DNA of 64,000 nucleotides. It comes from Ferrovibrio sp. Its GTDB lineage: Bacteria > Pseudomonadota > Alphaproteobacteria > Ferrovibrionales > Ferrovibrionaceae. Every line of letters begins with the position of its first letter. Within the stretch, counting starts at the first letter, position 1. Under the pieces are notes generated by a model. It searched no databases and was not told the origin of the DNA. It worked only from the letters and a program-made list of their open reading frames with translations. The position numbers were made by a program, and so were the translations under genes. Positions 1 to 64,000 of the stretch are shown here, in pieces. Where the stretch lies: positions 62,001-126,000 of the forward strand of contig NZ_JAOZVR010000091.1 in assembly GCF_025869515.1 (NCBI RefSeq). The letters are read 5' to 3'.

Positions 1-180
1 TTCAATATGTCGGAGCAGCCGGCCGCCTCGATCTGTGCGGGCTATGACGGCGACGGGCTGCCGATCGGCCTGCAGATTGTCGGGCGGCGCTTCGACGATG
101 CCGGCGTGCTGCGCATGGCCCATATTTACGAACAGATGCGCCCGGCGCTGCGGCCCTGGCCTGAGCCCCCGACAAGCTGA
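1..180 (+). CDS. Amidase-signature hydrolase, C-terminal end (5' part outside window)
   Basis: The window opens inside this gene, and only the last 59 codons and the TGA are present. The segment DGLPIGLQIVGRRFDD is typical of the C-terminal end of amidase-signature (GatA/AmiE-like) enzymes, which hydrolyse carboxamides with a Ser-cisSer-Lys triad. The triad would lie upstream and cannot be checked. A second, complete amidase of the same family lies at 12322-13632. Its C-terminus (GLPIGLMLVARNGQD) is clearly different, so the two are paralogues and not a recent duplication. Substrate unknown. Confidence 0.8.
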   Translation, partial: FNMSEQPAASICAGYDGDGLPIGLQIVGRRFDDAGVLRMAHIYEQMRPALRPWPEPPTS

Positions 181-220
181 CCGGCTTCCACTGCCCGGAA
201 AAAAACGCTAAGCATCCAGC

Positions 221-1093
221 ATGACTGTCGTGGTGTCAGGCGGTACCGGCTTCGTTGGCCGGCATCTGGTGCAGCGGCTTGCCGAGAGTGGCGAGGCCGT
301 GCATGTGCTCGTGCGCCCTGAATCTCAGGCAGATCATTTGCCGGCAGGCGTTGCCCGGCACCGGATCAATGATCCGCTTGCACTGGGTGACCTGCTGCTG
401 CAGCTGCGCCCAGCCACCTGTTTCCATCTGGCCACCCGCTACAGCCACGAGGCGACCCCGGCCGACATTCCCGCCCTGCTGGCCGTCAATCTCGGCTTCG
501 CCACGATGTTTGCCGACGCGGCAGCCCGCAGCGGCTGCGCCGCTTTCGTCAATGTCGGCACGGCATCGCAGCTGAATGTTCGCGGTGCTTACATGCCGGC
601 TTCGCTGTATGCCGCCACCAAGCACGCTTTCGAAGACCTGCTGGTCTATTTCGATCGCCGCGCCGGCCTGCCCTGCGGCACCGTGCTGCTGTTCGATACC
701 TATGGCTCCAACGACCCGCGCAACAAGCTGCTGATGCAGTTGGTCGCTGCCGCGAAAAGCGGCAGCGAAATTGCCCTCAGCCCCGGCGAGCAGGAAATCG
801 ATCTGCTGCATATCGACGATGCCGTAACCGGACTGATAGCAGCGGCGCAGGCGCTCCATAACGGAGCCGCGCATCCGGCGTATTATGTCCTGTCCTCGGG
901 ACGACCGCTCACGATCCGCGGGCTGGCCGGCCTGATCGAAGCCAGCAGCGGCCAGAACCTTCATGCCAAATGGGGAGCACGTCCTTATCGGGATGGGGAA
1001 GTAATGCAGACCTGGAAAGGTGGTACACCACCGCCGGCCTGGAGACCGCAGCGCCGGCTGGAGGATTTCCTGCGCGATGCGATGAAGGCTTAA
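221..1093 (+). CDS. NAD-dependent epimerase/dehydratase (extended SDR), probable 4-keto-sugar reductase or epimerase
   Basis: This 290-residue protein has an N-terminal Rossmann motif GGTGFVG (residues 7-13) and a Tyr-x3-Lys pair in [10 protein letters not shown], the hallmarks of extended short-chain dehydrogenases acting on nucleotide sugars. It lies 40 bases after the amidase and ends convergently, overlapping by 4 bases the stop of the leftward CDP-sugar operon (1090-6138). That operon has a dehydratase, a C-methyltransferase and a 3,5-epimerase but no 4-keto reductase. A plausible job, by inference only, is to reduce the CDP-4-keto-6-deoxyhexose intermediate. The SDR family assignment is firm and the substrate is not. 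Confidence 0.75.
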
Positions 1094-1665
1094 GCCTTCA
1101 CCTTGGCGATGAAATCCTCGATCGGACCGTAGAACGCCGCCTCGAAGCGGCGGATTTTCTCATCCGGCCACTCCCACCAGCGGATGTCCAGCAGGGCGTC
1201 AATAATTTCAGGCGCGAAGCGATACTTGATCAGCCGCGCCGGATTGCCGGCAACCATGCCGTAGGCCGGCACGTCGCGAGACACCACAGCCCCGGCGGCA
1301 ATGATCGCACCATCTCCCACTGTTACGCCGGACAGAATCATGGCGCGCGCACCAATCCAGACATCGCTGCCAATCCACACCGAACCCTTTGTCACCGCAT
1401 CGGCATTGCCTGCCTCCGGATGCAGCAGCTTGGTGCGAAAGGGATAGGTGGAAACCAGCCCGGTCGGATGATCAGCCCGGCCGAAAATCAGAACATCCGG
1501 TCCGATCGAGCAGAAGGCACCCACCGAGATAGGTGCTACAGCATGCGGTTGCACGAAATTCCGCTTCGACAAACCGTAAGTATGGCGGCCGACCGAAACA
1601 TACGCCGGCCAGGCTTCCATCTTTCGCAGACCAAGCATTTCCCGCAGACGGCGGAATCCGGCCAT
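1090..1665 (-). CDS. Hexapeptide-repeat acyltransferase (CatB/xenobiotic acetyltransferase type)
   Basis: This 191-residue protein consists of left-handed beta-helix hexapeptide repeats ([39 protein letters not shown]) followed by the family signature [11 protein letters not shown]. The latter is typical of CatB-type acetyl-CoA-dependent O- or N-acetyltransferases. The ATG at 1665 was chosen because it lies 2 bases after the stop of the upstream gene and begins the conserved fold. A longer reading from 1779 would overlap that gene by about 110 bases. As the last gene of the leftward CDP-sugar operon it probably acetylates the deoxyhexose or a glycan containing it; the acceptor is an inference. 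Confidence 0.8.
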
Positions 1666-1667
1666 AT

Positions 1668-2201
1668 TCACGTTCTCCGATAGTCGGGCCAGCCGGCATC
1701 GCGGATATTGACGACAATCGGTGCCAGCGGCCAGGCAACCCCGAAGGCCGGATCGTTCCAGCGGACGCCTGCAGCACAATCACTCTGTTCCGCGGCACCG
1801 AGTTCGTAAAGCACGTCGGTGTTATCGGCCTGCGTAATGAAGCCATGAGCAAAGCCAGACGGGATAAACAGCGCCATATTATTTTCTGCGGTCAGTTCGA
1901 TGCCGAACCAGCGGGTATAGGTGGTCGATTCCGGTCGCAGATCGATGGCGACATCGAAGATCGTCCCAGTCAGACAGCGCACCAGCTTTGCCTGCTTTAC
2001 CGGTGCCTTCTGATAATGCATGCCGCGCAGGGTGCCGCGCCTGGCATTATGGCTGATACCGCCCTGTCGTGGCACGAAGTCGATGCCGGCTGCGGCAAAG
2101 GTCGCGGCATCGTAGAGACGATGATAATATCCGCGTTCATCTTGGCTTGGCGTGGTTCCGATCGTGAACAGTCCCTCAAGGCCGGTCGAGGATATCTGCA
2201 T
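1668..2201 (-). CDS. dTDP-4-dehydrorhamnose 3,5-epimerase-like (RmlC cupin) sugar epimerase
   Basis: This 177-residue RmlC-family cupin contains LRGMHYQ with the catalytic His, the barrel strand FDVAIDLR, and [10 protein letters not shown], the conserved end of the active site. RmlC enzymes epimerise C3 and/or C5 of 4-keto-6-deoxyhexose nucleotides. The ATG at 2201 overlaps the upstream stop (TGATG), so the genes are translationally coupled. The upstream ORF extension to 2297 is discarded. The operon begins with CDP-glucose enzymes, so the substrate is probably a CDP- and not a dTDP-sugar. In C-methyl-sugar pathways such an epimerase usually acts beside the C-methyltransferase, as it would here. 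Confidence 0.85.
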
Positions 2202-3424
2202 CAGAACACCTGCAGACGCGGAATCGCGGTAACGAAATGACCGCCCCAGTCCCTTATCTGCGCCTGTTCGGCAGAGATTTCCTCGCGCAGATTCCACGGT
2301 AGGATCAGCAGGTAATCCGGTCTGTCCGCGGCAATTGCCTGCGGATCGCGAATCGGGACCTGCGAGCCGGGCAACAGGTGATTCTGCTTATGCGGATTCT
2401 TGTCATAGACCACCGCAATATCTAATGCGGTAACACCGCAATAATTCAGCAAGGTATTGCCTTTGGCGGCAGCACCATAGGCGCACACCTTGCGGCCGAC
2501 CCGTTTGGCTTCGGCAAGGAAAGCCCGCAACTGTTCGCGCACAGCCTGCACCTTCGGGGCAAAATTATCATAGGCCGCGAGCCCCTGCAGGCCAGCCGCC
2601 TGCTCTTGAGCACGCACCATCGTCAGTCCCGACGAATCGGCATGCACGGCATCACGGTGGCAAACAAAGAGTCGCAATGAGCCGCCATGGGTCGGCAACT
2701 GCTCAACATCGAAAACCCGCAGGTCATGGGCAGTGAAAATCTTCTCCGCCGCCAGTAACGACAGATAGGAATAGTGCTCGTGGTAAATGGTGTCGAACTG
2801 CACCTGCTCGATCAGATTGAGCAGGTGCGGGAATTCTACGGTCAGCACGCCCTGCGGTTTCAGAAGAATGGCAAAGCCGGCTACGAATTCATTCAGTTCC
2901 GGCACATGGGCCATCACATTGTTGGCGACCATCAGATCGGCAACATAGCCTGCATTACGCAACCGTTGTGCCGTTTCCGTATTGAAGAAAGCCACTTCCG
3001 ACGGAATGCCTTTCTGCTCCGCCACAGCAGCTACATTGGCAGCTGGCTCGACACCCAGAACTTTGATCTCGGCAGCTTTGAAATGCTGTAGCAGGTATCC
3101 GTCATTGCTGGCGACCTCCACCACCTGGGATTCCGGCCCCAGACCGAACCGCTGCTGCATGACCAGCGCATAGCGGCGGGCATGCTCGACCCAACTGGTG
3201 GCGTAAGACGAGAAATAGGCATAATCGGAGAAAATCGCCTCAGCCGGAACATCATGATCCACCTGCACCAGCAGGCAGGATTCACAGAGGCGGGCATGCA
3301 ATGGGTAGCGGGGCTCAGGCACCCCTGCCTTGTTTGCCGCCACATAGGAATTCGCCAGCGGCTGCAGGCCAAGATCAACGAAGCTGCGCGCGAGCGGCGC
3401 ATGACAGAAGCGGCACTCACTCAT
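2201..3424 (-). CDS. SAM-dependent sugar C-methyltransferase (TylC3/NovU-type)
   Basis: The 407 residues show the three-part layout of nucleotide-sugar C-methyltransferases. An N-terminal zinc-binding domain contains CRFC and CESC pairs. A SAM-binding Rossmann domain has VVEVASNDGYLL. A C-terminal domain carries the hallmark IYHEHYSYLSL and the substrate-binding CAYGAAAKGNT segment. These enzymes add a methyl branch to a 4-keto-6-deoxyhexose, usually at C3 or C5. The start at 3424 gives an ATGA overlap with the dehydratase gene. Lying directly downstream of CDP-glucose synthesis and dehydration, it points to a CDP-activated branched sugar. Product identity is inferred. Confidence 0.88.
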   Translation of the reverse strand: MSECRFCHAPLARSFVDLGLQPLANSYVAANKAGVPEPRYPLHARLCESCLLVQVDHDVPAEAIFSDYAYFSSYATSWVEHARRYALVMQQRFGLGPESQVVEVASNDGYLLQHFKAAEIKVLGVEPAANVAAVAEQKGIPSEVAFFNTETAQRLRNAGYVADLMVANNVMAHVPELNEFVAGFAILLKPQGVLTVEFPHLLNLIEQVQFDTIYHEHYSYLSLLAAEKIFTAHDLRVFDVEQLPTHGGSLRLFVCHRDAVHADSSGLTMVRAQEQAAGLQGLAAYDNFAPKVQAVREQLRAFLAEAKRVGRKVCAYGAAAKGNTLLNYCGVTALDIAVVYDKNPHKQNHLLPGSQVPIRDPQAIAADRPDYLLILPWNLREEISAEQAQIRDWGGHFVTAIPRLQVF

Positions 3425-4473
3425 AGTCCATCCTCGAAATCGGCAATCTGGCAATCCGTCAGGGCGGCGGCGTCACCACCGGCCAGCCAGTCACGATACC
3501 ATGTCACGGTGGCATCGAGTGCGGCCTGCGTGGAAAATTGCGGGTGCCATTGAAGGGTTTCGGCGGCCAGTCGGGCATCCAGCGCCAACACGCCCTTTTC
3601 ACCGATCCCGTCTTGCGCTTCATGACGCCACATCGGCGCACCGAAGGCCCGGGTCAGATCAGTAGCAATGGTTCCAACGGTGATGCGTTGATCCTCCAGC
3701 GGGCCAAAATTCAGGCTGGCGGGCAGGTCTGTCTGCTGCGCATGGAGCGCCTCGGCATAAAGCAGATATCCATGCACGGGATCGAGCACATGCTGCCACG
3801 GTCGCGTCGCATCGGGCCGACGCAGCACGACACTGCCCTGCCTTTGCGCGGCCCGCACGATATCGGGAATCAACCGGTTCGCCGACCAGTCTCCGCCGCC
3901 GATCACATTACCGGCGCGGGCCGTGCCGACCTTGTGGCGGCCGGCGAAAAAGCTTTTCATCCAGCTGTGCACGGCAATCTCGGTCGCCGCCTTCGATGCC
4001 GAATAGGGATCGTCGCCGCCCAAAGGCGCGGTTTCAGGGAAGGCGGCGCCGCTTTCGTTATTGGCGTAGACTTTGTCCGTGGTGACGATCACGGCCGTCA
4101 TCGGCTGCGGATGCCGGCGCATCGCCTCCAGCAGATGGAGTGTGCCAAGAACATTGCTTGTCCATGTACCGAGCGGGTCGCGATAACTTGCCGGCACAAG
4201 AGCCTGGGCCGCCAGATGCAACACAAGATCAGGCTTCGATTCCGTCAAAGCGTGGTCGACGGCTCCGGCATCGCGCAGATCGGCCAGCCATTCGCCAGCC
4301 AGCGGTGTTTGCAGCAGGGCGTGCAGGCTGGGCCTGGTATCCGGCGGCAGGGCAAAACCATAGACTTCGGCCCCCAGACGCCGCAGCCAGCGGGCCGCCC
4401 AGGCGCCTTTGAAGCCCGTATGACCGGTCAGCAGGACACGGCGGTCGCGCCAGAATTCGCGGGTCAGCCCCAT
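3421..4473 (-). CDS. rfbG: CDP-glucose 4,6-dehydratase
   Basis: This 350-residue extended SDR has GHTGFKG as its nucleotide-binding loop, a variant typical of CDP-glucose 4,6-dehydratases. It also carries VVTTDKVY with the catalytic Thr-Asp-Lys, DPYSASKAATE with the Tyr-x3-Lys pair, and GNVIGGGDW. It converts CDP-D-glucose to CDP-4-keto-6-deoxy-D-glucose, the branch point for dideoxy- and C-methyl sugars. The ATG at 4473 lies 4 bases after the stop of rfbF, so the longer reading to 4575 is not used. The direct rfbF-rfbG order matches known CDP-deoxyhexose loci. Confidence 0.93.
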   Translation of the reverse strand: MGLTREFWRDRRVLLTGHTGFKGAWAARWLRRLGAEVYGFALPPDTRPSLHALLQTPLAGEWLADLRDAGAVDHALTESKPDLVLHLAAQALVPASYRDPLGTWTSNVLGTLHLLEAMRRHPQPMTAVIVTTDKVYANNESGAAFPETAPLGGDDPYSASKAATEIAVHSWMKSFFAGRHKVGTARAGNVIGGGDWSANRLIPDIVRAAQRQGSVVLRRPDATRPWQHVLDPVHGYLLYAEALHAQQTDLPASLNFGPLEDQRITVGTIATDLTRAFGAPMWRHEAQDGIGEKGVLALDARLAAETLQWHPQFSTQAALDATVTWYRDWLAGGDAAALTDCQIADFEDGL

Positions 4474-4477
4474 ACCT

Positions 4478-5251
4478 TCAGGCCCAGGTCTTCCACGGCG
4501 CCTTGCCGCTGGTCCACAGCGATTCCAGCACCAGGCGCTCACGCACGGTATCCATCGGCTGCCAGAAACCGTCATGGCGGAAAGCGCGCAACTGGCCTTC
4601 GGTTGCCAGCCGTTCTAGCGGAACACGCTCCCAAACTGTCTTTTCGTCGGCGATATAGTCCAGCACCTTGGAGGACAGCACGAAGAATCCACCGTTGATA
4701 AGTCCGCCGTCGCCACGCGGCTTCTCGCGAAAGCCGGTGACGCTGTCGCCATCCAGAGTCAGTGCACCAAACCGCCCCGGCGGCGTAACTGCCGTCATCG
4801 AGGCCAGCCGTCCATGTGCGCGATGGAAAGCGATTGAAGCCGTGATGTCGATATCGGCAACGCCGTCGCCATAAGTCATGCAGAAGGTTTCTTCGTCCTG
4901 CAGCCAGCGCGCCACACGCTTGAGCCGTCCACCGGTCTCAGTTGCCTCACCGGTTTCGACCAGCGTTACCTTCCATGGTTCGGGCGCACCGCTCAAATAT
5001 TCTAGTTGATTATTCGCCAGATCGACCGTCACGTCGGCAGCGTGCAGCACATAGTTGGCGAAATATTCCTTGATCACATAGCCCTTGTAACCGAGGCAGA
5101 TCACGAAATCCGTGATACCATGAGCAGCATATATTTTCATGATATGCCACAGGATCGGGCGCCCGCCGATTTCGACCATGGGCTTGGGTCGCAGCGCGCT
5201 TTCCTCGGTGATGCGGGTACCGTAGCCGCCAGCCAGGATGACTGCTTTCAT
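4478..5251 (-). CDS. rfbF: Glucose-1-phosphate cytidylyltransferase
   Basis: A 257-residue sugar nucleotidyltransferase. The N-terminal [12 protein letters not shown] is the NTP-binding loop, [19 protein letters not shown] holds the catalytic basic residues, and YGDGVADID carries the metal-binding Asp. The GYGTRI variant together with the [13 protein letters not shown] segment is diagnostic for glucose-1-phosphate cytidylyltransferase as against the dTTP/UTP enzymes. It makes CDP-glucose for the adjacent rfbG. It overlaps the upstream glycosyltransferase gene by 4 bases (ATGA), so both belong to one leftward operon. Confidence 0.93.
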
Positions 5252-6138
5252 TTCGATTTCATCCCTATCAGGTAAGCCAGTGTCCCGCAGAACCGGCCGG
5301 CATCACGCAGACCTTTGTTGCGGAAGTCGGTCAGCAGATAAAATGGCATTTTCATGCCAAACCGGAGCAATGCCGGCAGGGCTATAAGCCACATTGCCAT
5401 CGTGCCGCGGTATTTCCGCTCGATATACAGCCGCGACCAGGCCAGATGCCAGAACTTCTCCCAGTGCTTGTCCCAGCTGCGCTTGATCGACCCGCCGCCA
5501 ACATGATCAGCGACGGCATCGGCGACCCGGACTAGACACCAGCCAGCGCGCCGCAGGCGGATACAGAAATCATCATCCTCATAATACAGGAAGATAGCCG
5601 GATCGAAGCCCGGCACGCCATCCAGCGCCGCGCGACGGACCAGCATGGCGGCACCGGAAACATAATCGGCGCAGATATCGCCTTCCGGTTCGGGATCAGT
5701 ACGCTTTGGCGACATTTCTGCCCGGCGGAACATATCGACATCATGGGAAACTTCCCATCCGCCGGCCGGAGTGTGCAGAGCCGGCGCCAGCACGCCAGCC
5801 TCGGGATAGCGCTCGGCCGCAGCAAGTAGCCGTTCCAGGCAATCGGGGCGCAGCTTGGCATCCGGGTTGACCAGCAGGATGAAATCGCCGGTCGCCTGCA
5901 CAAGCCCCTGGTTAGCAGCATTACCGAAACCGCGGCCGATCTCGTTCGTAATCAAGGTCGCCTGCGGTGTCCGACTGCGGATGATATCACGCGTGGAATC
6001 CCGGCTGGCATTATCGGTTACTACCAGCGGCCGGCCCGGTGGAAGATGGGTCAGGAATTCGCCGATGACGCGCTCGCTGTAGTGGGTCACGGTTACGATC
6101 GTCACCGATGGGGCCGATTGTGTCACTGCGGGCGTCAC
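5248..6138 (-). CDS. GT2 family glycosyltransferase (rhamnosyltransferase-like)
   Basis: The GT-A fold begins at [21 protein letters not shown] is the nucleotide-sugar loop, LLVNPDAKL carries the DxD-equivalent, and [18 protein letters not shown] is the catalytic ED motif found in WbbL-type rhamnosyltransferases. A C-terminal stretch around [15 protein letters not shown] may associate with membrane. The frame stays open to a TTG at 6219, but that codon lies inside the hutC operator. A GTG at 6138 (296 residues) is the likelier start; neither has a strong ribosome site. As first gene of the CDP-sugar operon it probably transfers that deoxyhexose. Confidence 0.82.
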
Positions 6139-6202
6139 ATTCTGGTTAGGGTTTTGCAGGGTTTTACACAGATTCGGCCGGCCATGCGAGGCCTTGCCCG
6201 GC

Positions 6203-6232
6203 TGGACTTGTATATACAATTGAACTTATACT
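6203..6232 (+). promoter_or_regulatory. Putative hutC promoter
   Basis: A sigma70-like pair, TGGACT (6203-6208) and TATACT (6227-6232), is separated by 18 bases and lies 31 bases before the hutC ATG. The HutC-type operator occupies the spacer. Both boxes are matched by eye only, so this is a prediction. Confidence 0.45.
6208..6219. promoter_or_regulatory. HutC operator palindrome
   Basis: The perfect 12-base palindrome TTGTATATACAA contains the core TGTATATACA, close to the known HutC recognition sequence (TGTAnnTACA type). It lies between the predicted -35 and -10 boxes of hutC, a position that would allow autorepression relieved by urocanate, the usual HutC inducer. Confidence 0.75.
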
Positions 6233-6263
6233 GCCAGGGCAAAAACGACAGGGCAGGAAGCCG

Positions 6264-7028
6264 ATGTCCGGGCCAGCAGCAGTGACGCAAAACGGACCAA
6301 CGCCAAGGTATCGCCGCGTCAAGGAGTTCATCGTCAGGCATATCGAGGCCGGGGACTGGCGTGCCGGCGACCAGGTGCCGTCCGAGAGCGCCCTGGTCAA
6401 ACAGCTCAAGGTCAGCCGTATGACGGTGAACCGTGCATTGCGCGAGCTGACCCATGAAGGCCTGATTGTGCGTGTGCAAGGTACGGGCACTTTCGTGGCT
6501 GAAAAACGCCCGATCTTCAATCTGGTTGAACTGCGTAATATTGCCGAGGAAATTGCCGAACGCGGCCAGCGCCATACCGCCCGCGTCGAACTGCTGAAGT
6601 CCGAAAGGGCCACGCTCGAAACAGCGCGCGACCTCGGCCTTAACATCCACGCGGTCGTCTACCATTCCGTGCTGGTGCATATGGCCGATGGCGTGCCGCT
6701 GCAGGTGGAGGACCGGTTCGTCAACCCCGCCACTGCTCAGGGCTATCTGGGTGCCGATTTCACCACCATCACGCCGAACGAATTCCTGATGCAGACAGCG
6801 CCGGCCACCGAGGTGGAGCATATCGTCGAAGCCGCCATGCCTGACGCCCGCATCCGCAAGCTGCTGAAGATTGGCGGCAACGAACCCTGCCTGCGCCTGC
6901 GCCGCCGCACCTGGTCGGGCAGTCAGATCGTCTCCGCCGCGGTGCTCTGGCATCCCGGCCACGCACACCGTTTCACGACCCGGTTTTCCTATCGCGCCGA
7001 CGGCACGTCGAAGCGCACGTATCTGTAA
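6264..7028 (+). CDS. hutC: Histidine utilization repressor (GntR family, UTRA domain)
   Basis: The 254 residues comprise a GntR winged helix (PRYRRVKEFI through VSRMTVNRALRELTHEGLI, about residues 14-78) and a C-terminal UTRA ligand-binding domain ending in FTTRFSYRADG. The conserved PRIFNLVEL-type linker of HutC repressors is also present. HutC represses hut genes until urocanate binds. The ATG has a good ribosome site (GCAGGAAG). A palindromic HutC operator lies 45 bases upstream, and hutU starts 12 bases downstream, so autoregulation and co-transcription with hutU are likely. No other hut genes are in the window. Confidence 0.95.
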   Translation: MSGPAAVTQNGPTPRYRRVKEFIVRHIEAGDWRAGDQVPSESALVKQLKVSRMTVNRALRELTHEGLIVRVQGTGTFVAEKRPIFNLVELRNIAEEIAERGQRHTARVELLKSERATLETARDLGLNIHAVVYHSVLVHMADGVPLQVEDRFVNPATAQGYLGADFTTITPNEFLMQTAPATEVEHIVEAAMPDARIRKLLKIGGNEPCLRLRRRTWSGSQIVSAAVLWHPGHAHRFTTRFSYRADGTSKRTYL

Positions 7029-7040
7029 CGAGGCCCCGCC

Positions 7041-8717
7041 ATGTCCGCCGATAACCGCCGCGACAACACTCGCGTCATCCGCAGCCCGCATGGCAGCGAT
7101 CTGAATACCAGCAACTGGCAGATCGAGGCAGCCTACCGCATGCTGCGCAACAATCTCGACCCCGATGTGGCCGAGAAGCCGGAAGAACTGGTGGTCTATG
7201 GCGGCATCGGCCGGGCGGCACGCAACTGGCAGAGCTTCGATCAGATTCAGCAGAGCCTGAAAACGCTGAAGCCTGATGAGACCCTGTTAGTGCAATCGGG
7301 CAAGCCGGTCGGCGTATTCCGTACTCATGAAGATGCGCCGCGCGTGCTGATCGCCAATTCCAATCTGGTGCCGGAATGGGCGACCTGGGACCATTTCCAT
7401 GAACTCGACCGCAAGGGCCTGATGATGTACGGCCAGATGACGGCCGGCTCGTGGATCTATATCGGCAGCCAGGGCATCGTGCAGGGAACTTACGAAACTT
7501 TCGTCGAAATGGGCCGCCAGCATTACGGCGGCAACCTGAAGGGGCGCTGGATTCTGACGGCCGGCCTCGGTGGCATGGGTGGTGCCCAGGCGCTGGCCGC
7601 CACTATGGCCGGCGCTTCGATGCTGGCGATCGAATGCCAACCCTCGCGTATCGAGATGCGGCTGCGCACCGGCTATCTGGACGCCAGGGCCGAAACGCTG
7701 GATCAGGCGCTAGCCATGCTGGATGAGGCAAAAAAAGCCGGCAAGGCGATCTCCATCGGCCTGCTCGGTAACGCCGCGGAAATCCTGCCGGACATGGTGA
7801 AGCGCGGCATCTGCCCCGATGCGGTGACCGACCAGACCAGCGCACACGATCCGCTGAATGGCTACCTTCCTGCCGGTTGGAGCCTGGAGCAATGGGAGCG
7901 CGCCCGCGAAACCGATCCGCAGGGTGTTGTGAAAGCGGCAAAGGCGTCGATGGCTACCCATGTCCGGGCCATGCTGGCCTTCCAGAAGCTTGGCATTCCA
8001 ACTTTCGATTATGGCAACAACATTCGCCAGATGGCCAAGGAAGTGGGGGTCGTGGAAGCCTTCGATTTCCCGGGGTTCGTGCCGGCCTATATCCGGCCGC
8101 TCTTCTGCCGCGGCATCGGCCCGTTCCGCTGGGTGGCGCTGTCCGGTGATCCGGAAGATATCTATAAGACCGATGCCAGGGTGAAGGAGCTGATCCCCGA
8201 CGATCCGCATCTGCATACCTGGCTCGACATGGCGCGCGAGCGCATCCACTTCCAGGGCCTGCCGGCCCGCATCTGCTGGGTCGGGCTCGGCCAGCGCCAT
8301 CGCCTCGGTCTCGCATTCAATGAGATGGTGGCCAAAGGCGAGTTGAAAGCCCCCATCGTGATCGGCCGCGACCATCTAGATTCCGGATCGGTTGCCAGTC
8401 CGAACCGTGAGACAGAAGCCATGAAGGACGGCTCGGATGCGGTTTCCGACTGGCCGCTGCTCAATGCCCTGCTGAATACCGCCTCGGGCGCCACCTGGGT
8501 ATCCCTGCATCATGGCGGCGGCGTGGGCATGGGCTTTTCCCAACATGCCGGCGTGGTCATCGTGGCCGATGGGACATCCGCAGCAGCAAAGCGGCTCGAG
8601 CGGGTGCTCTGGAATGATCCCGGCACAGGTGTCATGCGCCACGCCGATGCAGGCTACGAGCTGGCCATCCAATGCTCTCGGGAACAGGGACTGAATCTGC
8701 CTTTCCTGGCAGAATAA
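7041..8717 (+). CDS. hutU: Urocanate hydratase
   Basis: A full-length urocanase of 558 residues (family about 550-560). It converts urocanate to 4-imidazolone-5-propionate in histidine catabolism, using tightly bound NAD+ as an electrophile. Visible signatures are the NAD-binding loop [28 protein letters not shown] near the active site, and [17 protein letters not shown]. It follows hutC by 12 bases and shares its operator-controlled promoter. hutH, hutI and the other hut genes must lie elsewhere, possibly beyond this island. Confidence 0.97.
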
Positions 8718-8778
8718 AGCAGTGCGCCATCGGTAAACCGGCGGCCGTTTTCGATTCTTAACCTGCCGGACCGGAATT

Positions 8779-9210
8779 TTGCGCTATGCTGCAGTGCCAA
8801 CTGACGAGGACTGCGCCATCGCCATTTCAGCCCTTCTGCGCCGCATTGACCGCCGCCTGCTGATCAGCAGTGGCGTAGTCGCTGTCATCCTGGCATTGGG
8901 TTTTGTCGGCTATACGCTACGGCCTTCGGGACGAAATGCCGAGGCCGACTTTTATACCCCCGGCGTCACACCAAAGCGCGAAGACTGTGTCATCACTAAG
9001 ATGAAAAATTACGCCAAACTCGACAGGATGGTGATGCAAAGCATCGCCCAGGAATGCGAGTTAACGGTACAAAGCATTGAAGGACATGAAAAACTGCGCC
9101 AGGCTTGGGAGGAAAGGCAGGCGGCTCGCGAAGCCGCACCCAAACCCGCTGCGGCGCCCGAACCAGCAGCTCCGGCGGAAACCGACCGGCTACGCCGCGT
9201 CTGGCGCTGA
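8779..9210 (+). CDS. Hypothetical single-pass membrane protein
   Basis: The product is not recognised. The frame (up to 143 residues) has one transmembrane segment (LLISSGVVAVILALGFVGYTL, about residues 28-48). An extracytoplasmic part with two cysteines (REDCVITKM and QECEL) follows, with an Ala/Pro-rich tail. Start uncertain: TTG at 8779, or GTG at 8794; no ATG precedes the membrane segment. The gene is convergent with the glycosyltransferase at 9211 and 61 bases after hutU. The hydrophobic segment, cysteine spacing and proline-rich tail make a real gene more likely than not. Confidence 0.5.
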   Translation: MRYAAVPTDEDCAIAISALLRRIDRRLLISSGVVAVILALGFVGYTLRPSGRNAEADFYTPGVTPKREDCVITKMKNYAKLDRMVMQSIAQECELTVQSIEGHEKLRQAWEERQAAREAAPKPAAAPEPAAPAETDRLRRVWR

Positions 9211-10368
9211 TCAGCCCACCTTCAGACCATGCTCTTCTAATATTTTGCGATACAGCTCTACATAATTCTCGACACAAGCCTCTAGAGAATAACGCTCACG
9301 CACAAGCAGTTGAGCTGCTGTACCAAATTTCTGACGCAAGGATGGGTCGAGTGCCAGTCGCAGAATCGCATCTGCCAGAGCCGCCGGGTTATGCGCCGGC
9401 ACGATGATGCCGGTTTGCTCGTTGAGTACAGCTTCTGGATTACCACCGACATCAGTGGCAACCGTCGGAAGCCCGGTCGCCATATATTCGATGAGAGCGT
9501 TGGAGAAGCCCTCTTCATGTGAGGTGAGCAGTGCTATATCTGCGGCTGCGAGTAAGGAAGGAACATCTTTGACTGAACCCAACCAGTGCACACGCTGCGT
9601 CAGGCCCAGTTCCTCAACCATGTCCTGAAGAAGCGAGCCGATGCCGTCATCGCGGCCGGCGCAAAGCAGGGCCCAGTTTTGCGGCAGATGCTCCTTGATC
9701 TTTGCAAATGCCTGGAGGAGATCGGCATGCCCCTTATACGGAATGAGGTTCGCGACGATGACAAAAACGAGGGCTTCGCCGCTCAAGCCGAGCCGATCGC
9801 GCGCAACCTGCTGCGGTATCTGACGACCGAAGGCCGAGAGATCAACGCCATTATAAACCAGATACAATTTTGATTTCGGAACACCTTCTTCAGAAAGCTG
9901 CTCGATAACATTCTGCGAGTTACCGAGCACCGCACTCATACGGTGATGCCATTGCCGCTCGATAAAGCCGCTCCAGAACATTTGCTTCTGGTATCTATTC
10001 TGGCTACGACGGCTCATCAAGCGAATGCGGCTACGCGCCAGAACAGACGCCGGAGCACCTAGAATGTAAGCGGCCGGAAGAAAGAAGTGGACGATCTCCG
10101 GCTTGCGGCGAAGCAAATGGAAAAAAAGCATCACCGCCCTGACCAAAAGATGGCCAATGCGAACCAGAAGACTTGACTGAGGAACATCGGAGCCATGGAC
10201 GAGAATCCCTCGTCGCTGCATCTCCGCAGCCAGTTCACCCCGATGATGCAAGCAAAAGACCTCAACCTCGAAGTTATGGCCAAGCAGGCGCGGCAACACC
10301 TGCAGTAAATGCCATTCCGCACCACCTCGATCCAATGCCTCAATCACGATCGTTAGACGGTAGGACAT
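9211..10368 (-). CDS. GT4 family glycosyltransferase
   Basis: A GT-B glycosyltransferase of 385 residues. The N-terminal domain opens with IEALDRGGAEWHL, the usual GG(A/T)E loop. The C-terminal domain has the Ex7E motif in SHEEGFSNALIEYMATGLP, which binds the donor nucleotide sugar, followed by ATDVGGNPE. It is cytoplasmic or peripheral to the membrane, and donor and acceptor cannot be read. It lies 104 bases downstream of the ndvA-like exporter gene on the same strand. The gap is AT-rich and may hold its own promoter. Confidence 0.85.
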   Translation of the reverse strand: MSYRLTIVIEALDRGGAEWHLLQVLPRLLGHNFEVEVFCLHHRGELAAEMQRRGILVHGSDVPQSSLLVRIGHLLVRAVMLFFHLLRRKPEIVHFFLPAAYILGAPASVLARSRIRLMSRRSQNRYQKQMFWSGFIERQWHHRMSAVLGNSQNVIEQLSEEGVPKSKLYLVYNGVDLSAFGRQIPQQVARDRLGLSGEALVFVIVANLIPYKGHADLLQAFAKIKEHLPQNWALLCAGRDDGIGSLLQDMVEELGLTQRVHWLGSVKDVPSLLAAADIALLTSHEEGFSNALIEYMATGLPTVATDVGGNPEAVLNEQTGIIVPAHNPAALADAILRLALDPSLRQKFGTAAQLLVRERYSLEACVENYVELYRKILEEHGLKVG

Positions 10369-10472
10369 TCTTTAACTATCCACCAAGTATATGATCGCAT
10401 CAGACATAGGTATTCCTGCTTTTTTAAGGGATATACAGTTAATTCGCAAAGTGGGAGCTTCCTTTTTTCGAA

Positions 10473-12227
10473 TCAGCCCACACCCTGAAACTGAGTGCGG
10501 ACCAGTTCAGCAAACAGACCGCCGGCGGCGACCAGTTCATCGAAACTGCCACGCTCAATAACCCGACCATTCTGCAGAACCAGGATCAGATCGGCCCGAC
10601 GTACCGTGGTGAGCCGGTGGGCAATGATAAAGGTGGTTCGCCCCCTCATCAGTGTATCAAGCGCCTTCTGGATGCGGGCTTCGGTTGCGGCATCCAAGGC
10701 CGATGTCGCCTCATCGAGGATCAGCACCGGGGGATTCTTCAACAGAGCACGGGCAATTGCCAGTCGCTGACGTTCGCCGCCACTCAAGTTCACGCCGCGT
10801 TCACCGACGATCGTTGCATAGCCATTACTCTGGCGCAGGATAAAGTCATGTGCCTCCGCCATCCGCGCGGCCTGCTCGACCTCGGCGGCGCTCGCCTCGG
10901 GCCGGCCGATGCGGATATTGTCGGCAATAGAGCGATGGAAGACGGCGCTGTCCTGAAAGACGACGCCGATGTTGCGGCGCAGGCTTTCCAGTGTCACATC
11001 GCGAATATCGATGCCATCGATCAGGATACTGCCTGATTGCGGATCCCACAGCCGGCTGAGCAAGGCCATGGTCGAGCTTTTGCCCGATCCGGTCGGCCCG
11101 ACCAGCGCCACTGTTTTACCGGCCTCAATGTCGAAGCTGAGATCGATCACTGCGGGGCGCTTGTCGTCGTATGACAGCGTGACATGATCGAAAGTCACGG
11201 CGCCCTTCAGCGCACCGGCTTCTCGCGCATTCGACCGGTTGCGCACCGCAGCCTCGGTGTCGAGCACCTGGAAGAACTCGCCTAGCGAATGCATCTGGAA
11301 AAACATCCGACTGACGAAGCCCATTGCGGCTTCCAGCCGGCCGATCAGCAGGGTGGCAAAACCCATGAAACTGACGATCTCGCCCACACTCGTCTGGCCA
11401 TGCAGGTGCAGCCAGCTGCCGAGCATGAATATGCTAATGATCGTGATGGTTGAGGCCATACGACTCAACACCGTCATCAGCGCCCAAAGATTGAGAACGG
11501 GAAACTGCGCCTTGAGCAACCGCTCCATAACCATGGCCAGTTCCTGCGCTTCCAGCGCCAGGCGCACGAAACTTTGAACCAGCACTACATTGCCAAGCGC
11601 ATCGCTGGCCCGTGCCGCCAACTCGGAATGATAAGCCTCAACAAGGCCCTGAGCCTTCTCGGTCTTGCTCACCACAATGGCACTCACGAGTGCGAAAACC
11701 ACGATTAACGCAATCAGCAGCAGGCCAAGACGCCAGTTCAGGTACAGCGACAGAGGCAGCAATGCCAGCACGGCAACGAAAGTCGAAAGATGCTCGCGGA
11801 AGAAGGCGAGCCACAGGCCGAACAGATTATCGGCACCGGTGAGCATGATCTTCAGCAGCGTGCCGGAATGGGTGGCGGAGTGGAATGCCGCCGGCAGGCT
11901 GAGGACATGCTCGAAATAAAGCGCCATGGCCGCAAGCCGACGCCGATGCGCCAGCCTGTCGGCATGCAGCGCGACCAAGATGCCGGCGAGGATGCCGGCC
12001 AGACCGGCGCCACACCAAAGCGCCAGCAGCTCAATGGTCCTGGACCAATTCTCGTCCGGTGAGAAGCCGGCGGAATTTGACAGCACATCGATAATGCGGC
12101 CAAACAGAATCGGCTCGATAAAGCCGACCCCGGCAAGGCCGATATTGGCCGCCGCCAGAATCATGGCGAGACGCTTTTCCGGTTTCAGGAGCGCCAGAAC
12201 GCGGGCATAGATGGCGACAAAGCTCAT
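10473..12227 (-). CDS. ABC exporter, NdvA/ChvA-like (beta-1,2-glucan or related glycan export)
   Basis: A 584-residue half-transporter with a membrane domain followed by an ATPase domain. The start (FVAIYARVLALLKPEKRL) and EPILFGRIIDVLS resemble NdvA/ChvA, the cyclic beta-1,2-glucan exporters of alphaproteobacteria. The ATPase has Walker A GPTGSGKST, signature LSGGERQRLAIARALL and Walker B VLILDEATSALD, all intact. No cyclic glucan synthase (ndvB) is in the window, so another glycan is possible as cargo. It is transcribed towards the GT4 gene at 9211-10368. Confidence 0.85.
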   Translation of the reverse strand: MSFVAIYARVLALLKPEKRLAMILAAANIGLAGVGFIEPILFGRIIDVLSNSAGFSPDENWSRTIELLALWCGAGLAGILAGILVALHADRLAHRRRLAAMALYFEHVLSLPAAFHSATHSGTLLKIMLTGADNLFGLWLAFFREHLSTFVAVLALLPLSLYLNWRLGLLLIALIVVFALVSAIVVSKTEKAQGLVEAYHSELAARASDALGNVVLVQSFVRLALEAQELAMVMERLLKAQFPVLNLWALMTVLSRMASTITIISIFMLGSWLHLHGQTSVGEIVSFMGFATLLIGRLEAAMGFVSRMFFQMHSLGEFFQVLDTEAAVRNRSNAREAGALKGAVTFDHVTLSYDDKRPAVIDLSFDIEAGKTVALVGPTGSGKSSTMALLSRLWDPQSGSILIDGIDIRDVTLESLRRNIGVVFQDSAVFHRSIADNIRIGRPEASAAEVEQAARMAEAHDFILRQSNGYATIVGERGVNLSGGERQRLAIARALLKNPPVLILDEATSALDAATEARIQKALDTLMRGRTTFIIAHRLTTVRRADLILVLQNGRVIERGSFDELVAAGGLFAELVRTQFQGVG

Positions 12228-12321
12228 GCCTTAAGTATGCGTCGCCGGTGGAAATCCCGCTAGCTCTTGTCCAAAAAATGAAAAGCGCGATAGTGCCAGA
12301 ACTTATCTTTCGGAGGACCGC

Positions 12322-13632
12322 ATGAACGCGCCTGCTGCCGCCCGCTCGAGCCGGGATCGCCTGGAAGTCTGTCTGGCCCGGATCGAAGACCCAGACGGCG
12401 AAGGCCAACGGGCTTTTACGAGAGTCTATGCCGAGCGCGCCCGGGCAGCTGCCGAAGCCTCGGATGCCCGGACCCGACTCGGTCAGAGCCTTGGCCCCCT
12501 GGATGGCCGAATTGTTTCGGTCAAGGACCTCTTTGATATACCGGGCGAGCCGACCACAGCCGGCTCCAAGCTGCGCCGTGACGCGACCCCAGCCATCATC
12601 GAAGCGCTCGCCATCGCCCGGCTGCGCGCTGCCGGTGCCGTCATCATCGGCAAGACCAACATGACCGAATTCGCCTTTTCCGGTGTCGGGATCAATCCCC
12701 ATTACGGTACCCCGGGGAATCCGGCCGATCGCAGCCGCATTCCCGGCGGATCCAGCTCGGGCGGTGCCGTCTCGGTTGCTGACGGCATGGCCGAAATTAC
12801 CATCGGCTCGGATACTGGTGGTTCCACCCGCATCCCGGCCGCGCTCTGCGGCATTGTGGGGCTGAAGCCGAGCCAGTACCGCGTGCCGACTGCCGGGGCC
12901 TTTCCACTGTCCTACGCCCTAGATAGCATAGGCCCGATGGCTGGCAGTGTCGCCGATTGCGCACTCGCCGACGCAGTGATGGCCGGGGAAGCCCCGGTGC
13001 CGCTGGCCCTGGCGGCACCGCTGGCCGGCCTGCGGCTGGGCATCCCGCAGGGCCCACTGATGGAAGGGATGGAACCGGCGGTTGCCGCCACTTTTGACAG
13101 CGCCCTTGCCCTGTTGGGCAAGGCAGGCGCCCGGATAAGCGACCATCCGCTGCCCCTGCTGGCCGATATGCTGGCCGTGAATACCAAGGGCGGATTTGCC
13201 GCCACTGAGGCCTATTTCATCCATCGCGCGGCGCTGGAGCAACGCCCGGGCGATTTCGACCCGCTTGTACGCGGCCGTATTGAACGCGGCCGAGCCGTGC
13301 CGGCGGCCGACTATATTTTCATGCAGCGTCGCCGGGCCGAACTGATCACCGTCATGGATCGCAATTTGGCCGACCTGGATGCCCTGATTCTGCCGACCAC
13401 GCCCATCGTAGCGCCCAAGATCATCGATCTCATCCAGGATGAGGCACCCTTCACGACTGCCAATATGCTTCTGCTCCGCAATACGGCCGTCGCCAATTTC
13501 TTCGACCTTTGCGCGATCTCGCTGCCTTTGCCAGTCAACGGCCTGCCGATCGGTCTGATGCTGGTTGCCCGCAACGGACAGGACAGGCGGCTTTTGCGGC
13601 TCGCACAGGCCGTCGATAATTTATTGCGCTAG
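12322..13632 (+). CDS. Amidase (amidase signature family)
   Basis: The 436 residues contain the full catalytic set: Lys in VSVKDLFD, the serine-rich loop PGGSSSGGAVSVA with the cis-Ser, and the nucleophile Ser in GSDTGGSTRIPAA. The protein therefore hydrolyses an amide bond; the natural substrate is unknown and GatA activity is unlikely without gatB/gatC neighbours. A strong ribosome site (GGAGG) precedes the ATG at 12322. It is divergent from the exporter gene and converges with the next glycosyltransferase, the stop codons overlapping by 4 bases. Confidence 0.9.
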   Translation: MNAPAAARSSRDRLEVCLARIEDPDGEGQRAFTRVYAERARAAAEASDARTRLGQSLGPLDGRIVSVKDLFDIPGEPTTAGSKLRRDATPAIIEALAIARLRAAGAVIIGKTNMTEFAFSGVGINPHYGTPGNPADRSRIPGGSSSGGAVSVADGMAEITIGSDTGGSTRIPAALCGIVGLKPSQYRVPTAGAFPLSYALDSIGPMAGSVADCALADAVMAGEAPVPLALAAPLAGLRLGIPQGPLMEGMEPAVAATFDSALALLGKAGARISDHPLPLLADMLAVNTKGGFAATEAYFIHRAALEQRPGDFDPLVRGRIERGRAVPAADYIFMQRRRAELITVMDRNLADLDALILPTTPIVAPKIIDLIQDEAPFTTANMLLLRNTAVANFFDLCAISLPLPVNGLPIGLMLVARNGQDRRLLRLAQAVDNLLR

Positions 13633-14774
13633 ATTCCAATCCGGGAACCGGCCGCAATGCCCTGCAGGAGCGCTTCTGTGGTCGCTCCAAGCACATCAAC
13701 GCTGTAATGGCGCAACACCCGCTCCCGCAGGCGCTCGCGGTACTCCCCCCGTTCAAGCTTTAGACGCCGCAGCGTCACCTCCACCGCCTGCGCCATGGCT
13801 TCATCATCACCAGGCGGTACAACGGGAAGCAGCTGATCGGCAATCGCGGCGCAATCGCCAACACCAGTGCTTACAATCGGCGTGCCGCAGGCCATGGCCT
13901 CTACCATGATATTGGGGAAGCCCTCGCCGTGAGCCGACGGCAGTACACATATATCGGCCGCATTCAGCACCGCTTCGACATTTTCTTGCGCCGGGAGCCA
14001 TAGTAGTCGGTCCTCCAAATTCAATCCGGATGCAATCCGCTTGAGCTCGGCGAGATAAGCGCTATCCCCATTGCCCACACAGGCAAAAACCATCTCCGGA
14101 TGCAAAACTGCCAAGCGTGCAGCCGCACGCAAGAATAAAGGGTGATCCTTCATTACATCGAGACGGCAAATTGTTGCGATGAGAATTTTCTCAGGGCCTA
14201 GTGAAAGCGATTCACGCAATCGACTGCGTGCCTCAGGATCAGGACAGAATCGCGACGTATCTACACCATTCGGCACCAGTCGTAATTTTTTCGAAGGAAA
14301 GCCACGATCCATGCACCAACGCAATCCAGATGCGGAATTGGCTATGATGAGGTTGGAAAAATGCGCCACATACGGTTCAAGTCCATAACTCAATCCCGCC
14401 AGGCCATCGTACTGCGACGCATCAAGATATGCCGCGCGAACACCCAGAACGACCTTCGCGCCGCCGAGAAAAGGGCTCATGACAATGGCCGCAAGGTTCT
14501 GCGCCGGCAGGAATGAATAAAAGATGTCGGCACGCCATTCACGGACAAGTTCGGCGATCCGCCAATGCGGAACCAGGAGATCGTAGCGTCCGCGCTTGCC
14601 TACCACCCGATGCTCGATTCCGGCTTTTGCTAGGTCGGCGGCAAATGCCTCGCCGCCATATAGGGTCACAACACAAATTTCGTGTCCGCGCCGGCGCAGC
14701 GCACAAGCGAGTGCCACCACTTGGCGCTCCGTCCCACCGTACAAAAGCGAGCGAAGGAAAAGAACAATGCGCAT
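13629..14774 (-). CDS. GT4 family glycosyltransferase
   Basis: A 381-residue GT-B enzyme. The N-terminal LRSLLYGGTERQV is the acceptor-side GGTE loop. LVPNGVDTSRF and ICRLDVMKDH mark the hinge. The donor site SAHGEGFPNIMVEAMACGTP carries Ex7E. It is similar in layout to, but not a copy of, the GT4 at 9211-10368. It is transcribed divergently from the MBOAT gene across a 196-base gap that holds an AT-rich stretch and no detectable gene. Linkage specificity cannot be predicted. Confidence 0.85.
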   Translation of the reverse strand: MRIVLFLRSLLYGGTERQVVALACALRRRGHEICVVTLYGGEAFAADLAKAGIEHRVVGKRGRYDLLVPHWRIAELVREWRADIFYSFLPAQNLAAIVMSPFLGGAKVVLGVRAAYLDASQYDGLAGLSYGLEPYVAHFSNLIIANSASGLRWCMDRGFPSKKLRLVPNGVDTSRFCPDPEARSRLRESLSLGPEKILIATICRLDVMKDHPLFLRAAARLAVLHPEMVFACVGNGDSAYLAELKRIASGLNLEDRLLWLPAQENVEAVLNAADICVLPSAHGEGFPNIMVEAMACGTPIVSTGVGDCAAIADQLLPVVPPGDDEAMAQAVEVTLRRLKLERGEYRERLRERVLRHYSVDVLGATTEALLQGIAAGSRIGI

Positions 14775-14970
14775 TGATTCAGAATATCCGCATGCAGGGG
14801 ATTCCGGTGGAGCAGTTCCATAGCCGGCCTAACAAACCGGAAGCGTAACAACAAAACGTATTGTTGGAAATAGATCGACACTGGCAAAGTAATTCTTCGT
14901 ATGCCATAGAAGCTACAAGTAATCATTCTCCCGATGCCGATCTGCTTCGGAAGCACGGCGATAGAAATAC

Positions 14971-16383
14971 ATGCTGTTTAACAGCCTCACGTTCCTGGCT
15001 TTCGCCACCGTTTACTTTCCGGTCCATTTTGCGGTCAGGGGCAATATCCGCATCGCCTGGGCCATGGTTGCCAGTTATTTCTTTTACGGCTGGTGGGACT
15101 GGCGTTTTCTGCCGCTCATCATGCTGTCGACTGCGATTAACTATGCGGCTGGCTTACTGATCGGCAATGCGAGACCGCAGTGGCGCAAAACCATCGTCTG
15201 CATCGCGGTAACCTGCAATCTCGGCATCCTTGCACTCTTCAAGTATTTCGATTTTTTCATCGCCAGCCTGCAAATCGCCTTTGCCAGCATCGGATTGTTA
15301 GTAAGCCCCGGCCTACTGAATCTTGTTTTACCCATTGGCATTTCTTTCTATACGTTCCATGGCATTAGCTATGTCATCGACGTCTACAGTGGCAGCTGCC
15401 GGACTGAACGCAATCCGCTGCGTTTCGCTGCTTATATTGCATTGTTCCCCCAGCTCGTGGCCGGCCCGATTGTACGCGCCTCCAGACTTCTGCCACAGAT
15501 GATCATCGACCAGCCTTTTGACCTGAAAAGGGTTCTGCGCGGGATCGAACTGGTGATCATAGGATTTGCACTCAAACTGATCGTCGCAGACAACCTAGCT
15601 GCGTTCGTCGATGCAAGCTTCAGCAATGTGACTGATTCGAGCGGCGCAGCCCTCGCGCTGGCCACATTGTTTTTCACATTCCAGATCTACGGAGATTTTG
15701 CCGGGTACTCGCTGATTGCCATCGGCCTTGGCGTCGTCATGGGTTACGACTTTGGCGAAAACTTTCGCCGCCCTTATCTTGCGACAAGCTTTAGCGACTT
15801 CTGGCAGCGCTGGCACATATCGCTGTCGAGCTGGCTGCGCGACTACCTATACATACCGTTGGGCGGAAACCGCTCGGGCGGCCTGCTCACGGCGCGCAAC
15901 CTGTTCATCGTGATGTTCCTGGGTGGTCTGTGGCATGGCGCGAATTGGACATTTGTGATCTGGGGTCTGCTGCATGCCACCTATTTGGTGCTTCAGCGTG
16001 GTGCGGATGGGGTTTTCCCGGCCTCACGCAGGCATTGGGTAAGCGATGCAGCACAGATCATCGCTGTCTTCCTGGCCGTCAACTTCGCCTGGATCTTCTT
16101 CCGGTCCCAATCCCTTGCCGACGCATTACTGGTCATCCGCAAGATCGCGACAGGTGACGACGGAACGGCCGCGCTGGCCGACCGCCTCGCCATTGTGCGG
16201 AACCTGCTGATTATCTGCGCCCTGATGGGAATGGAGATCATTGCGGAGTATCGTCAGCGCCGAGGACTGCCGGCCCGATTCATGAATCCCTGGTTGCGTG
16301 CGATCTTCTTACTTGTACTCCTATGGCTAATCGCTAGTTTCGGTGCGTTTGAAGGCTCTGAATTTGTCTATTTCCAATTCTGA
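14971..16383 (+). CDS. MBOAT family O-acyltransferase (AlgI-like)
   Basis: A polytopic membrane protein of 470 residues in the AlgI/DltB branch of the MBOAT family. The signature FSDFWQRWHISLSSWLRDYL is followed by LGGLWHGANWTFVIWGLLH, which contains the catalytic His (about residue 322). Such proteins carry acyl groups, usually acetyl, across the inner membrane to modify extracytoplasmic glycans. The stop overlaps by one base the start of an SGNH-like partner gene, the arrangement known for alginate, cellulose and peptidoglycan O-acetylation. The target glycan is inferred to be one made by this island. Confidence 0.92.
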   Translation: MLFNSLTFLAFATVYFPVHFAVRGNIRIAWAMVASYFFYGWWDWRFLPLIMLSTAINYAAGLLIGNARPQWRKTIVCIAVTCNLGILALFKYFDFFIASLQIAFASIGLLVSPGLLNLVLPIGISFYTFHGISYVIDVYSGSCRTERNPLRFAAYIALFPQLVAGPIVRASRLLPQMIIDQPFDLKRVLRGIELVIIGFALKLIVADNLAAFVDASFSNVTDSSGAALALATLFFTFQIYGDFAGYSLIAIGLGVVMGYDFGENFRRPYLATSFSDFWQRWHISLSSWLRDYLYIPLGGNRSGGLLTARNLFIVMFLGGLWHGANWTFVIWGLLHATYLVLQRGADGVFPASRRHWVSDAAQIIAVFLAVNFAWIFFRSQSLADALLVIRKIATGDDGTAALADRLAIVRNLLIICALMGMEIIAEYRQRRGLPARFMNPWLRAIFLLVLLWLIASFGAFEGSEFVYFQF

Positions 16384-17363
16384 TGAACCATCGGACTAAC
16401 ACGGCTATCCCGCTTCTGATCCTGGCTTTCGTTCTGGCCTTCCTGGCTGGCGATCGGGCCCTGGCCCTGCTCGGCCGTGCTGCAGCCGCGAAATCCCATA
16501 TGCCATTGGCTGAACTGTATGCTGGCCGCGGCGCGGGCGATATTCTGATTCTTGGAAATTCACGCGCCTACCGGCATTTCGAAACCACGCCCCTCAGCGA
16601 CAGCACCGGCCTCACTGTGCGCAACTACGCCCTACTGGGGGCGTCAACCCGGCTCATGCAGGCCCTGCTTGCTGACTATATTGATCGCTATGGCCCGCCA
16701 AAGGCAGTGATTCTCGAGATATCTGGCCTGAATGCCAAAGCCGGACCGGAAATTTCACAGCGCTTCTACCGTCATGACAGCCCGCGCCTGGATCACCTGC
16801 TCCGCCATGCCAGTCCGGAACTGTATTATGCGGGTAAGATCAGCCACCTTATTGATCTAAACACAGACGTGTTTCTCAACACGCTGCATAAAACCGTTGC
16901 GCCTCATCCGAGTATCTTGCTGCACGGCACACTGGATGCGGCAACGGCCACCCGGATTGCCGATCAGGCCAAGACACCATATTTCGTGATTCACCCGGAC
17001 AATGCCACTGCGTTACAGGACATCACAGTCCTGGCCCGCCAGCGCGGCATCACCCTGATACCGGTTCTGACTCCCATCCTGCCACAACTGCGCCGGCAAC
17101 TGCCGGAAATTCCCAACTTTATCCGCGCCACCGCTGCTCTGAGCGGCGCTCCGGTACTCGATTTCACATCCTTGCCATTGTCCGAGCAGGATTTTGCCGA
17201 TGCCGTGCACTTGAATGCCGAAGGCGTTGCCAAATTCCAGAATGCCTTCTTAAAGGCACTGCCCGCCACCCTGGCTTCAGCCTTGGCGTCCTCAAGCCAG
17301 CGCTATCGGGAAGAAACCGCCATTGCACCTTTAGACGGACCGCCAATAGATCATGACAAATAA
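16383..17363 (+). CDS. Membrane-anchored SGNH-like O-acyltransferase partner
   Basis: The 326 residues begin with one hydrophobic helix (IPLLILAFVLAFLAG) and continue as an extracytoplasmic domain. A modified SGNH signature is visible: block I reads ILGNSRAYRHF (Ser60; Asn replaces the usual Asp of GDS) and block V reads DAVHLN (Asp273, His276), giving a possible Ser-Asp-His triad. The one-base coupling to the MBOAT gene suggests that it performs the final acyl transfer or guides the acceptor, as AlgJ/AlgX/PatB-type proteins do. Function inferred from fold signature and context. Confidence 0.7.
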   Translation: MNHRTNTAIPLLILAFVLAFLAGDRALALLGRAAAAKSHMPLAELYAGRGAGDILILGNSRAYRHFETTPLSDSTGLTVRNYALLGASTRLMQALLADYIDRYGPPKAVILEISGLNAKAGPEISQRFYRHDSPRLDHLLRHASPELYYAGKISHLIDLNTDVFLNTLHKTVAPHPSILLHGTLDAATATRIADQAKTPYFVIHPDNATALQDITVLARQRGITLIPVLTPILPQLRRQLPEIPNFIRATAALSGAPVLDFTSLPLSEQDFADAVHLNAEGVAKFQNAFLKALPATLASALASSSQRYREETAIAPLDGPPIDHDK

Positions 17364-18306
17364 GATCATTCGTCGCTGCATCATTTGCGGCTCAGACCAC
17401 CATGTCCCAAAGTTTACCTATACTTGGGACTTTCTGACAAAAGTACGGTGGTCGCCGCCGGATGAACTGAGGCTGTACGGTTGGGACGAGAATTCGACAT
17501 CTACGGTCGTCGAATGTAGTGATTGCGGGTGCTTTTACACTCGTGATGTTATTGCCTATCCTGAGGCGGCATCGGTGAACGAACTGGTGACCGACCACGG
17601 TGGAGGAGATTCATCGATAGAGAATCCCCGCCTGTATAGCAGAATCGATGCTGCCGCCTGGACGATCCGCAACCTCATTGTACTCGCTGCGGCCGGGAAA
17701 ACACGCGGCATAAAATTTATGGATTTCGGCGCGGGCAACGGAACACTTTGCAACATTGCGCGCGCCCTGGGCGTCGGCACCGTGGTTGCCTACGATCCGT
17801 TCTCGCCGCCTGGTGAACAGGCCTACCGGGATCGGAATTTCCCCGGCATTCTCCATACCCGCGGACTGGAAAAAGCCACCGCATTCGGCCCTTTCGATGC
17901 GGTCGCCTGCCAATCCGTCATCGAGCATGTTCTGGACCCGCGCGAGACGTTAGCGACGATCTATCGCCTGATGGCGCCCGGGGCCTATTTGTATATCAAC
18001 AACCCCTACATGCCCCTGGACCGAGAACTGCCTGCCCTGCAGGCGGCCACCAAAATCAGCAAACGCGATATCATCAGCTATTACCATCAGCATCATTTCA
18101 ACTACATGAAACCCGCCCATTTCGAGCGCCTGGCTAAGGAAGTGGGCTTCACACTGACACCAATGACTTATTTCCCCCCCGTGCCCTTCGCGCCCGGCAT
18201 GCGTATGCGCTGCACCATACAGCATCTCAAAAGCCTGTATCGCGGCTTGCAGCACAGACTGGGCATTAACTACGGACGACAATTTTACATACTAAGGCGT
18301 GAATAA
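17353..18306 (+). CDS. Class I SAM methyltransferase with N-terminal zinc ribbon
   Basis: A 317-residue protein. The N-terminus has a Cys4 zinc-ribbon pattern (CIIC and CSDC), then a SAM-binding Rossmann domain with FMDFGAGNGTLC and QSVIEHVLDPRETL. This is the methyltransf_23-like layout common in sugar-modification loci. The C-terminal part is rich in His/Tyr (YYHQHHFNYMKP), a feature shared by several polysaccharide methyltransferases. It overlaps the SGNH-like gene by 11 bases and is the last gene before the long central leader. Acceptor unknown. Confidence 0.8.
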   Translation: MTNKIIRRCIICGSDHHVPKFTYTWDFLTKVRWSPPDELRLYGWDENSTSTVVECSDCGCFYTRDVIAYPEAASVNELVTDHGGGDSSIENPRLYSRIDAAAWTIRNLIVLAAAGKTRGIKFMDFGAGNGTLCNIARALGVGTVVAYDPFSPPGEQAYRDRNFPGILHTRGLEKATAFGPFDAVACQSVIEHVLDPRETLATIYRLMAPGAYLYINNPYMPLDRELPALQAATKISKRDIISYYHQHHFNYMKPAHFERLAKEVGFTLTPMTYFPPVPFAPGMRMRCTIQHLKSLYRGLQHRLGINYGRQFYILRRE

Positions 18307-18371
18307 TAACATTCAACACCAGTAACGGCCGACTGGATGCTGTGAATATCCATCTGGCGCCCCAGGGATAT

Positions 18372-18390
18372 GTCATTACTTATCAATGAC
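18372..18390. repeat. Inverted repeat GTCATT-N7-AATGAC
   Basis: A perfect 6-base inverted repeat with a 7-base spacer in the AT-rich gap before the central operon. The stem is AT-rich and has no following T-run, so a protein-binding site is more likely than a terminator. A second repeat of related sequence follows at 18425-18439. Confidence 0.45.
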
Positions 18391-18424
18391 TTATGAAAAT
18401 TCATGATCACATACCTAGATGACC

Positions 18425-18439
18425 GTTCATGCAATGAAC
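18425..18439. promoter_or_regulatory. Operator-like palindrome GTTCATGCAATGAAC
   Basis: A 15-base palindrome with perfect 6-base arms ends 7 bases before the predicted -35 box of the central operon. Position and shape suit a dimeric regulator; the EPS-type MarR protein at 61474 is one candidate. Only the symmetry is seen; the binding is inferred. Confidence 0.45.
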
Positions 18440-18446
18440 AAATACA

Positions 18447-18475
18447 TTGACCCGGTTCCCCACCGTCATTATTCC
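18447..18475 (+). promoter_or_regulatory. Putative promoter of the central nonulosonate operon
   Basis: TTGACC (18447-18452) and TATTCC (18470-18475) are spaced by 17 bases. The -35 box is strong and the -10 box is weak. This is the only sizeable gap (247 bases) before a run of same-strand genes reaching about 52 kb, so a promoter is expected here. The leader to the ATG at 18554 would be about 70 bases. Confidence 0.4.
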
Positions 18476-18515
18476 TAGCTGCATCTCTGGTGGTGGTGGC
18501 AAAGTCACCCGCCCT

Positions 18516-18528
18516 GCGGTAGCCGTGC
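18516..18528 (+). promoter_or_regulatory. ops-like element (RfaH/NusG-paralogue recruitment site)
   Basis: GCGGTAGCCGTGC closely resembles the enterobacterial ops element GGCGGTAGCGTGC but has one extra C and lacks the first G. CTCTGGT, another piece of the JUMPstart consensus, occurs 31 bases upstream (18485-18491; 23 bases in the consensus). The element lies in the predicted leader, the right place for loading an RfaH-type factor. A NusG/RfaH paralogue is encoded at 62127. Proposed, not established, for this lineage. Confidence 0.45.
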
Positions 18529-18553
18529 AACATACTCATCACCATCCTTCTCG

Positions 18554-19231
18554 ATGATCGTCAGCATCCACCAGCCGGCCTACCTGCCGTGGCTCGGGTA
18601 TTTCGATAAAATCCGCCGGGCTGATCGTTTCATTTACCTGGACACGGTTCAGTTCCAAAAAAGCAGCTTTCAGAATCGCAATAAGATTCGCACTGCTGAT
18701 GGCTGGACTTGGCTGACTATTCCGGTCGAGACCAAGGGGCGGTTGTTCGATACGCCGCTACGCGACACCTTGATCAACAATCGGATCGACTGGCGCCGCA
18801 AGCATCGCGCCGCGATCGAGATGAATTACCGACGTGCCCCGCACTTTGCGCAGGTCTTTCCCCGGCTATCCGGATTTTACGATCGTGACTGGACGTATCT
18901 GTCCGCACTGTGCCTTGAGATGCTGCGGACATTCAGTACCTGGCTGTCGATTCCGACCGAGATTGTCGCAGCAAGCGAAATGCCGGCGATCGAAGGCACA
19001 AAAAGCGATCTGGTGCTGAATCTGTGCCTGGCTGCCGGCGCAACTACATATCTTTCGGGCAGCCAGGGCCGCGACTATCTGGAACTCGACAAATTCAAGG
19101 CGGCTGGCATCGTCGTCGAATTCCAAGACTACCAGCACCCCACCTATACCCAGACCTACCCCGGCTTTGAACCGAATATGGGACTGGTCGATCTGCTGAT
19201 GTGCACAGAGAACCCGGCCGCCCGAATCTGA
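18554..19231 (+). CDS. WbqC-like family protein
   Basis: A 225-residue protein of the WbqC family, recognised from IHQPAYLPWLGYFDKI at the start, VQFQKSSFQNRNKI, and a C-terminal half with TYLSGSQGRDYL and MGLVDLL. The family occurs in O-antigen and flagellin-glycosylation loci, often with aminosugar genes. Its biochemical role is not settled; a CoA-dependent or carbamoyl-type aminoacyl transfer has been suggested for relatives. It is the first gene after the ops-like leader and heads nonulosonate branch 1. Confidence 0.8.
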   Translation: MIVSIHQPAYLPWLGYFDKIRRADRFIYLDTVQFQKSSFQNRNKIRTADGWTWLTIPVETKGRLFDTPLRDTLINNRIDWRRKHRAAIEMNYRRAPHFAQVFPRLSGFYDRDWTYLSALCLEMLRTFSTWLSIPTEIVAASEMPAIEGTKSDLVLNLCLAAGATTYLSGSQGRDYLELDKFKAAGIVVEFQDYQHPTYTQTYPGFEPNMGLVDLLMCTENPAARI

Positions 19232-19279
19232 ACTCAATCCAAACCTCCGCACCATTGTAACATGCCAGGATATTCATTC

Positions 19280-19924
19280 ATGACGACACGCCAAATCGAG
19301 ATATGGCAGGGCGAATTCGGTGCCTCGTATACCGAGCGATGCACATTCGAGAATGACGATGCATTCAATGCGCTGTATGTGAACCGGTACGGTCGCAAGC
19401 GTGACGACATCAATCAGGACTGGCTTGGCGATTTGCCCCGAGATATCCGGATTCTGGAGGTCGGGACAAATGTCGGGAATCAGTTGCGCGCGCTGCAGCG
19501 CCTCGGCTTTTCCAACCTGACCGGCATTGACATTCAGCGGTACAGCGTCGATCGCTCCAAGGATTTTTATCGCGGCCTCGACATCATTGTCGGTTCAGGC
19601 TTCGACATCCCGTTCAAGGACGGATATTTCGATCTCGTTTTCACCAATAATGTTCTGATCCACATTGCGCCGGAGAATATCGACGGCCTCCTCTCGGAAA
19701 TGCATCGCGTCACGCGCCGCTGGATCTGGGGCTTTGAATACTATGCTCCGGAATTCACCGAGATTCCGTATCGCCAGCATGAAAGCCTGCTGTGGAAAGC
19801 AGACTACGCCAAACTGTTTACCCAGCGGTTTTCTGACGTCCAGATCGTACGTCAGGAGCTTTTCGCATGCCTGGATGAGCCTGGCCTGCAGGACAAGTGC
19901 TATCTTTGTGAAAAGCAGGCCTAA
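19280..19924 (+). CDS. Pseudaminic acid biosynthesis-associated methylase
   Basis: A 214-residue class I SAM methyltransferase with motif I ILEVGTNVGNQL and the family-specific stretch FTNNVLIHIAPENI. Together with WIWGFEYY and IPYRQHESLLWK these mark the family named for its frequent linkage to pseudaminate genes. An in-frame ATG at 19262 would add six residues; the ATG at 19280 starts the conserved MTTRQIEIWQGEFG block. The NeuB-family synthase starts 12 bases downstream, so the two probably act on the same nonulosonate, perhaps O- or N-methylating it or its precursor. Confidence 0.82.
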   Translation: MTTRQIEIWQGEFGASYTERCTFENDDAFNALYVNRYGRKRDDINQDWLGDLPRDIRILEVGTNVGNQLRALQRLGFSNLTGIDIQRYSVDRSKDFYRGLDIIVGSGFDIPFKDGYFDLVFTNNVLIHIAPENIDGLLSEMHRVTRRWIWGFEYYAPEFTEIPYRQHESLLWKADYAKLFTQRFSDVQIVRQELFACLDEPGLQDKCYLCEKQA

Positions 19925-19936
19925 AGAGGCAACCCC

Positions 19937-21025
19937 ATGAATGCAACCGGTGGCAAGACGATCAAAATCGGCAACCGTCTGATCGGCGCGGGGCAGCCGG
20001 CTTATATTATCGCTGAAATCAGCCAGAACCATTGCGGTGAATTATCCAAGGCGAAGGAATTGGTCGATGCCGCCAAAGAGATCGGCTGCGATTCGGCTAA
20101 ATTCCAAACCTTCACGACCGAACTGTTCTGCGCCGACCGCTCCAAGATGTTCACATACCGGAGCCAGGGTCGTGATGTCACCGAAAGCGAATACGAGCTT
20201 CACAAGCGATACGAATTCACGCCCGATCAATGGGCCGAACTTGTAGCCTACTGCGAAAAACGCCAGATTCAATTTCTCACCACCATTCAGGATCCGATCA
20301 ATCTCGAATTGATGCTGACCTTGGGCCTGTGCGGTATCAAGATCGGTTCTGATGATTTCGATCATGTCGAGAACCTGCGAATTTATGCGCGAAGCGGCCT
20401 GCCTCTTCTGTTGTCAAAAGGCATGGCGGCACTTGGTGAAGTCGACCGCATTGTCCGCGTCCTACGCGCCGAAGGTGCGCAGGCGGCGATCATGCATTGC
20501 GTCTCGCTGTATCCGACTGGTGCGGAAAACCTCAACCTCCGTCAGATACAGACCTTGCAAAAACTGTATCCGGATATCGTGTGGGGTTTTTCCGATCACA
20601 GCCAGGGGCCGCTGGCCAGCACGCTTGCCGTAACGCTCGGCGCCAAGGTGATCGAGAAGCATTTCACACTTGATCACAACCTTCCCGGTCCCGATCACTG
20701 GTTCTCGATGGATGTTGGCGAAATGGCGCAACTGGTTCGCGACGTTCGCTTCGCCGAAGCCGCAATGGGCTCGGGCGATGTAGTCCCCGCTGCCGCTGAA
20801 CTGGCCGAGCGCAGCATACGCCGCCGCCGTGTGGTTGCCCGCAAAAATCTCAAGCCTGGCGACATGCTTGATGAGCAGTCCGTCACCTTCAAACGCGCCA
20901 GCAATGGCCTTTTCGTGTCGGAGTGGGATCTTGTGCGCGGCACACGCCTGCGTGCCGCCAAGCAGGAAAACGAAGGCATCGACCTCGCGGATATTGCCTT
21001 TGAAACCTCTGGCGCATCGACATGA
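19937..21025 (+). CDS. Nonulosonic acid synthase, NeuB/PseI family (branch 1)
   Basis: The 362 residues form a TIM-barrel NeuB domain plus a C-terminal antifreeze-like SAF domain (about 290 onward: RRRRVVARKNLKPGDML). NeuB enzymes condense phosphoenolpyruvate with a 6-carbon amino sugar to a 9-carbon keto acid. Canonical pieces are IIAEISQNHCG, MHCVSLYPT, GFSDHSQG, and the metal-ligand block EKHFTLDHNLPGPDH, the most classical of the three synthases here. Which sugar it uses (ManNAc, diNAc-bacillosamine-derived or altro form) cannot be read. A methylase precedes it and NeuA follows at 23557. Confidence 0.88.
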   Translation: MNATGGKTIKIGNRLIGAGQPAYIIAEISQNHCGELSKAKELVDAAKEIGCDSAKFQTFTTELFCADRSKMFTYRSQGRDVTESEYELHKRYEFTPDQWAELVAYCEKRQIQFLTTIQDPINLELMLTLGLCGIKIGSDDFDHVENLRIYARSGLPLLLSKGMAALGEVDRIVRVLRAEGAQAAIMHCVSLYPTGAENLNLRQIQTLQKLYPDIVWGFSDHSQGPLASTLAVTLGAKVIEKHFTLDHNLPGPDHWFSMDVGEMAQLVRDVRFAEAAMGSGDVVPAAAELAERSIRRRRVVARKNLKPGDMLDEQSVTFKRASNGLFVSEWDLVRGTRLRAAKQENEGIDLADIAFETSGAST

Positions 21026-21073
21026 GCCGTATTGCCGCGCGCCTGCCGACCAAAGCCATCGAAAGCCTGACTG

Positions 21074-21742
21074 ATGCCATTTGCTGAAGAGTGGGACCGC
21101 CTATACACCTCCAGCCGCCATCTGAGCATCTGGCCGTGGACCGACGTTGTGGCTTTGACGTTGCGCCACATCCGCCCCGCCTCACCTGATTTCCGGGTTC
21201 TGGAGCTGGGCTGCGGCGCGGGTGCCAATATTCCATTCTTCCGTTCGCTCGGCGTCGAATACTGGGCGATCGAAGGCAGTCCGGCGATCGTTGCGCAATT
21301 GCGCGAAACCTATCCCGACATGGCCGAGCGCATGCTGGTTGGCGATTTTACGCGCCAGATCGGCGCCCCCGGGCAATTCGACTTGATCCTGGACCGCGGC
21401 TCCCTGACGCACAACCAGACCTCCTGCCTGCGTCGCTCTCTGCAATTGCTCCGCAACGCACTGAAGCCTACCGGGCACCTTCTGTCGGTGGACATGTTCT
21501 CGACGGACTTCTCCGAATTCGCCGAGGGGGAAGCTGGCGAGGATCATTACACCCGAATCAACTTTACGCGGGGACGACTGGCCGGCACTGGCGTCGCCCA
21601 TTTCGCCGATGAAGTGCATTTGCGTGACCTCCTGTCGGATTTCACTATCGAGGTTCTGGAGCACAAGACCGTTAGGCAATTTGAGCCCCAGAACGGCGTG
21701 TTTGCCGCCTGGAACATCATCGCCCGCCCGGCGAATGCATAA
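21074..21742 (+). CDS. Class I SAM-dependent methyltransferase
   Basis: A 222-residue protein with SAM motif I VLELGCGAGANIPFF and the acidic loop YWAIEGSPAIV. A DRGSLTHN post-motif replaces the common DvlxxiPP. The layout resembles small-molecule methyltransferases found in flagellin and LPS loci. It lies between the branch 1 synthase and the ABC exporter, and is the second methyltransferase of the branch. It may methylate another hydroxyl of the nonulosonate or the nascent glycan; target unknown. Confidence 0.8.
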   Translation: MPFAEEWDRLYTSSRHLSIWPWTDVVALTLRHIRPASPDFRVLELGCGAGANIPFFRSLGVEYWAIEGSPAIVAQLRETYPDMAERMLVGDFTRQIGAPGQFDLILDRGSLTHNQTSCLRRSLQLLRNALKPTGHLLSVDMFSTDFSEFAEGEAGEDHYTRINFTRGRLAGTGVAHFADEVHLRDLLSDFTIEVLEHKTVRQFEPQNGVFAAWNIIARPANA

Positions 21743-21766
21743 GCCTTCCCGACCGCGGATATCATA

Positions 21767-23560
21767 GTGGCTAAATCCTCCTCAAAACCGGAAGCACTCT
21801 GGCGCAGCCTGTCGGCCATCGTTGCCGATTATGTGCCGCAGCATCCGTGGCGTTTCCTCATTGCGCTCCTGCTTCTGCTGCTGGCAGGCCTGGCAGAAAG
21901 TGTCGGCGTTCTATCGCTGCTGCCGCTGCTTGAGATACTACTGTTCCGAGGCAATGCCCGTTTCGACAACCCCGTCATGCAGGTATTCCTGCAGGCCTAT
22001 GCAGCCGTTGGCCTGGAACTGAATCTCACGACCGTTCTGGCCGGCATGCTGGCGGCCATACTGGTCAAGGCTGTGCTGCAATTTGTCTCCGAAGCGTATT
22101 TCGGCATCGTCTTCATCCAGATCACCCGCAACCTCCGCCTGCGCCTGCTGCGCGCCACCAGTGCGGCCAAATGGGCTTACTTCACCAGGGAACCGGCCGG
22201 CCGCCTGCTCAACGCTTTCACGACGGAAAGTCAGTCCTCCACCGATGCTGCAAAGCAACTGTTCGGGCTCGCCAACTTCACGATCCAAACACTTGTCTAT
22301 TTCGCAACTGCACTGCTGATCTCGTGGGAATTCACCGCACTGGCCTTGGTCTCGGGCATCTTCCTGCTTGTCAGCCTGAACAAGCTGATCAGCGTCTCGC
22401 GGCGACATGGCCGCCGTCGTACGGAGTTGATGCGCACATTCAGCAGCGGTGTGATTGATTGGCTGCATGGACTGAAATCGCTGAAGGCGATGCATCTCGA
22501 AGGCCTGCTGGCCCGCCGGCTTGCGGAAAATGTCGAAGGCATCTGCCGGGCGCAAACCCGGATTCAGCTATATGGCAGCATCATCAAGGCGCTGCAAGAA
22601 CCCTTCGGTATCGTGTTCCTGATGGGCGGCCTGATTCTCGCCGTTGAAGTGCTCGATGTGCCGCCGGCCGCCTTGCTTATTCTCGCCGGCATATTTCTCC
22701 GCACCATCGGTCGGATCAGCGGCATACAGAGTGCCCTGGTGAATATCGCCATCTTGGAATCGACCCACCACCAACTCGAAGCAACCATCCGCGCAGCCGA
22801 GGCTGCCGACGAGGCGCTTGAGAGCACGACGCATGGACGGCAGCCCCACCTGCAATCGGAATTGCGGGTCGAAGAGCTTTCCTTCTCCTACATCCCCGGC
22901 ACCCCGGTGCTGGAAAATCTTTCGCTCAATGTGCCGGTTGGATCATTGGTTGCCGTTGTCGGGACGTCGGGCGCGGGCAAGTCGACGCTGCTGGATCTGT
23001 TGTCCGGCCTGTCGCGCACTGAAACCGGCCGCATCATGGTCGACGGCAAGCCGCTATGGGATCACGATATCGCAGCCTGGAGACGCAGCATCGGCTATGT
23101 GCCGCAAGAAGCCGCATTGCTGCACGACACCATCCGCAATAACCTCACGCTCGGCGGTGAGTTTTCCGAAACCGATATCCAAACCGCTCTAGAGCGCGCC
23201 GGTGCAGCCGAGTTTGTTGCGGCACAAGCGAATGGCCTGGAAACAATGGTCGGCGAACGCGGCGCCTCTCTGTCAGGTGGACAGCGGCAGCGCCTGAGCA
23301 TTGCGCGCGCCCTGCTGAGAAAACCCATTCTCCTGCTGCTTGATGAGGCGACAAGCGCAATGGACGCTGAAACAGAGCGTGACTTCTGCGCAACGCTGGC
23401 AAAGCTGATTCCCGATATTACCGTCATCGCCATCACCCATCGCCCGGCGATCGAACGGATCGCATCTATTGCATACCGACTCGAGAATGGCCGGCTTACG
23501 GAACGGGCAGGCATGCTTCCATATCTGCCCAGTAGCGACAGAAACATCCAGACCGCTTGA
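21767..23560 (+). CDS. ABC transporter, membrane and ATPase domains (PglK/MsbA-like glycan flippase)
   Basis: A 597-residue half-transporter. The membrane domain starts at WRFLIALLLLLLAGLAESVGVLSLL; the GLAE/GxxP segment in helix 1 is typical of PglK/MsbA-like lipid-linked-glycan exporters. The ATPase domain is intact, with Walker A GTSGAGKSTLL, signature LSGGQRQRLSIARALL and Walker B ILLLLDEATSAMD. Starts with GTG. It ends overlapping the NeuA gene by 4 bases. No Wzx flippase is in the window, so this protein is the best candidate for moving a lipid-linked unit across the inner membrane; that is inference. Confidence 0.85.
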   Translation: MAKSSSKPEALWRSLSAIVADYVPQHPWRFLIALLLLLLAGLAESVGVLSLLPLLEILLFRGNARFDNPVMQVFLQAYAAVGLELNLTTVLAGMLAAILVKAVLQFVSEAYFGIVFIQITRNLRLRLLRATSAAKWAYFTREPAGRLLNAFTTESQSSTDAAKQLFGLANFTIQTLVYFATALLISWEFTALALVSGIFLLVSLNKLISVSRRHGRRRTELMRTFSSGVIDWLHGLKSLKAMHLEGLLARRLAENVEGICRAQTRIQLYGSIIKALQEPFGIVFLMGGLILAVEVLDVPPAALLILAGIFLRTIGRISGIQSALVNIAILESTHHQLEATIRAAEAADEALESTTHGRQPHLQSELRVEELSFSYIPGTPVLENLSLNVPVGSLVAVVGTSGAGKSTLLDLLSGLSRTETGRIMVDGKPLWDHDIAAWRRSIGYVPQEAALLHDTIRNNLTLGGEFSETDIQTALERAGAAEFVAAQANGLETMVGERGASLSGGQRQRLSIARALLRKPILLLLDEATSAMDAETERDFCATLAKLIPDITVIAITHRPAIERIASIAYRLENGRLTERAGMLPYLPSSDRNIQTA

Positions 23561-24264
23561 AAACGCTCGCCATCATACCGGCACGAGGTGGCTCCAAGCG
23601 GGTGCCACGCAAGAATCTCGCTCCGTGCGCCAATCGCCCGCTCCTGGCGTGGACCGCCGAAGCCGTGCGCAACAGTCGGAGCGTGTCACGCGCGATCCTG
23701 TCGACCGATGACCCCGAGATCGCCGCAGCAGGCCGGGAACTGGGCTTTGAAGTGCCGTTTCTGCGCCCCACCGAACTTAGCCGTGATGATACGCCCATGC
23801 TGCCGGTGCTCCAGCACCTGCTCCGAGCAGTTCAAGACGATTCCACGATTGATGCCGTGATTCTGCTGCAACCGTCGTCACCGCTGCGCACTGGCCGGCA
23901 TATTGACGAGGCCGTGGCCCTGTTCCAGAGCCAGCCCACCGGCTCCGTGGTCAGCGTGACCGTCGTGCCTCATCAGTACAATCCCTATAAGGTCATGCAG
24001 CAGCGGGACGGAGCCTTGGAGCCATTCCTGGCCAGCGAATACGTGCCCGGTGCCGCATCCTCAGCGTTACCACCCGTATTCGTTCGGAATGGACCGGCGA
24101 TCGTCGTATCCAGACCAGCCGATATATTGGCTGGTACCCTGTACGCGAACCCCTGCCGGCCCTACCTCATGCAGCCGGAGGATTCGATTGATATCGACAC
24201 TCCGTTCGACCTGATGCTTGCCGATGCCGCGTTACGACAGAGAACCTCTGAAGGTCCGGCGTGA
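23557..24264 (+). CDS. neuA: Acylneuraminate cytidylyltransferase family (CMP-nonulosonate synthetase, branch 1)
   Basis: A 235-residue NeuA/PseF-family enzyme with the CTP loop IIPARGGSKRVPRKNL, LLQPSSPLRTGRHIDEA with the conserved QPTSPLR-type segment, and IDIDTPFDL at the C-terminus with the metal-binding Asp. It activates a nonulosonic acid as CMP-sugar. Starts with TTG, its last two bases used by the preceding TGA. It partners by position with the NeuB at 19937. The symbol is used in the family sense; the exact sugar (Neu, Leg or Pse type) is undetermined. Confidence 0.85.
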   Translation: MKTLAIIPARGGSKRVPRKNLAPCANRPLLAWTAEAVRNSRSVSRAILSTDDPEIAAAGRELGFEVPFLRPTELSRDDTPMLPVLQHLLRAVQDDSTIDAVILLQPSSPLRTGRHIDEAVALFQSQPTGSVVSVTVVPHQYNPYKVMQQRDGALEPFLASEYVPGAASSALPPVFVRNGPAIVVSRPADILAGTLYANPCRPYLMQPEDSIDIDTPFDLMLADAALRQRTSEGPA

Positions 24265-25367
24265 TTCCATCCATTCCCCTTACGGCAAGACAACGCCTGT
24301 GGCGCCAGGCGGTTCGCTGGATCCTCGGCAAGCCGCGCGCAACTGTCTATTCGCAGGATATCATCAACTCCCCGCTGCCGATTGATGTGGGCGCCGAGAT
24401 CATCAACACCTGCAATGCTGACTGCTCATTTTGCGGTTATGGCAAAGGGCCGAAAGGCAAGGCTGCGGATCCGCGTCCGAAACGGAAGTTGGATCGGTCG
24501 ATCTACTCCCACATTCTGAAGCTTTACTCCGATGCTGGTGGCGGCTCGTTTGCCTTGTCACCCATCCTGGGTGAGATAACCGCGCACCCGGACTGGATCG
24601 ACATGGTGCGCGAGGCCCGCTCGCATGCCAACATCGTCGGCGTATCCTGCTTCACCAACGCAATCCTGTTCGATCGTTTCGACACGAAGGAGGTTCTGAC
24701 CTCCGGCCTTACGCATATGGCCATCTCTACTAGTCTGGGGTCGCGCGAGCAATACAAGCGTCTCTATGGTGTCGATAAATACGATCAGGTTGTCAGCAAT
24801 ATCCTGAATCTTTTGCGTATGAACGCCACGCTTGGCCGCCCCATCCTTTTCAGCCTGCTGCTGCGGATCGATAAGCCGTTCGACGTCTTCCTGTCCTCTG
24901 ATCTCTACAAGGAGATCACCACCTATATCGATCCAGGCAACATCGAGATTCTCGATAACCTCTGGGATGACTTCCACGGCGTTATCGGACAGGACGGCAT
25001 ACCTGTCGGGCATGAATTCAAGTATAACGCCGTCGACAAGACCGTTCCCTGCTATGCGCTCTTCCGCAAGCTCCAGGTCCTGATCGATGGCACGATACAA
25101 GGTTGCTCATGCCGCGTTGAACCGGAACTATGGGCCGGCAACATCAAGGATTATCAGAGTCTGGGCAGCGCCTGGCGCGATCCGGCCCTGCAGCGCTTGC
25201 GCGACAACTGGGCCGCAGGAAACATTCCCGACTGCTGCAAGAAATGCTCGCATTATCAGCCCTTCACTAACCTGATTGAAGATACCTCGCCGGCGCGGCT
25301 GGCGCGCAGCCTGGCTCGTCGCCTTCTGCGCCGGCGTCCGCGCGAAGCCGTCATGTCGGATTCGTAA
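24261..25367 (+). CDS. Radical SAM/SPASM domain protein
   Basis: The 368 residues contain a radical SAM cluster motif CNADCSFC (Cys51, Cys55, Cys58; CxxxCxxC) and a C-terminal SPASM-like auxiliary-cluster region with Cys264, Cys282, Cys284, Cys325, Cys326 and Cys329. Such enzymes use 5'-deoxyadenosyl radicals to modify peptides, sugars or cofactors. It overlaps the NeuA gene (GTGA), so a role in modifying a nonulosonate or its carrier is suggested by linkage. No RiPP precursor was found nearby. The reaction cannot be predicted. Confidence 0.82.
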   Translation: MIPSIPLTARQRLWRQAVRWILGKPRATVYSQDIINSPLPIDVGAEIINTCNADCSFCGYGKGPKGKAADPRPKRKLDRSIYSHILKLYSDAGGGSFALSPILGEITAHPDWIDMVREARSHANIVGVSCFTNAILFDRFDTKEVLTSGLTHMAISTSLGSREQYKRLYGVDKYDQVVSNILNLLRMNATLGRPILFSLLLRIDKPFDVFLSSDLYKEITTYIDPGNIEILDNLWDDFHGVIGQDGIPVGHEFKYNAVDKTVPCYALFRKLQVLIDGTIQGCSCRVEPELWAGNIKDYQSLGSAWRDPALQRLRDNWAAGNIPDCCKKCSHYQPFTNLIEDTSPARLARSLARRLLRRRPREAVMSDS

Positions 25368-25391
25368 CACTTCCCCGAAGGCACAGCACCC

Positions 25392-26783
25392 TTGTCCAAC
25401 ATGCTTAAGTCTGGCGGCCTCCGCCTGCTCAGGTCCTTGCTCAGTTCCGAGCCCGGCCTGTTCCTGATTGCACTGGCTGTGTCCTGCACGTTGAAGCCGA
25501 TCAACACCGGCCGTGCTGACGGGAAGACTCGACTGAGAGTGGCCGTCTTCAGCCGTGAGCGCTGGCGTCAGGATGTAGAGACCCTTGGCCGGATCGAGAA
25601 CCTGCAGCTGTTGGATTTCCCCACCCGTCTGGTGGAGCTGATCAATGCAATCCTACAACCACCCCGGACGCGGCGGCGCTATGCGCCCGGCGACTACTTC
25701 CTTGAAGCCGACCCCATGGTCCTCGAGGATCGCGACCGTCACGCCGCACGTATTGCCAAGGTCATGCAGTGGGTTCGAAAATGGCGGCGACTCGATTGCG
25801 CGGTCAGCGGTGCGTTCAAATATGTCCGGGAAGTGCCCTTTGCACGTGCTTGCAACTATATCAACCTGCCATTCGTCGCCCTGCACAAAGAATTCACCGT
25901 GCTTGAACCACAGCATGTCGCCCAACGGGCGACCGAAGCGCGCAACCTCGGTTTCCGTTTCTTTGGTAGTCATTTGGCCGTGGTCAGTGAAACGGCAAAA
26001 AAACTGATGGCGGATGCAGGGATTTTCCCGTCGACCAAGATTTCCACGATCGGTCTGATGCGCGCGGATTCCCTGCACCGGGAAGCGCATCTGCCACAGG
26101 CCACAGCCTCCTCCGGCCAACGCCCGCAACTGACGCTTTTTTCCTTTGGCACTCTGACCGGTCCATTTCCGTCGCCACTGCCACCCTTGCGCTCTTATTA
26201 CTTCAGCGCCGATGAAAGTTGCGGCTTCACTGAGCTTTTTGCCGATGTGCATGGCGGCTTTGCGGAAATGGCGATCAAGCACCCGGAAGCCGACTTCCTG
26301 ATCAAGCCCAAGAATGTGGAAGACTGGTGGATCCGCGAAATCGACGCCATTGTCCGGTCGGCGACCGGCCTGCAGATCCGCGACATCCCCAACCTGCGCA
26401 TCGTTGGCGACTCCGCTCCGATATTGATGCGCCGATCGCTGGCCAACATCGTCCTGAACTCCACCACGGTCATCGAATCGCGCGTGCTGGATCGCAATAC
26501 GATTATTCCGATCTTCGCCGAAGCAGCAGGGCGACACGCAGACATGATTTATTTCCGGGATTATCTTGATCTTTTCAGCATTGCGGAATCCAAGCAGGGC
26601 CTCCAGAAACTTTTGGAACAGGCACTGCAAGGACATGATCTGCGCCGGGGCAGCCCGGAACGGCTCCAGGCATTCTTAAATCAGCAGATCGGCAATCCGG
26701 ACGGTCGCGCGGCCGAACGATTCTCCGAGCTGCTACATCGCGCGGCCGGCAAGTCCGAGTACCGCTCCGGCGCCGCCGCCTGA
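25392..26783 (+). CDS. Unassigned surface-carbohydrate protein, possible GT-B-type glycosyltransferase
   Basis: Not recognised with certainty; 463 residues. The N-terminus is hydrophobic (PGLFLIALAVSC). The C-terminal half has FLIKPKNVEDWW followed by NIVLNSTTVIES, a Lys-Pro then Ser-Thr-Thr spacing also seen in the proteins at 26783 and 48818. It recalls the donor half of KpsS/CDP-glycerol-type GT-B transferases. It starts with TTG at 25392, spaced correctly from GAAGG; an in-frame ATG at 25401 is the alternative. It overlaps the next gene by one base (TGATG) and stands two genes before an SpsF-type cytidylyltransferase. Confidence 0.6.
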   Translation: MSNMLKSGGLRLLRSLLSSEPGLFLIALAVSCTLKPINTGRADGKTRLRVAVFSRERWRQDVETLGRIENLQLLDFPTRLVELINAILQPPRTRRRYAPGDYFLEADPMVLEDRDRHAARIAKVMQWVRKWRRLDCAVSGAFKYVREVPFARACNYINLPFVALHKEFTVLEPQHVAQRATEARNLGFRFFGSHLAVVSETAKKLMADAGIFPSTKISTIGLMRADSLHREAHLPQATASSGQRPQLTLFSFGTLTGPFPSPLPPLRSYYFSADESCGFTELFADVHGGFAEMAIKHPEADFLIKPKNVEDWWIREIDAIVRSATGLQIRDIPNLRIVGDSAPILMRRSLANIVLNSTTVIESRVLDRNTIIPIFAEAAGRHADMIYFRDYLDLFSIAESKQGLQKLLEQALQGHDLRRGSPERLQAFLNQQIGNPDGRAAERFSELLHRAAGKSEYRSGAAA

Positions 26784-28294
26784 TGATGCTTAGCAAGAAA
26801 ACTATTGTCATACTGCCGCGCCACTCTACATCGTGGGCTGAAATGCTGCCGATAGCGCAGCGGATACGCGACACCGACCAGTTGCATTCCCTCATTGTGC
26901 TGGCCAATGACTATACCGCAGCCCGCAAGCACATTCTAGAAACCGAACAATTGCCGTTCGTTGATCTGTATAGCGAAATTGCAACCAGGATGTCGGCTAC
27001 AGCGGGTGTGGCGGCATGGCTTCTGGCACACATCAAAGACAGGGTTGAGAACAGCCCCCGCTTCGCCAACTGGCTGCCCGTCGCCATGCTCCGCATGATC
27101 GAATTGCGTCGCCAGCTTGGCGTAGAACGGGACATTTTCCGCAACTTCCTGCACAGTTGTCAGGCGAAAGCCGTCCTGCTGCCCGGCGATCGTGAACTAT
27201 CCCCGGTTCCCTCTATGCTGCGCGCCTGCCGTGATGAGCATGTGCCAACCTTGATCGCAGCAACCAATCTGCCTTATTCAGGCGGACTGGAAGTTACCCG
27301 CCTGAACGATCCGGGCCACCAGTCCGAGCTTCATAGAGGTGCGCCACTGCTGAGCGTTCTGGCGGCGTGGCTTCATCCCAAACAAACTCTGCGCTCCAGT
27401 TATGGCCGCCTGCTGTTCTCACCCGGCTGGCGCACATTTGCCCTGGCCCTGGAAAACATGCTGCCAGAGCAGCCCTGGATACAGGGTGGCGGGTTGAGCG
27501 ATTTCATCCTGCAGCATAACCGCAGCAAGCTGATGGAATACCTTCGGCAGGGCCTCTCCGATTCGAAGGTAGTGGGCATCGGCGACGTGACGCTTGATCC
27601 GCTGCATCGAAACCTGTTCCGGAAGGAAGCCCTGCGCAAAGAACTGTCGGGGCGCTACGGCATCGCTGACGGCCGTCCGCTGGTGGTGATGGCCGTACCC
27701 AATGAGGCCGAACACGATCTCTGCGACTGGCCCACGCACCTGCAGCGCCAGGAGTCCTTCTGGTCCAAGATTGCGCGCCATGATGCTACCGTCCTGTTGA
27801 GCCTGCACCCAAAATCCGAGCGCAAGAACTATCAAGCTCTCGCCGATCGTTGCGGCTTCCACTTCGCAGACGAGCGGCTTCACGACATCCTTCCGGCCGC
27901 GGATTTGTTCGTTTGCAGCTGCTCGACGACCTGCCTGTGGGCAAAGCTGTGCGCCGTGCCAGTCCTGAATATGGATTATCTCGGCCTGCGCCTGGATTAC
28001 TTCCGCGAACCCTGCGGCGTATTCGAGGTATACACACCGGACGAATGCGCGGCGGTGCTGCCGATTGCGCTCGCCTATACCCGATCACCGCAAATGCTCG
28101 ATCTTCGGCAGCAGGCCGCTCGCATTGCCCAGGATACCATATTCGATGGCAAGGCCATGGATCGCCTGATGCGTTTCGTAGAGCTGCTAGCGTCCGGCGA
28201 ACCGGTGAGCGGCCCCCTGATCCCAGAAGCTTGGCGCACGAAAGATGCAAGTCAGCATCCAACCGGCAAGCTTTTACACCCACATTATGGCTGA
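26783..28294 (+). CDS. Unassigned protein, possible GT-B-type (nonulosonate?) transferase
   Basis: A 503-residue protein without a family I can name. The C-terminal domain reads like the donor half of a GT-B enzyme: LLSLHPKSERKNY, then DILPAADLFVCSCSTTCLWA, then VPVLNMDYLG. This HP...SSTT pattern is reminiscent of polysialyltransferase and UDP-GlcNAc epimerase-like folds. It is coupled by one base to the preceding unassigned gene and overlaps the SpsF-type cytidylyltransferase. That position suggests use of the CMP-sugar made by that enzyme. Function is inference only. Confidence 0.6.
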   Translation: MMLSKKTIVILPRHSTSWAEMLPIAQRIRDTDQLHSLIVLANDYTAARKHILETEQLPFVDLYSEIATRMSATAGVAAWLLAHIKDRVENSPRFANWLPVAMLRMIELRRQLGVERDIFRNFLHSCQAKAVLLPGDRELSPVPSMLRACRDEHVPTLIAATNLPYSGGLEVTRLNDPGHQSELHRGAPLLSVLAAWLHPKQTLRSSYGRLLFSPGWRTFALALENMLPEQPWIQGGGLSDFILQHNRSKLMEYLRQGLSDSKVVGIGDVTLDPLHRNLFRKEALRKELSGRYGIADGRPLVVMAVPNEAEHDLCDWPTHLQRQESFWSKIARHDATVLLSLHPKSERKNYQALADRCGFHFADERLHDILPAADLFVCSCSTTCLWAKLCAVPVLNMDYLGLRLDYFREPCGVFEVYTPDECAAVLPIALAYTRSPQMLDLRQQAARIAQDTIFDGKAMDRLMRFVELLASGEPVSGPLIPEAWRTKDASQHPTGKLLHPHYG

Positions 28295-29006
28295 GACCTC
28301 GAAACCGCTCGATCGCACGACGGCCGTCGTGCTGTTCGGTCGTTTCAACTCGAGTCGCCTGCCCGGCAAAGTGCTGCTGCCGCTGGGCGACCGCCCGATG
28401 CTCGGGCGTGTCATCGACCGGATGCGCCTCCTGTCCACACCCGCAAGAATTATTGTTGCCACCAGCGACCAGCCGGACGACGACGGGATTGCTTCTTTTG
28501 CCGAATCCGAAGCCGTGGACGTTTTCCGTGGCGATAAAAACGACGTGCTCGCCCGCGCCGTCGCCTGTGTCGATCATTTCAAATTGGACAGGTTCGTACG
28601 CATTTGCTGCGATAGCCCGTTCATGGATACTGAGCTGGTGGATCACCTTCTGGCGTTGCATGCGGAGGAAAATGCTGAGCTCGCCACCAACATGTTGCCG
28701 CGCAGCTACCCCTTTGGCATCTCCGTCGAGATTCTAACGGCAGGCCTGACCCGACGCCTGGATCGGGACGCGAGCGATCCCGAAGATCGTGAACACCTGA
28801 CAAGGTTCTGTTACCGGTTCCCCGAGCGTTTTCATATCGCGCGACATTCCGCCACGCATGAACGCTACATCGGATTGCGCCTCGTCGTTGACACCCCGGA
28901 AGACTACGCCCGGGCGGAAGCCATCACACGCCATCTCGGAGTACGACCGGAAACCGCCACGCTTGACCAAGTGGTCGCGGCGGCAAGTGCGAACCAGGTC
29001 GAATGA
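28287..29006 (+). CDS. SpsF-type cytidylyltransferase (branch 2)
   Basis: A nucleotidyltransferase of the SpsF/CMP-NeuAc synthetase superfamily, 239 residues from the ATG at 28287. The NTP loop is LFGRFNSSRLPGKVLLPLG, the SpsF variant and not the RGGSKR of NeuA. CCDSPFMDTELVDHL carries the conserved Asp and DTPEDYARAE the C-terminal metal site. SpsF works with SpsE (NeuB homologue) in Bacillus spore-coat glycan synthesis; here the NeuB at 30762 is the likely partner. A longer form from 28245 would overlap the previous gene by 50 bases and is less likely. Confidence 0.8.
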   Translation: MAETSKPLDRTTAVVLFGRFNSSRLPGKVLLPLGDRPMLGRVIDRMRLLSTPARIIVATSDQPDDDGIASFAESEAVDVFRGDKNDVLARAVACVDHFKLDRFVRICCDSPFMDTELVDHLLALHAEENAELATNMLPRSYPFGISVEILTAGLTRRLDRDASDPEDREHLTRFCYRFPERFHIARHSATHERYIGLRLVVDTPEDYARAEAITRHLGVRPETATLDQVVAAASANQVE

Positions 29007-29827
29007 CCATGCGCATCGGCATACTCACCACCGACACGCCTCATCATCGCTATTTTATCCGCGAGCTTTATCGCTTGCTGCCTGCACCGGCCCATCTGTC
29101 CTTCGTGATGTTTGAAACCAAACCTTATCCTTGGATTAGCCGCGCCAAGGCATTCTTCATCCAGAAGCTGCCCAATGCCTGGATTGGCCTGCTGGGGAAC
29201 CCTTATCTTCAATCCAAAAATCTCGCCCGATCGGTTCTCGCCTATGAGCGGGCTCGCTTCTTCGTCGACGGCGATGATGCGCTGCCCCCCGATCTCCCCC
29301 TGATAACAGTCGCAGACGTCAACGATGCGGATGCGGCGGCCTTCCTGGACCAACATCCCACCGACATCCTGTTTGTCTACGGAACCGGCCTGGTGAAACC
29401 TTCTGTATACCGGCGCGCCGCGGTCGCGGCGATTAATGCCCATGGTGGCCTGCTGCCGAATTACCGCGGCCTCGATACAAATCTATGGGCCGCACTCGAA
29501 GGCCACCCCGAAGATATGGCCATCACGCTTCATCACGTCGCCGAAAAATTTGATACCGGCGACATTCTTGCCGAACAGCGCCTCCAGCCGGCGCCTGACC
29601 TGTCGCTCGTCAGCCTGCGGTACCACGTCACGGTCACGCTGGTGCCGATGACCCTCAATCTTCTGTCGCGCTTTCTGGCCGGCAATGTCGCTTCTGCTCC
29701 CCAAACGGGATCCGGCCGATACTACGGCCCGATGCCGCATCTGATGAAGATTCGTGCCGGCCGGATAATCGCCCGCTGGGCGGCCCGGACGCATATGCAA
29801 GCCCGCATTCAGGAGTCCACGCCATGA
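29003..29827 (+). CDS. Formyltransferase family protein, probable sugar N-formyltransferase
   Basis: The 274 residues carry the formyl-transferase catalytic set: Asn145 and His147 in INAHGGLLPNYRG, and Asp184 in FDTGDIL. These match the Asn-His-Asp triad of Fmt and of sugar formyltransferases that use N10-formyl-tetrahydrofolate. It lacks the tRNA-binding C-terminal domain expected of Fmt, and sits in a chain of 4-base overlaps between a cytidylyltransferase and a deacetylase. A role in N-formylating the branch 2 amino sugar, as PseJ-like enzymes do for pseudaminate, is likely but inferred. Confidence 0.85.
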   Translation: MTMRIGILTTDTPHHRYFIRELYRLLPAPAHLSFVMFETKPYPWISRAKAFFIQKLPNAWIGLLGNPYLQSKNLARSVLAYERARFFVDGDDALPPDLPLITVADVNDADAAAFLDQHPTDILFVYGTGLVKPSVYRRAAVAAINAHGGLLPNYRGLDTNLWAALEGHPEDMAITLHHVAEKFDTGDILAEQRLQPAPDLSLVSLRYHVTVTLVPMTLNLLSRFLAGNVASAPQTGSGRYYGPMPHLMKIRAGRIIARWAARTHMQARIQESTP

Positions 29828-30765
29828 CCGCCTATGATGTGCTACTGTATCATGGCGTATACGATACCGGCTTGCAGACCCGGCCCCGCAACCGCTCCGG
29901 CAAGCATATTCCGAGCGACCGCTTCCAGGCGGAGATGCGCCATCTTGCCGCCAATCGTGCCGTTGTTTCGATGGCGGACATTGCCGATGCCTATGCCGGA
30001 CGAAAAACCCTGCCTGCAGGTGCCGTGGCAGTGACCTTCGATGATGGATTTCTCAACAACTATCAGTCAGCCTGGCCCATCCTCGAGGAATTCGGCGTTC
30101 CGGCAACAATCTACATTGCCACCGGATATATCGGTACCGGCCGGATGATCTGGAGCGATCAGCTGGAGACCAGTATCCTGGATACTGATCAGAGCCATCT
30201 TGATATTGCAGTCGCCGGCCAGTCTTTTTACTACCCACTCGACTCAAGCGCAGGCCGTGTTGCCGCTTTTCTTGATATTAAGACACGCTGCAAGGCGCTA
30301 CCCAATGAAGATAAAGACCGCGTCGTTCGCGCTGTGACAGACACCCTTGGCCACGGCTCGTCGGGCGATCATCCGCTATATGCCTTCATGAACTGGGATC
30401 AGGTACGCGAGATGAACCGGTCTCCGCTGATATCCTTCGGTGCCCACACGATCGATCACATCTCCCTGGCTAAAGTGCCGCTGCCGGAGATGCATCGTCA
30501 GATCGATGAATCGGTAAGCCATCTTGCCAGGATGATCGATGAGCCCTCCCCCTTCTTCTCTTATCCGGAAGGCCAGGCAGGCGACTACAATGACTCTGTC
30601 ATTGCATATTTGAAGCAGCGCGGCTTTGATCATTGCCCGACCGCCATCGAAGGCAGCAATACGATCGAGGATGTCGGGCCATTCCACATCCGCAGAATCA
30701 TGGTGGGCTTCGAAGGACGGCCATATCCCTTCGCCAGTGTCGAGGAGCTCGGGTACAAGGCATGA
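29824..30765 (+). CDS. Polysaccharide deacetylase (carbohydrate esterase 4 / NodB-like)
   Basis: A 313-residue protein with the NodB motif TFDDGF (residues 71-76; Asp73-Asp74) and the metal-binding His pair HTIDH (His208, His212), followed by FSYPEGQAGDYN. The enzyme removes N- or O-acetyl groups from sugars. No signal peptide is seen, so it probably works in the cytoplasm on a precursor. Coupled to the formyltransferase gene (ATGA), it could expose the amine that is then formylated. That deacetylate-then-formylate order is my inference. Confidence 0.88.
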   Translation: MTAYDVLLYHGVYDTGLQTRPRNRSGKHIPSDRFQAEMRHLAANRAVVSMADIADAYAGRKTLPAGAVAVTFDDGFLNNYQSAWPILEEFGVPATIYIATGYIGTGRMIWSDQLETSILDTDQSHLDIAVAGQSFYYPLDSSAGRVAAFLDIKTRCKALPNEDKDRVVRAVTDTLGHGSSGDHPLYAFMNWDQVREMNRSPLISFGAHTIDHISLAKVPLPEMHRQIDESVSHLARMIDEPSPFFSYPEGQAGDYNDSVIAYLKQRGFDHCPTAIEGSNTIEDVGPFHIRRIMVGFEGRPYPFASVEELGYKA

Positions 30766-31772
30766 AAATCTTTGGAAAATCGCTTGATCGAGAAATCGCC
30801 GTCGTGGCAGAGATCGGGGTCAACCACGAAGGCGATCCGGCAGCGGCTTCGCGCCTGCTACAGCTTGCAGCCGATACGGGCGTGGATGCTGTAAAGTTCC
30901 AGAGCTATACGCCGGAGCGTTACGCCTCGGCCTCCGATCCGGAGCGCCTGGCCCGCGTTTCGCGCTTCGCACTGGACGAGAGCGCTCATCGCCGTCTCGC
31001 CGCAGAGGCCGCCGAGCTGGGTGTGGCATTCTTCTCCACCCCGCTGACGGAGGATTGGGTAGATCGTCTGTCGCCGATGGTGCCTGCTTACAAGATTGCA
31101 TCGGGCGATCTGACGTTCGAACCGGTTATCCGTGCCGCCGCGCGCAGTGGCAAGCCCGTCATCCTGTCGACTGGCCTAGGCACAATCGAAGAAATCGATG
31201 CGGCCATTGGTTGGGTGCGGAGCGAAATCGGCACCGCCCCTCTGACCGAGCGCCTGATTCTGATGCACTGCGTCAGTGCATATCCGACACCCATGAATGA
31301 AGCCAACATTCGGGCGATCCCGTTCATGCGCGACCGCTACGGCCTATATGTCGGATACAGCAATCATGTCATCGGTCCGGAGGCTTGCTGGGGTGCCATT
31401 GCCCTTGGCGCCACAGTACTTGAAGTCCATATGACCGATCAAAAAGCCAACCGCACGTTCCGTGACCACGAGCTGAGTTTTGAGCCCGACGAATTGCGTG
31501 ACCTGGTCGGCCAGGTCACGCGCATCCAAGCGAGCCTCGGCTCATATGACAAGCAGCGCATGCCGAGCGAAACCGGGAATCTGATAGCAGTCCGCAAAGG
31601 CGTCGTGGCCGCCCGCGATCTGGATGCCGGCGCGGTGCTGACCGAATCCGACCTCATGTATGCCCGGCCGGCCCGTGAATTCCCCGCTGCCGACCTGCAC
31701 GTCCTGATCGGCCGGAAACTGCACACCGCTCGCCGCGGCGGCGAACTGATCGCCCGGCAGGACATAGAATAG
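30762..31772 (+). CDS. Nonulosonic acid synthase, divergent NeuB/SpsE family (branch 2)
   Basis: A 336-residue NeuB-family protein: VVAEIGVNHEG at the start, STGLGTIEEI, MHCVSAYPTP, and a C-terminal SAF domain (RKGVVAARDLDAGAVL). The usual metal-ligand block EKHFTLD is replaced by LEVHMTDQKANRTFRDHEL. The metal His is kept, but the preceding Lys is Val. This marks a separate subfamily from the synthases at 19937 and 42179, and suggests a different acceptor sugar. The ATG at 30762 overlaps the deacetylase stop (ATGA); the longer upstream reading is discarded. Confidence 0.85.
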   Translation: MKIFGKSLDREIAVVAEIGVNHEGDPAAASRLLQLAADTGVDAVKFQSYTPERYASASDPERLARVSRFALDESAHRRLAAEAAELGVAFFSTPLTEDWVDRLSPMVPAYKIASGDLTFEPVIRAAARSGKPVILSTGLGTIEEIDAAIGWVRSEIGTAPLTERLILMHCVSAYPTPMNEANIRAIPFMRDRYGLYVGYSNHVIGPEACWGAIALGATVLEVHMTDQKANRTFRDHELSFEPDELRDLVGQVTRIQASLGSYDKQRMPSETGNLIAVRKGVVAARDLDAGAVLTESDLMYARPAREFPAADLHVLIGRKLHTARRGGELIARQDIE

Positions 31773-31793
31773 ACCGGCTGCAAGAATAGTATC

Positions 31794-33632
31794 ATGTGTG
31801 GCATTGCAGGAAGCTTCGGCAACACACCGCTCAGTAATGAGCGGGTGGCTGCGACACTGGCGGCGATGAACAATCGCGGACCAGATGCCGCGGCGCACTG
31901 GCAGGGCGATCTTGCAGGGCACGGCGTGAATCTGCTGCACACGCGCCTGGCCATCGTCGATCTTGACGACAGGTCAAACCAGCCCTTTGTGAAAGATCAT
32001 CTGAGCCTTTGCTACAACGGTGAAATCTACAATTACAAAGAACTGCGCCACGAACTTGAAGGCCTGGGCCACACATTCATCACCGATAGCGATACGGAAG
32101 TCGTCATCGAGGCCTATCGTCGCTGGGGTGTCGATTGTCTCAAACGCATGGAAGGAATGTGGGCCTTCGCCTTGACCGACGGCAAAGCCGGCAGCCTGCT
32201 TCTCAGTCGGGACCGTTTCGGCGAAAAGCCACTGTATTATCGCTGGGATGCCACGAGGAAGACGCTGTATTTCGCGTCACAGACATCATTTCTTCGTACG
32301 CTCGGATCCAAGGATACCGGTCTCAATCATGACCATATCCGGCGTTTTCTTGTTCAAGGCTACAAGTCGTTGTTCAAGTCCCCGGACAGTTATTATAACG
32401 ACGTGCGTCAATTACCCCAAGCCAGCTACGCGCTCCTGACCCGGCCCGCCGAGCCACAACCCGTGCGCTACTGGACCCTATCCTATGCGCCCCGGAACAT
32501 GTCACTCCACGAGGCCGAAATGGAGATTCGTCGTCTTGTGGACGACGCGCTACGCCTGCGTCTTCGCGCCGATGTCCCGATCGCGTTCTGCCTGAGTGGC
32601 GGAGTCGACTCAACTACCCTGGCCGGCATCGCACATCATGAATTCAGGCAGAGCATCCACGCCTTCAGCATATACGATGACGACAGCCGCTACGACGAAT
32701 CCGAGAATGTCGAGCGTGTTGTCAGGACACTTGGCTGCGACCACCACATCACCCATACCTCGAAGGATGGCTTTCTCGAACGCATGAAGCGTCTGATCGC
32801 TTATCACGACGCTCCCCTGGCCACGATCAGCTTCTATGTCGAATCTTTCCTGGCCGAGGCCATTCGCGCCAACGGTTACAAAGTAGCCATTACCGGCACA
32901 GGGGCCGATGAGCTGTTCACCGGTTATTATGACCATTACAATTTTTGGCTGGCCGACCGACAGAAGAGTGGAAATATCGACGACTTGATCACCGACTGGC
33001 GCAAGGGTTATGGCGGTTTCGTCAGAAACCCTGTACTCAGCGATCCACTCTGCTTTGCCAAACAGCCGGAACGGCGCGACCACATCTATCTGAATGAAGA
33101 TATTTTCAACGGGTTGATGCACGAGCCTATGGCGGCCGGATTTCACGAAATGCCTTACGGCGGAGACCTCCTGCATCGCCGACTTCTGAACGAAATATGG
33201 CATGAAAGCCTGCCGTTACTCCTCGACCAGAACGATCTGGTCTTCATGCAGGAGTCGATCGAGAATCGCACCCCGTTCCTGGACCGGCAGCTTGCGGAAT
33301 TCCTGTTTACCGTGCCGGCAGAACACCTTATCTACGACGGCTATCCCAAATGGCTACTGCGTGCCGCAGGCGCTGGCCGGGTGCCGGATGAGGTACGGCT
33401 TGACCGGCGCAAACGCGGTTTCAACGTACCCATCGGCTCTCTCATCGATGTCAAGTCTGCCGAAACACGGGACTGGATGATGGCTGACGGCCCAATATTC
33501 GATATTGTCGATCGCACCCGCTTCACCGACTTTCTTGAGAGTGCCGACGAACGGAACAGCTTCTCAAAATTCATCTTCAGCTTCATATCGGCACGCATAT
33601 TCCTCGATCAGGCCGAGGCCGCTGCGTCGTGA
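31794..33632 (+). CDS. asnB: Asparagine synthase (glutamine-hydrolysing)-type amidotransferase
   Basis: A full-length AsnB-family protein of 612 residues. The N-terminal glutaminase has the nucleophile Cys2 in MCGIAGSFG. The synthetase domain has the ATP-pyrophosphatase loop LSGGVDSTT and GTGADELFTGYY. Family members in glycan loci amidate sugar carboxylates (uronic or nonulosonic acids) as well as aspartate. Between a NeuB gene and a GNAT gene, with two more AsnB-like genes in the island, sugar-carboxyl amidation is favoured, though plain asparagine synthesis is not excluded. Confidence 0.88.
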   Translation: MCGIAGSFGNTPLSNERVAATLAAMNNRGPDAAAHWQGDLAGHGVNLLHTRLAIVDLDDRSNQPFVKDHLSLCYNGEIYNYKELRHELEGLGHTFITDSDTEVVIEAYRRWGVDCLKRMEGMWAFALTDGKAGSLLLSRDRFGEKPLYYRWDATRKTLYFASQTSFLRTLGSKDTGLNHDHIRRFLVQGYKSLFKSPDSYYNDVRQLPQASYALLTRPAEPQPVRYWTLSYAPRNMSLHEAEMEIRRLVDDALRLRLRADVPIAFCLSGGVDSTTLAGIAHHEFRQSIHAFSIYDDDSRYDESENVERVVRTLGCDHHITHTSKDGFLERMKRLIAYHDAPLATISFYVESFLAEAIRANGYKVAITGTGADELFTGYYDHYNFWLADRQKSGNIDDLITDWRKGYGGFVRNPVLSDPLCFAKQPERRDHIYLNEDIFNGLMHEPMAAGFHEMPYGGDLLHRRLLNEIWHESLPLLLDQNDLVFMQESIENRTPFLDRQLAEFLFTVPAEHLIYDGYPKWLLRAAGAGRVPDEVRLDRRKRGFNVPIGSLIDVKSAETRDWMMADGPIFDIVDRTRFTDFLESADERNSFSKFIFSFISARIFLDQAEAAAS

Positions 33633-34387
33633 CGCCGCACACTTGCCCTTCGCGGTTGCAACCGTTTCTGTCGCATCAAGCCTTTGAAGCCGGTTTTTTC
33701 GGAGGGCCCGTTTGGCGCATCGCTCTTCCGACCGAGGCTGATACGATGAGGGAGATCGTCCGATTCCTGGAGTCTTCGGCATCTTGCCTAGCCTTCTGCC
33801 GCATACCGTCAGATGCCCAGGCCAGTACCGATCTGCTTCTGTCTGCCGGCTTCACCTGTATTGAGGAGCTTGTGACACTGGAATGCGACTTGTCCGGCGA
33901 GACCCTAGTCAAGCTATCCAACCCGGCCATCACCATCGCCACATCGACCGATCTGGCGGCTATCACTGCCATTGCCACACAGGCATTCAGGCATGACCGC
34001 TATCATGCGGATATAAAAATTCCAGGCGCCATTGCGGATTCGATCAAGGCCGCATGGGCCCGCAACAACGCGGCCGGACGTGCTGATGCAACATTCCTCT
34101 TCCGCAGACAGGATGAGGTGTGCGGTTTCAACACCTGCCTCCTGCGCGACAAGACTGCGTTGATCGACTTGATTGCAGTGGCGCCTGCCCATCAGGCTAG
34201 CGGGGTAGGCAGTGCCCTGGTCACTGCGGCGCAGGATCATTACGTGAAACGCTGCAATTCCCTGCAGGTCGGCACGCAAAGCAGCAATCATGGCTCACTC
34301 CGATTGTACGAGAAGCATGGCTTCCGCAGAATCCGTATCGATCGGACATTTCATTGGCACCCATCCGCGATGAAAGCGACGACCTGA
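33629..34387 (+). CDS. GNAT family N-acetyltransferase
   Basis: The 252-residue protein has an N-terminal non-catalytic region and a C-terminal GNAT fold. The acetyl-CoA loop is AHQASGVGSAL (Q-x-x-G-x-G/A type), and SNHGSLRLYEKHGFRRI is the usual end of the fold. The layout and length resemble WecD/WbuL-type sugar amine acetyltransferases. Starts with GTG, coupled to asnB (GTGA). It is the only GNAT in the island, so it is the leading candidate for acetylation of the amino-sugar precursor, the PseH or LegH step. Confidence 0.8.
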   Translation: MTPHTCPSRLQPFLSHQAFEAGFFGGPVWRIALPTEADTMREIVRFLESSASCLAFCRIPSDAQASTDLLLSAGFTCIEELVTLECDLSGETLVKLSNPAITIATSTDLAAITAIATQAFRHDRYHADIKIPGAIADSIKAAWARNNAAGRADATFLFRRQDEVCGFNTCLLRDKTALIDLIAVAPAHQASGVGSALVTAAQDHYVKRCNSLQVGTQSSNHGSLRLYEKHGFRRIRIDRTFHWHPSAMKATT

Positions 34388-34388
34388 G

Positions 34389-35384
34389 ATGATGCGCGTT
34401 GGTATTGTCGGTCTTGGCGTGGGTGAGGCGCACCTGCGCAGTTACGAGTCACTCCCAGACTGCGAGGTTTCGGTTATCTGCGACATTGACCCCGACCGGC
34501 TGCAGCTAATTGGGAATCGCTACGGTGTCGCGCGCCGCACGACTGACTGGCGTCATGTTACCGAAGCCACCGACATCGATATCGTCTCGATATGCTCCTA
34601 CGATGACGCGCATTCCGAGCAGTGCATATCCGCGTTCCAAAACGGAAAGCATGTCTTTGTTGAAAAGCCGGTGGCGCTTTTCCGACGCGATGCCGAAGCC
34701 ATACTGCGGGCACAGCAGGATGCAAAACGGACGCTCAGTTCGAACTTGATCCTGCGTGAGAGTCCGCGCTTCAAAGAGCTGCGCCGACAGGTTCAGGCCG
34801 GCGAATACGGCGAGATCATATGTATTGAGGGCGACTACTTGCACGACATCCTCTGGAAGATCATCCGGGGTTGGCGCGGACAGATGCCCTACTATTCCAC
34901 GATTTATGGCGGCGGCATCCATCTTATCGACCTGATGCGGTGGATTGTCGGCGCCGAGGTTGCCGAAGTCGCTACCTTCGGCAACAAGATCTTAACCCGC
35001 GATACATCATACCGCTTCGACGACACTTTCCTGACGATGCTCAAATTCCAAAACCAGACACTCGGGAAATGCCTGACGACACTCGGACCGGCGCGGCCAA
35101 AGTTCCACGCGCTTAACGTTTATGGAACCAAACGCAGCTTCGAAAACGACACGCCAGATGCCAAGGTGTTTTCCGGCGATCAGCCAGAAAACGAGAGTAA
35201 AGTGGTGACGCCGTATCCAGGAATGGAAAAGGGTGACCTGATTCCAGAGTTCGTCGAGGCGATCAGCAATCACCGACAGCCTAATGTGAACCATATCGAC
35301 GTCTTCCGCGTGATGGATGTCTGCTTTGCGGCAATGGAAGCCGCAGAGCAGCGCCGGACGATATCTATCAGCTATTTAATCTGA
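34389..35384 (+). CDS. Gfo/Idh/MocA family oxidoreductase
   Basis: A 331-residue NAD(P)-dependent oxidoreductase: Rossmann start VGIVGLGVGEAHL, then VICDIDPDRL, and VEKPVALF with the conserved Glu-Lys-Pro. Relatives oxidise or reduce nucleotide sugars at C3 (for example WlbA in 2,3-diamino-sugar synthesis). It starts one base after the GNAT stop and precedes a PLP aminotransferase by 35 bases. The pair can introduce a keto group and then an amine on a sugar. An alternative start is the ATG at 34392. Confidence 0.83.
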   Translation: MMRVGIVGLGVGEAHLRSYESLPDCEVSVICDIDPDRLQLIGNRYGVARRTTDWRHVTEATDIDIVSICSYDDAHSEQCISAFQNGKHVFVEKPVALFRRDAEAILRAQQDAKRTLSSNLILRESPRFKELRRQVQAGEYGEIICIEGDYLHDILWKIIRGWRGQMPYYSTIYGGGIHLIDLMRWIVGAEVAEVATFGNKILTRDTSYRFDDTFLTMLKFQNQTLGKCLTTLGPARPKFHALNVYGTKRSFENDTPDAKVFSGDQPENESKVVTPYPGMEKGDLIPEFVEAISNHRQPNVNHIDVFRVMDVCFAAMEAAEQRRTISISYLI

Positions 35385-35419
35385 CCGTGCTTCACATCAC
35401 TTAAGGAACAAGCGTCATC

Positions 35420-36580
35420 ATGACTATCGAGAATCCGATTCCTTTCGGTCGCCCGCAAATGGGCCAGGCGGAAATCGATGCCGTGGTCCAGGTATTATCC
35501 GGTCCGCAGCTTGTACATGGCCCAGTCGCCAAGGCATTCGAGCAGCGGTTTGCCGCGCGTGCAGGTGCAAAGCACGCCATTACCGTGTCATCCTGCACGA
35601 CTGGGCTGCATTTGGTACTTCACGTCCATGACATCGGTCCTGGTGACGAGGTTATTGTGCCGGCGATGACCCATGTGGCAACCGCCAACGCCGTTGAATA
35701 CTGCCGCGCCAAGCCTGTTTTCGCCGACATTCTGCCTGACAGCGGCAATATCGACCCTGCCCATGTCCAGTCGCTCCTGACGCCAGCAACCCGCGCCATC
35801 ATCCCCGTGCATTACCTTGGTCTGCCTTGCGATATGGACCGCCTTGAGGCTCTCGCTCGTCCGGCGAATGCCTTCCTGCTGGAGGACTGCGCTCTGGCCC
35901 TGGATGCTGATTATGATGGCCGCAAAGCCGGCACACTGGGCCTCGCCGGCACCTTCTCGTTCTACCCTGCCAAGCATATGACAACGGCCGAAGGTGGTAT
36001 GATTATCACCGATGATGATAATCTGGCCCAACGTTTGGGGCGCGCCAAAGCATTCTCCTATGATCGCGGCCTGGGCGAACGGACAAAGCCCGGCATCTAT
36101 GATGTGGTCGGCTTGGGATTCAATTATCGGATGAGCGAAGTGCATGCCGCTATCGGGCTGGCACAGATGGACCGACTCGATGAAATTCAGAAGGTGCGGG
36201 CACGGAATTACGCCGCCTTGCGCGATAGCCTTGCCGGCCTGGATGAAGTGACCGTATTTGCACCGCAGCAGGGCAAGGCGCGCTCGTCGCATTACTGCCT
36301 GAACGCCATCCTGCCGCACGATCGCAGTATTGATCGCGACGCTGTCGTGCAAAGCCTCAATGCACAGGGCATCGGTACCAGCGTTCACTATCCGAGCGCA
36401 GTACCACTATTCACTTTCTACCGCGAAAAATACGGCTACCGCCCGGGTCAGTTCCCAGTGGCGGAATGGATGGCCGAACAGACGATCTCACTTCCCGTCG
36501 GACCTCACCTGCATGATGGCGACCCCGAGCGGATCGGAGCTGCGATGAAGACCGCCATCATGCAAGCAAAGCGCCAGTAA
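35420..36580 (+). CDS. DegT/DnrJ/EryC1 (PLP) sugar aminotransferase
   Basis: A 386-residue sugar aminotransferase with the family layout: PFGRPQMGQAEIDAV at the start, the cofactor Asp in LLEDCALAL, and the Schiff-base Lys185 in FYPAKHMTTAEGG. It transfers an amino group, usually from glutamate, to a keto-sugar nucleotide. No other aminotransferase lies in the island, so it is the candidate for the PseC or LegC step. It could equally work with the preceding Gfo/Idh oxidoreductase on a 3-keto sugar. The evidence does not decide between them. Confidence 0.9.
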   Translation: MTIENPIPFGRPQMGQAEIDAVVQVLSGPQLVHGPVAKAFEQRFAARAGAKHAITVSSCTTGLHLVLHVHDIGPGDEVIVPAMTHVATANAVEYCRAKPVFADILPDSGNIDPAHVQSLLTPATRAIIPVHYLGLPCDMDRLEALARPANAFLLEDCALALDADYDGRKAGTLGLAGTFSFYPAKHMTTAEGGMIITDDDNLAQRLGRAKAFSYDRGLGERTKPGIYDVVGLGFNYRMSEVHAAIGLAQMDRLDEIQKVRARNYAALRDSLAGLDEVTVFAPQQGKARSSHYCLNAILPHDRSIDRDAVVQSLNAQGIGTSVHYPSAVPLFTFYREKYGYRPGQFPVAEWMAEQTISLPVGPHLHDGDPERIGAAMKTAIMQAKRQ

Positions 36581-36647
36581 CCGCCGCCCGGCAACAACAC
36601 TATTCGCAAGTATCCGGAATTATCCCAGAGAAAATGGACATTGCACT

Positions 36648-37736
36648 ATGACTGAAATTTCCTATCAGAGCTGCATCGATAAGCTTGCTGGTGAACGTGT
36701 CATGCTGGTTGGCGGCGCCGGCTTCATCGGCCACAACCTTGCGCTGGAACTGACCAGCAAGGGCATCGAGACGATGATCTTTGACAATCTGATGTTCAAC
36801 AGCTTGATCGAGAACGTCTACAACAATCAGCGCGAAGCCGTACAGGCCGAGCTGTATCGTGGTTTTCTGCTTGAACGTTTCGAGATTCTGCGTAAATCGC
36901 CGAAGCTGACTATGAAGAACGGCGATGCCCGCATCATGACCGATCTGGCACGCGCCTTTCATGAATTCAAGCCGACCAAGGTGGTTCACCTGTCGGCAAT
37001 CGCCAGTGCAGTACGCGCGCGACACGATCCCGGCCTGTGCTTCGACCTGCAGTTGGTGACATTGCGCAATGTTCTTGAACTCTGCCGCGAACGTGTCGGC
37101 GAAATCAATCAGATCATGCTGCTGAGTTCCAGCACCGTATATGGCGACTTTGAGACCCCGACGGTCACCGAGGATACTCGTCCACAGCCGAAAGGCATTT
37201 ACGCCAACACGAAATACATGGCAGAGCGACTGGTCCGCACCTACTGCCATCAGCACGGACTTGGCACCACGATCATCCGTCCCAGCGCGCTGTATGGCGA
37301 ACGCTGCGTCAGCCAGCGCGTCAGCCAGATGTTCATCGAGAATGCTCTGGCTGGAAAGCCGCTTCGACTTGAAGGCGGCGGCGACGGCCGCCTGGACTTC
37401 ACCTATATCGCCGACCTTGTGGACGGCATGGTGCGTGCATTGGCGCTGCATGAGGGAAGCGGGATCAGCGAAACATTCAACATCACTTATGGCAATGCCC
37501 GCACCATTAAGGACCTGTTCGACATCGTGAAAGAAATGGTGCCCAACGCTATCGGCGTTGAGACAGCCCGGGCCGAGGACAAGCCTGTTCGCGGCACGCT
37601 CTCCACGGCCCATGCAGAAGAGAAGCTTGGCTTCAAGGCGTCCTGGTCCCTGGAAACCGGCTATCGTCGCTATGCCGAGTGGTATATCGAGCGCTGGGAT
37701 CAGGCCCGGCAGCGTACGCTCACCAATTCCCAGTAG
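36648..37736 (+). CDS. NAD-dependent nucleotide-sugar epimerase/dehydratase
   Basis: A 362-residue extended SDR with VGGAGFIGHN (nucleotide loop, residues 21-30), SSSTVYGDF with the catalytic Ser, and YANTKYMAERL with the Tyr-x3-Lys pair. The DFTYIADLVDGM segment also suits UDP-sugar epimerases and dehydratases. An insert between strands (LIENVYNNQREAVQAELYRGFLL) makes it longer than GalE. It follows the aminotransferase by 67 bases and precedes hisH/hisF-like genes. It may set the configuration of the amino sugar; specificity unknown. Confidence 0.82.
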   Translation: MTEISYQSCIDKLAGERVMLVGGAGFIGHNLALELTSKGIETMIFDNLMFNSLIENVYNNQREAVQAELYRGFLLERFEILRKSPKLTMKNGDARIMTDLARAFHEFKPTKVVHLSAIASAVRARHDPGLCFDLQLVTLRNVLELCRERVGEINQIMLLSSSTVYGDFETPTVTEDTRPQPKGIYANTKYMAERLVRTYCHQHGLGTTIIRPSALYGERCVSQRVSQMFIENALAGKPLRLEGGGDGRLDFTYIADLVDGMVRALALHEGSGISETFNITYGNARTIKDLFDIVKEMVPNAIGVETARAEDKPVRGTLSTAHAEEKLGFKASWSLETGYRRYAEWYIERWDQARQRTLTNSQ

Positions 37737-37763
37737 CGAAAATAGTGAGCGGACTGACCTGAG

Positions 37764-38375
37764 ATGATTGGTGTCATCGACTATGGCCTGGGCAACCTGA
37801 GGTCAGTGGTCGGCGCGTTGGGGAAACTCGGTGCGAGCGCAGAGCTCGTCGCAACACCGCAGGCTGTGGCCCGGGCTGACAAGCTTATTCTGCCTGGGGT
37901 CGGTGCATTCGGCCGGGGCATAAACAACCTGCGGGAACGCGGCCTCGATGCTGTCATTCGCGATCGCGTTCTCACAGCCGGTATTCCCATCTTGGGCATT
38001 TGCCTGGGTATGCAACTGTTAGCAAGCCAGAGTTCGGAATTCGGTCAGCATCCCGGACTAGACTTGATCCCCGGCGACGTCACACGCCTTACCTCTGATG
38101 CCACGGGAGAACGCGTCCCTCATGTCGGTTGGAATACAATCCGACAAATCGAATTCAGCCGTTTGCTGCAGGGCGTATCCGAAAACGCCTATTTCTATCA
38201 CGTCCACAGCTTCCACTTCCGGCCGAAGGACGAGACTGCGGCCGTTGCCGAATGCACCCATGGCCATGCCTTCTGCACTGTCGTCGAGAAGGGGCATATT
38301 TTCGGGGCGCAGTTCCACCCTGAGAAAAGCCAGCGGCAGGGCCTGCAGGTATTGACGAACTATCTCGCGCTATGA
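37764..38375 (+). CDS. HisH-type glutamine amidotransferase subunit (glycan acetamidino pathway)
   Basis: The 203 residues form a class I glutaminase with the triad Cys80 (GICLGMQLL), His185 and Glu187 (GAQFHPEKSQ). Such a HisH paralogue feeds ammonia through its HisF partner, encoded immediately downstream with a 4-base overlap. Histidine biosynthesis is unlikely: there are no other his genes, and a WbpG-type amidotransferase lies 1.7 kb downstream. The trio HisH2-HisF2-WbpG is the known set that turns an N-acetyl group into an acetamidino group on LPS or flagellin sugars. Confidence 0.88.
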   Translation: MIGVIDYGLGNLRSVVGALGKLGASAELVATPQAVARADKLILPGVGAFGRGINNLRERGLDAVIRDRVLTAGIPILGICLGMQLLASQSSEFGQHPGLDLIPGDVTRLTSDATGERVPHVGWNTIRQIEFSRLLQGVSENAYFYHVHSFHFRPKDETAAVAECTHGHAFCTVVEKGHIFGAQFHPEKSQRQGLQVLTNYLAL

Positions 38376-39127
38376 CCGCCCTCAGCAAACGCATCGTCAC
38401 GGTGCTGACATTCAACAACGGCGTGCTGTTCCGCACAAAGCTGTTCCATCCGGACTACCGCTATACACTGAATTTTGTGGATGCGTGGTCAGTGGATGAA
38501 ATCGTGGTCCTCGACGTCACCCGCCAGGGCGGCACCGGAGCGAAAGAATTCCATGATGCGATCGGCGGTTTTGCAAGCCGCTGCTTCGTTCCGCTTGCGG
38601 CCGGCGGCGGTATCCGCACTCTCGACGATGTCGCGCGCTTTCTTGACAGCGGCGCCGACAAGATTGTCATCAACACTGGCGCGCTGCAGAGGCCAAGTCT
38701 GATTACAGAAATCGCCGAAAGCTATGGCTCGCAATGCGTTGTCCTGTCAATTGACGCCAAACAGACAGCCGATGGCGGGTACGAAGTGTATGCGGATGCC
38801 GGCAGCATGCCGACCGGGCGCCGCCCGCGCGAATGGGCGCAGGAAGCCGAACAACTCGGCGCCGGCGAAATTCTGATAACATCGATCGATCGCGATGGAT
38901 CGCTGGAAGGCTACGATCTCAACCTCTCCAGCCAGGTTGCAGAGGCGGTCGGCATTCCGGTTCTGGCGCTGGGCGGCTGTGGCAGTTGGGCGCACATGCA
39001 AGATTTATTCTCTAACACATCGGTCGATGCCGCCTGTACGCAGAATATTTACCATTTTACCGAAACCAGCATCCGCAGTGCGAAATCGTTTCTTTCAAAG
39101 CGCGGCGTAGCGATCCGAACCGAGTAA
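38372..39127 (+). CDS. HisF-type ammonia-channel subunit (glycan acetamidino pathway)
   Basis: A 251-residue HisF-like TIM barrel. The second catalytic Asp of true HisF is kept (VLSIDAKQTADGG), and so is VPLAAGGGIRTLDD. The first catalytic Asp, expected in the CLDVxxGRVVKG segment, is replaced: here the segment reads TVLTFNNGVLFRT. Loss of this residue is also seen in glycan-dedicated HisF2 proteins, which only pass ammonia to WbpG-type enzymes. It overlaps the HisH-type gene by 4 bases. A role in histidine synthesis is therefore improbable. Confidence 0.88.
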   Translation: MTALSKRIVTVLTFNNGVLFRTKLFHPDYRYTLNFVDAWSVDEIVVLDVTRQGGTGAKEFHDAIGGFASRCFVPLAAGGGIRTLDDVARFLDSGADKIVINTGALQRPSLITEIAESYGSQCVVLSIDAKQTADGGYEVYADAGSMPTGRRPREWAQEAEQLGAGEILITSIDRDGSLEGYDLNLSSQVAEAVGIPVLALGGCGSWAHMQDLFSNTSVDAACTQNIYHFTETSIRSAKSFLSKRGVAIRTE

Positions 39128-39141
39128 TTTTTTTGAACATC

Positions 39142-40074
39142 ATGTCAGCCGATCAACCACTGCATCGCGGCCCACCATTGAAATTCATTCATGTCGGGCA
39201 TCACAAATGCGGCAGCACATTCCTGCAGTATGAAGTCCTGCCCAAGATCCACGCCTTGCGCCAGCCATCCGGCAAACAGCCGGATGGAACCTCGGACCTG
39301 CGCTTCCGTCGCGCCTGGATTTCTCTAGCCAGCCAGGGCGATGGCGGGTTCGACATTGAGGCGGTCGCGCGTGAATTCTCCAGAAAGGACTTCAACTGCC
39401 TGTCGAACGAGGCTTTTTCCGGATATGGCTCGATCGCCGCCGCCACGGGAAGCCATGCGCCGCTGGCGGCGCAACGCCTGCATCGAATATTTGGCGACGT
39501 TCCTGTATTGATTGTCATCCGCAATCAACGTTCGATCGTCCAATCCCTCTACATGGATGATGTCGAGTACGGCTATGTCGCCGACTTCGAGGCATGGGCG
39601 CGGCACCGGCATTTCCACAATATGCTGGACTGGTTCCGCTACGCACCTCTCATTGAGGCCTACCAAACGGCTTTCGGCCAACAGCGCGTCCATGTAATTA
39701 CGGCTGAAGACCTGTATCGCCGGGAGACAATCGAAGCTGTACTGCAGCGCTTCGACATACCTTCCGATGGCCTAGATGCCGTGGATTTCGGACGGCGCGT
39801 CAACGATAGCCCCTGCGGCCCCGTCGTCTGGTTGACGCGGCAGTTGTTCCGCCGGATCGGTACACCCGCAAATATGGGACGGGGGATGGTCTATAATTTC
39901 TGGATCGATCACGCACGATGGACACTCGACAGGTTGCTTCGCCAGGCCGGCGCGGCCCGCGCCGAATATAATTTCTTGGGATATGAAGACATCCTGCGGG
40001 AGACATTTCATGCCGATAACCTTCGGGTAACTGCGCTGACCGGCCTTGACCTCACAGTGCATAACTATCCGTAG
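39142..40074 (+). CDS. Sulfotransferase family protein
   Basis: The 310 residues have the PAPS 5'-phosphosulfate loop FIHVGHHKCGSTFLQ near the N-terminus and a 3'-phosphate-binding segment VIRNQRSIVQSLY, which define the P-loop sulfotransferase fold. It would transfer sulfate from PAPS to a sugar hydroxyl or amine. It is inserted between the HisF-type and WbpG-type genes. The PAPS-producing genes cysD and cysNC lie 18 kb downstream in the same orientation. The ATG at 39142 is preferred to the TTG at 39133; neither has a strong ribosome site. Confidence 0.82.
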   Translation: MSADQPLHRGPPLKFIHVGHHKCGSTFLQYEVLPKIHALRQPSGKQPDGTSDLRFRRAWISLASQGDGGFDIEAVAREFSRKDFNCLSNEAFSGYGSIAAATGSHAPLAAQRLHRIFGDVPVLIVIRNQRSIVQSLYMDDVEYGYVADFEAWARHRHFHNMLDWFRYAPLIEAYQTAFGQQRVHVITAEDLYRRETIEAVLQRFDIPSDGLDAVDFGRRVNDSPCGPVVWLTRQLFRRIGTPANMGRGMVYNFWIDHARWTLDRLLRQAGAARAEYNFLGYEDILRETFHADNLRVTALTGLDLTVHNYP

Positions 40075-40110
40075 GATTGACGGATCGCCTTTATCAACGG
40101 GATACCGACC

Positions 40111-41253
40111 ATGCAAGTTCGTTATTGTCGCAAATGCCTGATGCCGGACAGTCGCCCACGTATCGTTTTCGATGGCGAGGGTGTGTGCAACGCCTGCCGG
40201 ACGGCTGAGGAAAAGGATCGCATCGATTGGAGCGCGCGCCGCAGGGAGTTCCTTGATTACCTTCAGCGGCTGCGCCCGAAATCAGGGCCCTATGACTGCA
40301 TCGTGCCCTGGTCCGGAGGGAAGGATTCGAGCGCCATAGCGCACAAGCTGAAATTCGAGTTCGGCCTGAATCCGCTCCTGGTCACCTGCTCTCCGCTTAT
40401 CCCAAACGAACTGGCCGTTCATAATCGCGAGGAAATGCTGAAGCTCGGCTTCGATCATATCCTTGTACGGCCGAACCAACGCGTCTCACGCCACTTGTCC
40501 CGGCGCTTCTTCTCTGAGCGCGGCAATCCCAAAGTGCACTGGGATGCAGGAGTGAACACGATTCCGGTTCAGGTTGCGGTCAAATACAAGATTCCGCTTA
40601 TATTCTACGCTGAGCACGGTGAAAGCGAATACGGCGGCCGCGTCCTCAACGAGGAGAGCCGGAAGATCCGCAACTTTACCGAAGTTCTGGAACACCAGAT
40701 AGGCGACGATCCGCGCAACTGGATCGACGATGTAGTGGAGGAACGCGATCTCGCACCTTACCTTTATCCGGACCTGAACCAGGTTGAAGAACTCGGTATT
40801 ACCGCGATGTATTTCGCTTATTTCTTCCGCTGGAGCATGCTGGATAATTATCACTACCTCCGCGACAAGATCGATTTCCATACGGCTCCGAATGGCCGCA
40901 CCGACGGCACATTCACCGACTTCGATAGCCTCGATGACAAAATCGACAACGTTTATTATTACATGCAGTTTGTGAAGTTTGGCTTCGGCCGGGCGGTTCG
41001 CGATGCCTGCCGCATGATCCAGAATAACCAGATGTCCAGACTGGACGGCCTGAAGCTTGCCTTAAAGTACGACGGCGAATACCCGAAAACATATTTGCCA
41101 GAAGCACTGGAGTACCTCGGCTTCAGCGAGCCCGAGTTCAATTCGATTGTCGACATGCATCGCAACAATGAAATCTGGGCGTTTGAAGGCAATGCCTGGA
41201 AACTCAGAATGCCACTCGAACAACTTGCCAGCCAAGAGAGACTGACCTTATGA
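40111..41253 (+). CDS. N-acetyl sugar amidotransferase (WbpG/PseA type)
   Basis: A 380-residue protein with a N-terminal zinc-ribbon CRKCLMPDSRP...CNACR and a PP-loop ATPase motif VPWSGGKDSSA. These are the signatures of the N-acetyl sugar amidotransferase family (WbpG of Pseudomonas, PseA of Campylobacter). It activates an acetamido group with ATP and replaces its oxygen by nitrogen, giving an acetamidino group; ammonia comes from the HisH/HisF-type pair just upstream. This predicts an acetamidino-modified nonulosonate or hexosamine from branch 3. It overlaps the next methyltransferase gene by 4 bases. Confidence 0.92.
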   Translation: MQVRYCRKCLMPDSRPRIVFDGEGVCNACRTAEEKDRIDWSARRREFLDYLQRLRPKSGPYDCIVPWSGGKDSSAIAHKLKFEFGLNPLLVTCSPLIPNELAVHNREEMLKLGFDHILVRPNQRVSRHLSRRFFSERGNPKVHWDAGVNTIPVQVAVKYKIPLIFYAEHGESEYGGRVLNEESRKIRNFTEVLEHQIGDDPRNWIDDVVEERDLAPYLYPDLNQVEELGITAMYFAYFFRWSMLDNYHYLRDKIDFHTAPNGRTDGTFTDFDSLDDKIDNVYYYMQFVKFGFGRAVRDACRMIQNNQMSRLDGLKLALKYDGEYPKTYLPEALEYLGFSEPEFNSIVDMHRNNEIWAFEGNAWKLRMPLEQLASQERLTL

Positions 41254-42158
41254 GCGCCACGCTTTCCCCTTTCGCCTGCGACGTATGCGGTAGCATGGAG
41301 GCGGCCGAGATTCCGGTCGTTCCGGATTATTCGGGTGGGCAGACTCTTCATACCTGCACGCAGTGCGGATTTGTCTTTGCCCATATGCGTCGATCCGACG
41401 AAGCGATCAAGAAAGACTGGGCCGAAAGCATGTTCGGCGACGCCTTCGATGTCGAGCAGACGGAAAACACCGGCTATACCGGCTATACCGCCAAGGTGCC
41501 TGCCGTCACTGCCCGCCTGACATACGCGCTTGAGAATTTCGACACCCTGGTCGGCTTCAAAGGAAAGAAGGTCTGCGACATCGGTGCCGGCGAAGGCGAT
41601 TTCCTGGAGATGATTAAATCCCGGAAGAACCCTGAGAGCGTGTTCGGGGTCGAGCCGTCGGTGGAAAACTGCAGGCTGCTTGATGGCATGGGTATCTCCT
41701 GCTTTGCCGGGGGCGTCGAGGAGTATATCGCGCACCCTGACACCAAGAAGGGCGCCTTCGATTTCATCGGTCTCAATTGGACTCTTGAAAACACGCAGAA
41801 CGCACGTCGCGTGATTGAAGCGGTTTATGACTTGCTGCCAGTAGGCGGGTACCTGCAAGTGGCAACTGGCAGCCGCATTCTGGTGCCGTTCAAGAAGCCG
41901 CTGCACTATTATTTCAACCCACGCAATCCCGTCGACCTGCATTCCTTCCACTTCAGCGCCAATGCCCTGTGCGGATTGCTCGGTTCGGTCGGCTTCGATC
42001 CGATTCACGTCAATCGCTACATCGACACCGACTATCTGGTCGTCATCGGGAAAAAGATGGAATCCGGCGCCAAAAAGCCGTGGCCGCGCGACGACTACAC
42101 CCGCGTTATCGCATTCTTCGAACGCTGGAAGAAGGAAACCGACGAGAATTATCTCTAG
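41250..42158 (+). CDS. Class I SAM methyltransferase with N-terminal zinc ribbon
   Basis: A 302-residue methyltransferase: N-terminal Cys4 ribbon (CDVCGS and CTQCGF), SAM motif I VCDIGAGEGDFLEM, then LNWTLENTQNARRV and SFHFSANALCGLLGSVGF. It is of the same broad type as the gene at 17353 but not closely similar. Coupled by ATGA to the amidotransferase gene, and 20 bases before a NeuB-family synthase. It may methylate the acetamidino group or a hydroxyl of the branch 3 sugar, as PtmH-type proteins are thought to do. Inference from context. Confidence 0.82.
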   Translation: MSATLSPFACDVCGSMEAAEIPVVPDYSGGQTLHTCTQCGFVFAHMRRSDEAIKKDWAESMFGDAFDVEQTENTGYTGYTAKVPAVTARLTYALENFDTLVGFKGKKVCDIGAGEGDFLEMIKSRKNPESVFGVEPSVENCRLLDGMGISCFAGGVEEYIAHPDTKKGAFDFIGLNWTLENTQNARRVIEAVYDLLPVGGYLQVATGSRILVPFKKPLHYYFNPRNPVDLHSFHFSANALCGLLGSVGFDPIHVNRYIDTDYLVVIGKKMESGAKKPWPRDDYTRVIAFFERWKKETDENYL

Positions 42159-42178
42159 GCAGAAATGGCGGCCACCGC

Positions 42179-43177
42179 ATGACCGTGTTCCATAACAGCG
42201 TTATCGCCGAAATCGGCTCTGTGCATGATGGCAGCTTCGGCAACGCGTGCAAACTCATTGCGCTGGCCGCCGAACTGGGAGCGGATTGGGCCAAGTTCCA
42301 GACCCATATTGCCGAAGCAGAGACACTGGCCAATGCCCCGTCGCCCGCATACTTCCGGGGCGAACCCAGGATGGAGTATTTCCGGCGCACTGGTTTCTCG
42401 CTGGAGCAGTGGCGTGGACTGAAAACGAAAGCCACTGAGGCGAAGATAAACTTTCTGTCGTCGCCATTCTCGCTTGAGGCGGTCGACCTGCTCGAGGCTG
42501 TTGGCGTCGACGCTTACAAGATTCCTTCGGGTGAGGTCACCAACCTGCCGCTCCTGGAGCGTGTTGCTGCAACCAGAAAGCCGACCCTGTTATCCTCGGG
42601 AATGAGCGACTGGGCTGAGCTCGACCGTGCCGTTGCGGCCCTGCGCCCGGGCGGACCGCTCATCATCATGCAATGCACATCCGCCTATCCCTGTCCGCCG
42701 GATTCCTGGGGACTGAACGTGATCGGAGAGATGTCGCAGCGCTACCGCCTACCGGTTGGTTTCTCCGATCATTCAGTGGGGCTTGCAGCCCCCATCGCTG
42801 CGGCCGCGTTGGGAGCCGTCTGCATTGAAAAACACCTAACATTCTCAAAGAAAATGTACGGTTCGGACGCCGCTAATGCGATGGAACCTGAGGGGTTCGC
42901 CGCGATGGTAGATGGTCTGCACGAGACCTGGACAGCATTCGGCAGTCCGGTCAACAAAGATGACATGAGCGCATTTGCCGATATGAAGCGCATCTTCGAG
43001 AAAAGCATCGTTTCGGCACGAGCACTCGACGCCGGAGCCATCCTCAAATTCGAAGACCTGGCATTTAAAAAACCCGGCGATGGCATATCCGCCACCCGTT
43101 TCAAGGAAGTAATCGGCAAACAAGTCAGGCAGCAATTGCCGGCTGATCATAAATTCACCGAGAAAGATTTCAAATGA
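42179..43177 (+). CDS. Nonulosonic acid synthase, third NeuB-family member (branch 3)
   Basis: A 332-residue NeuB-family protein starting at the ATG at 42179 (MTVFHNSVIAEIGSVHDG). The usual AEIGxNHxG reads AEIGSVHDG, and the metal-ligand block is EKHLTFSKKMYGSDAANAMEP with the expected GPDH lost. A C-terminal SAF-like domain follows (RALDAGAILKFEDL). These changes set it apart from the other two synthases. The next gene, overlapping by 4 bases, is a NeuC-type hydrolysing epimerase, so ManNAc or a 6-deoxy-2,4-diamino-mannose is the probable acceptor, giving a neuraminic or legionaminic acid. That assignment is inferred. Confidence 0.85.
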   Translation: MTVFHNSVIAEIGSVHDGSFGNACKLIALAAELGADWAKFQTHIAEAETLANAPSPAYFRGEPRMEYFRRTGFSLEQWRGLKTKATEAKINFLSSPFSLEAVDLLEAVGVDAYKIPSGEVTNLPLLERVAATRKPTLLSSGMSDWAELDRAVAALRPGGPLIIMQCTSAYPCPPDSWGLNVIGEMSQRYRLPVGFSDHSVGLAAPIAAAALGAVCIEKHLTFSKKMYGSDAANAMEPEGFAAMVDGLHETWTAFGSPVNKDDMSAFADMKRIFEKSIVSARALDAGAILKFEDLAFKKPGDGISATRFKEVIGKQVRQQLPADHKFTEKDFK

Positions 43178-44325
43178 GGAAAATCTGTATTGTCGTTGGG
43201 TCCCGCGCGAACTACAGCAGCATCAAGTCGGTCATGCGCGCCGTTCAGGCGCATCCTGATCTCGAACTGCAGCTGATCGCCGTCGCCTCAGCACTGCTGG
43301 ACCGATACGGTAAGGTCAGCGATATCATCGAGAAGGATGGCTTCAAAATCAGCGCCCGGGTCAACATGCTGATCGAAGGCGAGACCCCAGTCACGATGGC
43401 CAAGTCGGCCGGTCTTGGCCTGCTGGAGCTGCCCACCGTCCTTGAATCGCTGCAACCCGACGTTGTCCTGACGGTCGGAGATCGCTACGAGACCGTATCG
43501 ACCGCCGTGGCAGCGGCCTATATGAACATACCGCTCGCTCACACCATGGGCGGCGAAGTTTCCGGTACCATTGATGAGAGCATCCGGCACGCCATTACCA
43601 AATTCGCCCACATCCACTTCCCGGCTACACAAGGTGCCGCCGAACGTATCATCCGCTTGGGCGAGCACCCAGATACGGTCTACATGGTGGGCTGCCCCAG
43701 AGTGGATCTGGTGCAGGAAATCCTTGCAAACCCGGTAACTGTGCGGAACGGCCGCCTCATGCAAGGCGGCGTCGGCGATCCGATCGACATTTCCCAACCC
43801 TTCCTGCTGGTCTCCCAGCATCCAGTCACGACCGAGTATGGGCGTGGACAGGATCAGATCAGCGCCACCCTGGAAGCGATCAAGGCCGTCGGCCTGCCGG
43901 CCATCGTGTTATGGCCGAATGCAGATGCCGGCTCGGAAGATATAGCGCGCGGCATCCGCAAGTGGCGCGAACGTGGCCTTGCGCAGGGATTGCACTTCTT
44001 CAAGAATCTTCCGATCGACACCTATGTCGAGCTTATGGCACGGACAGCCTGCCTCGTCGGAAACTCCTCGAGCGGCATCCGCGAAGGTGCCTTCATCGGC
44101 ACGCCCGTCGTCAATGTTGGCTCCCGCCAAGATCAGCGGGAGCGCGGCCACAACGTAGTCAACGCATCCCACACTAAAAGCGACATCGAGAAAGCCATCA
44201 CCGATCAGATTAAACATGGCAAGTATGCGCCGGATCCGCTGTACGGCGATGGCCGCTCAGGTGAGAGGATTGCCAACATCCTGGCCACTGCCAGTATATC
44301 GATCCAGAAGCACATCACCTATTAA
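43174..44325 (+). CDS. neuC: UDP-N-acetylglucosamine 2-epimerase, hydrolysing (NeuC/LegG type)
   Basis: A 383-residue GT-B-fold epimerase. VVGSRANYSSIKSVM, VGDRYETVSTAVAA, TMGGEVSGTIDESIRHAITK and VGNSSSGIREG all follow the NeuC/LegG pattern and not that of the non-hydrolysing WecB. It removes UDP while inverting C2, yielding a free ManNAc-type sugar for a NeuB synthase. Coupled to the NeuB gene at 42179 (ATGA). Whether the substrate is UDP-GlcNAc (Neu) or UDP-2,4-diNAc-bacillosamine (Leg) cannot be read from sequence. Confidence 0.9.
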   Translation: MRKICIVVGSRANYSSIKSVMRAVQAHPDLELQLIAVASALLDRYGKVSDIIEKDGFKISARVNMLIEGETPVTMAKSAGLGLLELPTVLESLQPDVVLTVGDRYETVSTAVAAAYMNIPLAHTMGGEVSGTIDESIRHAITKFAHIHFPATQGAAERIIRLGEHPDTVYMVGCPRVDLVQEILANPVTVRNGRLMQGGVGDPIDISQPFLLVSQHPVTTEYGRGQDQISATLEAIKAVGLPAIVLWPNADAGSEDIARGIRKWRERGLAQGLHFFKNLPIDTYVELMARTACLVGNSSSGIREGAFIGTPVVNVGSRQDQRERGHNVVNASHTKSDIEKAITDQIKHGKYAPDPLYGDGRSGERIANILATASISIQKHITY

Positions 44326-44352
44326 TTCACTCAATCTTGAAATGAGTCCCAC

Positions 44353-45417
44353 GTGAAACTGGAACAATTCCACAGCCCGCCGCACCTAGGCGGACCCCTT
44401 GATCTGACCGATACCTCGATTCTGGTGACGGGCGGCACCGGATCTTTCGGTAAGGCATTTATCCGACACCTGCTCGATCAGACGCGGGTGCGCCGTATTG
44501 CGGTGTATTCCCGCGATGAACACAAGCAATCCGATCTTGCTCTCGCGCTCAACGCTGCCGATCATGAACGGGTCCGCTTCTTCATCGGTGACATCCGTGA
44601 CCTCGATCGTCTGTCGATGGCGATGAAGAATGTCGATTATGTCGTCCATGCGGCGGCAATGAAGATTGTCCCCGCAGCCGAATATAATCCGTTTGAATGC
44701 ATACAGACGAATATCATTGGTGCTGAGAACGTTGTTCGCGCGTCCCTGCAGCATAGCGTGAAGCGCATCATAGCCCTGTCCACCGACAAGGCAGCCAGCC
44801 CGATCAATCTGTATGGCGCGACGAAGCTGGCATCGGACAAGATTTTTGTTGCTGCCAACCATCTAGCTGGCGGCGATGGCGGTAGGTTCTCAGTTGTCCG
44901 CTACGGCAATGTCATGGCGTCGCGCGGCAGCGTACTGCCTTTTTTCCGCAAGCTGATTGCGCAGGGGGCAGTCGATCTCCCCATCACAGATGAGCGCATG
45001 ACCCGCTTCTGCATCACCTTGGGGCAGGGCGTTTCTTTTGTGCTGTCGTCACTGGCGATGATGCGCGGCGGAGAAATTTTTGTTCCGAAGATACCCAGCA
45101 TTCGTGTGGTGGACCTGGCGCACAATCTGGCGCCGAATCTACCGCTCCGCATGGTCGGCATACGACCCGGCGAAAAACTGCACGAAATGATGATAACCAC
45201 GGACGATGCGCGCACCACCGTTGAGCTGGATGATCGCTACATCATTGAGCCGGCGATTCATTTGTGGGACCGACAGAGATCCAGCCTGCTTGAGGAGACC
45301 GGTACCAGAAAAGTGGCCGAAGATTTTCATTACTCCAGTGACATCAATACGCACTGGCTGACGGGAAGAGATCTGTCCGAATTCATTGCCGCCGGCGAGG
45401 CGGATGCCAGAATCTGA
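44353..45417 (+). CDS. pseB: UDP-N-acetylglucosamine 4,6-dehydratase (inverting), PseB-like
   Basis: A 354-residue SDR. TGGTGSFGKAFIRHLL and VYSRDEHKQ form the cofactor region. LSTDKAASPINLYGATK carries the Asp-Lys-Tyr set of inverting UDP-GlcNAc 4,6-dehydratases, and EDFHYSSDINTHWL is the characteristic PseB C-terminus. It makes UDP-4-keto-6-deoxy-L-IdoNAc, the first step to pseudaminic acid; PseG- and PseF-like genes follow at 47031 and 48073. An L-FucNAc/L-QuiNAc role with the RmlD-like next gene is the alternative. Starts with GTG. Confidence 0.88.
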   Translation: MKLEQFHSPPHLGGPLDLTDTSILVTGGTGSFGKAFIRHLLDQTRVRRIAVYSRDEHKQSDLALALNAADHERVRFFIGDIRDLDRLSMAMKNVDYVVHAAAMKIVPAAEYNPFECIQTNIIGAENVVRASLQHSVKRIIALSTDKAASPINLYGATKLASDKIFVAANHLAGGDGGRFSVVRYGNVMASRGSVLPFFRKLIAQGAVDLPITDERMTRFCITLGQGVSFVLSSLAMMRGGEIFVPKIPSIRVVDLAHNLAPNLPLRMVGIRPGEKLHEMMITTDDARTTVELDDRYIIEPAIHLWDRQRSSLLEETGTRKVAEDFHYSSDINTHWLTGRDLSEFIAAGEADARI

Positions 45418-45463
45418 TATACCTCTTATTGGTCTTTCCTATCACCTCTATGCGGCACCCAGC

Positions 45464-46342
45464 ATGACTATTGTCGTCACCGGTGCGTCCGGAATGCTGG
45501 GCCGCCACCTAATGCCAGGCCTGGCACCGCTGGGGCGCCTGCATGGCATTGCCCGTCAACCTGCAGGTATGGTTAGCCATACGGTCGACCTCGCCGACGC
45601 AGCTTCGGTGAATCTGCTTTTTGATGAGCTGATCCCAGATTGCATTGTCCATTGTGCCGCGCTGGCGAACGTCGATGCCTGCGAAGCCGACATGTCTCTG
45701 GCTTACGCGGCAAATGTGCAGGCTACAAAGAATATTGTCGATTGGCTCGGCCGTAAACGCCCACAGGCGAGGCTGATTTATATCTCCTCCGACCAAGTAT
45801 ATGACGCTCCCGGCTTCAGCCGCGAAGATACTGTTGCCCCCTGCAATGCGTACGCATTGACGAAATTGTGGGGCGAGGATTTCGCGCGCCATGCGACGAA
45901 TCACCTGATCCTACGGACCAACTTCTTCGGGTCACCGGCACGCGGGCAAACTGGCCAGGTCGGCTGGCTTCTGCGCAAAGCGACTGCCCGCCAGGCCAGC
46001 ACACTCTTCACTGACGTCTTTTTCAACCCCCTTTATGTCAACGATCTGGTCGCCCTTCTTCCCGAGCTTGTGTCCGGCGAGTTATGCGGCACGTTCAATC
46101 TTGGCAGCAGCGGCGCCGGACTATCCAAAGCCCAATTCTTCCGGCTTCTGGCCAGTGCCATGGACGTTGCGACCGATTGGATGCGGGATGGCAGCGTTTC
46201 TGATGTTGCGCTGAAAGCGCGGCGCCCTCGAGATATGCGGATGGATGTTGGCGCGATAGAGTCTGCTCTGGGCCGTCGCCTGCCGGATCTGGAAGACAGC
46301 ATTAATCGCTTGGCACAGGATTGGCGCGAGGTGAATCGATGA
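45464..46342 (+). CDS. RmlD-like NAD(P)-dependent sugar reductase
   Basis: A 292-residue SDR of the dTDP-4-dehydrorhamnose reductase family: IVVTGASGMLGRHL, ALANVDACEADM, ISSDQVYD and AYALTKLWGEDF with Tyr-x3-Lys. It probably reduces a 4-keto nucleotide sugar. No RmlABC set is nearby, so dTDP-rhamnose is unlikely; a product of the adjacent PseB-like dehydratase is possible. The ATG at 45464 matches the family start. An ATG at 45404, overlapping the pseB stop and with a better ribosome site, is a real alternative. Confidence 0.82.
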   Translation: MTIVVTGASGMLGRHLMPGLAPLGRLHGIARQPAGMVSHTVDLADAASVNLLFDELIPDCIVHCAALANVDACEADMSLAYAANVQATKNIVDWLGRKRPQARLIYISSDQVYDAPGFSREDTVAPCNAYALTKLWGEDFARHATNHLILRTNFFGSPARGQTGQVGWLLRKATARQASTLFTDVFFNPLYVNDLVALLPELVSGELCGTFNLGSSGAGLSKAQFFRLLASAMDVATDWMRDGSVSDVALKARRPRDMRMDVGAIESALGRRLPDLEDSINRLAQDWREVNR

Positions 46343-47031
46343 ATCGCATTTTAGTGGTTGCCGCGCATCCGGATGACGAAGTTCTTGGTTGCGGTGGCAT
46401 GATCGCCGCAGCCCGGGACAAGAAGCGGGACGTCAGAGTCATCTTCCTCGCGGAAGGCGTGATGTCCCGCTACTCCGCCGACCAGATCAACAGCCCTGCG
46501 GCTCTTGAAGCCAGCCGCCTGCGTAATGCCAACGCCTTCAAAGCGCTCGATATCCTGGGCGTACCAGCGGATCAGGTATTCGTATCCGAACGCCCCTGCT
46601 GCCGCCTTGATCAGGCTTCCCTGCTGGCTCTCACCCAGGAAATCGAGGCGCACCTGAAGGATTTCAGGGCCAGTGTCGTTTACACTCACGCCCAGAATGA
46701 TCCCAACATCGATCACCAGATTGCCTTTAAAGCCGTGCTGCCGGCGGTGCGGCCGCTCGGCCCTCAGAGTCCCAAGGCTGTGTACAGCTTCGAGGTACTG
46801 TCTTCCACGGAATGGAATCCGGCCCACCCATTCCAGGCGAACTGCTTCGTGGACATATCGTCGTCGATCGACCGGAAAATATCGGCCCTTGCCGCCTATG
46901 GCGATGAAATGCGGCCGGCTCCCCATCCTCGTTCGGAAGATATGGTCCGCAGCCTGGCCCGCTTCAGGGGCGCGCAGAGCGGCCTGAATTATGCCGAGTC
47001 CTTCAACCTGATTCGTGCCATCGAGTCGTGA
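46339..47031 (+). CDS. PIG-L/LmbE family N-deacetylase
   Basis: A 230-residue PIG-L protein with the zinc motif AAHPDDEVLGCGG (His-Pro-Asp-Asp near the N-terminus) and the third ligand region NDPNIDHQIAF. These enzymes remove N-acetyl groups from GlcNAc-like sugars. Members occur in nonulosonate loci, where they may open an amine for another acyl, formyl or amidino group. Coupled to the RmlD-like gene (ATGA) and to the PseG-like gene (stop overlaps start). A longer start at 46321 was not used. Confidence 0.88.
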   Translation: MNRILVVAAHPDDEVLGCGGMIAAARDKKRDVRVIFLAEGVMSRYSADQINSPAALEASRLRNANAFKALDILGVPADQVFVSERPCCRLDQASLLALTQEIEAHLKDFRASVVYTHAQNDPNIDHQIAFKAVLPAVRPLGPQSPKAVYSFEVLSSTEWNPAHPFQANCFVDISSSIDRKISALAAYGDEMRPAPHPRSEDMVRSLARFRGAQSGLNYAESFNLIRAIES

Positions 47032-48062
47032 TGGCACCCGTCAGCGTTATTCTGCGCTGCGATGCCGGCGAACAGGCCGGCTATGGCCATCTCTCTCGCT
47101 GCGTCATCCTCGCCGGAGCCCTGGCTGCGGCTGGCGCGAACCCAAAAATCTTGATCAATGGCGGCGGGGATGCAGCCCTTGATTTTGCAACCCGCAACGG
47201 CATTGTCGCGACCCAGGCCCCTTTCCTGTTTGGCACGGCCGCAGATACAGAGCACCTGCTGTCCGTCCTGCAAGTGTCCCGATCCCCGGTCATCGTCGTC
47301 CTGGATTCGCGCAATTTGAATGCCGGCCACACGGAGGCAATCACAAGCGTTGCCCCGACCGTAGTTCTGGACGATGAAGCGTTACGCGATCTGCCCTGCA
47401 GTCTTCTGATTAATCCCAACTTCTGGGTCCGAGTGACGGATTATCCGCATGCCGCTGCTGCGCGCCGGATACTAAGCGGAGCAGCATACAACCTCATAAA
47501 CCCGGAATACTTTACGCAGCGCAGCCTGCCCCGCTCCTCTCCCCCAAGTCGCATCCTGATCACAATGGGCGGCGAAGACCCCTGGAACTGCACATCATGG
47601 CTGATCCGGAATGCGGCAGACATCCTGAACAACTGGACTGTTGATGTGGTTGTGGGGCCATTTCATCCTGACCGGACGGATGTGGAACGCGCCGCAGAAT
47701 TGCTGACCAGAAAGCATCTGACCGTTGCGCCCGCCGGACTCACTTCCCTCATCGCTTCAGCCGATCTGGCGCTGACAGCCGGTGGAACCACATGCTACGA
47801 ACTTGCCGCCTCCGGCGTGCCGATGGCTGCCGTGATACTGGAACCGCATCAGGGGAAATTCGTGGATCGCCTGGTCGACCACGGCGCCGCAATGGTCTTG
47901 GCCAGTTTTGCCGACAAATCCACGGATGACATGCGGACCCGCCTGAAATCCCTTCTGGCGGATACCGCGGTCAGCCAGGATCTGATCGCGGCCGGCCGCA
48001 AATTATTCGAAGGCCCCGGCGCTTCGCGCGTTGCCGCTGCAATCCTGACGCTCGAATTATAG
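47031..48062 (+). CDS. pseG: PseG/SpsG-like UDP-sugar hydrolase
   Basis: The 343 residues resemble PseG/SpsG: ILRCDAGEQAGYGHLSRC with the catalytic His of the GxGH(x)MR motif, VLDDEALRDLPCSLLINPN, and a GT28-like donor half with LTAGGTTCYELAASGVP. PseG cleaves UDP from UDP-2,4-diacetamido-trideoxy-altropyranose to give the PseI substrate. The gene lies just before a PseF-like gene and 1.6 kb after pseB. Start chosen at the ATG 47031 (overlapping TGA); the GTG at 47028 is in frame. An SpsG-type role in another branch is possible. Confidence 0.82.
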   Translation: MAPVSVILRCDAGEQAGYGHLSRCVILAGALAAAGANPKILINGGGDAALDFATRNGIVATQAPFLFGTAADTEHLLSVLQVSRSPVIVVLDSRNLNAGHTEAITSVAPTVVLDDEALRDLPCSLLINPNFWVRVTDYPHAAAARRILSGAAYNLINPEYFTQRSLPRSSPPSRILITMGGEDPWNCTSWLIRNAADILNNWTVDVVVGPFHPDRTDVERAAELLTRKHLTVAPAGLTSLIASADLALTAGGTTCYELAASGVPMAAVILEPHQGKFVDRLVDHGAAMVLASFADKSTDDMRTRLKSLLADTAVSQDLIAAGRKLFEGPGASRVAAAILTLEL

Positions 48063-48072
48063 GATATCTGGA

Positions 48073-48777
48073 ATGTTCGCCTATATACCAGCTCGCGGCG
48101 GGTCTCAGCGTATAGCGCGCAAGAATATAAAAACCCTTGGCGGTAAGCCGATTATTGTCCATGTTATTCAGGCATTGCAGGCCGTTCCGGGCATTGACCG
48201 CATTCACGTCTCGACGGATGACAGGGAGATCAGGGCAATTGCCGAAGCACATGGCGCAGTTTGCCTCGAACCCCGCAGCTCCGATCTGTCGAACAGTAAA
48301 GCCGGCTTCATAGATCTCATTCGCGAAGATATTCCGAGATACATCGAGGCGAATGGCGGTACATCTGAGGTCGTTTTTGCACTCGCAACAGCAGCATTAG
48401 TACCCGCGGCAGTGTATTCCGATGCAATTTCAGCCTTTCAGCAGAATCGACCTGATGTTCTGATGAGCTGCGAATCCTACGATCATCCGGTCTGGTGGGC
48501 ATTCCGGCAGAAGCAGGATGGGTTCTGGACACCGATTTTCCCCGACAAGGTTCAGACCAACTCTCAGGATCTGCCACCGGCACTCACCGATTCCGGGCTG
48601 TTCTATGTCTTCGACCAGAAGGTACTGAGCCGTTTCCCATCCCATAAACTGGTCGACAAGCTACTTCCGTATGAAGTGCCCGCAGCCTATCGCTGCGATA
48701 TCGACACACCGGAAGATTGGGAGCGGCTGGAATGGAAATACCACCGACTGCACCAGGCAACGAGTTGGCAGGAATGA
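48073..48777 (+). CDS. PseF/NeuA-type CMP-nonulosonate cytidylyltransferase (branch 3)
   Basis: A 234-residue cytidylyltransferase: CTP loop YIPARGGSQRIARKNIK, STDDREIRAIAE, the conserved LATAALVPAAVYSDA (in place of the usual QPTSPLR) and RCDIDTPEDWERLE with the metal-binding Asp. The pattern, including LATAAL, fits PseF better than the NeuA at 23557. It follows the PseG-like gene by 10 bases. It would activate the branch 3 sugar as the CMP derivative for the transferase encoded next. Confidence 0.86.
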   Translation: MFAYIPARGGSQRIARKNIKTLGGKPIIVHVIQALQAVPGIDRIHVSTDDREIRAIAEAHGAVCLEPRSSDLSNSKAGFIDLIREDIPRYIEANGGTSEVVFALATAALVPAAVYSDAISAFQQNRPDVLMSCESYDHPVWWAFRQKQDGFWTPIFPDKVQTNSQDLPPALTDSGLFYVFDQKVLSRFPSHKLVDKLLPYEVPAAYRCDIDTPEDWERLEWKYHRLHQATSWQE

Positions 48778-48817
48778 AAAGTCCGGCCGTCATAAGATTT
48801 CCAGTGATTTCATTGCC

Positions 48818-50431
48818 ATGAACCTCGACAGTTTGCTCGGCAATATCGATCTGCATCCCCGGCATTGGGGCGAGGTGCAGGCCGCGCTGATTCGCGGCCA
48901 CGGCTGGCCGCTCAGCAGCGCAGAGATCGTGCGCGTCCGCGATGTGTTCAACGCCGAATTCGCAGCCGTTATCCGAGCGCATGGCATCAACCGGAACCAG
49001 CAGGCCGAGCTCGCCTGGCTGGCGGGGCCGGTCCTGATGATCGACAGCATGGAATGCTACGCGGCACAGGCACTGAGCCGCCGGTTTGCGAATCGCGGCA
49101 TTGCTGCCCGTTATGATGGCGCCGGCATTCTCGGTGCCCTGGCCACGGGCGCCACGTTGCCATTGCCGATTGCCCTGTCTCGCATCCTGAAAGGGATCCC
49201 GCCACGCTCTCCGATCGTACGACTGGCGTCGGCCGCACTTGCCCCCTGGCGCGGCACGCGCCTGCCGCGCGATCTGCCGCGGAGCATGCGGAAAAATCGC
49301 GACATTCTCGCCTTCAACGTGACGCCGCTTATCATCAGCTCCGCTTCAGCCGCCGGCCTGCGGCTGGTTCTGGGCGACCGATCCGATTGGTTCCCGACCG
49401 GATCGCACAATCCAGCCACACTGCCGCAGCCCTTGGGCAATGCAATCGTTGAGGCCATCCTGACTGCGTTCGAGACTGCCTTTTCCGCCGGTGGCGAACA
49501 GTTCGGCCCTGCTATCAGGGAACGGTTCCGAACCACCCTCATCACCCTCGCTGGTGTCGGGAAAGTCTATATGGATTCCCTGGAGGCCAAGGCCCGATGG
49601 CTGCCGGGACACTTCTGGGCAAATTCCCTCGGACCGTTCCATAATCGGGTAATGGCGCGTTCTGTCGCCCGTCACGGTGGAGAAAGCGCCGCATTCGACC
49701 ATGGCACCGGGGCAGGATGGTGGATACTGCCTGCCCGTACTCTGGTGGAATATGCTGCAGCAACCCGCTTCATCACGTTCACTGCCGCTCAGGCCAAGCG
49801 CGAAACTGCCGATATTGACCCACAGTTGCTCGCTGACGAGAGCCATGTCTGCCAGATCGAGCCGGCGCCTGGAGCCGCAGCCTTTCAGGCCATCCCCACG
49901 CTGCCTCCGCAGACTTTGGCCGGGCCGCGGAAAATTATGTACGTCTCGACGCTATACCCCGGGGAAAAGGGCGAGATCGTACCGGTTCCCTCGGATCTTG
50001 TGCAGGTTGACTGGCAGGATCGTCTGTTCGGCCACTTGAGAAGCCGCGGGCACAAAATCCTGTTCCGTCCGCATCCGGAAAGCCGCGCCACCCCACCGGA
50101 TGCCCTGATGCAGGCCCACGAGGCGGAACTGGTGCAGGATGTTCTGGAGATCTCATTGACCAAGGCCGATCTTCTGCTTTTCGACTGGCCGCAGTCGAGT
50201 GCCTTCGTCAGCGCCGTCCGCTCAGGGCGCCCCATTGTGTTGGTTGATCTTGGCGTTATACCGATTGCGCCGGAAGCCCGCGCGTCGCTGGAGCGCCGGG
50301 TTGCCATTGTATCTGCTGGCTTTGATGGAAAGAATCGGATTTCCTGTGCATGGTCCGATCTCGATGAAGCCATCCTCAAGGCCTCCGAACGGGCCCGTGA
50401 TACAAGCTTCGTTCGCCAGTATTACGGCTGA
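48818..50431 (+). CDS. Unassigned large protein, possible GT-B-type transferase
   Basis: A 537-residue protein I cannot assign to a family. The central part has HFWANSLGPFHNRVMARSV and FDHGTGAGWWILP. The C-terminal part has KILFRPHPESRATPPD, then LLLFDWPQSSAFVSAV and RPIVLVDLG, as in CDP-glycerol- and KpsS-like GT-B enzymes. The same HP...SS arrangement occurs in the unassigned proteins at 25392 and 26783. It lies directly after the PseF-like gene, so a CMP-nonulosonate transferase is a reasonable hypothesis. The ATG at 48818 was chosen as the first outside the previous gene. Confidence 0.6.
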   Translation: MNLDSLLGNIDLHPRHWGEVQAALIRGHGWPLSSAEIVRVRDVFNAEFAAVIRAHGINRNQQAELAWLAGPVLMIDSMECYAAQALSRRFANRGIAARYDGAGILGALATGATLPLPIALSRILKGIPPRSPIVRLASAALAPWRGTRLPRDLPRSMRKNRDILAFNVTPLIISSASAAGLRLVLGDRSDWFPTGSHNPATLPQPLGNAIVEAILTAFETAFSAGGEQFGPAIRERFRTTLITLAGVGKVYMDSLEAKARWLPGHFWANSLGPFHNRVMARSVARHGGESAAFDHGTGAGWWILPARTLVEYAAATRFITFTAAQAKRETADIDPQLLADESHVCQIEPAPGAAAFQAIPTLPPQTLAGPRKIMYVSTLYPGEKGEIVPVPSDLVQVDWQDRLFGHLRSRGHKILFRPHPESRATPPDALMQAHEAELVQDVLEISLTKADLLLFDWPQSSAFVSAVRSGRPIVLVDLGVIPIAPEARASLERRVAIVSAGFDGKNRISCAWSDLDEAILKASERARDTSFVRQYYG

Positions 50432-50452
50432 AGTCGAATCAGGCATCGTCGC

Positions 50453-52255
50453 GTGACACATCAGATTCCGAACTTTTACGTCGAAACTCTGCCGGCCGGC
50501 GCCGGCGCTCCGACAGCAGAATGGGCCTGCCTCGGGCCGCAATCGATCAGCATGCACGCGGACAGGATTCACCCCGACAGCCTGACGCGGCATGATTCGC
50601 CGAATGGCAGCCGGACAATTGTGGTCGGCCACGTCATTCTTGGCGATCGCATTGCGAATGTGGATGTGGCGCAACAGGCGGCCTACCAGATTCACGATGA
50701 CGCCTGGCTTGCAAGCTTGAATGGTGAATTCCTTCTCCTGCACGCCCAAGGCCCTTCCCTGCAGATCATCAGCAGCCGGTTTGGCTATCCGCCATTCTGG
50801 TATGCTTTCGTCGACGGAAAGCTTCTTGGGGGAACACTATTCGCAGCCGTCTGGGATCGCATGCAGGATCTTGGCCGCACCGGTGTGAACACCCAATCGC
50901 TGTTCGAGACCCTGGTCTACAAACGTGTCTTCGGAACCAAGAGCCCACATCCGGATATATTCGCGCTGCCCCCGGCGCACCGGCTGACTCTTGATCCCAG
51001 CGGCTTGCGCACAAGCCCATACTGGGCGCCTGATTTTTCCAGAAAACTCTCGCTTTCTCCACAGGAAGCCGCCGAAGAACTTTCGGGCAGACTGAAGAAA
51101 TCCCTGCAGCGGAAAACCAGCGATGGCCGACGCTACGCGCTGTTCCTCAGTGGCGGCATGGATACGCGCCTCGTCCTGGCGCATGCCGCCGAACTGGGCC
51201 TTGAACTTCCCTGCATCACCATCAATGCCTTTGAGAATCGTGAAGTGCTTGTGGCGCGGCGGGCGGCCGAACTAACCGGGCAAAAACACATCTTCATGGA
51301 AACGCCGCAAGGCCATTACCGCAGCACACTGGATGAGGCCGTTCGCCTTACCGGTGCCATGACCATGCCGATGTGCATGTTTCATGGTCATCAGGAAGCC
51401 GTCGCCCCGATTGCCGATGTCGGACTGCACGGACATGGCTTCGACTATTTTTTCCAGGGCATGTATATCCCGTCCCGGCGCTACACGATCCTGGGCAGGA
51501 CGATACCCTACCGGACGCGGCGGGCGATATCGGGCGATATTGTCACCGATTTCCTCGACACAATCAGCTACAAGCTGCGTGGTAATCGGTTGAGCGATGT
51601 TGCCAGACCCCCGGCGTTTGCCCATCGCATGGAGATTCTGCGGGCCGAACTGTCGGATATCGCCTCCGCATTTGCGGGACGCGCGGCAGAGCCTGGCGAT
51701 ACATATGAATGGCTGGCCTTCCACAACCTGGCGCGCCATTACTCGATCGGCGACCACTGGGGCATGAATACCGTCGTCGAGCAGAGGACCATATCCTTCG
51801 ACAATGATCTTTACGATTTCTATGCCCGCCTGCCTTCCGCATTGCGCTTTGACGCCAGAGTGATGCGGCTGTGCCTTGAGCGGCGCAATCCGGCTCTAGC
51901 GCAACTCATTAGTGCCAATCACGGCTATCCGATCGGATTGTCCTCAGCGGAACGAACCCTGAGGGCTGCCGCACGTTTCCTGCGCCGCCGACTGCGGCCG
52001 ATGCAGCAAAGCGAAGCGACGGAATTCGATCGCATGGGCCTGCCGCAGCAGCACCTGATCACTGGCGAGTGGCGCGAAGCCATGTATGAACTCGCCAATT
52101 CACCGCGCCTGGCAGCGCTGGATTTTCTCGATGAGAAAGCCGCCAAACGGCTGGCTCATGAAGCCGCCGACGGAAAGAAACTCCGCGATCCTCAGTTTCT
52201 GAGCCTGCTGATGACCGTCGACCGCTTCCTGATGAACCACACCCGCAATGGCTGA
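50453..52255 (+). CDS. Asparagine synthase-like protein lacking the glutaminase cysteine
   Basis: The 600-residue protein has the AsnB synthetase half: LFLSGGMDTRLVLAHA is the ATP-pyrophosphatase loop, and a long helical C-terminus follows. The N-terminal half keeps the AsnB glutaminase-like fold (LASLNGEFLLLHAQG, DRFGYPPFWY-like) but starts MTHQIPNF and not MCG, so glutamine cannot be used by the normal Cys2 mechanism. It must draw ammonia from elsewhere or act as an adenylating ligase with another nucleophile. Starts with GTG and is followed convergently by a sulfotransferase gene, 4 bases apart. Confidence 0.8.
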   Translation: MTHQIPNFYVETLPAGAGAPTAEWACLGPQSISMHADRIHPDSLTRHDSPNGSRTIVVGHVILGDRIANVDVAQQAAYQIHDDAWLASLNGEFLLLHAQGPSLQIISSRFGYPPFWYAFVDGKLLGGTLFAAVWDRMQDLGRTGVNTQSLFETLVYKRVFGTKSPHPDIFALPPAHRLTLDPSGLRTSPYWAPDFSRKLSLSPQEAAEELSGRLKKSLQRKTSDGRRYALFLSGGMDTRLVLAHAAELGLELPCITINAFENREVLVARRAAELTGQKHIFMETPQGHYRSTLDEAVRLTGAMTMPMCMFHGHQEAVAPIADVGLHGHGFDYFFQGMYIPSRRYTILGRTIPYRTRRAISGDIVTDFLDTISYKLRGNRLSDVARPPAFAHRMEILRAELSDIASAFAGRAAEPGDTYEWLAFHNLARHYSIGDHWGMNTVVEQRTISFDNDLYDFYARLPSALRFDARVMRLCLERRNPALAQLISANHGYPIGLSSAERTLRAAARFLRRRLRPMQQSEATEFDRMGLPQQHLITGEWREAMYELANSPRLAALDFLDEKAAKRLAHEAADGKKLRDPQFLSLLMTVDRFLMNHTRNG

Positions 52256-52259
52256 CGCC

Positions 52260-53135
52260 TCAACCGGCAGAGGTCGTCCATTCCCGCAGGTCGTCTCCGA
52301 GCAAGGCCGACAGCTTCTGGTTCTCGGCGGAGAATTGTGCGGTCAGCCGTGCACGCGCATCGGTCGGCAGCGGCTCATAGGCCTGCGCCTCCCCGGAAGT
52401 GGATTTGGCGCCCAGCAGCGACCAGAGTAAAGGCCGCACCCGCGTGCGGCGCAGCTTCCGCCAGATCGGCAGAATGAACGAAAGATTGATGATTGGCGAA
52501 ACCACCTTGTAAAGCAGCATGCCCCGCAAGCCGGGCAGGATCCTTGTACCTCCTACGCTGCTACTGGCCGCTGCCGGCACGAATGTCGGATCGATCTTGA
52601 GGAAAGTGAAAAGCGATTTGAAGAATTCCTCCGGATGGGCCGTCGCCCGCTCGTAGATGGCAACAAAAATCTGCTCCCGGGGAAACAGTTCAAGGAACCG
52701 CGAGATTTGCGTAAAATAGCGTCCGCGATCGAGAAACTCCGGATGACGGGTAATGACATCCTCGAATGGCGGCAGGTCCGGAGTGTGGCGACGCCACATC
52801 CAGTATGCCGAGTAAGCGCGATCCACCGGCTCACGCAGCATAAAAATCAGCTTCAGGTCCGGATTGAACTCATGCAGTTCTTTCGCGACATAAGGATAGA
52901 ACATATAGTCCGGCGTTGCCTCGCCAGCAACCTTACCCGCAGCATCCGAAAACTGCGCCAGATACCAGTCAAAGCCGAGATGCCGGCGGCTGAAGCGGTT
53001 GTCTTCGGCCCGGGAAAAGAAATGCAGTTCTTTGATTTGAGGCATGAAAACTGCCGGATGCTCCTGAAGGCATTCGTGCAGCCACGTCGTTCCGGCCTTC
53101 TGCGCCCCCAGCACCATGAATGTGGGCATATTCAT
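52260..53135 (-). CDS. Sulfotransferase domain protein (heparan-sulfotransferase-like)
   Basis: A 291-residue P-loop sulfotransferase: 5'-phosphosulfate loop VLGAQKAGTTWLHECL and the 3'-phosphate site FMLREPVDRAYSAYW, followed by FEDVITRHPEFLDRGRY. The pattern is that of bacterial proteins related to heparan N-sulfotransferases. It would transfer sulfate from PAPS to a glycan. It is the only gene in the right arm on the minus strand, set between two AsnB-like genes. Start chosen at the ATG 53135; GTG 53141 and ATG 53129 are also in frame. Confidence 0.85.
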   Translation of the reverse strand: MNMPTFMVLGAQKAGTTWLHECLQEHPAVFMPQIKELHFFSRAEDNRFSRRHLGFDWYLAQFSDAAGKVAGEATPDYMFYPYVAKELHEFNPDLKLIFMLREPVDRAYSAYWMWRRHTPDLPPFEDVITRHPEFLDRGRYFTQISRFLELFPREQIFVAIYERATAHPEEFFKSLFTFLKIDPTFVPAAASSSVGGTRILPGLRGMLLYKVVSPIINLSFILPIWRKLRRTRVRPLLWSLLGAKSTSGEAQAYEPLPTDARARLTAQFSAENQKLSALLGDDLREWTTSAG

Positions 53136-53221
53136 CGTCACATATCCCGCGCTTGCGTCATTTTATCGCATAGCTATACCCCCGGCAGCCAAACAAGCGC
53201 AATCTGTATAGAGACATAACG

Positions 53222-55021
53222 ATGTGCGGAGTTGTCGGAATTTTCCTGAACCGGCCGTTGCGGCCAGATGATGTTGCGCTCGGCCGCGCCATGCAGGCCG
53301 CATTGAAGTATCGCGGGCCGGATGCCGAAGGGGAATGGCAGGATCAGGATGCCGGCGTGTGGCTTGGTCATACCCGTCTGGCCATCCAGGACCTGTCGGC
53401 TGCCGCCAGCCAGCCGATGCTGTCCTCCAGCCATACGGCGCTGACATACAACGGCGAGATATACAATTTTCCCGCCCTTCGCGCTGATCTTCTCCAGCAT
53501 GGAGACCATTTCGTTTCTGATGGCGATACCGAAGTCCTGCTGCATGGCTGGAACAGATACGGCAAGGCCTTCCTGGAACGCATCGATGGCATGTTTTCAT
53601 TCGCACTGTGGGATGGCGAGCAAGCCTGGCTAGCCGGCGATGCCTTCGGTGAAAAAACCCTTTATGTGGCGGAAACGCCGGATGGCATATATGCCTGCTC
53701 GGAACTCGCACCTCTTGCCAGGCTGCTGGAGGCCGACGCCAGCCTGTCCGGTGACCTGCTCTGCGCTTTCCTGGCACTCGGCTACATACCTGCCCCGCAA
53801 ACCGCGCGTGCAGGCATAAGGCGTCTGGCGCCCGCCGGCATCCTGCAGATAAAGCGCGGCAGGATCGTCGCCGAAAGCTCGCATTGGTCACTGCCGGTGC
53901 CGCAGATCGGCAAAGGCGAACCGGAACCCTTGACCGAGACCGAACTCGATTCACTCTGCGACAGCCTGTGCACGTCTCTGCGCGGTCGGCTGATATCGGA
54001 TGTTCCGGTCAGCCTGTTTCTTTCCGGCGGCATCGACAGCGGATTGATCGCCGCCCTCTGCGCCAAGGAACTCTCTACAAAACTGCCTTGCGTCACGGTC
54101 CGCTTCAGTACCGATGATGGGGATGAATGTCATACGGCCAGCGCCGTGGCCAAACACCTCGGCCTACCGCACCAGATCGTCGACAGCCAGAGCGGCAACA
54201 CGTCTCTGGATGCCGATACCCTGCTCGGCCTTTTCGGCCAGCCGAATGACAATCTAACTGTCGCTGCCGTACATCAGATGTCGACTGCCGCTACCGCCCT
54301 TGGCTATACGGTCGGCCTGACCGGCATGGGCGGCGATGAACTGCTCATTGGCTATCAGAAGGCAAGTTTCCTGTGGCGCTACCGGCACCTGTTCGATATG
54401 CCCTGGCCGCTCCGCAAGGCGCTCGATCCGGTTTTCGCAGCCGGCGCCGTGTTCAACAGCCGGGCGGCAACCGCACGCGCCCTGAGCAGGCAGCCGAACT
54501 GGCTGCGATACCTGACGATCAAGAACCAGCCGGGCAACGAACTGCTCCGCGACATATCGGGCTTCGATTCATGGGCCAGCCGCAACTTCGGGCATTCCGG
54601 CCCCGCCTGGCTGGAAGCGGCAGCATTCGATGCAGGCTCTGTGATGCCATCGAGCCAGTTGCCTGCCCTCGACCTGGGCAGCATGCGAGCCAGTCTTGAG
54701 CTCAGGACACCCTTCCTGTCGCGCATGCTGTTCGAGCAGGTTGCCAAACTCGATCCTCGCCGCCTGGTGTCTCGCGGCCAGAAGGAACCCCTGCGACGGC
54801 TACTGCGGCGATACCTGCCGGAGAGCATAACAAGCCTGCCCAAGCGTGGTTTCATCCTGCCGCAGAGCCGATTTCTCGCGCAACATCCGGGGAAGACTCC
54901 GGAAGTGCCGGGCGTGCCGGCGGCAGTCAGCACCGCTTTATGGGAGCGCAGGACAGAGATCGGCTACGAGCGTCTGGCCGTGCGCCTGGCCCTGGCCGAA
55001 CGTTATCTTGCGAATGGCTGA
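53222..55021 (+). CDS. asnB: Asparagine synthase (glutamine-hydrolysing)-type amidotransferase
   Basis: A 599-residue AsnB with the glutaminase nucleophile Cys2 in MCGVVGIF, the synthetase loop LFLSGGIDSGL and TGMGGDELLIGYQ. It is more divergent in the C-terminal part than the AsnB at 31794. In glycan loci such enzymes amidate uronic or nonulosonic acid carboxyls. It starts 86 bases from the divergent sulfotransferase, so a promoter probably lies in that gap. A fused glycosyltransferase gene follows after 3 bases. Confidence 0.86.
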   Translation: MCGVVGIFLNRPLRPDDVALGRAMQAALKYRGPDAEGEWQDQDAGVWLGHTRLAIQDLSAAASQPMLSSSHTALTYNGEIYNFPALRADLLQHGDHFVSDGDTEVLLHGWNRYGKAFLERIDGMFSFALWDGEQAWLAGDAFGEKTLYVAETPDGIYACSELAPLARLLEADASLSGDLLCAFLALGYIPAPQTARAGIRRLAPAGILQIKRGRIVAESSHWSLPVPQIGKGEPEPLTETELDSLCDSLCTSLRGRLISDVPVSLFLSGGIDSGLIAALCAKELSTKLPCVTVRFSTDDGDECHTASAVAKHLGLPHQIVDSQSGNTSLDADTLLGLFGQPNDNLTVAAVHQMSTAATALGYTVGLTGMGGDELLIGYQKASFLWRYRHLFDMPWPLRKALDPVFAAGAVFNSRAATARALSRQPNWLRYLTIKNQPGNELLRDISGFDSWASRNFGHSGPAWLEAAAFDAGSVMPSSQLPALDLGSMRASLELRTPFLSRMLFEQVAKLDPRRLVSRGQKEPLRRLLRRYLPESITSLPKRGFILPQSRFLAQHPGKTPEVPGVPAAVSTALWERRTEIGYERLAVRLALAERYLANG

Positions 55022-55024
55022 CGC

Positions 55025-57361
55025 ATGCGCCTGCTGATCGCGGTTCGGCTGTCCTCGGGGCTGCGCTCCTCGGTGACGACAGGTCACTGGCGCCCCAGCG
55101 GCTCGCCGGCGATATACAAGCTGATCGAAGGCCTGCATCAGAATGGCCATGCCATCAAGCTGATTTTGGTCGATCGCGATACCATCACAGATGGCAAGCC
55201 ACAGGTTTTGCGACTTGAGGGGCTCGACATCGACATACAGCGATTGCCGGTGCCGAAGATGTTCAGCCGGCTGCCGCGGCAACTGCAGACGATAGCAACC
55301 GAACTGTATCACGCCTTCGGCATCTGGCGGATCGGACGACACTACCGGCCGGACGCCGTCTATCTGGATCGCGCCATGCTGTGGCCGGCTGGCCTGCTAG
55401 CCCGGTTTTCCCGATGGCCGGTGATCTGGCGCGTGCTTGGGATCAGTCCGAATCTGCAGGAAGCCTTCCATGGCCAACGCCTGAATCACAAGGCGATGCG
55501 CTGGTTGATGCAGTCGCCATTTTCATCCGTTATCTGCAGCCGGGATGGCAGCGGCGGTGACGCCTGGTTGCCGCGCCTGCTCGCCCCGCAGATTCCGAGC
55601 GCGGTTCTGCTCAATGGCGTCGATCAGCCGGACGCGCCCAATCCGTCAGCACCGGCACTGAACATACCAGCATCCGATACTGTCGTGACCTTCCTCGGCA
55701 GGCTGGACCACCTGAAGAATCTACAACTGTTCGTTGCCGGGTTTGCACAGGCGGCAGCCAGACAACCTGGCCTGCACGCCCTTGTCGTCGGCAACGGCGA
55801 AGAGAGGGCATGGCTGGAGCAAAGACTCCAATCGCCCGACTGCAGTGCGATCACCTTTATACCTGGCGTTCCGCATGATCAGGTTTCCGGCATTCTTGAT
55901 CTGACCGATATATATGTGTCGCTGAATGCCATGGGCAATCTCAGTAACGCCAATCTGGAGGCGATAAAATCCGGCCTTTGTTTGGTGATCCCCAAAGCGG
56001 ATCCCGATACGGCAAGGGACGTCGACACCGACAATTTCCTTCCTGAAACGTCCGCATTGCGGATCGACATGAATGAGATATCTCTGGCAGATGCCTTGAT
56101 CCATCTCCATCGCAATCCCGGCGAGCGCATCGCACGCGCCGCTGAAACAGCAAAGATCGGCGCCACTCTGCAGACATGGCAAGCCAGAATCGATACCGAA
56201 ATCGACTTGATCAGCGATGCCATCCGGAACAGTCGCACGACCGACATCGCATTTGTCATCGCCGATCTTCAGGCCGGCGGCGCCCAGCGCGTGGCAACCA
56301 TTCTGATGCAGGCCTTACACCGGCGCGGCCACCGGATTTCCCTGATCACATTCTCCAGCGAAAGCGAAGATATTCTGCCCGTCGCGCCGGGGATACGCCG
56401 CATCGCACTTCCGGCGAATGGGAACAGCGGGAACGTTTTCTCCGCGCTGTATGGAAATATCCGACGCATCCTCCTGCTCCGGCGTGCATTATCTTGGTTG
56501 CAGGCGCCGGTTGTTGTCTCCTTCATTGGCAGTACCAATATCGTCGCCGCTCTGGCCAGCCTGTTCTCACCATGGCGCCTACTCATCTCGGAGCGGAACG
56601 ATCCCGCCCGCCAAAGCTTGGGAAAGGTATGGAATATCCTGCGTCGTCGCCTTTACCCCCTGGCTGACGTCATTACGGCCAACAGTGCCGGTGCCATACA
56701 AAACATGGCAGGCTGGGTCAGCCCGGACCGACTGAAGCTGGTCCGCAATCCATTGCCGTCCACCGCATTCTGCGCCGAGCAGCCGCCGTCACAGCGCGAG
56801 CAGGTCATTCTTGCCGTCGGCCGCCTGCAACCGCAGAAAGGCTTCGACATTCTGATCGAAGCTCTTGCACGCCTCGATATCCCGCCGACCTGGCGTCTTG
56901 CCATTGCCGGCACCGGCCCTCTCGAGGCTGATTTGAAAGCCATGGCAGTTAAAAACGGCGTCGCGGATCGAATTGACTGGCTAGGCTTCGTAACGGACAT
57001 GCCTCGCCTTTATGCCAGGGCTGCGATCTTTGCCCTTCCTTCCCGCTATGAAGGAACGCCGAATGCCCTGCTGGAAGCTATGGCGGCTGGCTGTGCCTGT
57101 GTGGCGGCGGATACAGCACACGGTGCCGTCGAACTGATCGCTTCGGACTCGAACGGCATACTCTGCCGCGGTAACGACCGCGATGCATTGGCCGCCGCCC
57201 TCTCGGTGCTCACTGTCCGGCCAGACATGCAGGATCGTCTCGGAGCCGGTGCCCAGGCCACGGCCAGGCAATATGAGAGCGAAGGCGTAGTGGACGAATG
57301 GGAAGTTCTGTTCGGAATCCGCGATTCTGCCGGCATGCATACCGGGGCAGACCGGCGATGA
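55025..57361 (+). CDS. Double-domain glycosyltransferase (two fused GT4-type modules)
   Basis: The 778 residues contain two GT-B glycosyltransferase modules. The first (about 1-385) has VTFLGRLDHLKNLQLF and NAMGNLSNANLEAIKSG, where the first Glu of Ex7E is lost. The second (about 400-765) begins VIADLQAGGAQRVA, has VGRLQPQKGFDIL and the intact donor motif SRYEGTPNALLEAMAAG. Each is close to full-length, so this is a true fusion that may add two successive sugars; the first site may use a different mechanism. It overlaps the next gene by 4 bases. Confidence 0.87.
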   Translation: MRLLIAVRLSSGLRSSVTTGHWRPSGSPAIYKLIEGLHQNGHAIKLILVDRDTITDGKPQVLRLEGLDIDIQRLPVPKMFSRLPRQLQTIATELYHAFGIWRIGRHYRPDAVYLDRAMLWPAGLLARFSRWPVIWRVLGISPNLQEAFHGQRLNHKAMRWLMQSPFSSVICSRDGSGGDAWLPRLLAPQIPSAVLLNGVDQPDAPNPSAPALNIPASDTVVTFLGRLDHLKNLQLFVAGFAQAAARQPGLHALVVGNGEERAWLEQRLQSPDCSAITFIPGVPHDQVSGILDLTDIYVSLNAMGNLSNANLEAIKSGLCLVIPKADPDTARDVDTDNFLPETSALRIDMNEISLADALIHLHRNPGERIARAAETAKIGATLQTWQARIDTEIDLISDAIRNSRTTDIAFVIADLQAGGAQRVATILMQALHRRGHRISLITFSSESEDILPVAPGIRRIALPANGNSGNVFSALYGNIRRILLLRRALSWLQAPVVVSFIGSTNIVAALASLFSPWRLLISERNDPARQSLGKVWNILRRRLYPLADVITANSAGAIQNMAGWVSPDRLKLVRNPLPSTAFCAEQPPSQREQVILAVGRLQPQKGFDILIEALARLDIPPTWRLAIAGTGPLEADLKAMAVKNGVADRIDWLGFVTDMPRLYARAAIFALPSRYEGTPNALLEAMAAGCACVAADTAHGAVELIASDSNGILCRGNDRDALAAALSVLTVRPDMQDRLGAGAQATARQYESEGVVDEWEVLFGIRDSAGMHTGADRR

Positions 57362-58500
57362 CGACCCGCATTCATGTTCTCACCGCTCCCCGGCTGACCA
57401 ATGCCGGCTACTGCTTCCTGTGGCCCTTGCTGCGGTTCCGTGCCGCACTCGGCGAAACGGGTATTTCCATTCGCCTGCTCTATGACCTGGAAGCACCCGG
57501 TCTGGCCGATTGCGACATCCTGCTTATCGAAGCGCGTGCACTGGGCGAGATGCGCAATGGCCATCAGGCCAGACTGCTGGAACTCGTTGCCCGCCTGTCT
57601 GAGCAGACAACCGTTGTCTGGGCAGATAATTACGACAGCAGCGGGCAGGTTTTTGCCGAAATCCTGCCCATCGTTCACGGTTACTGGAAATCGCAACTTC
57701 TGGCGGACCCGAGGATGTACGGCCAGCCCCATTACGGCGGCCGTATTTATACCGACTACTATCATTCCAGATTTGGCATAGAGGACGACACGGCGCAGGC
57801 CAGTACGCCCATTACGGATGAAGCTCTCCTGCGCCGCCTTGCAGTGTCATGGAATATGGGGTTATCCGATCACAGCGCCGGGGCGCGCTGGATGGAATAT
57901 TTTTACGCCCGCCTCCACCTGCCTCTGTTCATGCAAGCACCGGCCGGTTTTCACCCGCCGGCCGCGCCACGACCACAGCAACTCTCCGCCCGCTTTGGAA
58001 AGAATTACGCGCGTCGCACCATTGCGTTCCAGCGTGCCCGGCTGCTGGAGGCCCTGCACGGGCGGATTGCGACAAACCGCATCAGCCGCACCGCCTTCCG
58101 GCGTGAACTGCGGTCGTCCCGCGCTGTCCTATCGCCGTATGGCTGGGGCGAAGTCTGCCTGCGGGATTTCGAGATATTCCTCTCCGGTGCAGCGCTGATC
58201 AAACCGGACATGGATCATTTGAGGACGTGGCCGAACTGGTATCGCCAGGCTGAGACCTATTACCCGATAAAATGGAATATGTCCGACCTTGACGCCGTTC
58301 TCGAAAGTATTACGACAGTCCCCGTCCTGGCCCAGGACATCGCCCGCAACGGGCAGATGCTTTATTATCAGCACACTGCGGGCAAACAGGCCGCAGGATC
58401 CTTCAGCACGCATCTGAACCAACTTATCAGGTCGCTCTCGCAGGACACCCAGGCCCTGCAGAAGCAACCCAAACCGAACACGACAGAAACCACCGCATGA
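57358..58500 (+). CDS. Hypothetical glycosyltransferase-like protein (exostosin-like C-terminus)
   Basis: A 380-residue protein not clearly assigned. The N-terminal half looks like a GT-B domain ([28 protein letters not shown]). The C-terminal half has [27 protein letters not shown], similar to the SPxGxxxxxxRxFEALxAGxVPV segment of exostosin-like and DUF-type transferases. Coupled by ATGA to the double glycosyltransferase upstream and to cysD downstream, it belongs to the same operon as the sulfate-activation genes. Probably adds or reads a sugar that is later sulfated; inference. Confidence 0.6.
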
Positions 58501-59459
58501 GTTCCGCAATGACATCCCCGCCAATGCCAGATTCACCTCAACCCGGACATTCCGGAACCGCCGATCTGACGCATCTGCGGCGCCTTGAGGCAGAGAGCAT
58601 TCATATTTTCCGCGAAGTGGCGGCGCAATTCCGTAAGCCGGTCATGCTGTATTCGATCGGCAAGGACAGTTCGGTAATGCTGCATCTGGCTCTGAAGGCC
58701 TTCTGGCCCTCCAAACCGCCCTTCCCGTTCATGCATGTTGATACGACATGGAAGTTCCGGGAAATGATCGAGTTCCGAGACCGGCGCGCCAAGGAACTGG
58801 GCCTCGACCTTATTGTCCATATCAACGAAGAAGGAGTGCGCGATGGCATCGGCCCCCTCTCGCATGGCTCGGCAGTTCACACCGACATCATGAAAACCCA
58901 AGGTCTCAAACAGGCTCTCAACAAGCACGGGTTTGATGCCGCCTTCGGCGGTGCTCGCAGAGACGAAGAAAAAAGCCGTGCCAAGGAGCGTGTCTTTTCT
59001 TTCCGCACCGCAACACATCGCTGGGACCCGAAGAACCAGAGGCCGGAACTCTGGCGCCTGTACAACGGCCGCATCAAGGACGGGGAAAGCATTCGGGTAT
59101 TTCCGCTATCGAACTGGACCGAGTTCGATATCTGGCAGTACATCTATCTTGAGAAAATCCCCGTTGTGCCGCTCTACTTTGCAAAACCGCGTCCAGTTAT
59201 CCAGCGCAGCGGCAGCCTGCTCATGGTCGATGACGATCGCATGACGTTGCAGCCCGGTGAAGTCCTGGAGGAACGCTGGGTCCGTTTCCGGACACTGGGC
59301 TGCTACCCCCTGACCGGCGCCATCGAAAGCCGCGCGCAGACGCTGCCAGAGGTGATCCGGGAAATGCTGCTGACAAGAACCAGCGAGCGACAGGGCCGCC
59401 TGATCGACAGCGACCAGGCGGCGTCGATGGAAGTCAAGAAGCAGGAGGGTTACTTCTAA
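58497..59459 (+). CDS. cysD: Sulfate adenylyltransferase subunit 2
   Basis: A 320-residue CysD with the PP-loop [35 protein letters not shown] and [15 protein letters not shown]. It is the ATP-pyrophosphatase half of ATP sulfurylase: with the GTPase CysN it turns sulfate and ATP into APS. The first 20 or so residues are an unstructured Pro/Ser-rich extension. It overlaps the glycosyltransferase-like gene before it and cysNC after it, so PAPS supply is built into the glycan operon and not into a cysteine-synthesis operon; no cysH, cysI or cysJ is present. Confidence 0.96.
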
Positions 59460-61357
59460 TGGTCAAGCATATGGAGGCTCCCGCCGAAGCCGGGTCCTAC
59501 CTGCTGCAGCATGAGCAGAAAGACCTGTTGCGTTTCATCACGTGCGGATCGGTCGATGACGGAAAGTCCACACTCATTGGTCGGTTGCTTTTTGACAGCA
59601 AGCTCCTGCTCGAGGATCAACTGACCGCGCTCGAGAAAGACTCGAGCCGCTATGGCACAACCGGCAGCGGCGAACTCGATCTGGCGCTGCTTGTCGACGG
59701 TCTCGCCGATGAGCGCGAGCAAGGCATTACCATCGACGTCGCCTACAGGTTCTTCGCTACCGAAAAGCGCAAATTCATCGTCGCCGACACGCCGGGCCAC
59801 GAGCAGTATACCCGCAATATGGCCACCGGTGCCTCGATGGCTGACTTGGCCGTCCTGCTGGTAGACGCTCGGAAGGGTTTATTGCCGCAAACCCGGCGGC
59901 ACAGTTACATCGTTTCCCTGCTCGGCATCAAGCATGTTGTTCTTGCGATCAACAAGATGGATGCGGTTTCCTGGGACAGAGATACATACGAGCGCATGGT
60001 CGCCGAATATCGCGAGTTTGCAATCAAGCTGGACATTCCCAACGTGACCTGCATCCCGGTTTCGGCTCTGCTGGGCGACAACATCACCCGCCGCAGCAGC
60101 GCCATGCCCTGGTACGATGGAGCCACGCTGATCGATCACCTCGAAGAGGTGGAAGTCGGCGGGGACGTGACGTCGGCACCATTTCGTATGCCCGTGCAAT
60201 GGATCAACCGGCCCGATCAGGATTTCCGCGGTTATTCCGGTACGATCGCCAGCGGCATGGTTTCTCCTGGCGACAGCATCGTTATCGCCCCTAGCGGTCG
60301 AACCTCGAAAATCGAGCGTATCGTCACATCTGGCGGCGACCTGCAGCAGGCCGTCGCCAATCAGGCGGTCACGATTACGCTTGCCGATGAGGTCGACGTC
60401 AGCCGCGGCGATGTGTTGGCCGACTCGAAGATACCGCCGGAATCTAGCGATCAGTTCTCGGTCCATATCCTCTGGATGTCTGCCGATGCCATGCTTCCGG
60501 GGCGCCCCTACCTGCTCCGTATCGGCAGCATCATGGTCGGCGCTCAGATCACGGAGATCAAATATACGGTCAATGTGAATACGCTTGAGCATACGGCGGC
60601 GCGCCATATAGACTTGAACGAAGTCGGTGTTTGCAACCTGGCCCTCGATCGGCCGATCCCCTTCGATCCCTATCGTAAGAACCGCGATATGGGCGGCTTC
60701 ATCCTGATCGACCGCATCACCAATGCGACAGTCGGTTGCGGGATGATCTCTTTTGCTCTGCGGCGGGCATCGAATATCCATTGGCAGGCGCTCAAGGTCG
60801 GCAAGGCCGACCGCGCCGGCCTAAAACAGCAAAAGCCCTGCATTGTCTGGTTTACCGGTCTGTCGGGCGCCGGGAAGTCCACGATTGCCAATCTCGTCGA
60901 GCGCAATCTCTTCGAGCTCGGGCGGCACACCGTTCTGCTGGATGGCGACAATATCCGGCATGGTCTGACCAAGAATCTGGGCTTCACCGCTGAAGACAGA
61001 GTGGAGAATATCCGGCGTGTCGCCGAGGTTGCCAAGCTGATGACCGAGGCAGGATTGATCGTTCTCGTCAGCCTGATTTCGCCCTTCCGCAGCGAACGCC
61101 AGATGGCGCGGGAAATCGTTCCTCCGGGTGAATTCCTTGAGGTCTTTGTGGATGCCCCGCTGGAGGTATGCCGCACGCGTGATCCGAAAGGCCTGTACAA
61201 GAAGGCCTATGCTGGCGAATTACCGAATTTCACTGGTATCGACAGCCCATACGAGCCCCCGGTCGATGCCGATCTTCACCTGAACTCGGCCGATCAGACA
61301 CTTGAGGCCTGCGGGGAGGCTGTACTCGCCATGCTGTCCCAGCGCGGTATCGTTTAA
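59459..61357 (+). CDS. cysNC: Bifunctional sulfate adenylyltransferase subunit 1 / adenylylsulfate kinase
   Basis: A 632-residue fusion. The N-terminal CysN GTPase has [10 protein letters not shown] (residues 29-38), [11 protein letters not shown] and NKMD. The C-terminal APS kinase has the P-loop GLSGAGKST (467-475), DGDNIRHGL and [18 protein letters not shown]. It activates sulfate and phosphorylates APS to PAPS, the sulfate donor. The start overlaps the cysD stop by one base. With sulfotransferases at 39142 and 52260, the likely use is glycan sulfation, as in rhizobial NodPQ-type loci. Confidence 0.96.
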
Positions 61358-61395
61358 ATCCTGCCAGATTCACTGCCCGGAGACGAAGATACCTC

Positions 61396-61431
61396 TGGCC
61401 CATACTGGGTTTTAAGTCCTAGATTGGGCCA
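61396..61431. repeat. Inverted repeat TGGCCCA...TGGGCCA with an overlapping inner hairpin
   Basis: Perfect 7-base arms (61396-61402 and 61425-61431) are separated by 22 bases. An alternative inner hairpin, CCCA-TAC-TGGG (61399-61409), shares the left arm, so the two structures exclude each other. No T-run follows, so an intrinsic terminator is weakly supported. Position between cysNC and the MarR-type gene suits an operator or an RNA switch. Confidence 0.45.
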
Positions 61432-61473
61432 TTTCCGATTGACCAAGCCAGACCACTCGCTTATGTTCATGCC

Positions 61474-62130
61474 ATGAACGAAAATGGCGCATCGGACGGA
61501 AAGCCGGATTCCGCGACCTTGGCGGCGCTGTTGCACGTTATCGGCAATGCCGATGAGCAACATACCCAGCGCAGCTTGGCCGTGCGCCTGGATATCGCTC
61601 TCGGGCTGGCCAATGCCCTGCTGCGGCGCTGCGTCAGCAAGGGCCTGATCAAAATCCAGAATGCCCCCGCCAGACGCTACGCCTATTATCTGACGCCGAG
61701 CGGCTTTGCCGAAAAAAGCCGTCTTGTGGCGGAGTATCTTGAAACATCGCTGAATTTCTTCCGCCGTGCGCGGATTCAGTATGAAGATATTTTTTCCGCC
61801 CTGGTGAGCCGGGGGGTTACCAAGGTCGCCATTGCCGGCAGCGGCGAACTGGCCGAGATAGCCCTCCTGTCAGCTTCTGCAGCCGGCATGACGATCTGCG
61901 CCGTTATTGCTCCGGGCCGCAATGAAGGCCTTTTCCACAATCGCGCTGTCGTCAGCGACCTTGCTGACGCCCTGAAACTGGGGGCGGAAGCGATCATCAT
62001 TGCTGACAATACAGCGCCGCAGGCCACCTATGACCGGCTAGCGGCAGACTTGTCGGCCGATCGCCTGCATGCACCATCCCTGCTGCATATCAGTGCAGAT
62101 GCGCCTCGGCGCAAAGAAAGGGCGGCATGA
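61474..62130 (+). CDS. EPS-associated MarR-family regulator with Rossmann-like C-terminal domain
   Basis: The first 90 of 218 residues form a winged helix typical of EPS-associated MarR-type regulators (AALLHVIGNADEQHTQRSLA, NALLRRCVSKGLIKIQNAP, YAYYLTPSGFAEK). Family members are often about 100 residues. Here a second domain follows with VAIAGSGELAEIALLSASAAG (GSGELAE, residues 122-128), a nucleotide- or sugar-binding Rossmann-type pattern as in the N-terminus of NeuD/PglD. It is coupled to the NusG paralogue (ATGA). It may sense a nucleotide sugar or CMP-nonulosonate; inferred. Confidence 0.82.
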   Translation: MNENGASDGKPDSATLAALLHVIGNADEQHTQRSLAVRLDIALGLANALLRRCVSKGLIKIQNAPARRYAYYLTPSGFAEKSRLVAEYLETSLNFFRRARIQYEDIFSALVSRGVTKVAIAGSGELAEIALLSASAAGMTICAVIAPGRNEGLFHNRAVVSDLADALKLGAEAIIIADNTAPQATYDRLAADLSADRLHAPSLLHISADAPRRKERAA

Positions 62131-62627
62131 CAAACGCCTGGTACGCCGTTTACACCCAGACGGGCAGGGAAACCGCCGCTGCGCAGCACCTGCGCAACCA
62201 GGGTTTCTCCGTCTACCTGCCGCAATACCGCAAGATGCGGCGCCATGCCGGTCGCGTCGAGGTCGTCGCGACACCCTTGTTCCCGCGCTATCTATTCGCC
62301 GGCATCGACATGCAGCAGCAGCGCTGGCGATCGGTAAATGGGACGATTGGTGTCATCGGCCTAGTGATGAGCGGCGACAAGCCGATGCCGGTGCCTGATC
62401 CGGTCATCGATGAAATCCGGGCGCGCGAAGATGAAACCGGCTTCATCAGTCTCAGCACTCCCGCATTCCGGCGCGGTCAGGCTCTGCGCATTGTCGAGGG
62501 GCCGATGGCGGATACCCAGGCCCTGTTCGAAGAAACCATCGACAACAACCGAGCTATCCTATTGATATCCCTAATGGGTCGCCTTGTGCGCACGCAGATG
62601 CCTTTGCGCCAGGTCGAAGCCGCCTGA
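62127..62627 (+). CDS. NusG/RfaH-family transcription antitermination factor
   Basis: A 166-residue NusG paralogue: N-terminal NGN domain AWYAVYTQTGRETAAAQHL, LFPRYLFAGID and NGTIGVIGLVMSGDKPMP, then a KOW-like domain with RRGQALRIVEGPM. The second KOW half is degenerate relative to NusG, as in RfaH. Housekeeping NusG would sit by secE/rplK, so this is a specialised elongation factor for the glycan operons. The ops-like sequence at 18516 would be its natural loading site. Overlaps the MarR-type gene by 4 bases; 53 bases later rimO begins. Confidence 0.88.
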   Translation: MTNAWYAVYTQTGRETAAAQHLRNQGFSVYLPQYRKMRRHAGRVEVVATPLFPRYLFAGIDMQQQRWRSVNGTIGVIGLVMSGDKPMPVPDPVIDEIRAREDETGFISLSTPAFRRGQALRIVEGPMADTQALFEETIDNNRAILLISLMGRLVRTQMPLRQVEAA

Positions 62628-62650
62628 ATCGTCGGCGCCAGACTGGTCAT

Positions 62651-62666
62651 CGCCCTGTTTCGGGCG
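62651..62666 (+). terminator. Short GC hairpin between the NusG-paralogue gene and rimO
   Basis: CGCCC and GGGCG form a perfect 5-base stem with a 6-base loop (TGTTTC). No T-run follows, so termination efficiency is doubtful; it may act as an attenuator or mark the end of the island. Confidence 0.25.
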
Positions 62667-62680
62667 TATAAGCCGCCGCC

Positions 62681-64000
62681 ATGACCAAAACCATGCCCCC
62701 TCCTGCCAACCCAGCCCCCAAGGTCGGCATCGTCAGCCTTGGCTGCCCCAAGGCCTTGGTCGATTCCGAGCGCATCATCACCAAGCTGCGTTCGGAGGGC
62801 TATGCCATTTCCGGCTCCTACGATGCCGCCGAAGTGGTGCTTGTAAACACCTGCGGTTTCCTCGACAGCGCCAAGCAAGAATCGCTGGAGGCAATTGGCG
62901 AGGCGATGCGCGAGAACGGCCGCGTCATTGTCACCGGCTGCATGGGTGTCGAAGCGGAAAAGATCCGCGGCATGTTCCCCGACGTTCTCGCGGTTACCGG
63001 GCCCCAACAATACGAAGCCGTCATCAAGGCTGTGCATGAGGCGGTTCCGCCGGAGCACAATCCCTATGTCGATCTGGTCCCGCCGCAAGGCATAAAGCTG
63101 ACGCCACGCCATTATGCGTATCTGAAAATTTCAGAAGGCTGCAACCATAGCTGCAGCTTCTGCATCATCCCCTCGATGCGCGGAAAGCTGCAAAGCCGAC
63201 AGTCGAACGATGTGCTGTACGAGGCAGAACGTCTGGTCAAGGCTGGTGTCAAGGAACTGCTGGTCATCTCGCAGGATACCTCGGCTTACGGCACCGACAT
63301 TCGCCATGCCGAAAGCCAGTGGCGCGATCGGAAGGTCAAAGCGCGCCTGACAGAACTATGCGACGCCATGGGCAGCCTCGGCGCCTGGATTCGCCTGCAC
63401 TACGTCTATCCCTATCCCCATGTCGACGAGATCATCCCGTTGATGGCCGAGGGCAAGCTACTGCCCTATCTCGATATTCCGTTCCAGCATGCCAAACCCA
63501 GAATCCTGAAAAGCATGCGACGGCCGGGCAATCAGGAGAAACTCCTGGCGCGCATCCGGAGCTGGCGTGAGATCTGTCCTGACCTGGCAATCCGCTCGAC
63601 CTTCATCGTGGGCTTCCCGGGCGAAACCGAAGCCGACTTCGAATTCCTGCTGCAATGGATGGAAGAGGCTCAGCTCGATCGCGTCGGCTGCTTCAAATAT
63701 GAAGATGTGGAAGGCGCTTCCGCCAATGCCCTGCCCGGACATGTTCCGGCTGAGGTCAAGCAAGACCGCTGGGAACGCTTCATGATGACCCAGCAAAAGA
63801 TCAGTGCGCAGTGTCTGAAACGCTTCGTCGGCCGCACTCTGGACGTCATCGTCGACGAGGCCAAACGCACGACCGCGACTGGCCGCAGCTATGCCGATGC
63901 ACCGGAGATCGACGGTATCGTGAAGATCAGGCAGGCTCCCGGCGTGCAGGTCGGGGACATGATCAAGGTGAAGATCGAAAAAGCCGGCCCATACGATCTG
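62681..64000 (+). CDS. rimO: Ribosomal protein S12 methylthiotransferase (3' end outside window)
   Basis: The 440 codons present form most of RimO. The N-terminal UPF0004 domain has [15 protein letters not shown] and CGFLD. The radical SAM motif CNHSCSFC (CxxxCxxC) follows ISEGCNH, and [13 protein letters not shown] is typical. A TRAM domain begins near the end ([22 protein letters not shown]). RimO methylthiolates Asp88 of ribosomal protein S12. It is a conserved housekeeping gene and marks the right border of the glycan island; the stop codon lies beyond base 64000. Confidence 0.95.

Follow-up and report, generated by a model that had tools for sequence, protein, structure and literature searches.

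The window, the whole analysed stretch of 64,000 nucleotides, contains a run of 32 adjacent genes, all on the + strand with gaps of at most 67 bp, from a WbqC family gene (18554) to AsnB2 (52255). Three encode NeuB-family synthases, NeuB1 (19937–21025), NeuB2 (30762–31772) and NeuB3 (42179–43177), the translations of which carry EKHFTLDHNLPGPDH, LEVHMTDQKANRTFRDH and EKHLTFSKKMYGSDA, respectively. The differing metal-ligand motifs quoted for these synthases in a sequence-only reading of this DNA were all found in the translations at the coordinates given, as were the distinct motifs quoted for three cytidylyltransferases, RGGSKRVPRKN (23557), FNSSRLPGK (28308) and RGGSQRIARKN (48073). When the whole assembly (94.7% complete) was searched, Pfam NeuB had exactly three members, all within the window, and four proteins scored above the CTP_transf_3 cut-off, three being the window cytidylyltransferases and the fourth a full-length match on a different contig, presumably KdsB. 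As had been read from the sequence, PseB, NeuC, PseG and a full-length sugar aminotransferase each occur once in the window; the genome, however, has three further DegT proteins of full length, of which one lies 2.7 kb beyond the window end. Gene content, clades, neighbourhoods and the absence of a PseC above cut-off were computed; reactions and products are predictions throughout.

The three synthases share 29–33% pairwise identity. In a NeuB phylogeny, the check proposed along with the claim of three branches, they fell into three separate clades of 7 rows (NeuB1; support 100/96), 12 rows (NeuB2; 100/100) and 12 rows (NeuB3; 100/99), and forcing them into one clade cost 577 log-likelihood units and was rejected (AU p 1.6e-61). 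K129, Y186, H215 and H236 are invariant in 119/119 aligned NeuB sequences and D247 is kept in 118/119, including all three window NeuBs; we take these five to be the conserved catalytic residues of the family. A catalytic role of conserved NeuB residues is also given in the available part of PMC7371886 (section 7). Asp at Nm133 is confined to the NeuB1 clade (7/119 aligned sequences), and Lys or Arg at Nm155 occurs only in three of the 119, all RmlD-linked NeuB1 sequences, this change being missing from the other NeuB type found with PseB-RmlD. The substrate loop of NeuB2 is shortened to 27 residues from Nm55 to Nm90, as compared to 35–40 in NeuB1, NeuB3 and three solved references. None of the three reached the PseI cut-off of 340.25 bits (NeuB1 214, NeuB2 199.5, NeuB3 227), NeuB1 did not group with Campylobacter jejuni PseI in the tree, and NeuB3, at 329 bits, stayed under the NeuB_NnaB cut-off of 399.65. 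In relatives the three clades have three different gene sets, in agreement with the claim that the genes neighbouring each synthase differ. In the genome searches, scoring covered only the 5 or 6 top candidates of each genome, so that relatives can have been missed. The set accompanying NeuB3, branch A, is as follows.

42179–43177, + strand: NeuB3, branch A synthase, Neu5Ac-type by clade and NeuC neighbour, predicted to use ManNAc and PEP
43174–44325, + strand: NeuC, hydrolysing UDP-GlcNAc 2-epimerase (TIGR03568, 393 bits; cut-off 236)
23557–24264, + strand: CMP1, cytidylyltransferase assigned to branch A (CTP_transf_3, 71.7 bits)
26783–28294, + strand: protein without Pfam match, candidate branch A glycosyltransferase by occurrence in branch A genomes

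NeuC adjoins NeuB3-clade members in 11/11 relatives. The NeuB-NeuC-cytidylyltransferase linkage is present in all six close relatives, each with a NeuC copy (58–70% identical) near NeuB3 and a cytidylyltransferase with CMP1 as best window match at most 4.3 kb from NeuB3; the corresponding distance in this island is 18 kb. These neighbourhoods support NeuB3, NeuC and CMP1 (23557) as a putative Neu5Ac-type trio, in which NeuC would make ManNAc, NeuB3 would join ManNAc to PEP, and CMP1 would activate the Neu5Ac-type product. The 26783 protein has a relative in 4/6 close branch A genomes and 0/14 other tabulated genomes; by profile it was detected in a fifth branch A genome (G665), with weak matches in L048, L077, L055 and L028.

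The NeuB2 gene set, branch C, is listed with the number of matches among 42 NeuB2 loci.

28308–29006, + strand: CMP2, SpsF-like cytidylyltransferase (PF02348, 77 bits; 25/42)
29003–29827, + strand: formyltransferase-like protein (PF00551; 22/42)
29824–30765, + strand: polysaccharide deacetylase family protein (PF01522; 13/42)
30762–31772, + strand: NeuB2, branch C synthase with the shortened substrate loop (12-row clade, 100/100)
31794–33632, + strand: AsnB-like glutamine amidotransferase (TIGR01536, 384 bits; cut-off 267; 37/42)
33629–34387, + strand: GNAT acyltransferase (PF00583; 25/42)
34389–35384, + strand: Gfo/Idh dehydrogenase (PF01408; 24/42)
35420–36580, + strand: DegT aminotransferase, below the PseC cut-off (TIGR03588, 295 bits; cut-off 423.5; 25/42)
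36648–37736, + strand: SDR, probably of epimerase type (PF01370, 138 bits; 27/42)
37764–39127, + strand: HisH and HisF2-like pair, predicted to form acetamidino groups (TIGR01855, 223.5 bits, cut-off 105.4; TIGR03572, 231 bits, below cut-off 299.7; 15/42)
40111–41253, + strand: WbuX N-acetyl sugar amidotransferase (TIGR03573, 321 bits; cut-off 203; 34/42, many being distant copies near 30%)
41250–42158, + strand: methyltransferase (7/42, at 42–48%)

Precursor enzymes are rare in the 42 loci (NeuC 1, PseB 2, PseG 1), and neither the 4,6-dehydratase nor the 2-epimerase/hydrolase of the legionaminic acid pathway is part of the branch C set. The SDR (36648) reached 73 of 475 bits as LegB and carries SSSTVYG in place of the dehydratase motif, presumably marking it as a non-dehydratase. 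As judged from its gene families, the branch C set is one that fits no named pathway and is without known precursor enzymes; NeuB2 and its conserved partners would make a third ulosonate, aminated and amidinated. Under a late-amination view, NeuB2, whose loop is shortened, would join PEP to a plain aldose bearing no amino group; once the chain is formed, the ulosonate would be activated, oxidised, aminated and epimerised by CMP2, the Gfo/Idh dehydrogenase, DegT and the SDR.

Branch B comprises NeuB1 and the genes around PseB.

18554–19231, + strand: WbqC family protein, possible branch B N-acyl step (PF08889, 251 bits)
19262–19924, + strand: PseMeT, methylase accompanying branch B (TIGR03587, 166 bits; cut-off 112)
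19937–21025, + strand: NeuB1, branch B synthase (7-row clade; PseB and PseG-like neighbours in relatives)
44353–45417, + strand: PseB, inverting UDP-GlcNAc 4,6-dehydratase (TIGR03589, 503.6 bits; cut-off 407.75)
45464–46342, + strand: RmlD-like 4-keto reductase where PseC would stand (PF04321, 145 bits; 139 of 224 bits, under the rmlD equivalog cut-off)
46339–47031, + strand: PIG-L family N-deacetylase (PF02585, 82 bits; HPDD motif)
47028–48062, + strand: PseG-like UDP-sugar hydrolase (TIGR03590, 135.4 bits, below cut-off 153.55)
48073–48777, + strand: CMP3, cytidylyltransferase assigned to branch B (directly 3' of PseG; copies in G341 and G268)
48731–50431, + strand: protein without family match, candidate branch B glycosyltransferase by occurrence in PseB-RmlD genomes

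Members of the NeuB1 clade lie beside PseB and a PseG-like gene in 6/6 relatives, with PIG-L present in 6/6 and WbqC copies (42–49% identical) in 5/6 of these genomes. A search of 376 genomes for the RmlD-like reductase gave 9 matches, counting this genome's own, and in 8/8 relatives in other genomes the reductase adjoins PseB. The fetched stretches of seven of these eight hold a NeuB of some type; PseMeT accompanies PseB-RmlD in 5/8, and a PseG match was not seen in 6/8. Within the NeuB1 clade, the RmlD-bearing members group together with NeuB1 in a single subclade (support 100/98), and the four clade relatives with PseC have no RmlD in the fetched stretch. These neighbourhoods support placing NeuB1 with PseB-RmlD-PIGL-PseG. 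The 48731 protein has a relative in 6/8 PseB-RmlD genomes and 0/12 other tabulated genomes, and occurs also in L034 and L053, whose fetched stretches are without PseB-RmlD. Copies of CMP3 (55% in G341, 42% in G268) both lie beside PseMeT in the PseB-RmlD group, and by these two genomes CMP3 (48073) would belong to branch B; G273 and G346 showed no gene like CMP3. Cytidylyltransferases near three PseC-bearing relatives best match CMP2. Against the PseF profile (cut-off 205.7), CMP1 scored 123.5 bits and CMP3 147.3 bits, with a Mariluticola PseF control at 320.6; this true PseF lies at about the same distance from both (103 bits to CMP1, 109 bits to CMP3).

This wiring departs from pairing by distance, in which NeuB1 would go with the cytidylyltransferase at 23557, and NeuB3 with that at 48073 and with the acetamidino genes, as the sequence-only reading had it. 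Such pairing fits the distances within the window, and the genes form a single operon-like run, so co-expression does not tell the wirings apart; moreover, distant HisH/HisF/WbuX copies lie near NeuB3 in three relatives (G113, G665, G341), and HisH/HisF copies in WL3. However, CMP1-like genes sit near NeuB3 in 6/6 close relatives, PseB and PseG go with NeuB1 in 6/6, CMP3 lies with the PseB-RmlD group in two genomes, and the closest HisH/HisF/WbuX copies (about 45–73% identical) accompany NeuB2. Pairing by proximity is thus probably wrong for two branches, and we regard the nearest-neighbour wiring as very unlikely. Sharing of early intermediates between the branches, as had been suggested, is likewise disfavoured, since PseB fits into branch B, NeuC into branch A and the one sugar aminotransferase into branch C.

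No PseC above cut-off was found in the assembly; since it is 94.7% complete, a PseC may have been missed. The four full-length DegT proteins scored 295, 226, 232 and 121 bits against the PseC cut-off of 423.5, as compared to 550 bits for the positive control, Mariluticola PseC. By its gene content, branch B resembles a pathway of pseudaminic type in which the aminotransferase PseC is swapped for a C4 reductase. That it instead makes ordinary pseudaminic acid, with DegT 35420 or a DegT elsewhere in the genome acting as PseC and the RmlD-like reductase serving another sugar, would accord with the 34% identity of DegT 35420 to a true PseC and with PseC being its best NCBIfam match; we consider this unlikely, as all four DegT proteins are well under the cut-off, DegT 35420 belongs to the NeuB2 set, where PseB was matched in 2/42 loci, and RmlD adjoins PseB in 8/8 relatives. 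In the swapped pathway, PseB would make a UDP-4-keto-6-deoxy-L-sugar, the reductase would turn the C4 keto group into a hydroxyl where PseC aminates, and the PseG-like hydrolase would release 6-deoxy-L-AltNAc or its C4 epimer, the reductase being one that could yield an ido instead of an altro product. NeuB1 would condense the freed 6-deoxy sugar with PEP, CMP3 (48073) would activate the product, and PIG-L, WbqC and the methylase would alter its N- and O-groups, giving a 5-acylamino-3,5,9-trideoxy-nonulosonate with OH at C7. In G350, PseB-RmlD occurs without NeuB in the 19 kb fetched, so that it may also serve a plain hexose. A stricter form, in which PseB-RmlD makes UDP-6-deoxy-L-AltNAc solely as a polymer hexose and NeuB1 uses another substrate, draws on G350 and on Fusobacterium nucleatum ATCC 25586, which according to the available part of PMC13014188 bears L-6dAltNAc hexose alongside fusaminic acid. 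The PseG-like gene further along the same run, the six NeuB1-clade relatives with PseB and PseG, and a second NeuB type directly downstream of PseB-RmlD in four genomes (G341, G176, G329, G061) render it quite unlikely.

We consider it fairly likely that the island is a single operon-like run with three separate nonulosonate routes, A, B and C as wired here, their genes interleaved. It could also be a mosaic of acquired fragments in which at least one branch no longer works. Among nine other genomes of this genus, a single one matched NeuB3 (40%) and a single one NeuB1 (37%) at E 1e-60, and because matches occur in so few, these two branches were probably acquired. However, the listed genes have no internal stops and frequent 4-bp overlaps, and all three NeuBs keep K129, Y186, H215, H236 and D247, so a collection of remnants seems highly improbable. 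The fuller proposal, that one cell makes three different ulosonates, with B a fusaminic-type sugar made via PseB and a C4 reductase and C a late-amination sugar, is put forward tentatively and rated rather doubtful. In the literature found, neither the fusaminic-type nor the late-amination route is described.

One alphaproteobacterial gene run thus seems, from its predicted genes, to code for three separate pathways leading to sialic-acid-like sugars. For a nonulosonate class that we otherwise know solely through structural studies of Fusobacterium, branch B provides a concrete candidate gene set (PseB, RmlD-like reductase, NeuB, cytidylyltransferase and methylase), together with a simple prediction rule, PseB followed by RmlD in place of PseC. 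Branch C is a gene set that recurs with a NeuB-type synthase and has no precursor enzymes of a known kind. Comparing neighbourhoods changed the wiring of two of the three branches, indicating that distance-based pairing misleads in interleaved sugar islands.

With the pseudaminic pathway (PseB-PseC-PseH-PseG-PseI-PseF), branch B has in common PseB and a NeuB synthase, along with a hydrolase resembling PseG and a cytidylyltransferase resembling PseF, but it has an RmlD-like reductase where PseC stands, no PseC above cut-off in the genome, and a synthase under the PseI cut-off and apart from C. jejuni PseI. The branch B genes of G346 seem to enclose a fused cytidylyltransferase-reductase and SDR pair that, as we read it, resembles EpaA/EpaB, for which 8-epimerisation of pseudaminic acid is described in the available part of PMC12053666; no such pair was seen in the window. 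F. nucleatum ATCC 25586 has fusaminic acid and 2-acetamido-2,6-dideoxy-L-altrose, according to the available parts of PMC13014188 and PMC7371886. As described there, fusaminic acid is a 3,5,9-trideoxy nonulosonate that bears OH at C7, which is also the composition predicted for branch B. Its precursor would be 6-deoxy-L-AltNAc, as PseB, a C4 reductase and NeuB would predict. The C5–C8 configuration, tentative as published, fits the branch B prediction derived here, whereas that at C4 is opposite to the pseudaminic series, which the branch B genes do not explain. No fusaminic acid gene cluster was found in the open-access literature. Branch B may thus make a rare sugar of the fusaminic acid type, the other known source of which is an oral bacterium. 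Branch A has the same trio as the Neu5Ac pathway (NeuC-NeuB-NeuA), close together in relatives, but NeuB3 is below the NeuB_NnaB cut-off and the island cytidylyltransferase is 18 kb off. Several NeuBs per genome are already known, with three in C. jejuni (PMC7591256) and several nonulosonate synthases in Leptospira interrogans (PMC3438082), as given in the available parts of these papers. In contrast to those genomes, two of the three branches here match no named pathway in full, and the three NeuBs are interleaved in one 32-gene run.

Translation confirmed the positions given in the sequence-only reading for three NeuB-family genes with their motifs and for three cytidylyltransferase genes, and a whole-genome search returned three NeuB matches, every one inside the window. 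A single CTP_transf_3 protein over the cut-off was found outside the window by whole-genome search, full-length and on another contig, and is presumably KdsB. From WbqC (18554) to AsnB2 (52255), 32 same-strand genes are separated by gaps of at most 67 bp, with many 4-bp overlaps. GC content in 2-kb windows is somewhat lower in the island (53.5-60.3% over 14001-52000 versus 57.9-63.0% over 1-14000); the window contains no tRNA gene, and 14000-53000 is free of repeats of at least 30 bp. Among 18 genomes of the order, this one included, five have a match to NeuB3 and two a match to NeuB1 at E 1e-60 or better, and because so few match, the branches of these two synthases were probably acquired. 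The genes are assigned here to three branches:

Branch A: NeuB3 (42179-43177), NeuC (43174), cytidylyltransferase CMP1 (23557)
Branch B: NeuB1 (19937-21025), WbqC (18554), PseMeT (19262), PseB (44353), RmlD-like (45464), PIG-L (46339), PseG-like (47028), cytidylyltransferase CMP3 (48073)
Branch C: NeuB2 (30762-31772), cytidylyltransferase CMP2 (28308), AsnB1 (31794), DegT (35420), SDR (36648), WbuX (40111)

A maximum likelihood tree was built from 60 NeuB sequences (54 hand-picked from 127 locus sequences, 113 of them distinct, plus three solved references and the three window synthases). The window synthases fell into three separate, supported clades: NeuB1 in one of 7 rows (support 100/96), NeuB2 in one of 12 rows (100/100), and NeuB3 in a 7-row clade nested in a 12-row clade (100/99 each). 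Constraining the three to one clade was rejected (AU p 1.6e-61), and none of the solved references, two of the three on long branches, clusters with any window synthase. In N. meningitidis numbering, Lys129, Tyr186, His215 and His236 never vary across the 119 aligned NeuB sequences, and Asp247 is kept in all three window synthases; residue 184 was ruled out as a discriminator, being Ser in all three. The sequence-only reading of three nonulosonate branches in one island, each synthase near its own cytidylyltransferase, is real and largely as described in its three gene sets, but, judging by neighbourhoods in relatives, the wiring by proximity is probably wrong for two of the three branches. 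Branches A and B occur together in G273 and G346, and in G341 alongside a further set read as legionaminic-type; A occurs with C in G113 and G665, and B with C or part of C in G329 and G061. The branches therefore recombine among genomes, and nine NeuB2-bearing genomes carry one to four NeuB genes each. Several NeuBs in one genome have been described in C. jejuni (PMC7591256) and L. interrogans (PMC3438082). The points of interest are an exchange of PseC for an RmlD-like protein in branch B and an orphan NeuB2 set, not the mere count of three synthases.

NeuC adjoins the NeuB3-type synthase in all 11 relatives of the 12-row clade. In the six closest (NeuB3 53-68% and NeuC 58-70% identical), a cytidylyltransferase lies within 4.3 kb of NeuB3 in every case and, compared against the window's three cytidylyltransferases and the PseF of Mariluticola, best matches CMP1 (30-48% identity). 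G341 has both types, a CMP1-like gene directly upstream of NeuB3 and a CMP3-like gene beside PseMeT. The adjoining NeuC and the nearby CMP1-like gene in relatives argue for a branch A composed of NeuC, NeuB3 and CMP1, a Neu5Ac-type trio. NeuB3 itself scored under the NeuB_NnaB cut-off (329 versus 399.65 bits) and has Lys in place of Arg314. In the window, CMP1 shares 4 bp with a radical SAM gene (23557-25367). The first part of the spiro-SPASM model TIGR04321 matches CMP2 (28308-29006), and the second part matches the radical SAM protein at 24261.

Matches spanning less than a fixed share of the query (0.25 to 0.5, depending on the comparison) were excluded from the counts given here. The gene set of NeuB2 was defined from loci with a synthase of at least 49% identity (42 of 46 examined, from 80 fetched; 28 of the 42 at least 20 kb long), with gene matches taken at E 1e-6. 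These 42 loci contained AsnB1 in 37, WbuX in 34, SDR in 27, GNAT, DegT and CMP2 in 25 each, Gfo/Idh in 24, a formyltransferase-like gene in 22, HisH and HisF in 15 each and polysaccharide deacetylase in 13, with NeuC in one, PseB in two and PseG in one. With the last three nearly absent, the set lacks the aldose-forming enzymes of the Neu5Ac, legionaminic and pseudaminic acid pathways. Nor is the set universal: SDR, DegT and Gfo/Idh were all unmatched in five of the 28 longer loci (L016, L017, L036, L038 and L039). Some relatives have distant copies of HisH, HisF and WbuX close to NeuB3 as well; these genes were placed in branch C because the closer copies adjoin NeuB2. The branch C SDR carries SSSTVYG, which we take to be an epimerase-type motif. 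Between positions 55 and 90, NeuB2 has 27 residues, versus 35-40 in NeuB1, NeuB3 and the references; the NeuB region around 70-85 is reported to confer specificity at sugar C4-C6 (PMC7371886). In the genome of L036, the NeuB2 relative is the sole NeuB match, so this synthase can occur without a second one; no PseC passed the cut-off there, the best match to the PseC model (279.5 bits) lying about 210 kb from NeuB2. At L016, a NeuB2 followed by PseB, PseC and PseG matches raised the reading of NeuB2 as a pseudaminic synthase, which was not adopted; the case is ambiguous because another NeuB lies about 14 kb farther along the same contig. At L020 (7404-8597 and 10001-11017), the distance between a NeuB2 relative and a gene read from its sequence as flagellin-like is 1.4 kb, and this synthase type may therefore serve flagellin glycosylation elsewhere.

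Further candidate sugar-modification genes lie within or around the run. CysD and a fused CysN-CysC, for sulfate activation, lie towards the end of the window (58497-61357), and the protein of 39133-40074, with no Pfam match, has a start that we take to resemble a sulfotransferase nucleotide loop; together these suggest a sulfated glycan. Upstream, a DltB-like MBOAT acyltransferase is followed by a GDSL-like protein (14971-17363), a possible O-acetylation pair. Just beyond the window (L129:16-3748), a second Gfo/Idh-like gene lies near a DegT of another type, a pair presumably akin to a 2,3-diamino uronic acid set.

Branch B combines PseB with a putative reductase. PseB (53-60%) and a PseG-like gene (22-31%) lie alongside the synthase in six of six NeuB1-clade relatives (context for G273, whose NeuB1 is split between two fetched stretches, came from other comparisons of that locus). 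PseC follows PseB in four of them, the Mariluticola plasmid, G403, G179 and G168, while in the two closest to NeuB1, G273 and G346, the PseC slot holds an RmlD-like gene, as in the window; these two and NeuB1 form a subclade (100/98). The window series PseB-RmlD-PIGL-PseG-CMP3 is of the same kind as that annotated in Mariluticola (PseB-PseC-PseF-PIG-L-PseG-NeuB-hypothetical-WbqC), with PseC swapped. None of the genome's four full-length DegT proteins passed the PseC cut-off of 423.5 bits (295, 226, 232 and 121), and the Mariluticola PseC, as positive control, scored 550. At E 1e-40, with at most the six best candidates scored per genome, at least nine of 376 genomes matched the RmlD-like protein, this one included. 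The gene adjoins PseB in all eight other matching genomes listed, seven of which have a NeuB of some type within the fetched stretches; a weak match at WL3 (26%), beside a PseB-like gene, was read as another pathway and left out. The order PseB-RmlD-NeuB, with a NeuB of a different type, occurs in G341, G176, G329 and G061, and two independent joinings of PseB-RmlD to NeuB are a borderline case (AU p 0.0501); the RmlD matches of G176 and G329 each contain one TGA. Of the 119 sequences, only three, the RmlD-linked NeuB1 ones, have Lys or Arg next to Ser154 at position 155, a change missing from the other NeuB type associated with PseB-RmlD; Asp133 is confined to the seven members of the NeuB1 clade. 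In these stretches of unequal length, PseMeT accompanies PseB-RmlD in five of eight genomes and a PseG match in two, absences being weak, as throughout the 20-genome comparison table. CMP3 was assigned to branch B because it directly follows PseG and its closest copies (G341, 55%; G268, 42%) lie beside PseMeT in a PseB-RmlD gene group. Against this assignment, the fetched stretches of G273 and G346 showed no CMP3-like gene, and CMP1 and CMP3 are about equally distant from the true PseF of Mariluticola.

Two neighbours of this pathway were observed in relatives. In G346 (L104:8640-11011), the PseB-RmlD-PIGL-PseG-NeuB genes enclose a fused cytidylyltransferase-reductase-like protein followed by an SDR; as its domains read, this pair resembles EpaA/EpaB, the enzymes for C8 epimerisation of pseudaminic acid. 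In Mariluticola, the hypothetical protein encoded between NeuB and WbqC (L119:15035-15742) matches formyltransferases, so N-formylation may accompany the NeuB1-type pathway. Three large proteins in the run without Pfam matches (25392, 26783 and 48731) are candidate branch-specific glycosyltransferases, the latter two by co-occurrence: in stretches of unequal length, relatives of the 48731 protein were found in six of eight PseB-RmlD genomes and none of the 12 others tabulated (and in L034 and L053, where no PseB-RmlD was seen), and those of the 26783 protein in four of six close branch A genomes and none of 14 others. Predicted structures had mean pLDDT values too low for fold comparison (45.5 for 48731-50431 and 41.2 for 26783-28294).

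The product of PseB is UDP-2-acetamido-2,6-dideoxy-L-arabino-hexos-4-ulose. Reduction at C4 would give a 6-deoxy-L-altro (or ido) sugar, and release by PseG with PEP condensation would then yield a 5-acylamino-3,5,9-trideoxy-nonulosonate with OH instead of NH2 at C7. Vinogradov 2017 is reportedly, by its title, the work cited in PMC7371886 for fusaminic acid of F. nucleatum ATCC 25586; the open-access literature searched yielded no gene cluster for fusaminic acid or 6-deoxy-L-AltNAc. That three ulosonates are made side by side, with branch B of fusaminic type and the branch C sugar formed by a late-amination route, is a rather improbable combination taken as a whole. In F. nucleatum ATCC 25586, the O-chain is reported to include both 2-acetamido-2,6-dideoxy-L-altrose and a 5-acetimidoylamino-3,5,9-trideoxy-nonulosonate, fusaminic acid, with a tentative L-glycero-L-gluco configuration (PMC13014188). 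As the prefixes read, this differs from the L-glycero-L-manno configuration of pseudaminic acid only at C4, a centre that would be set in the NeuB step; with the difference at C4 alone, C5-C8 of fusaminic acid would be those of 6-deoxy-L-AltNAc.
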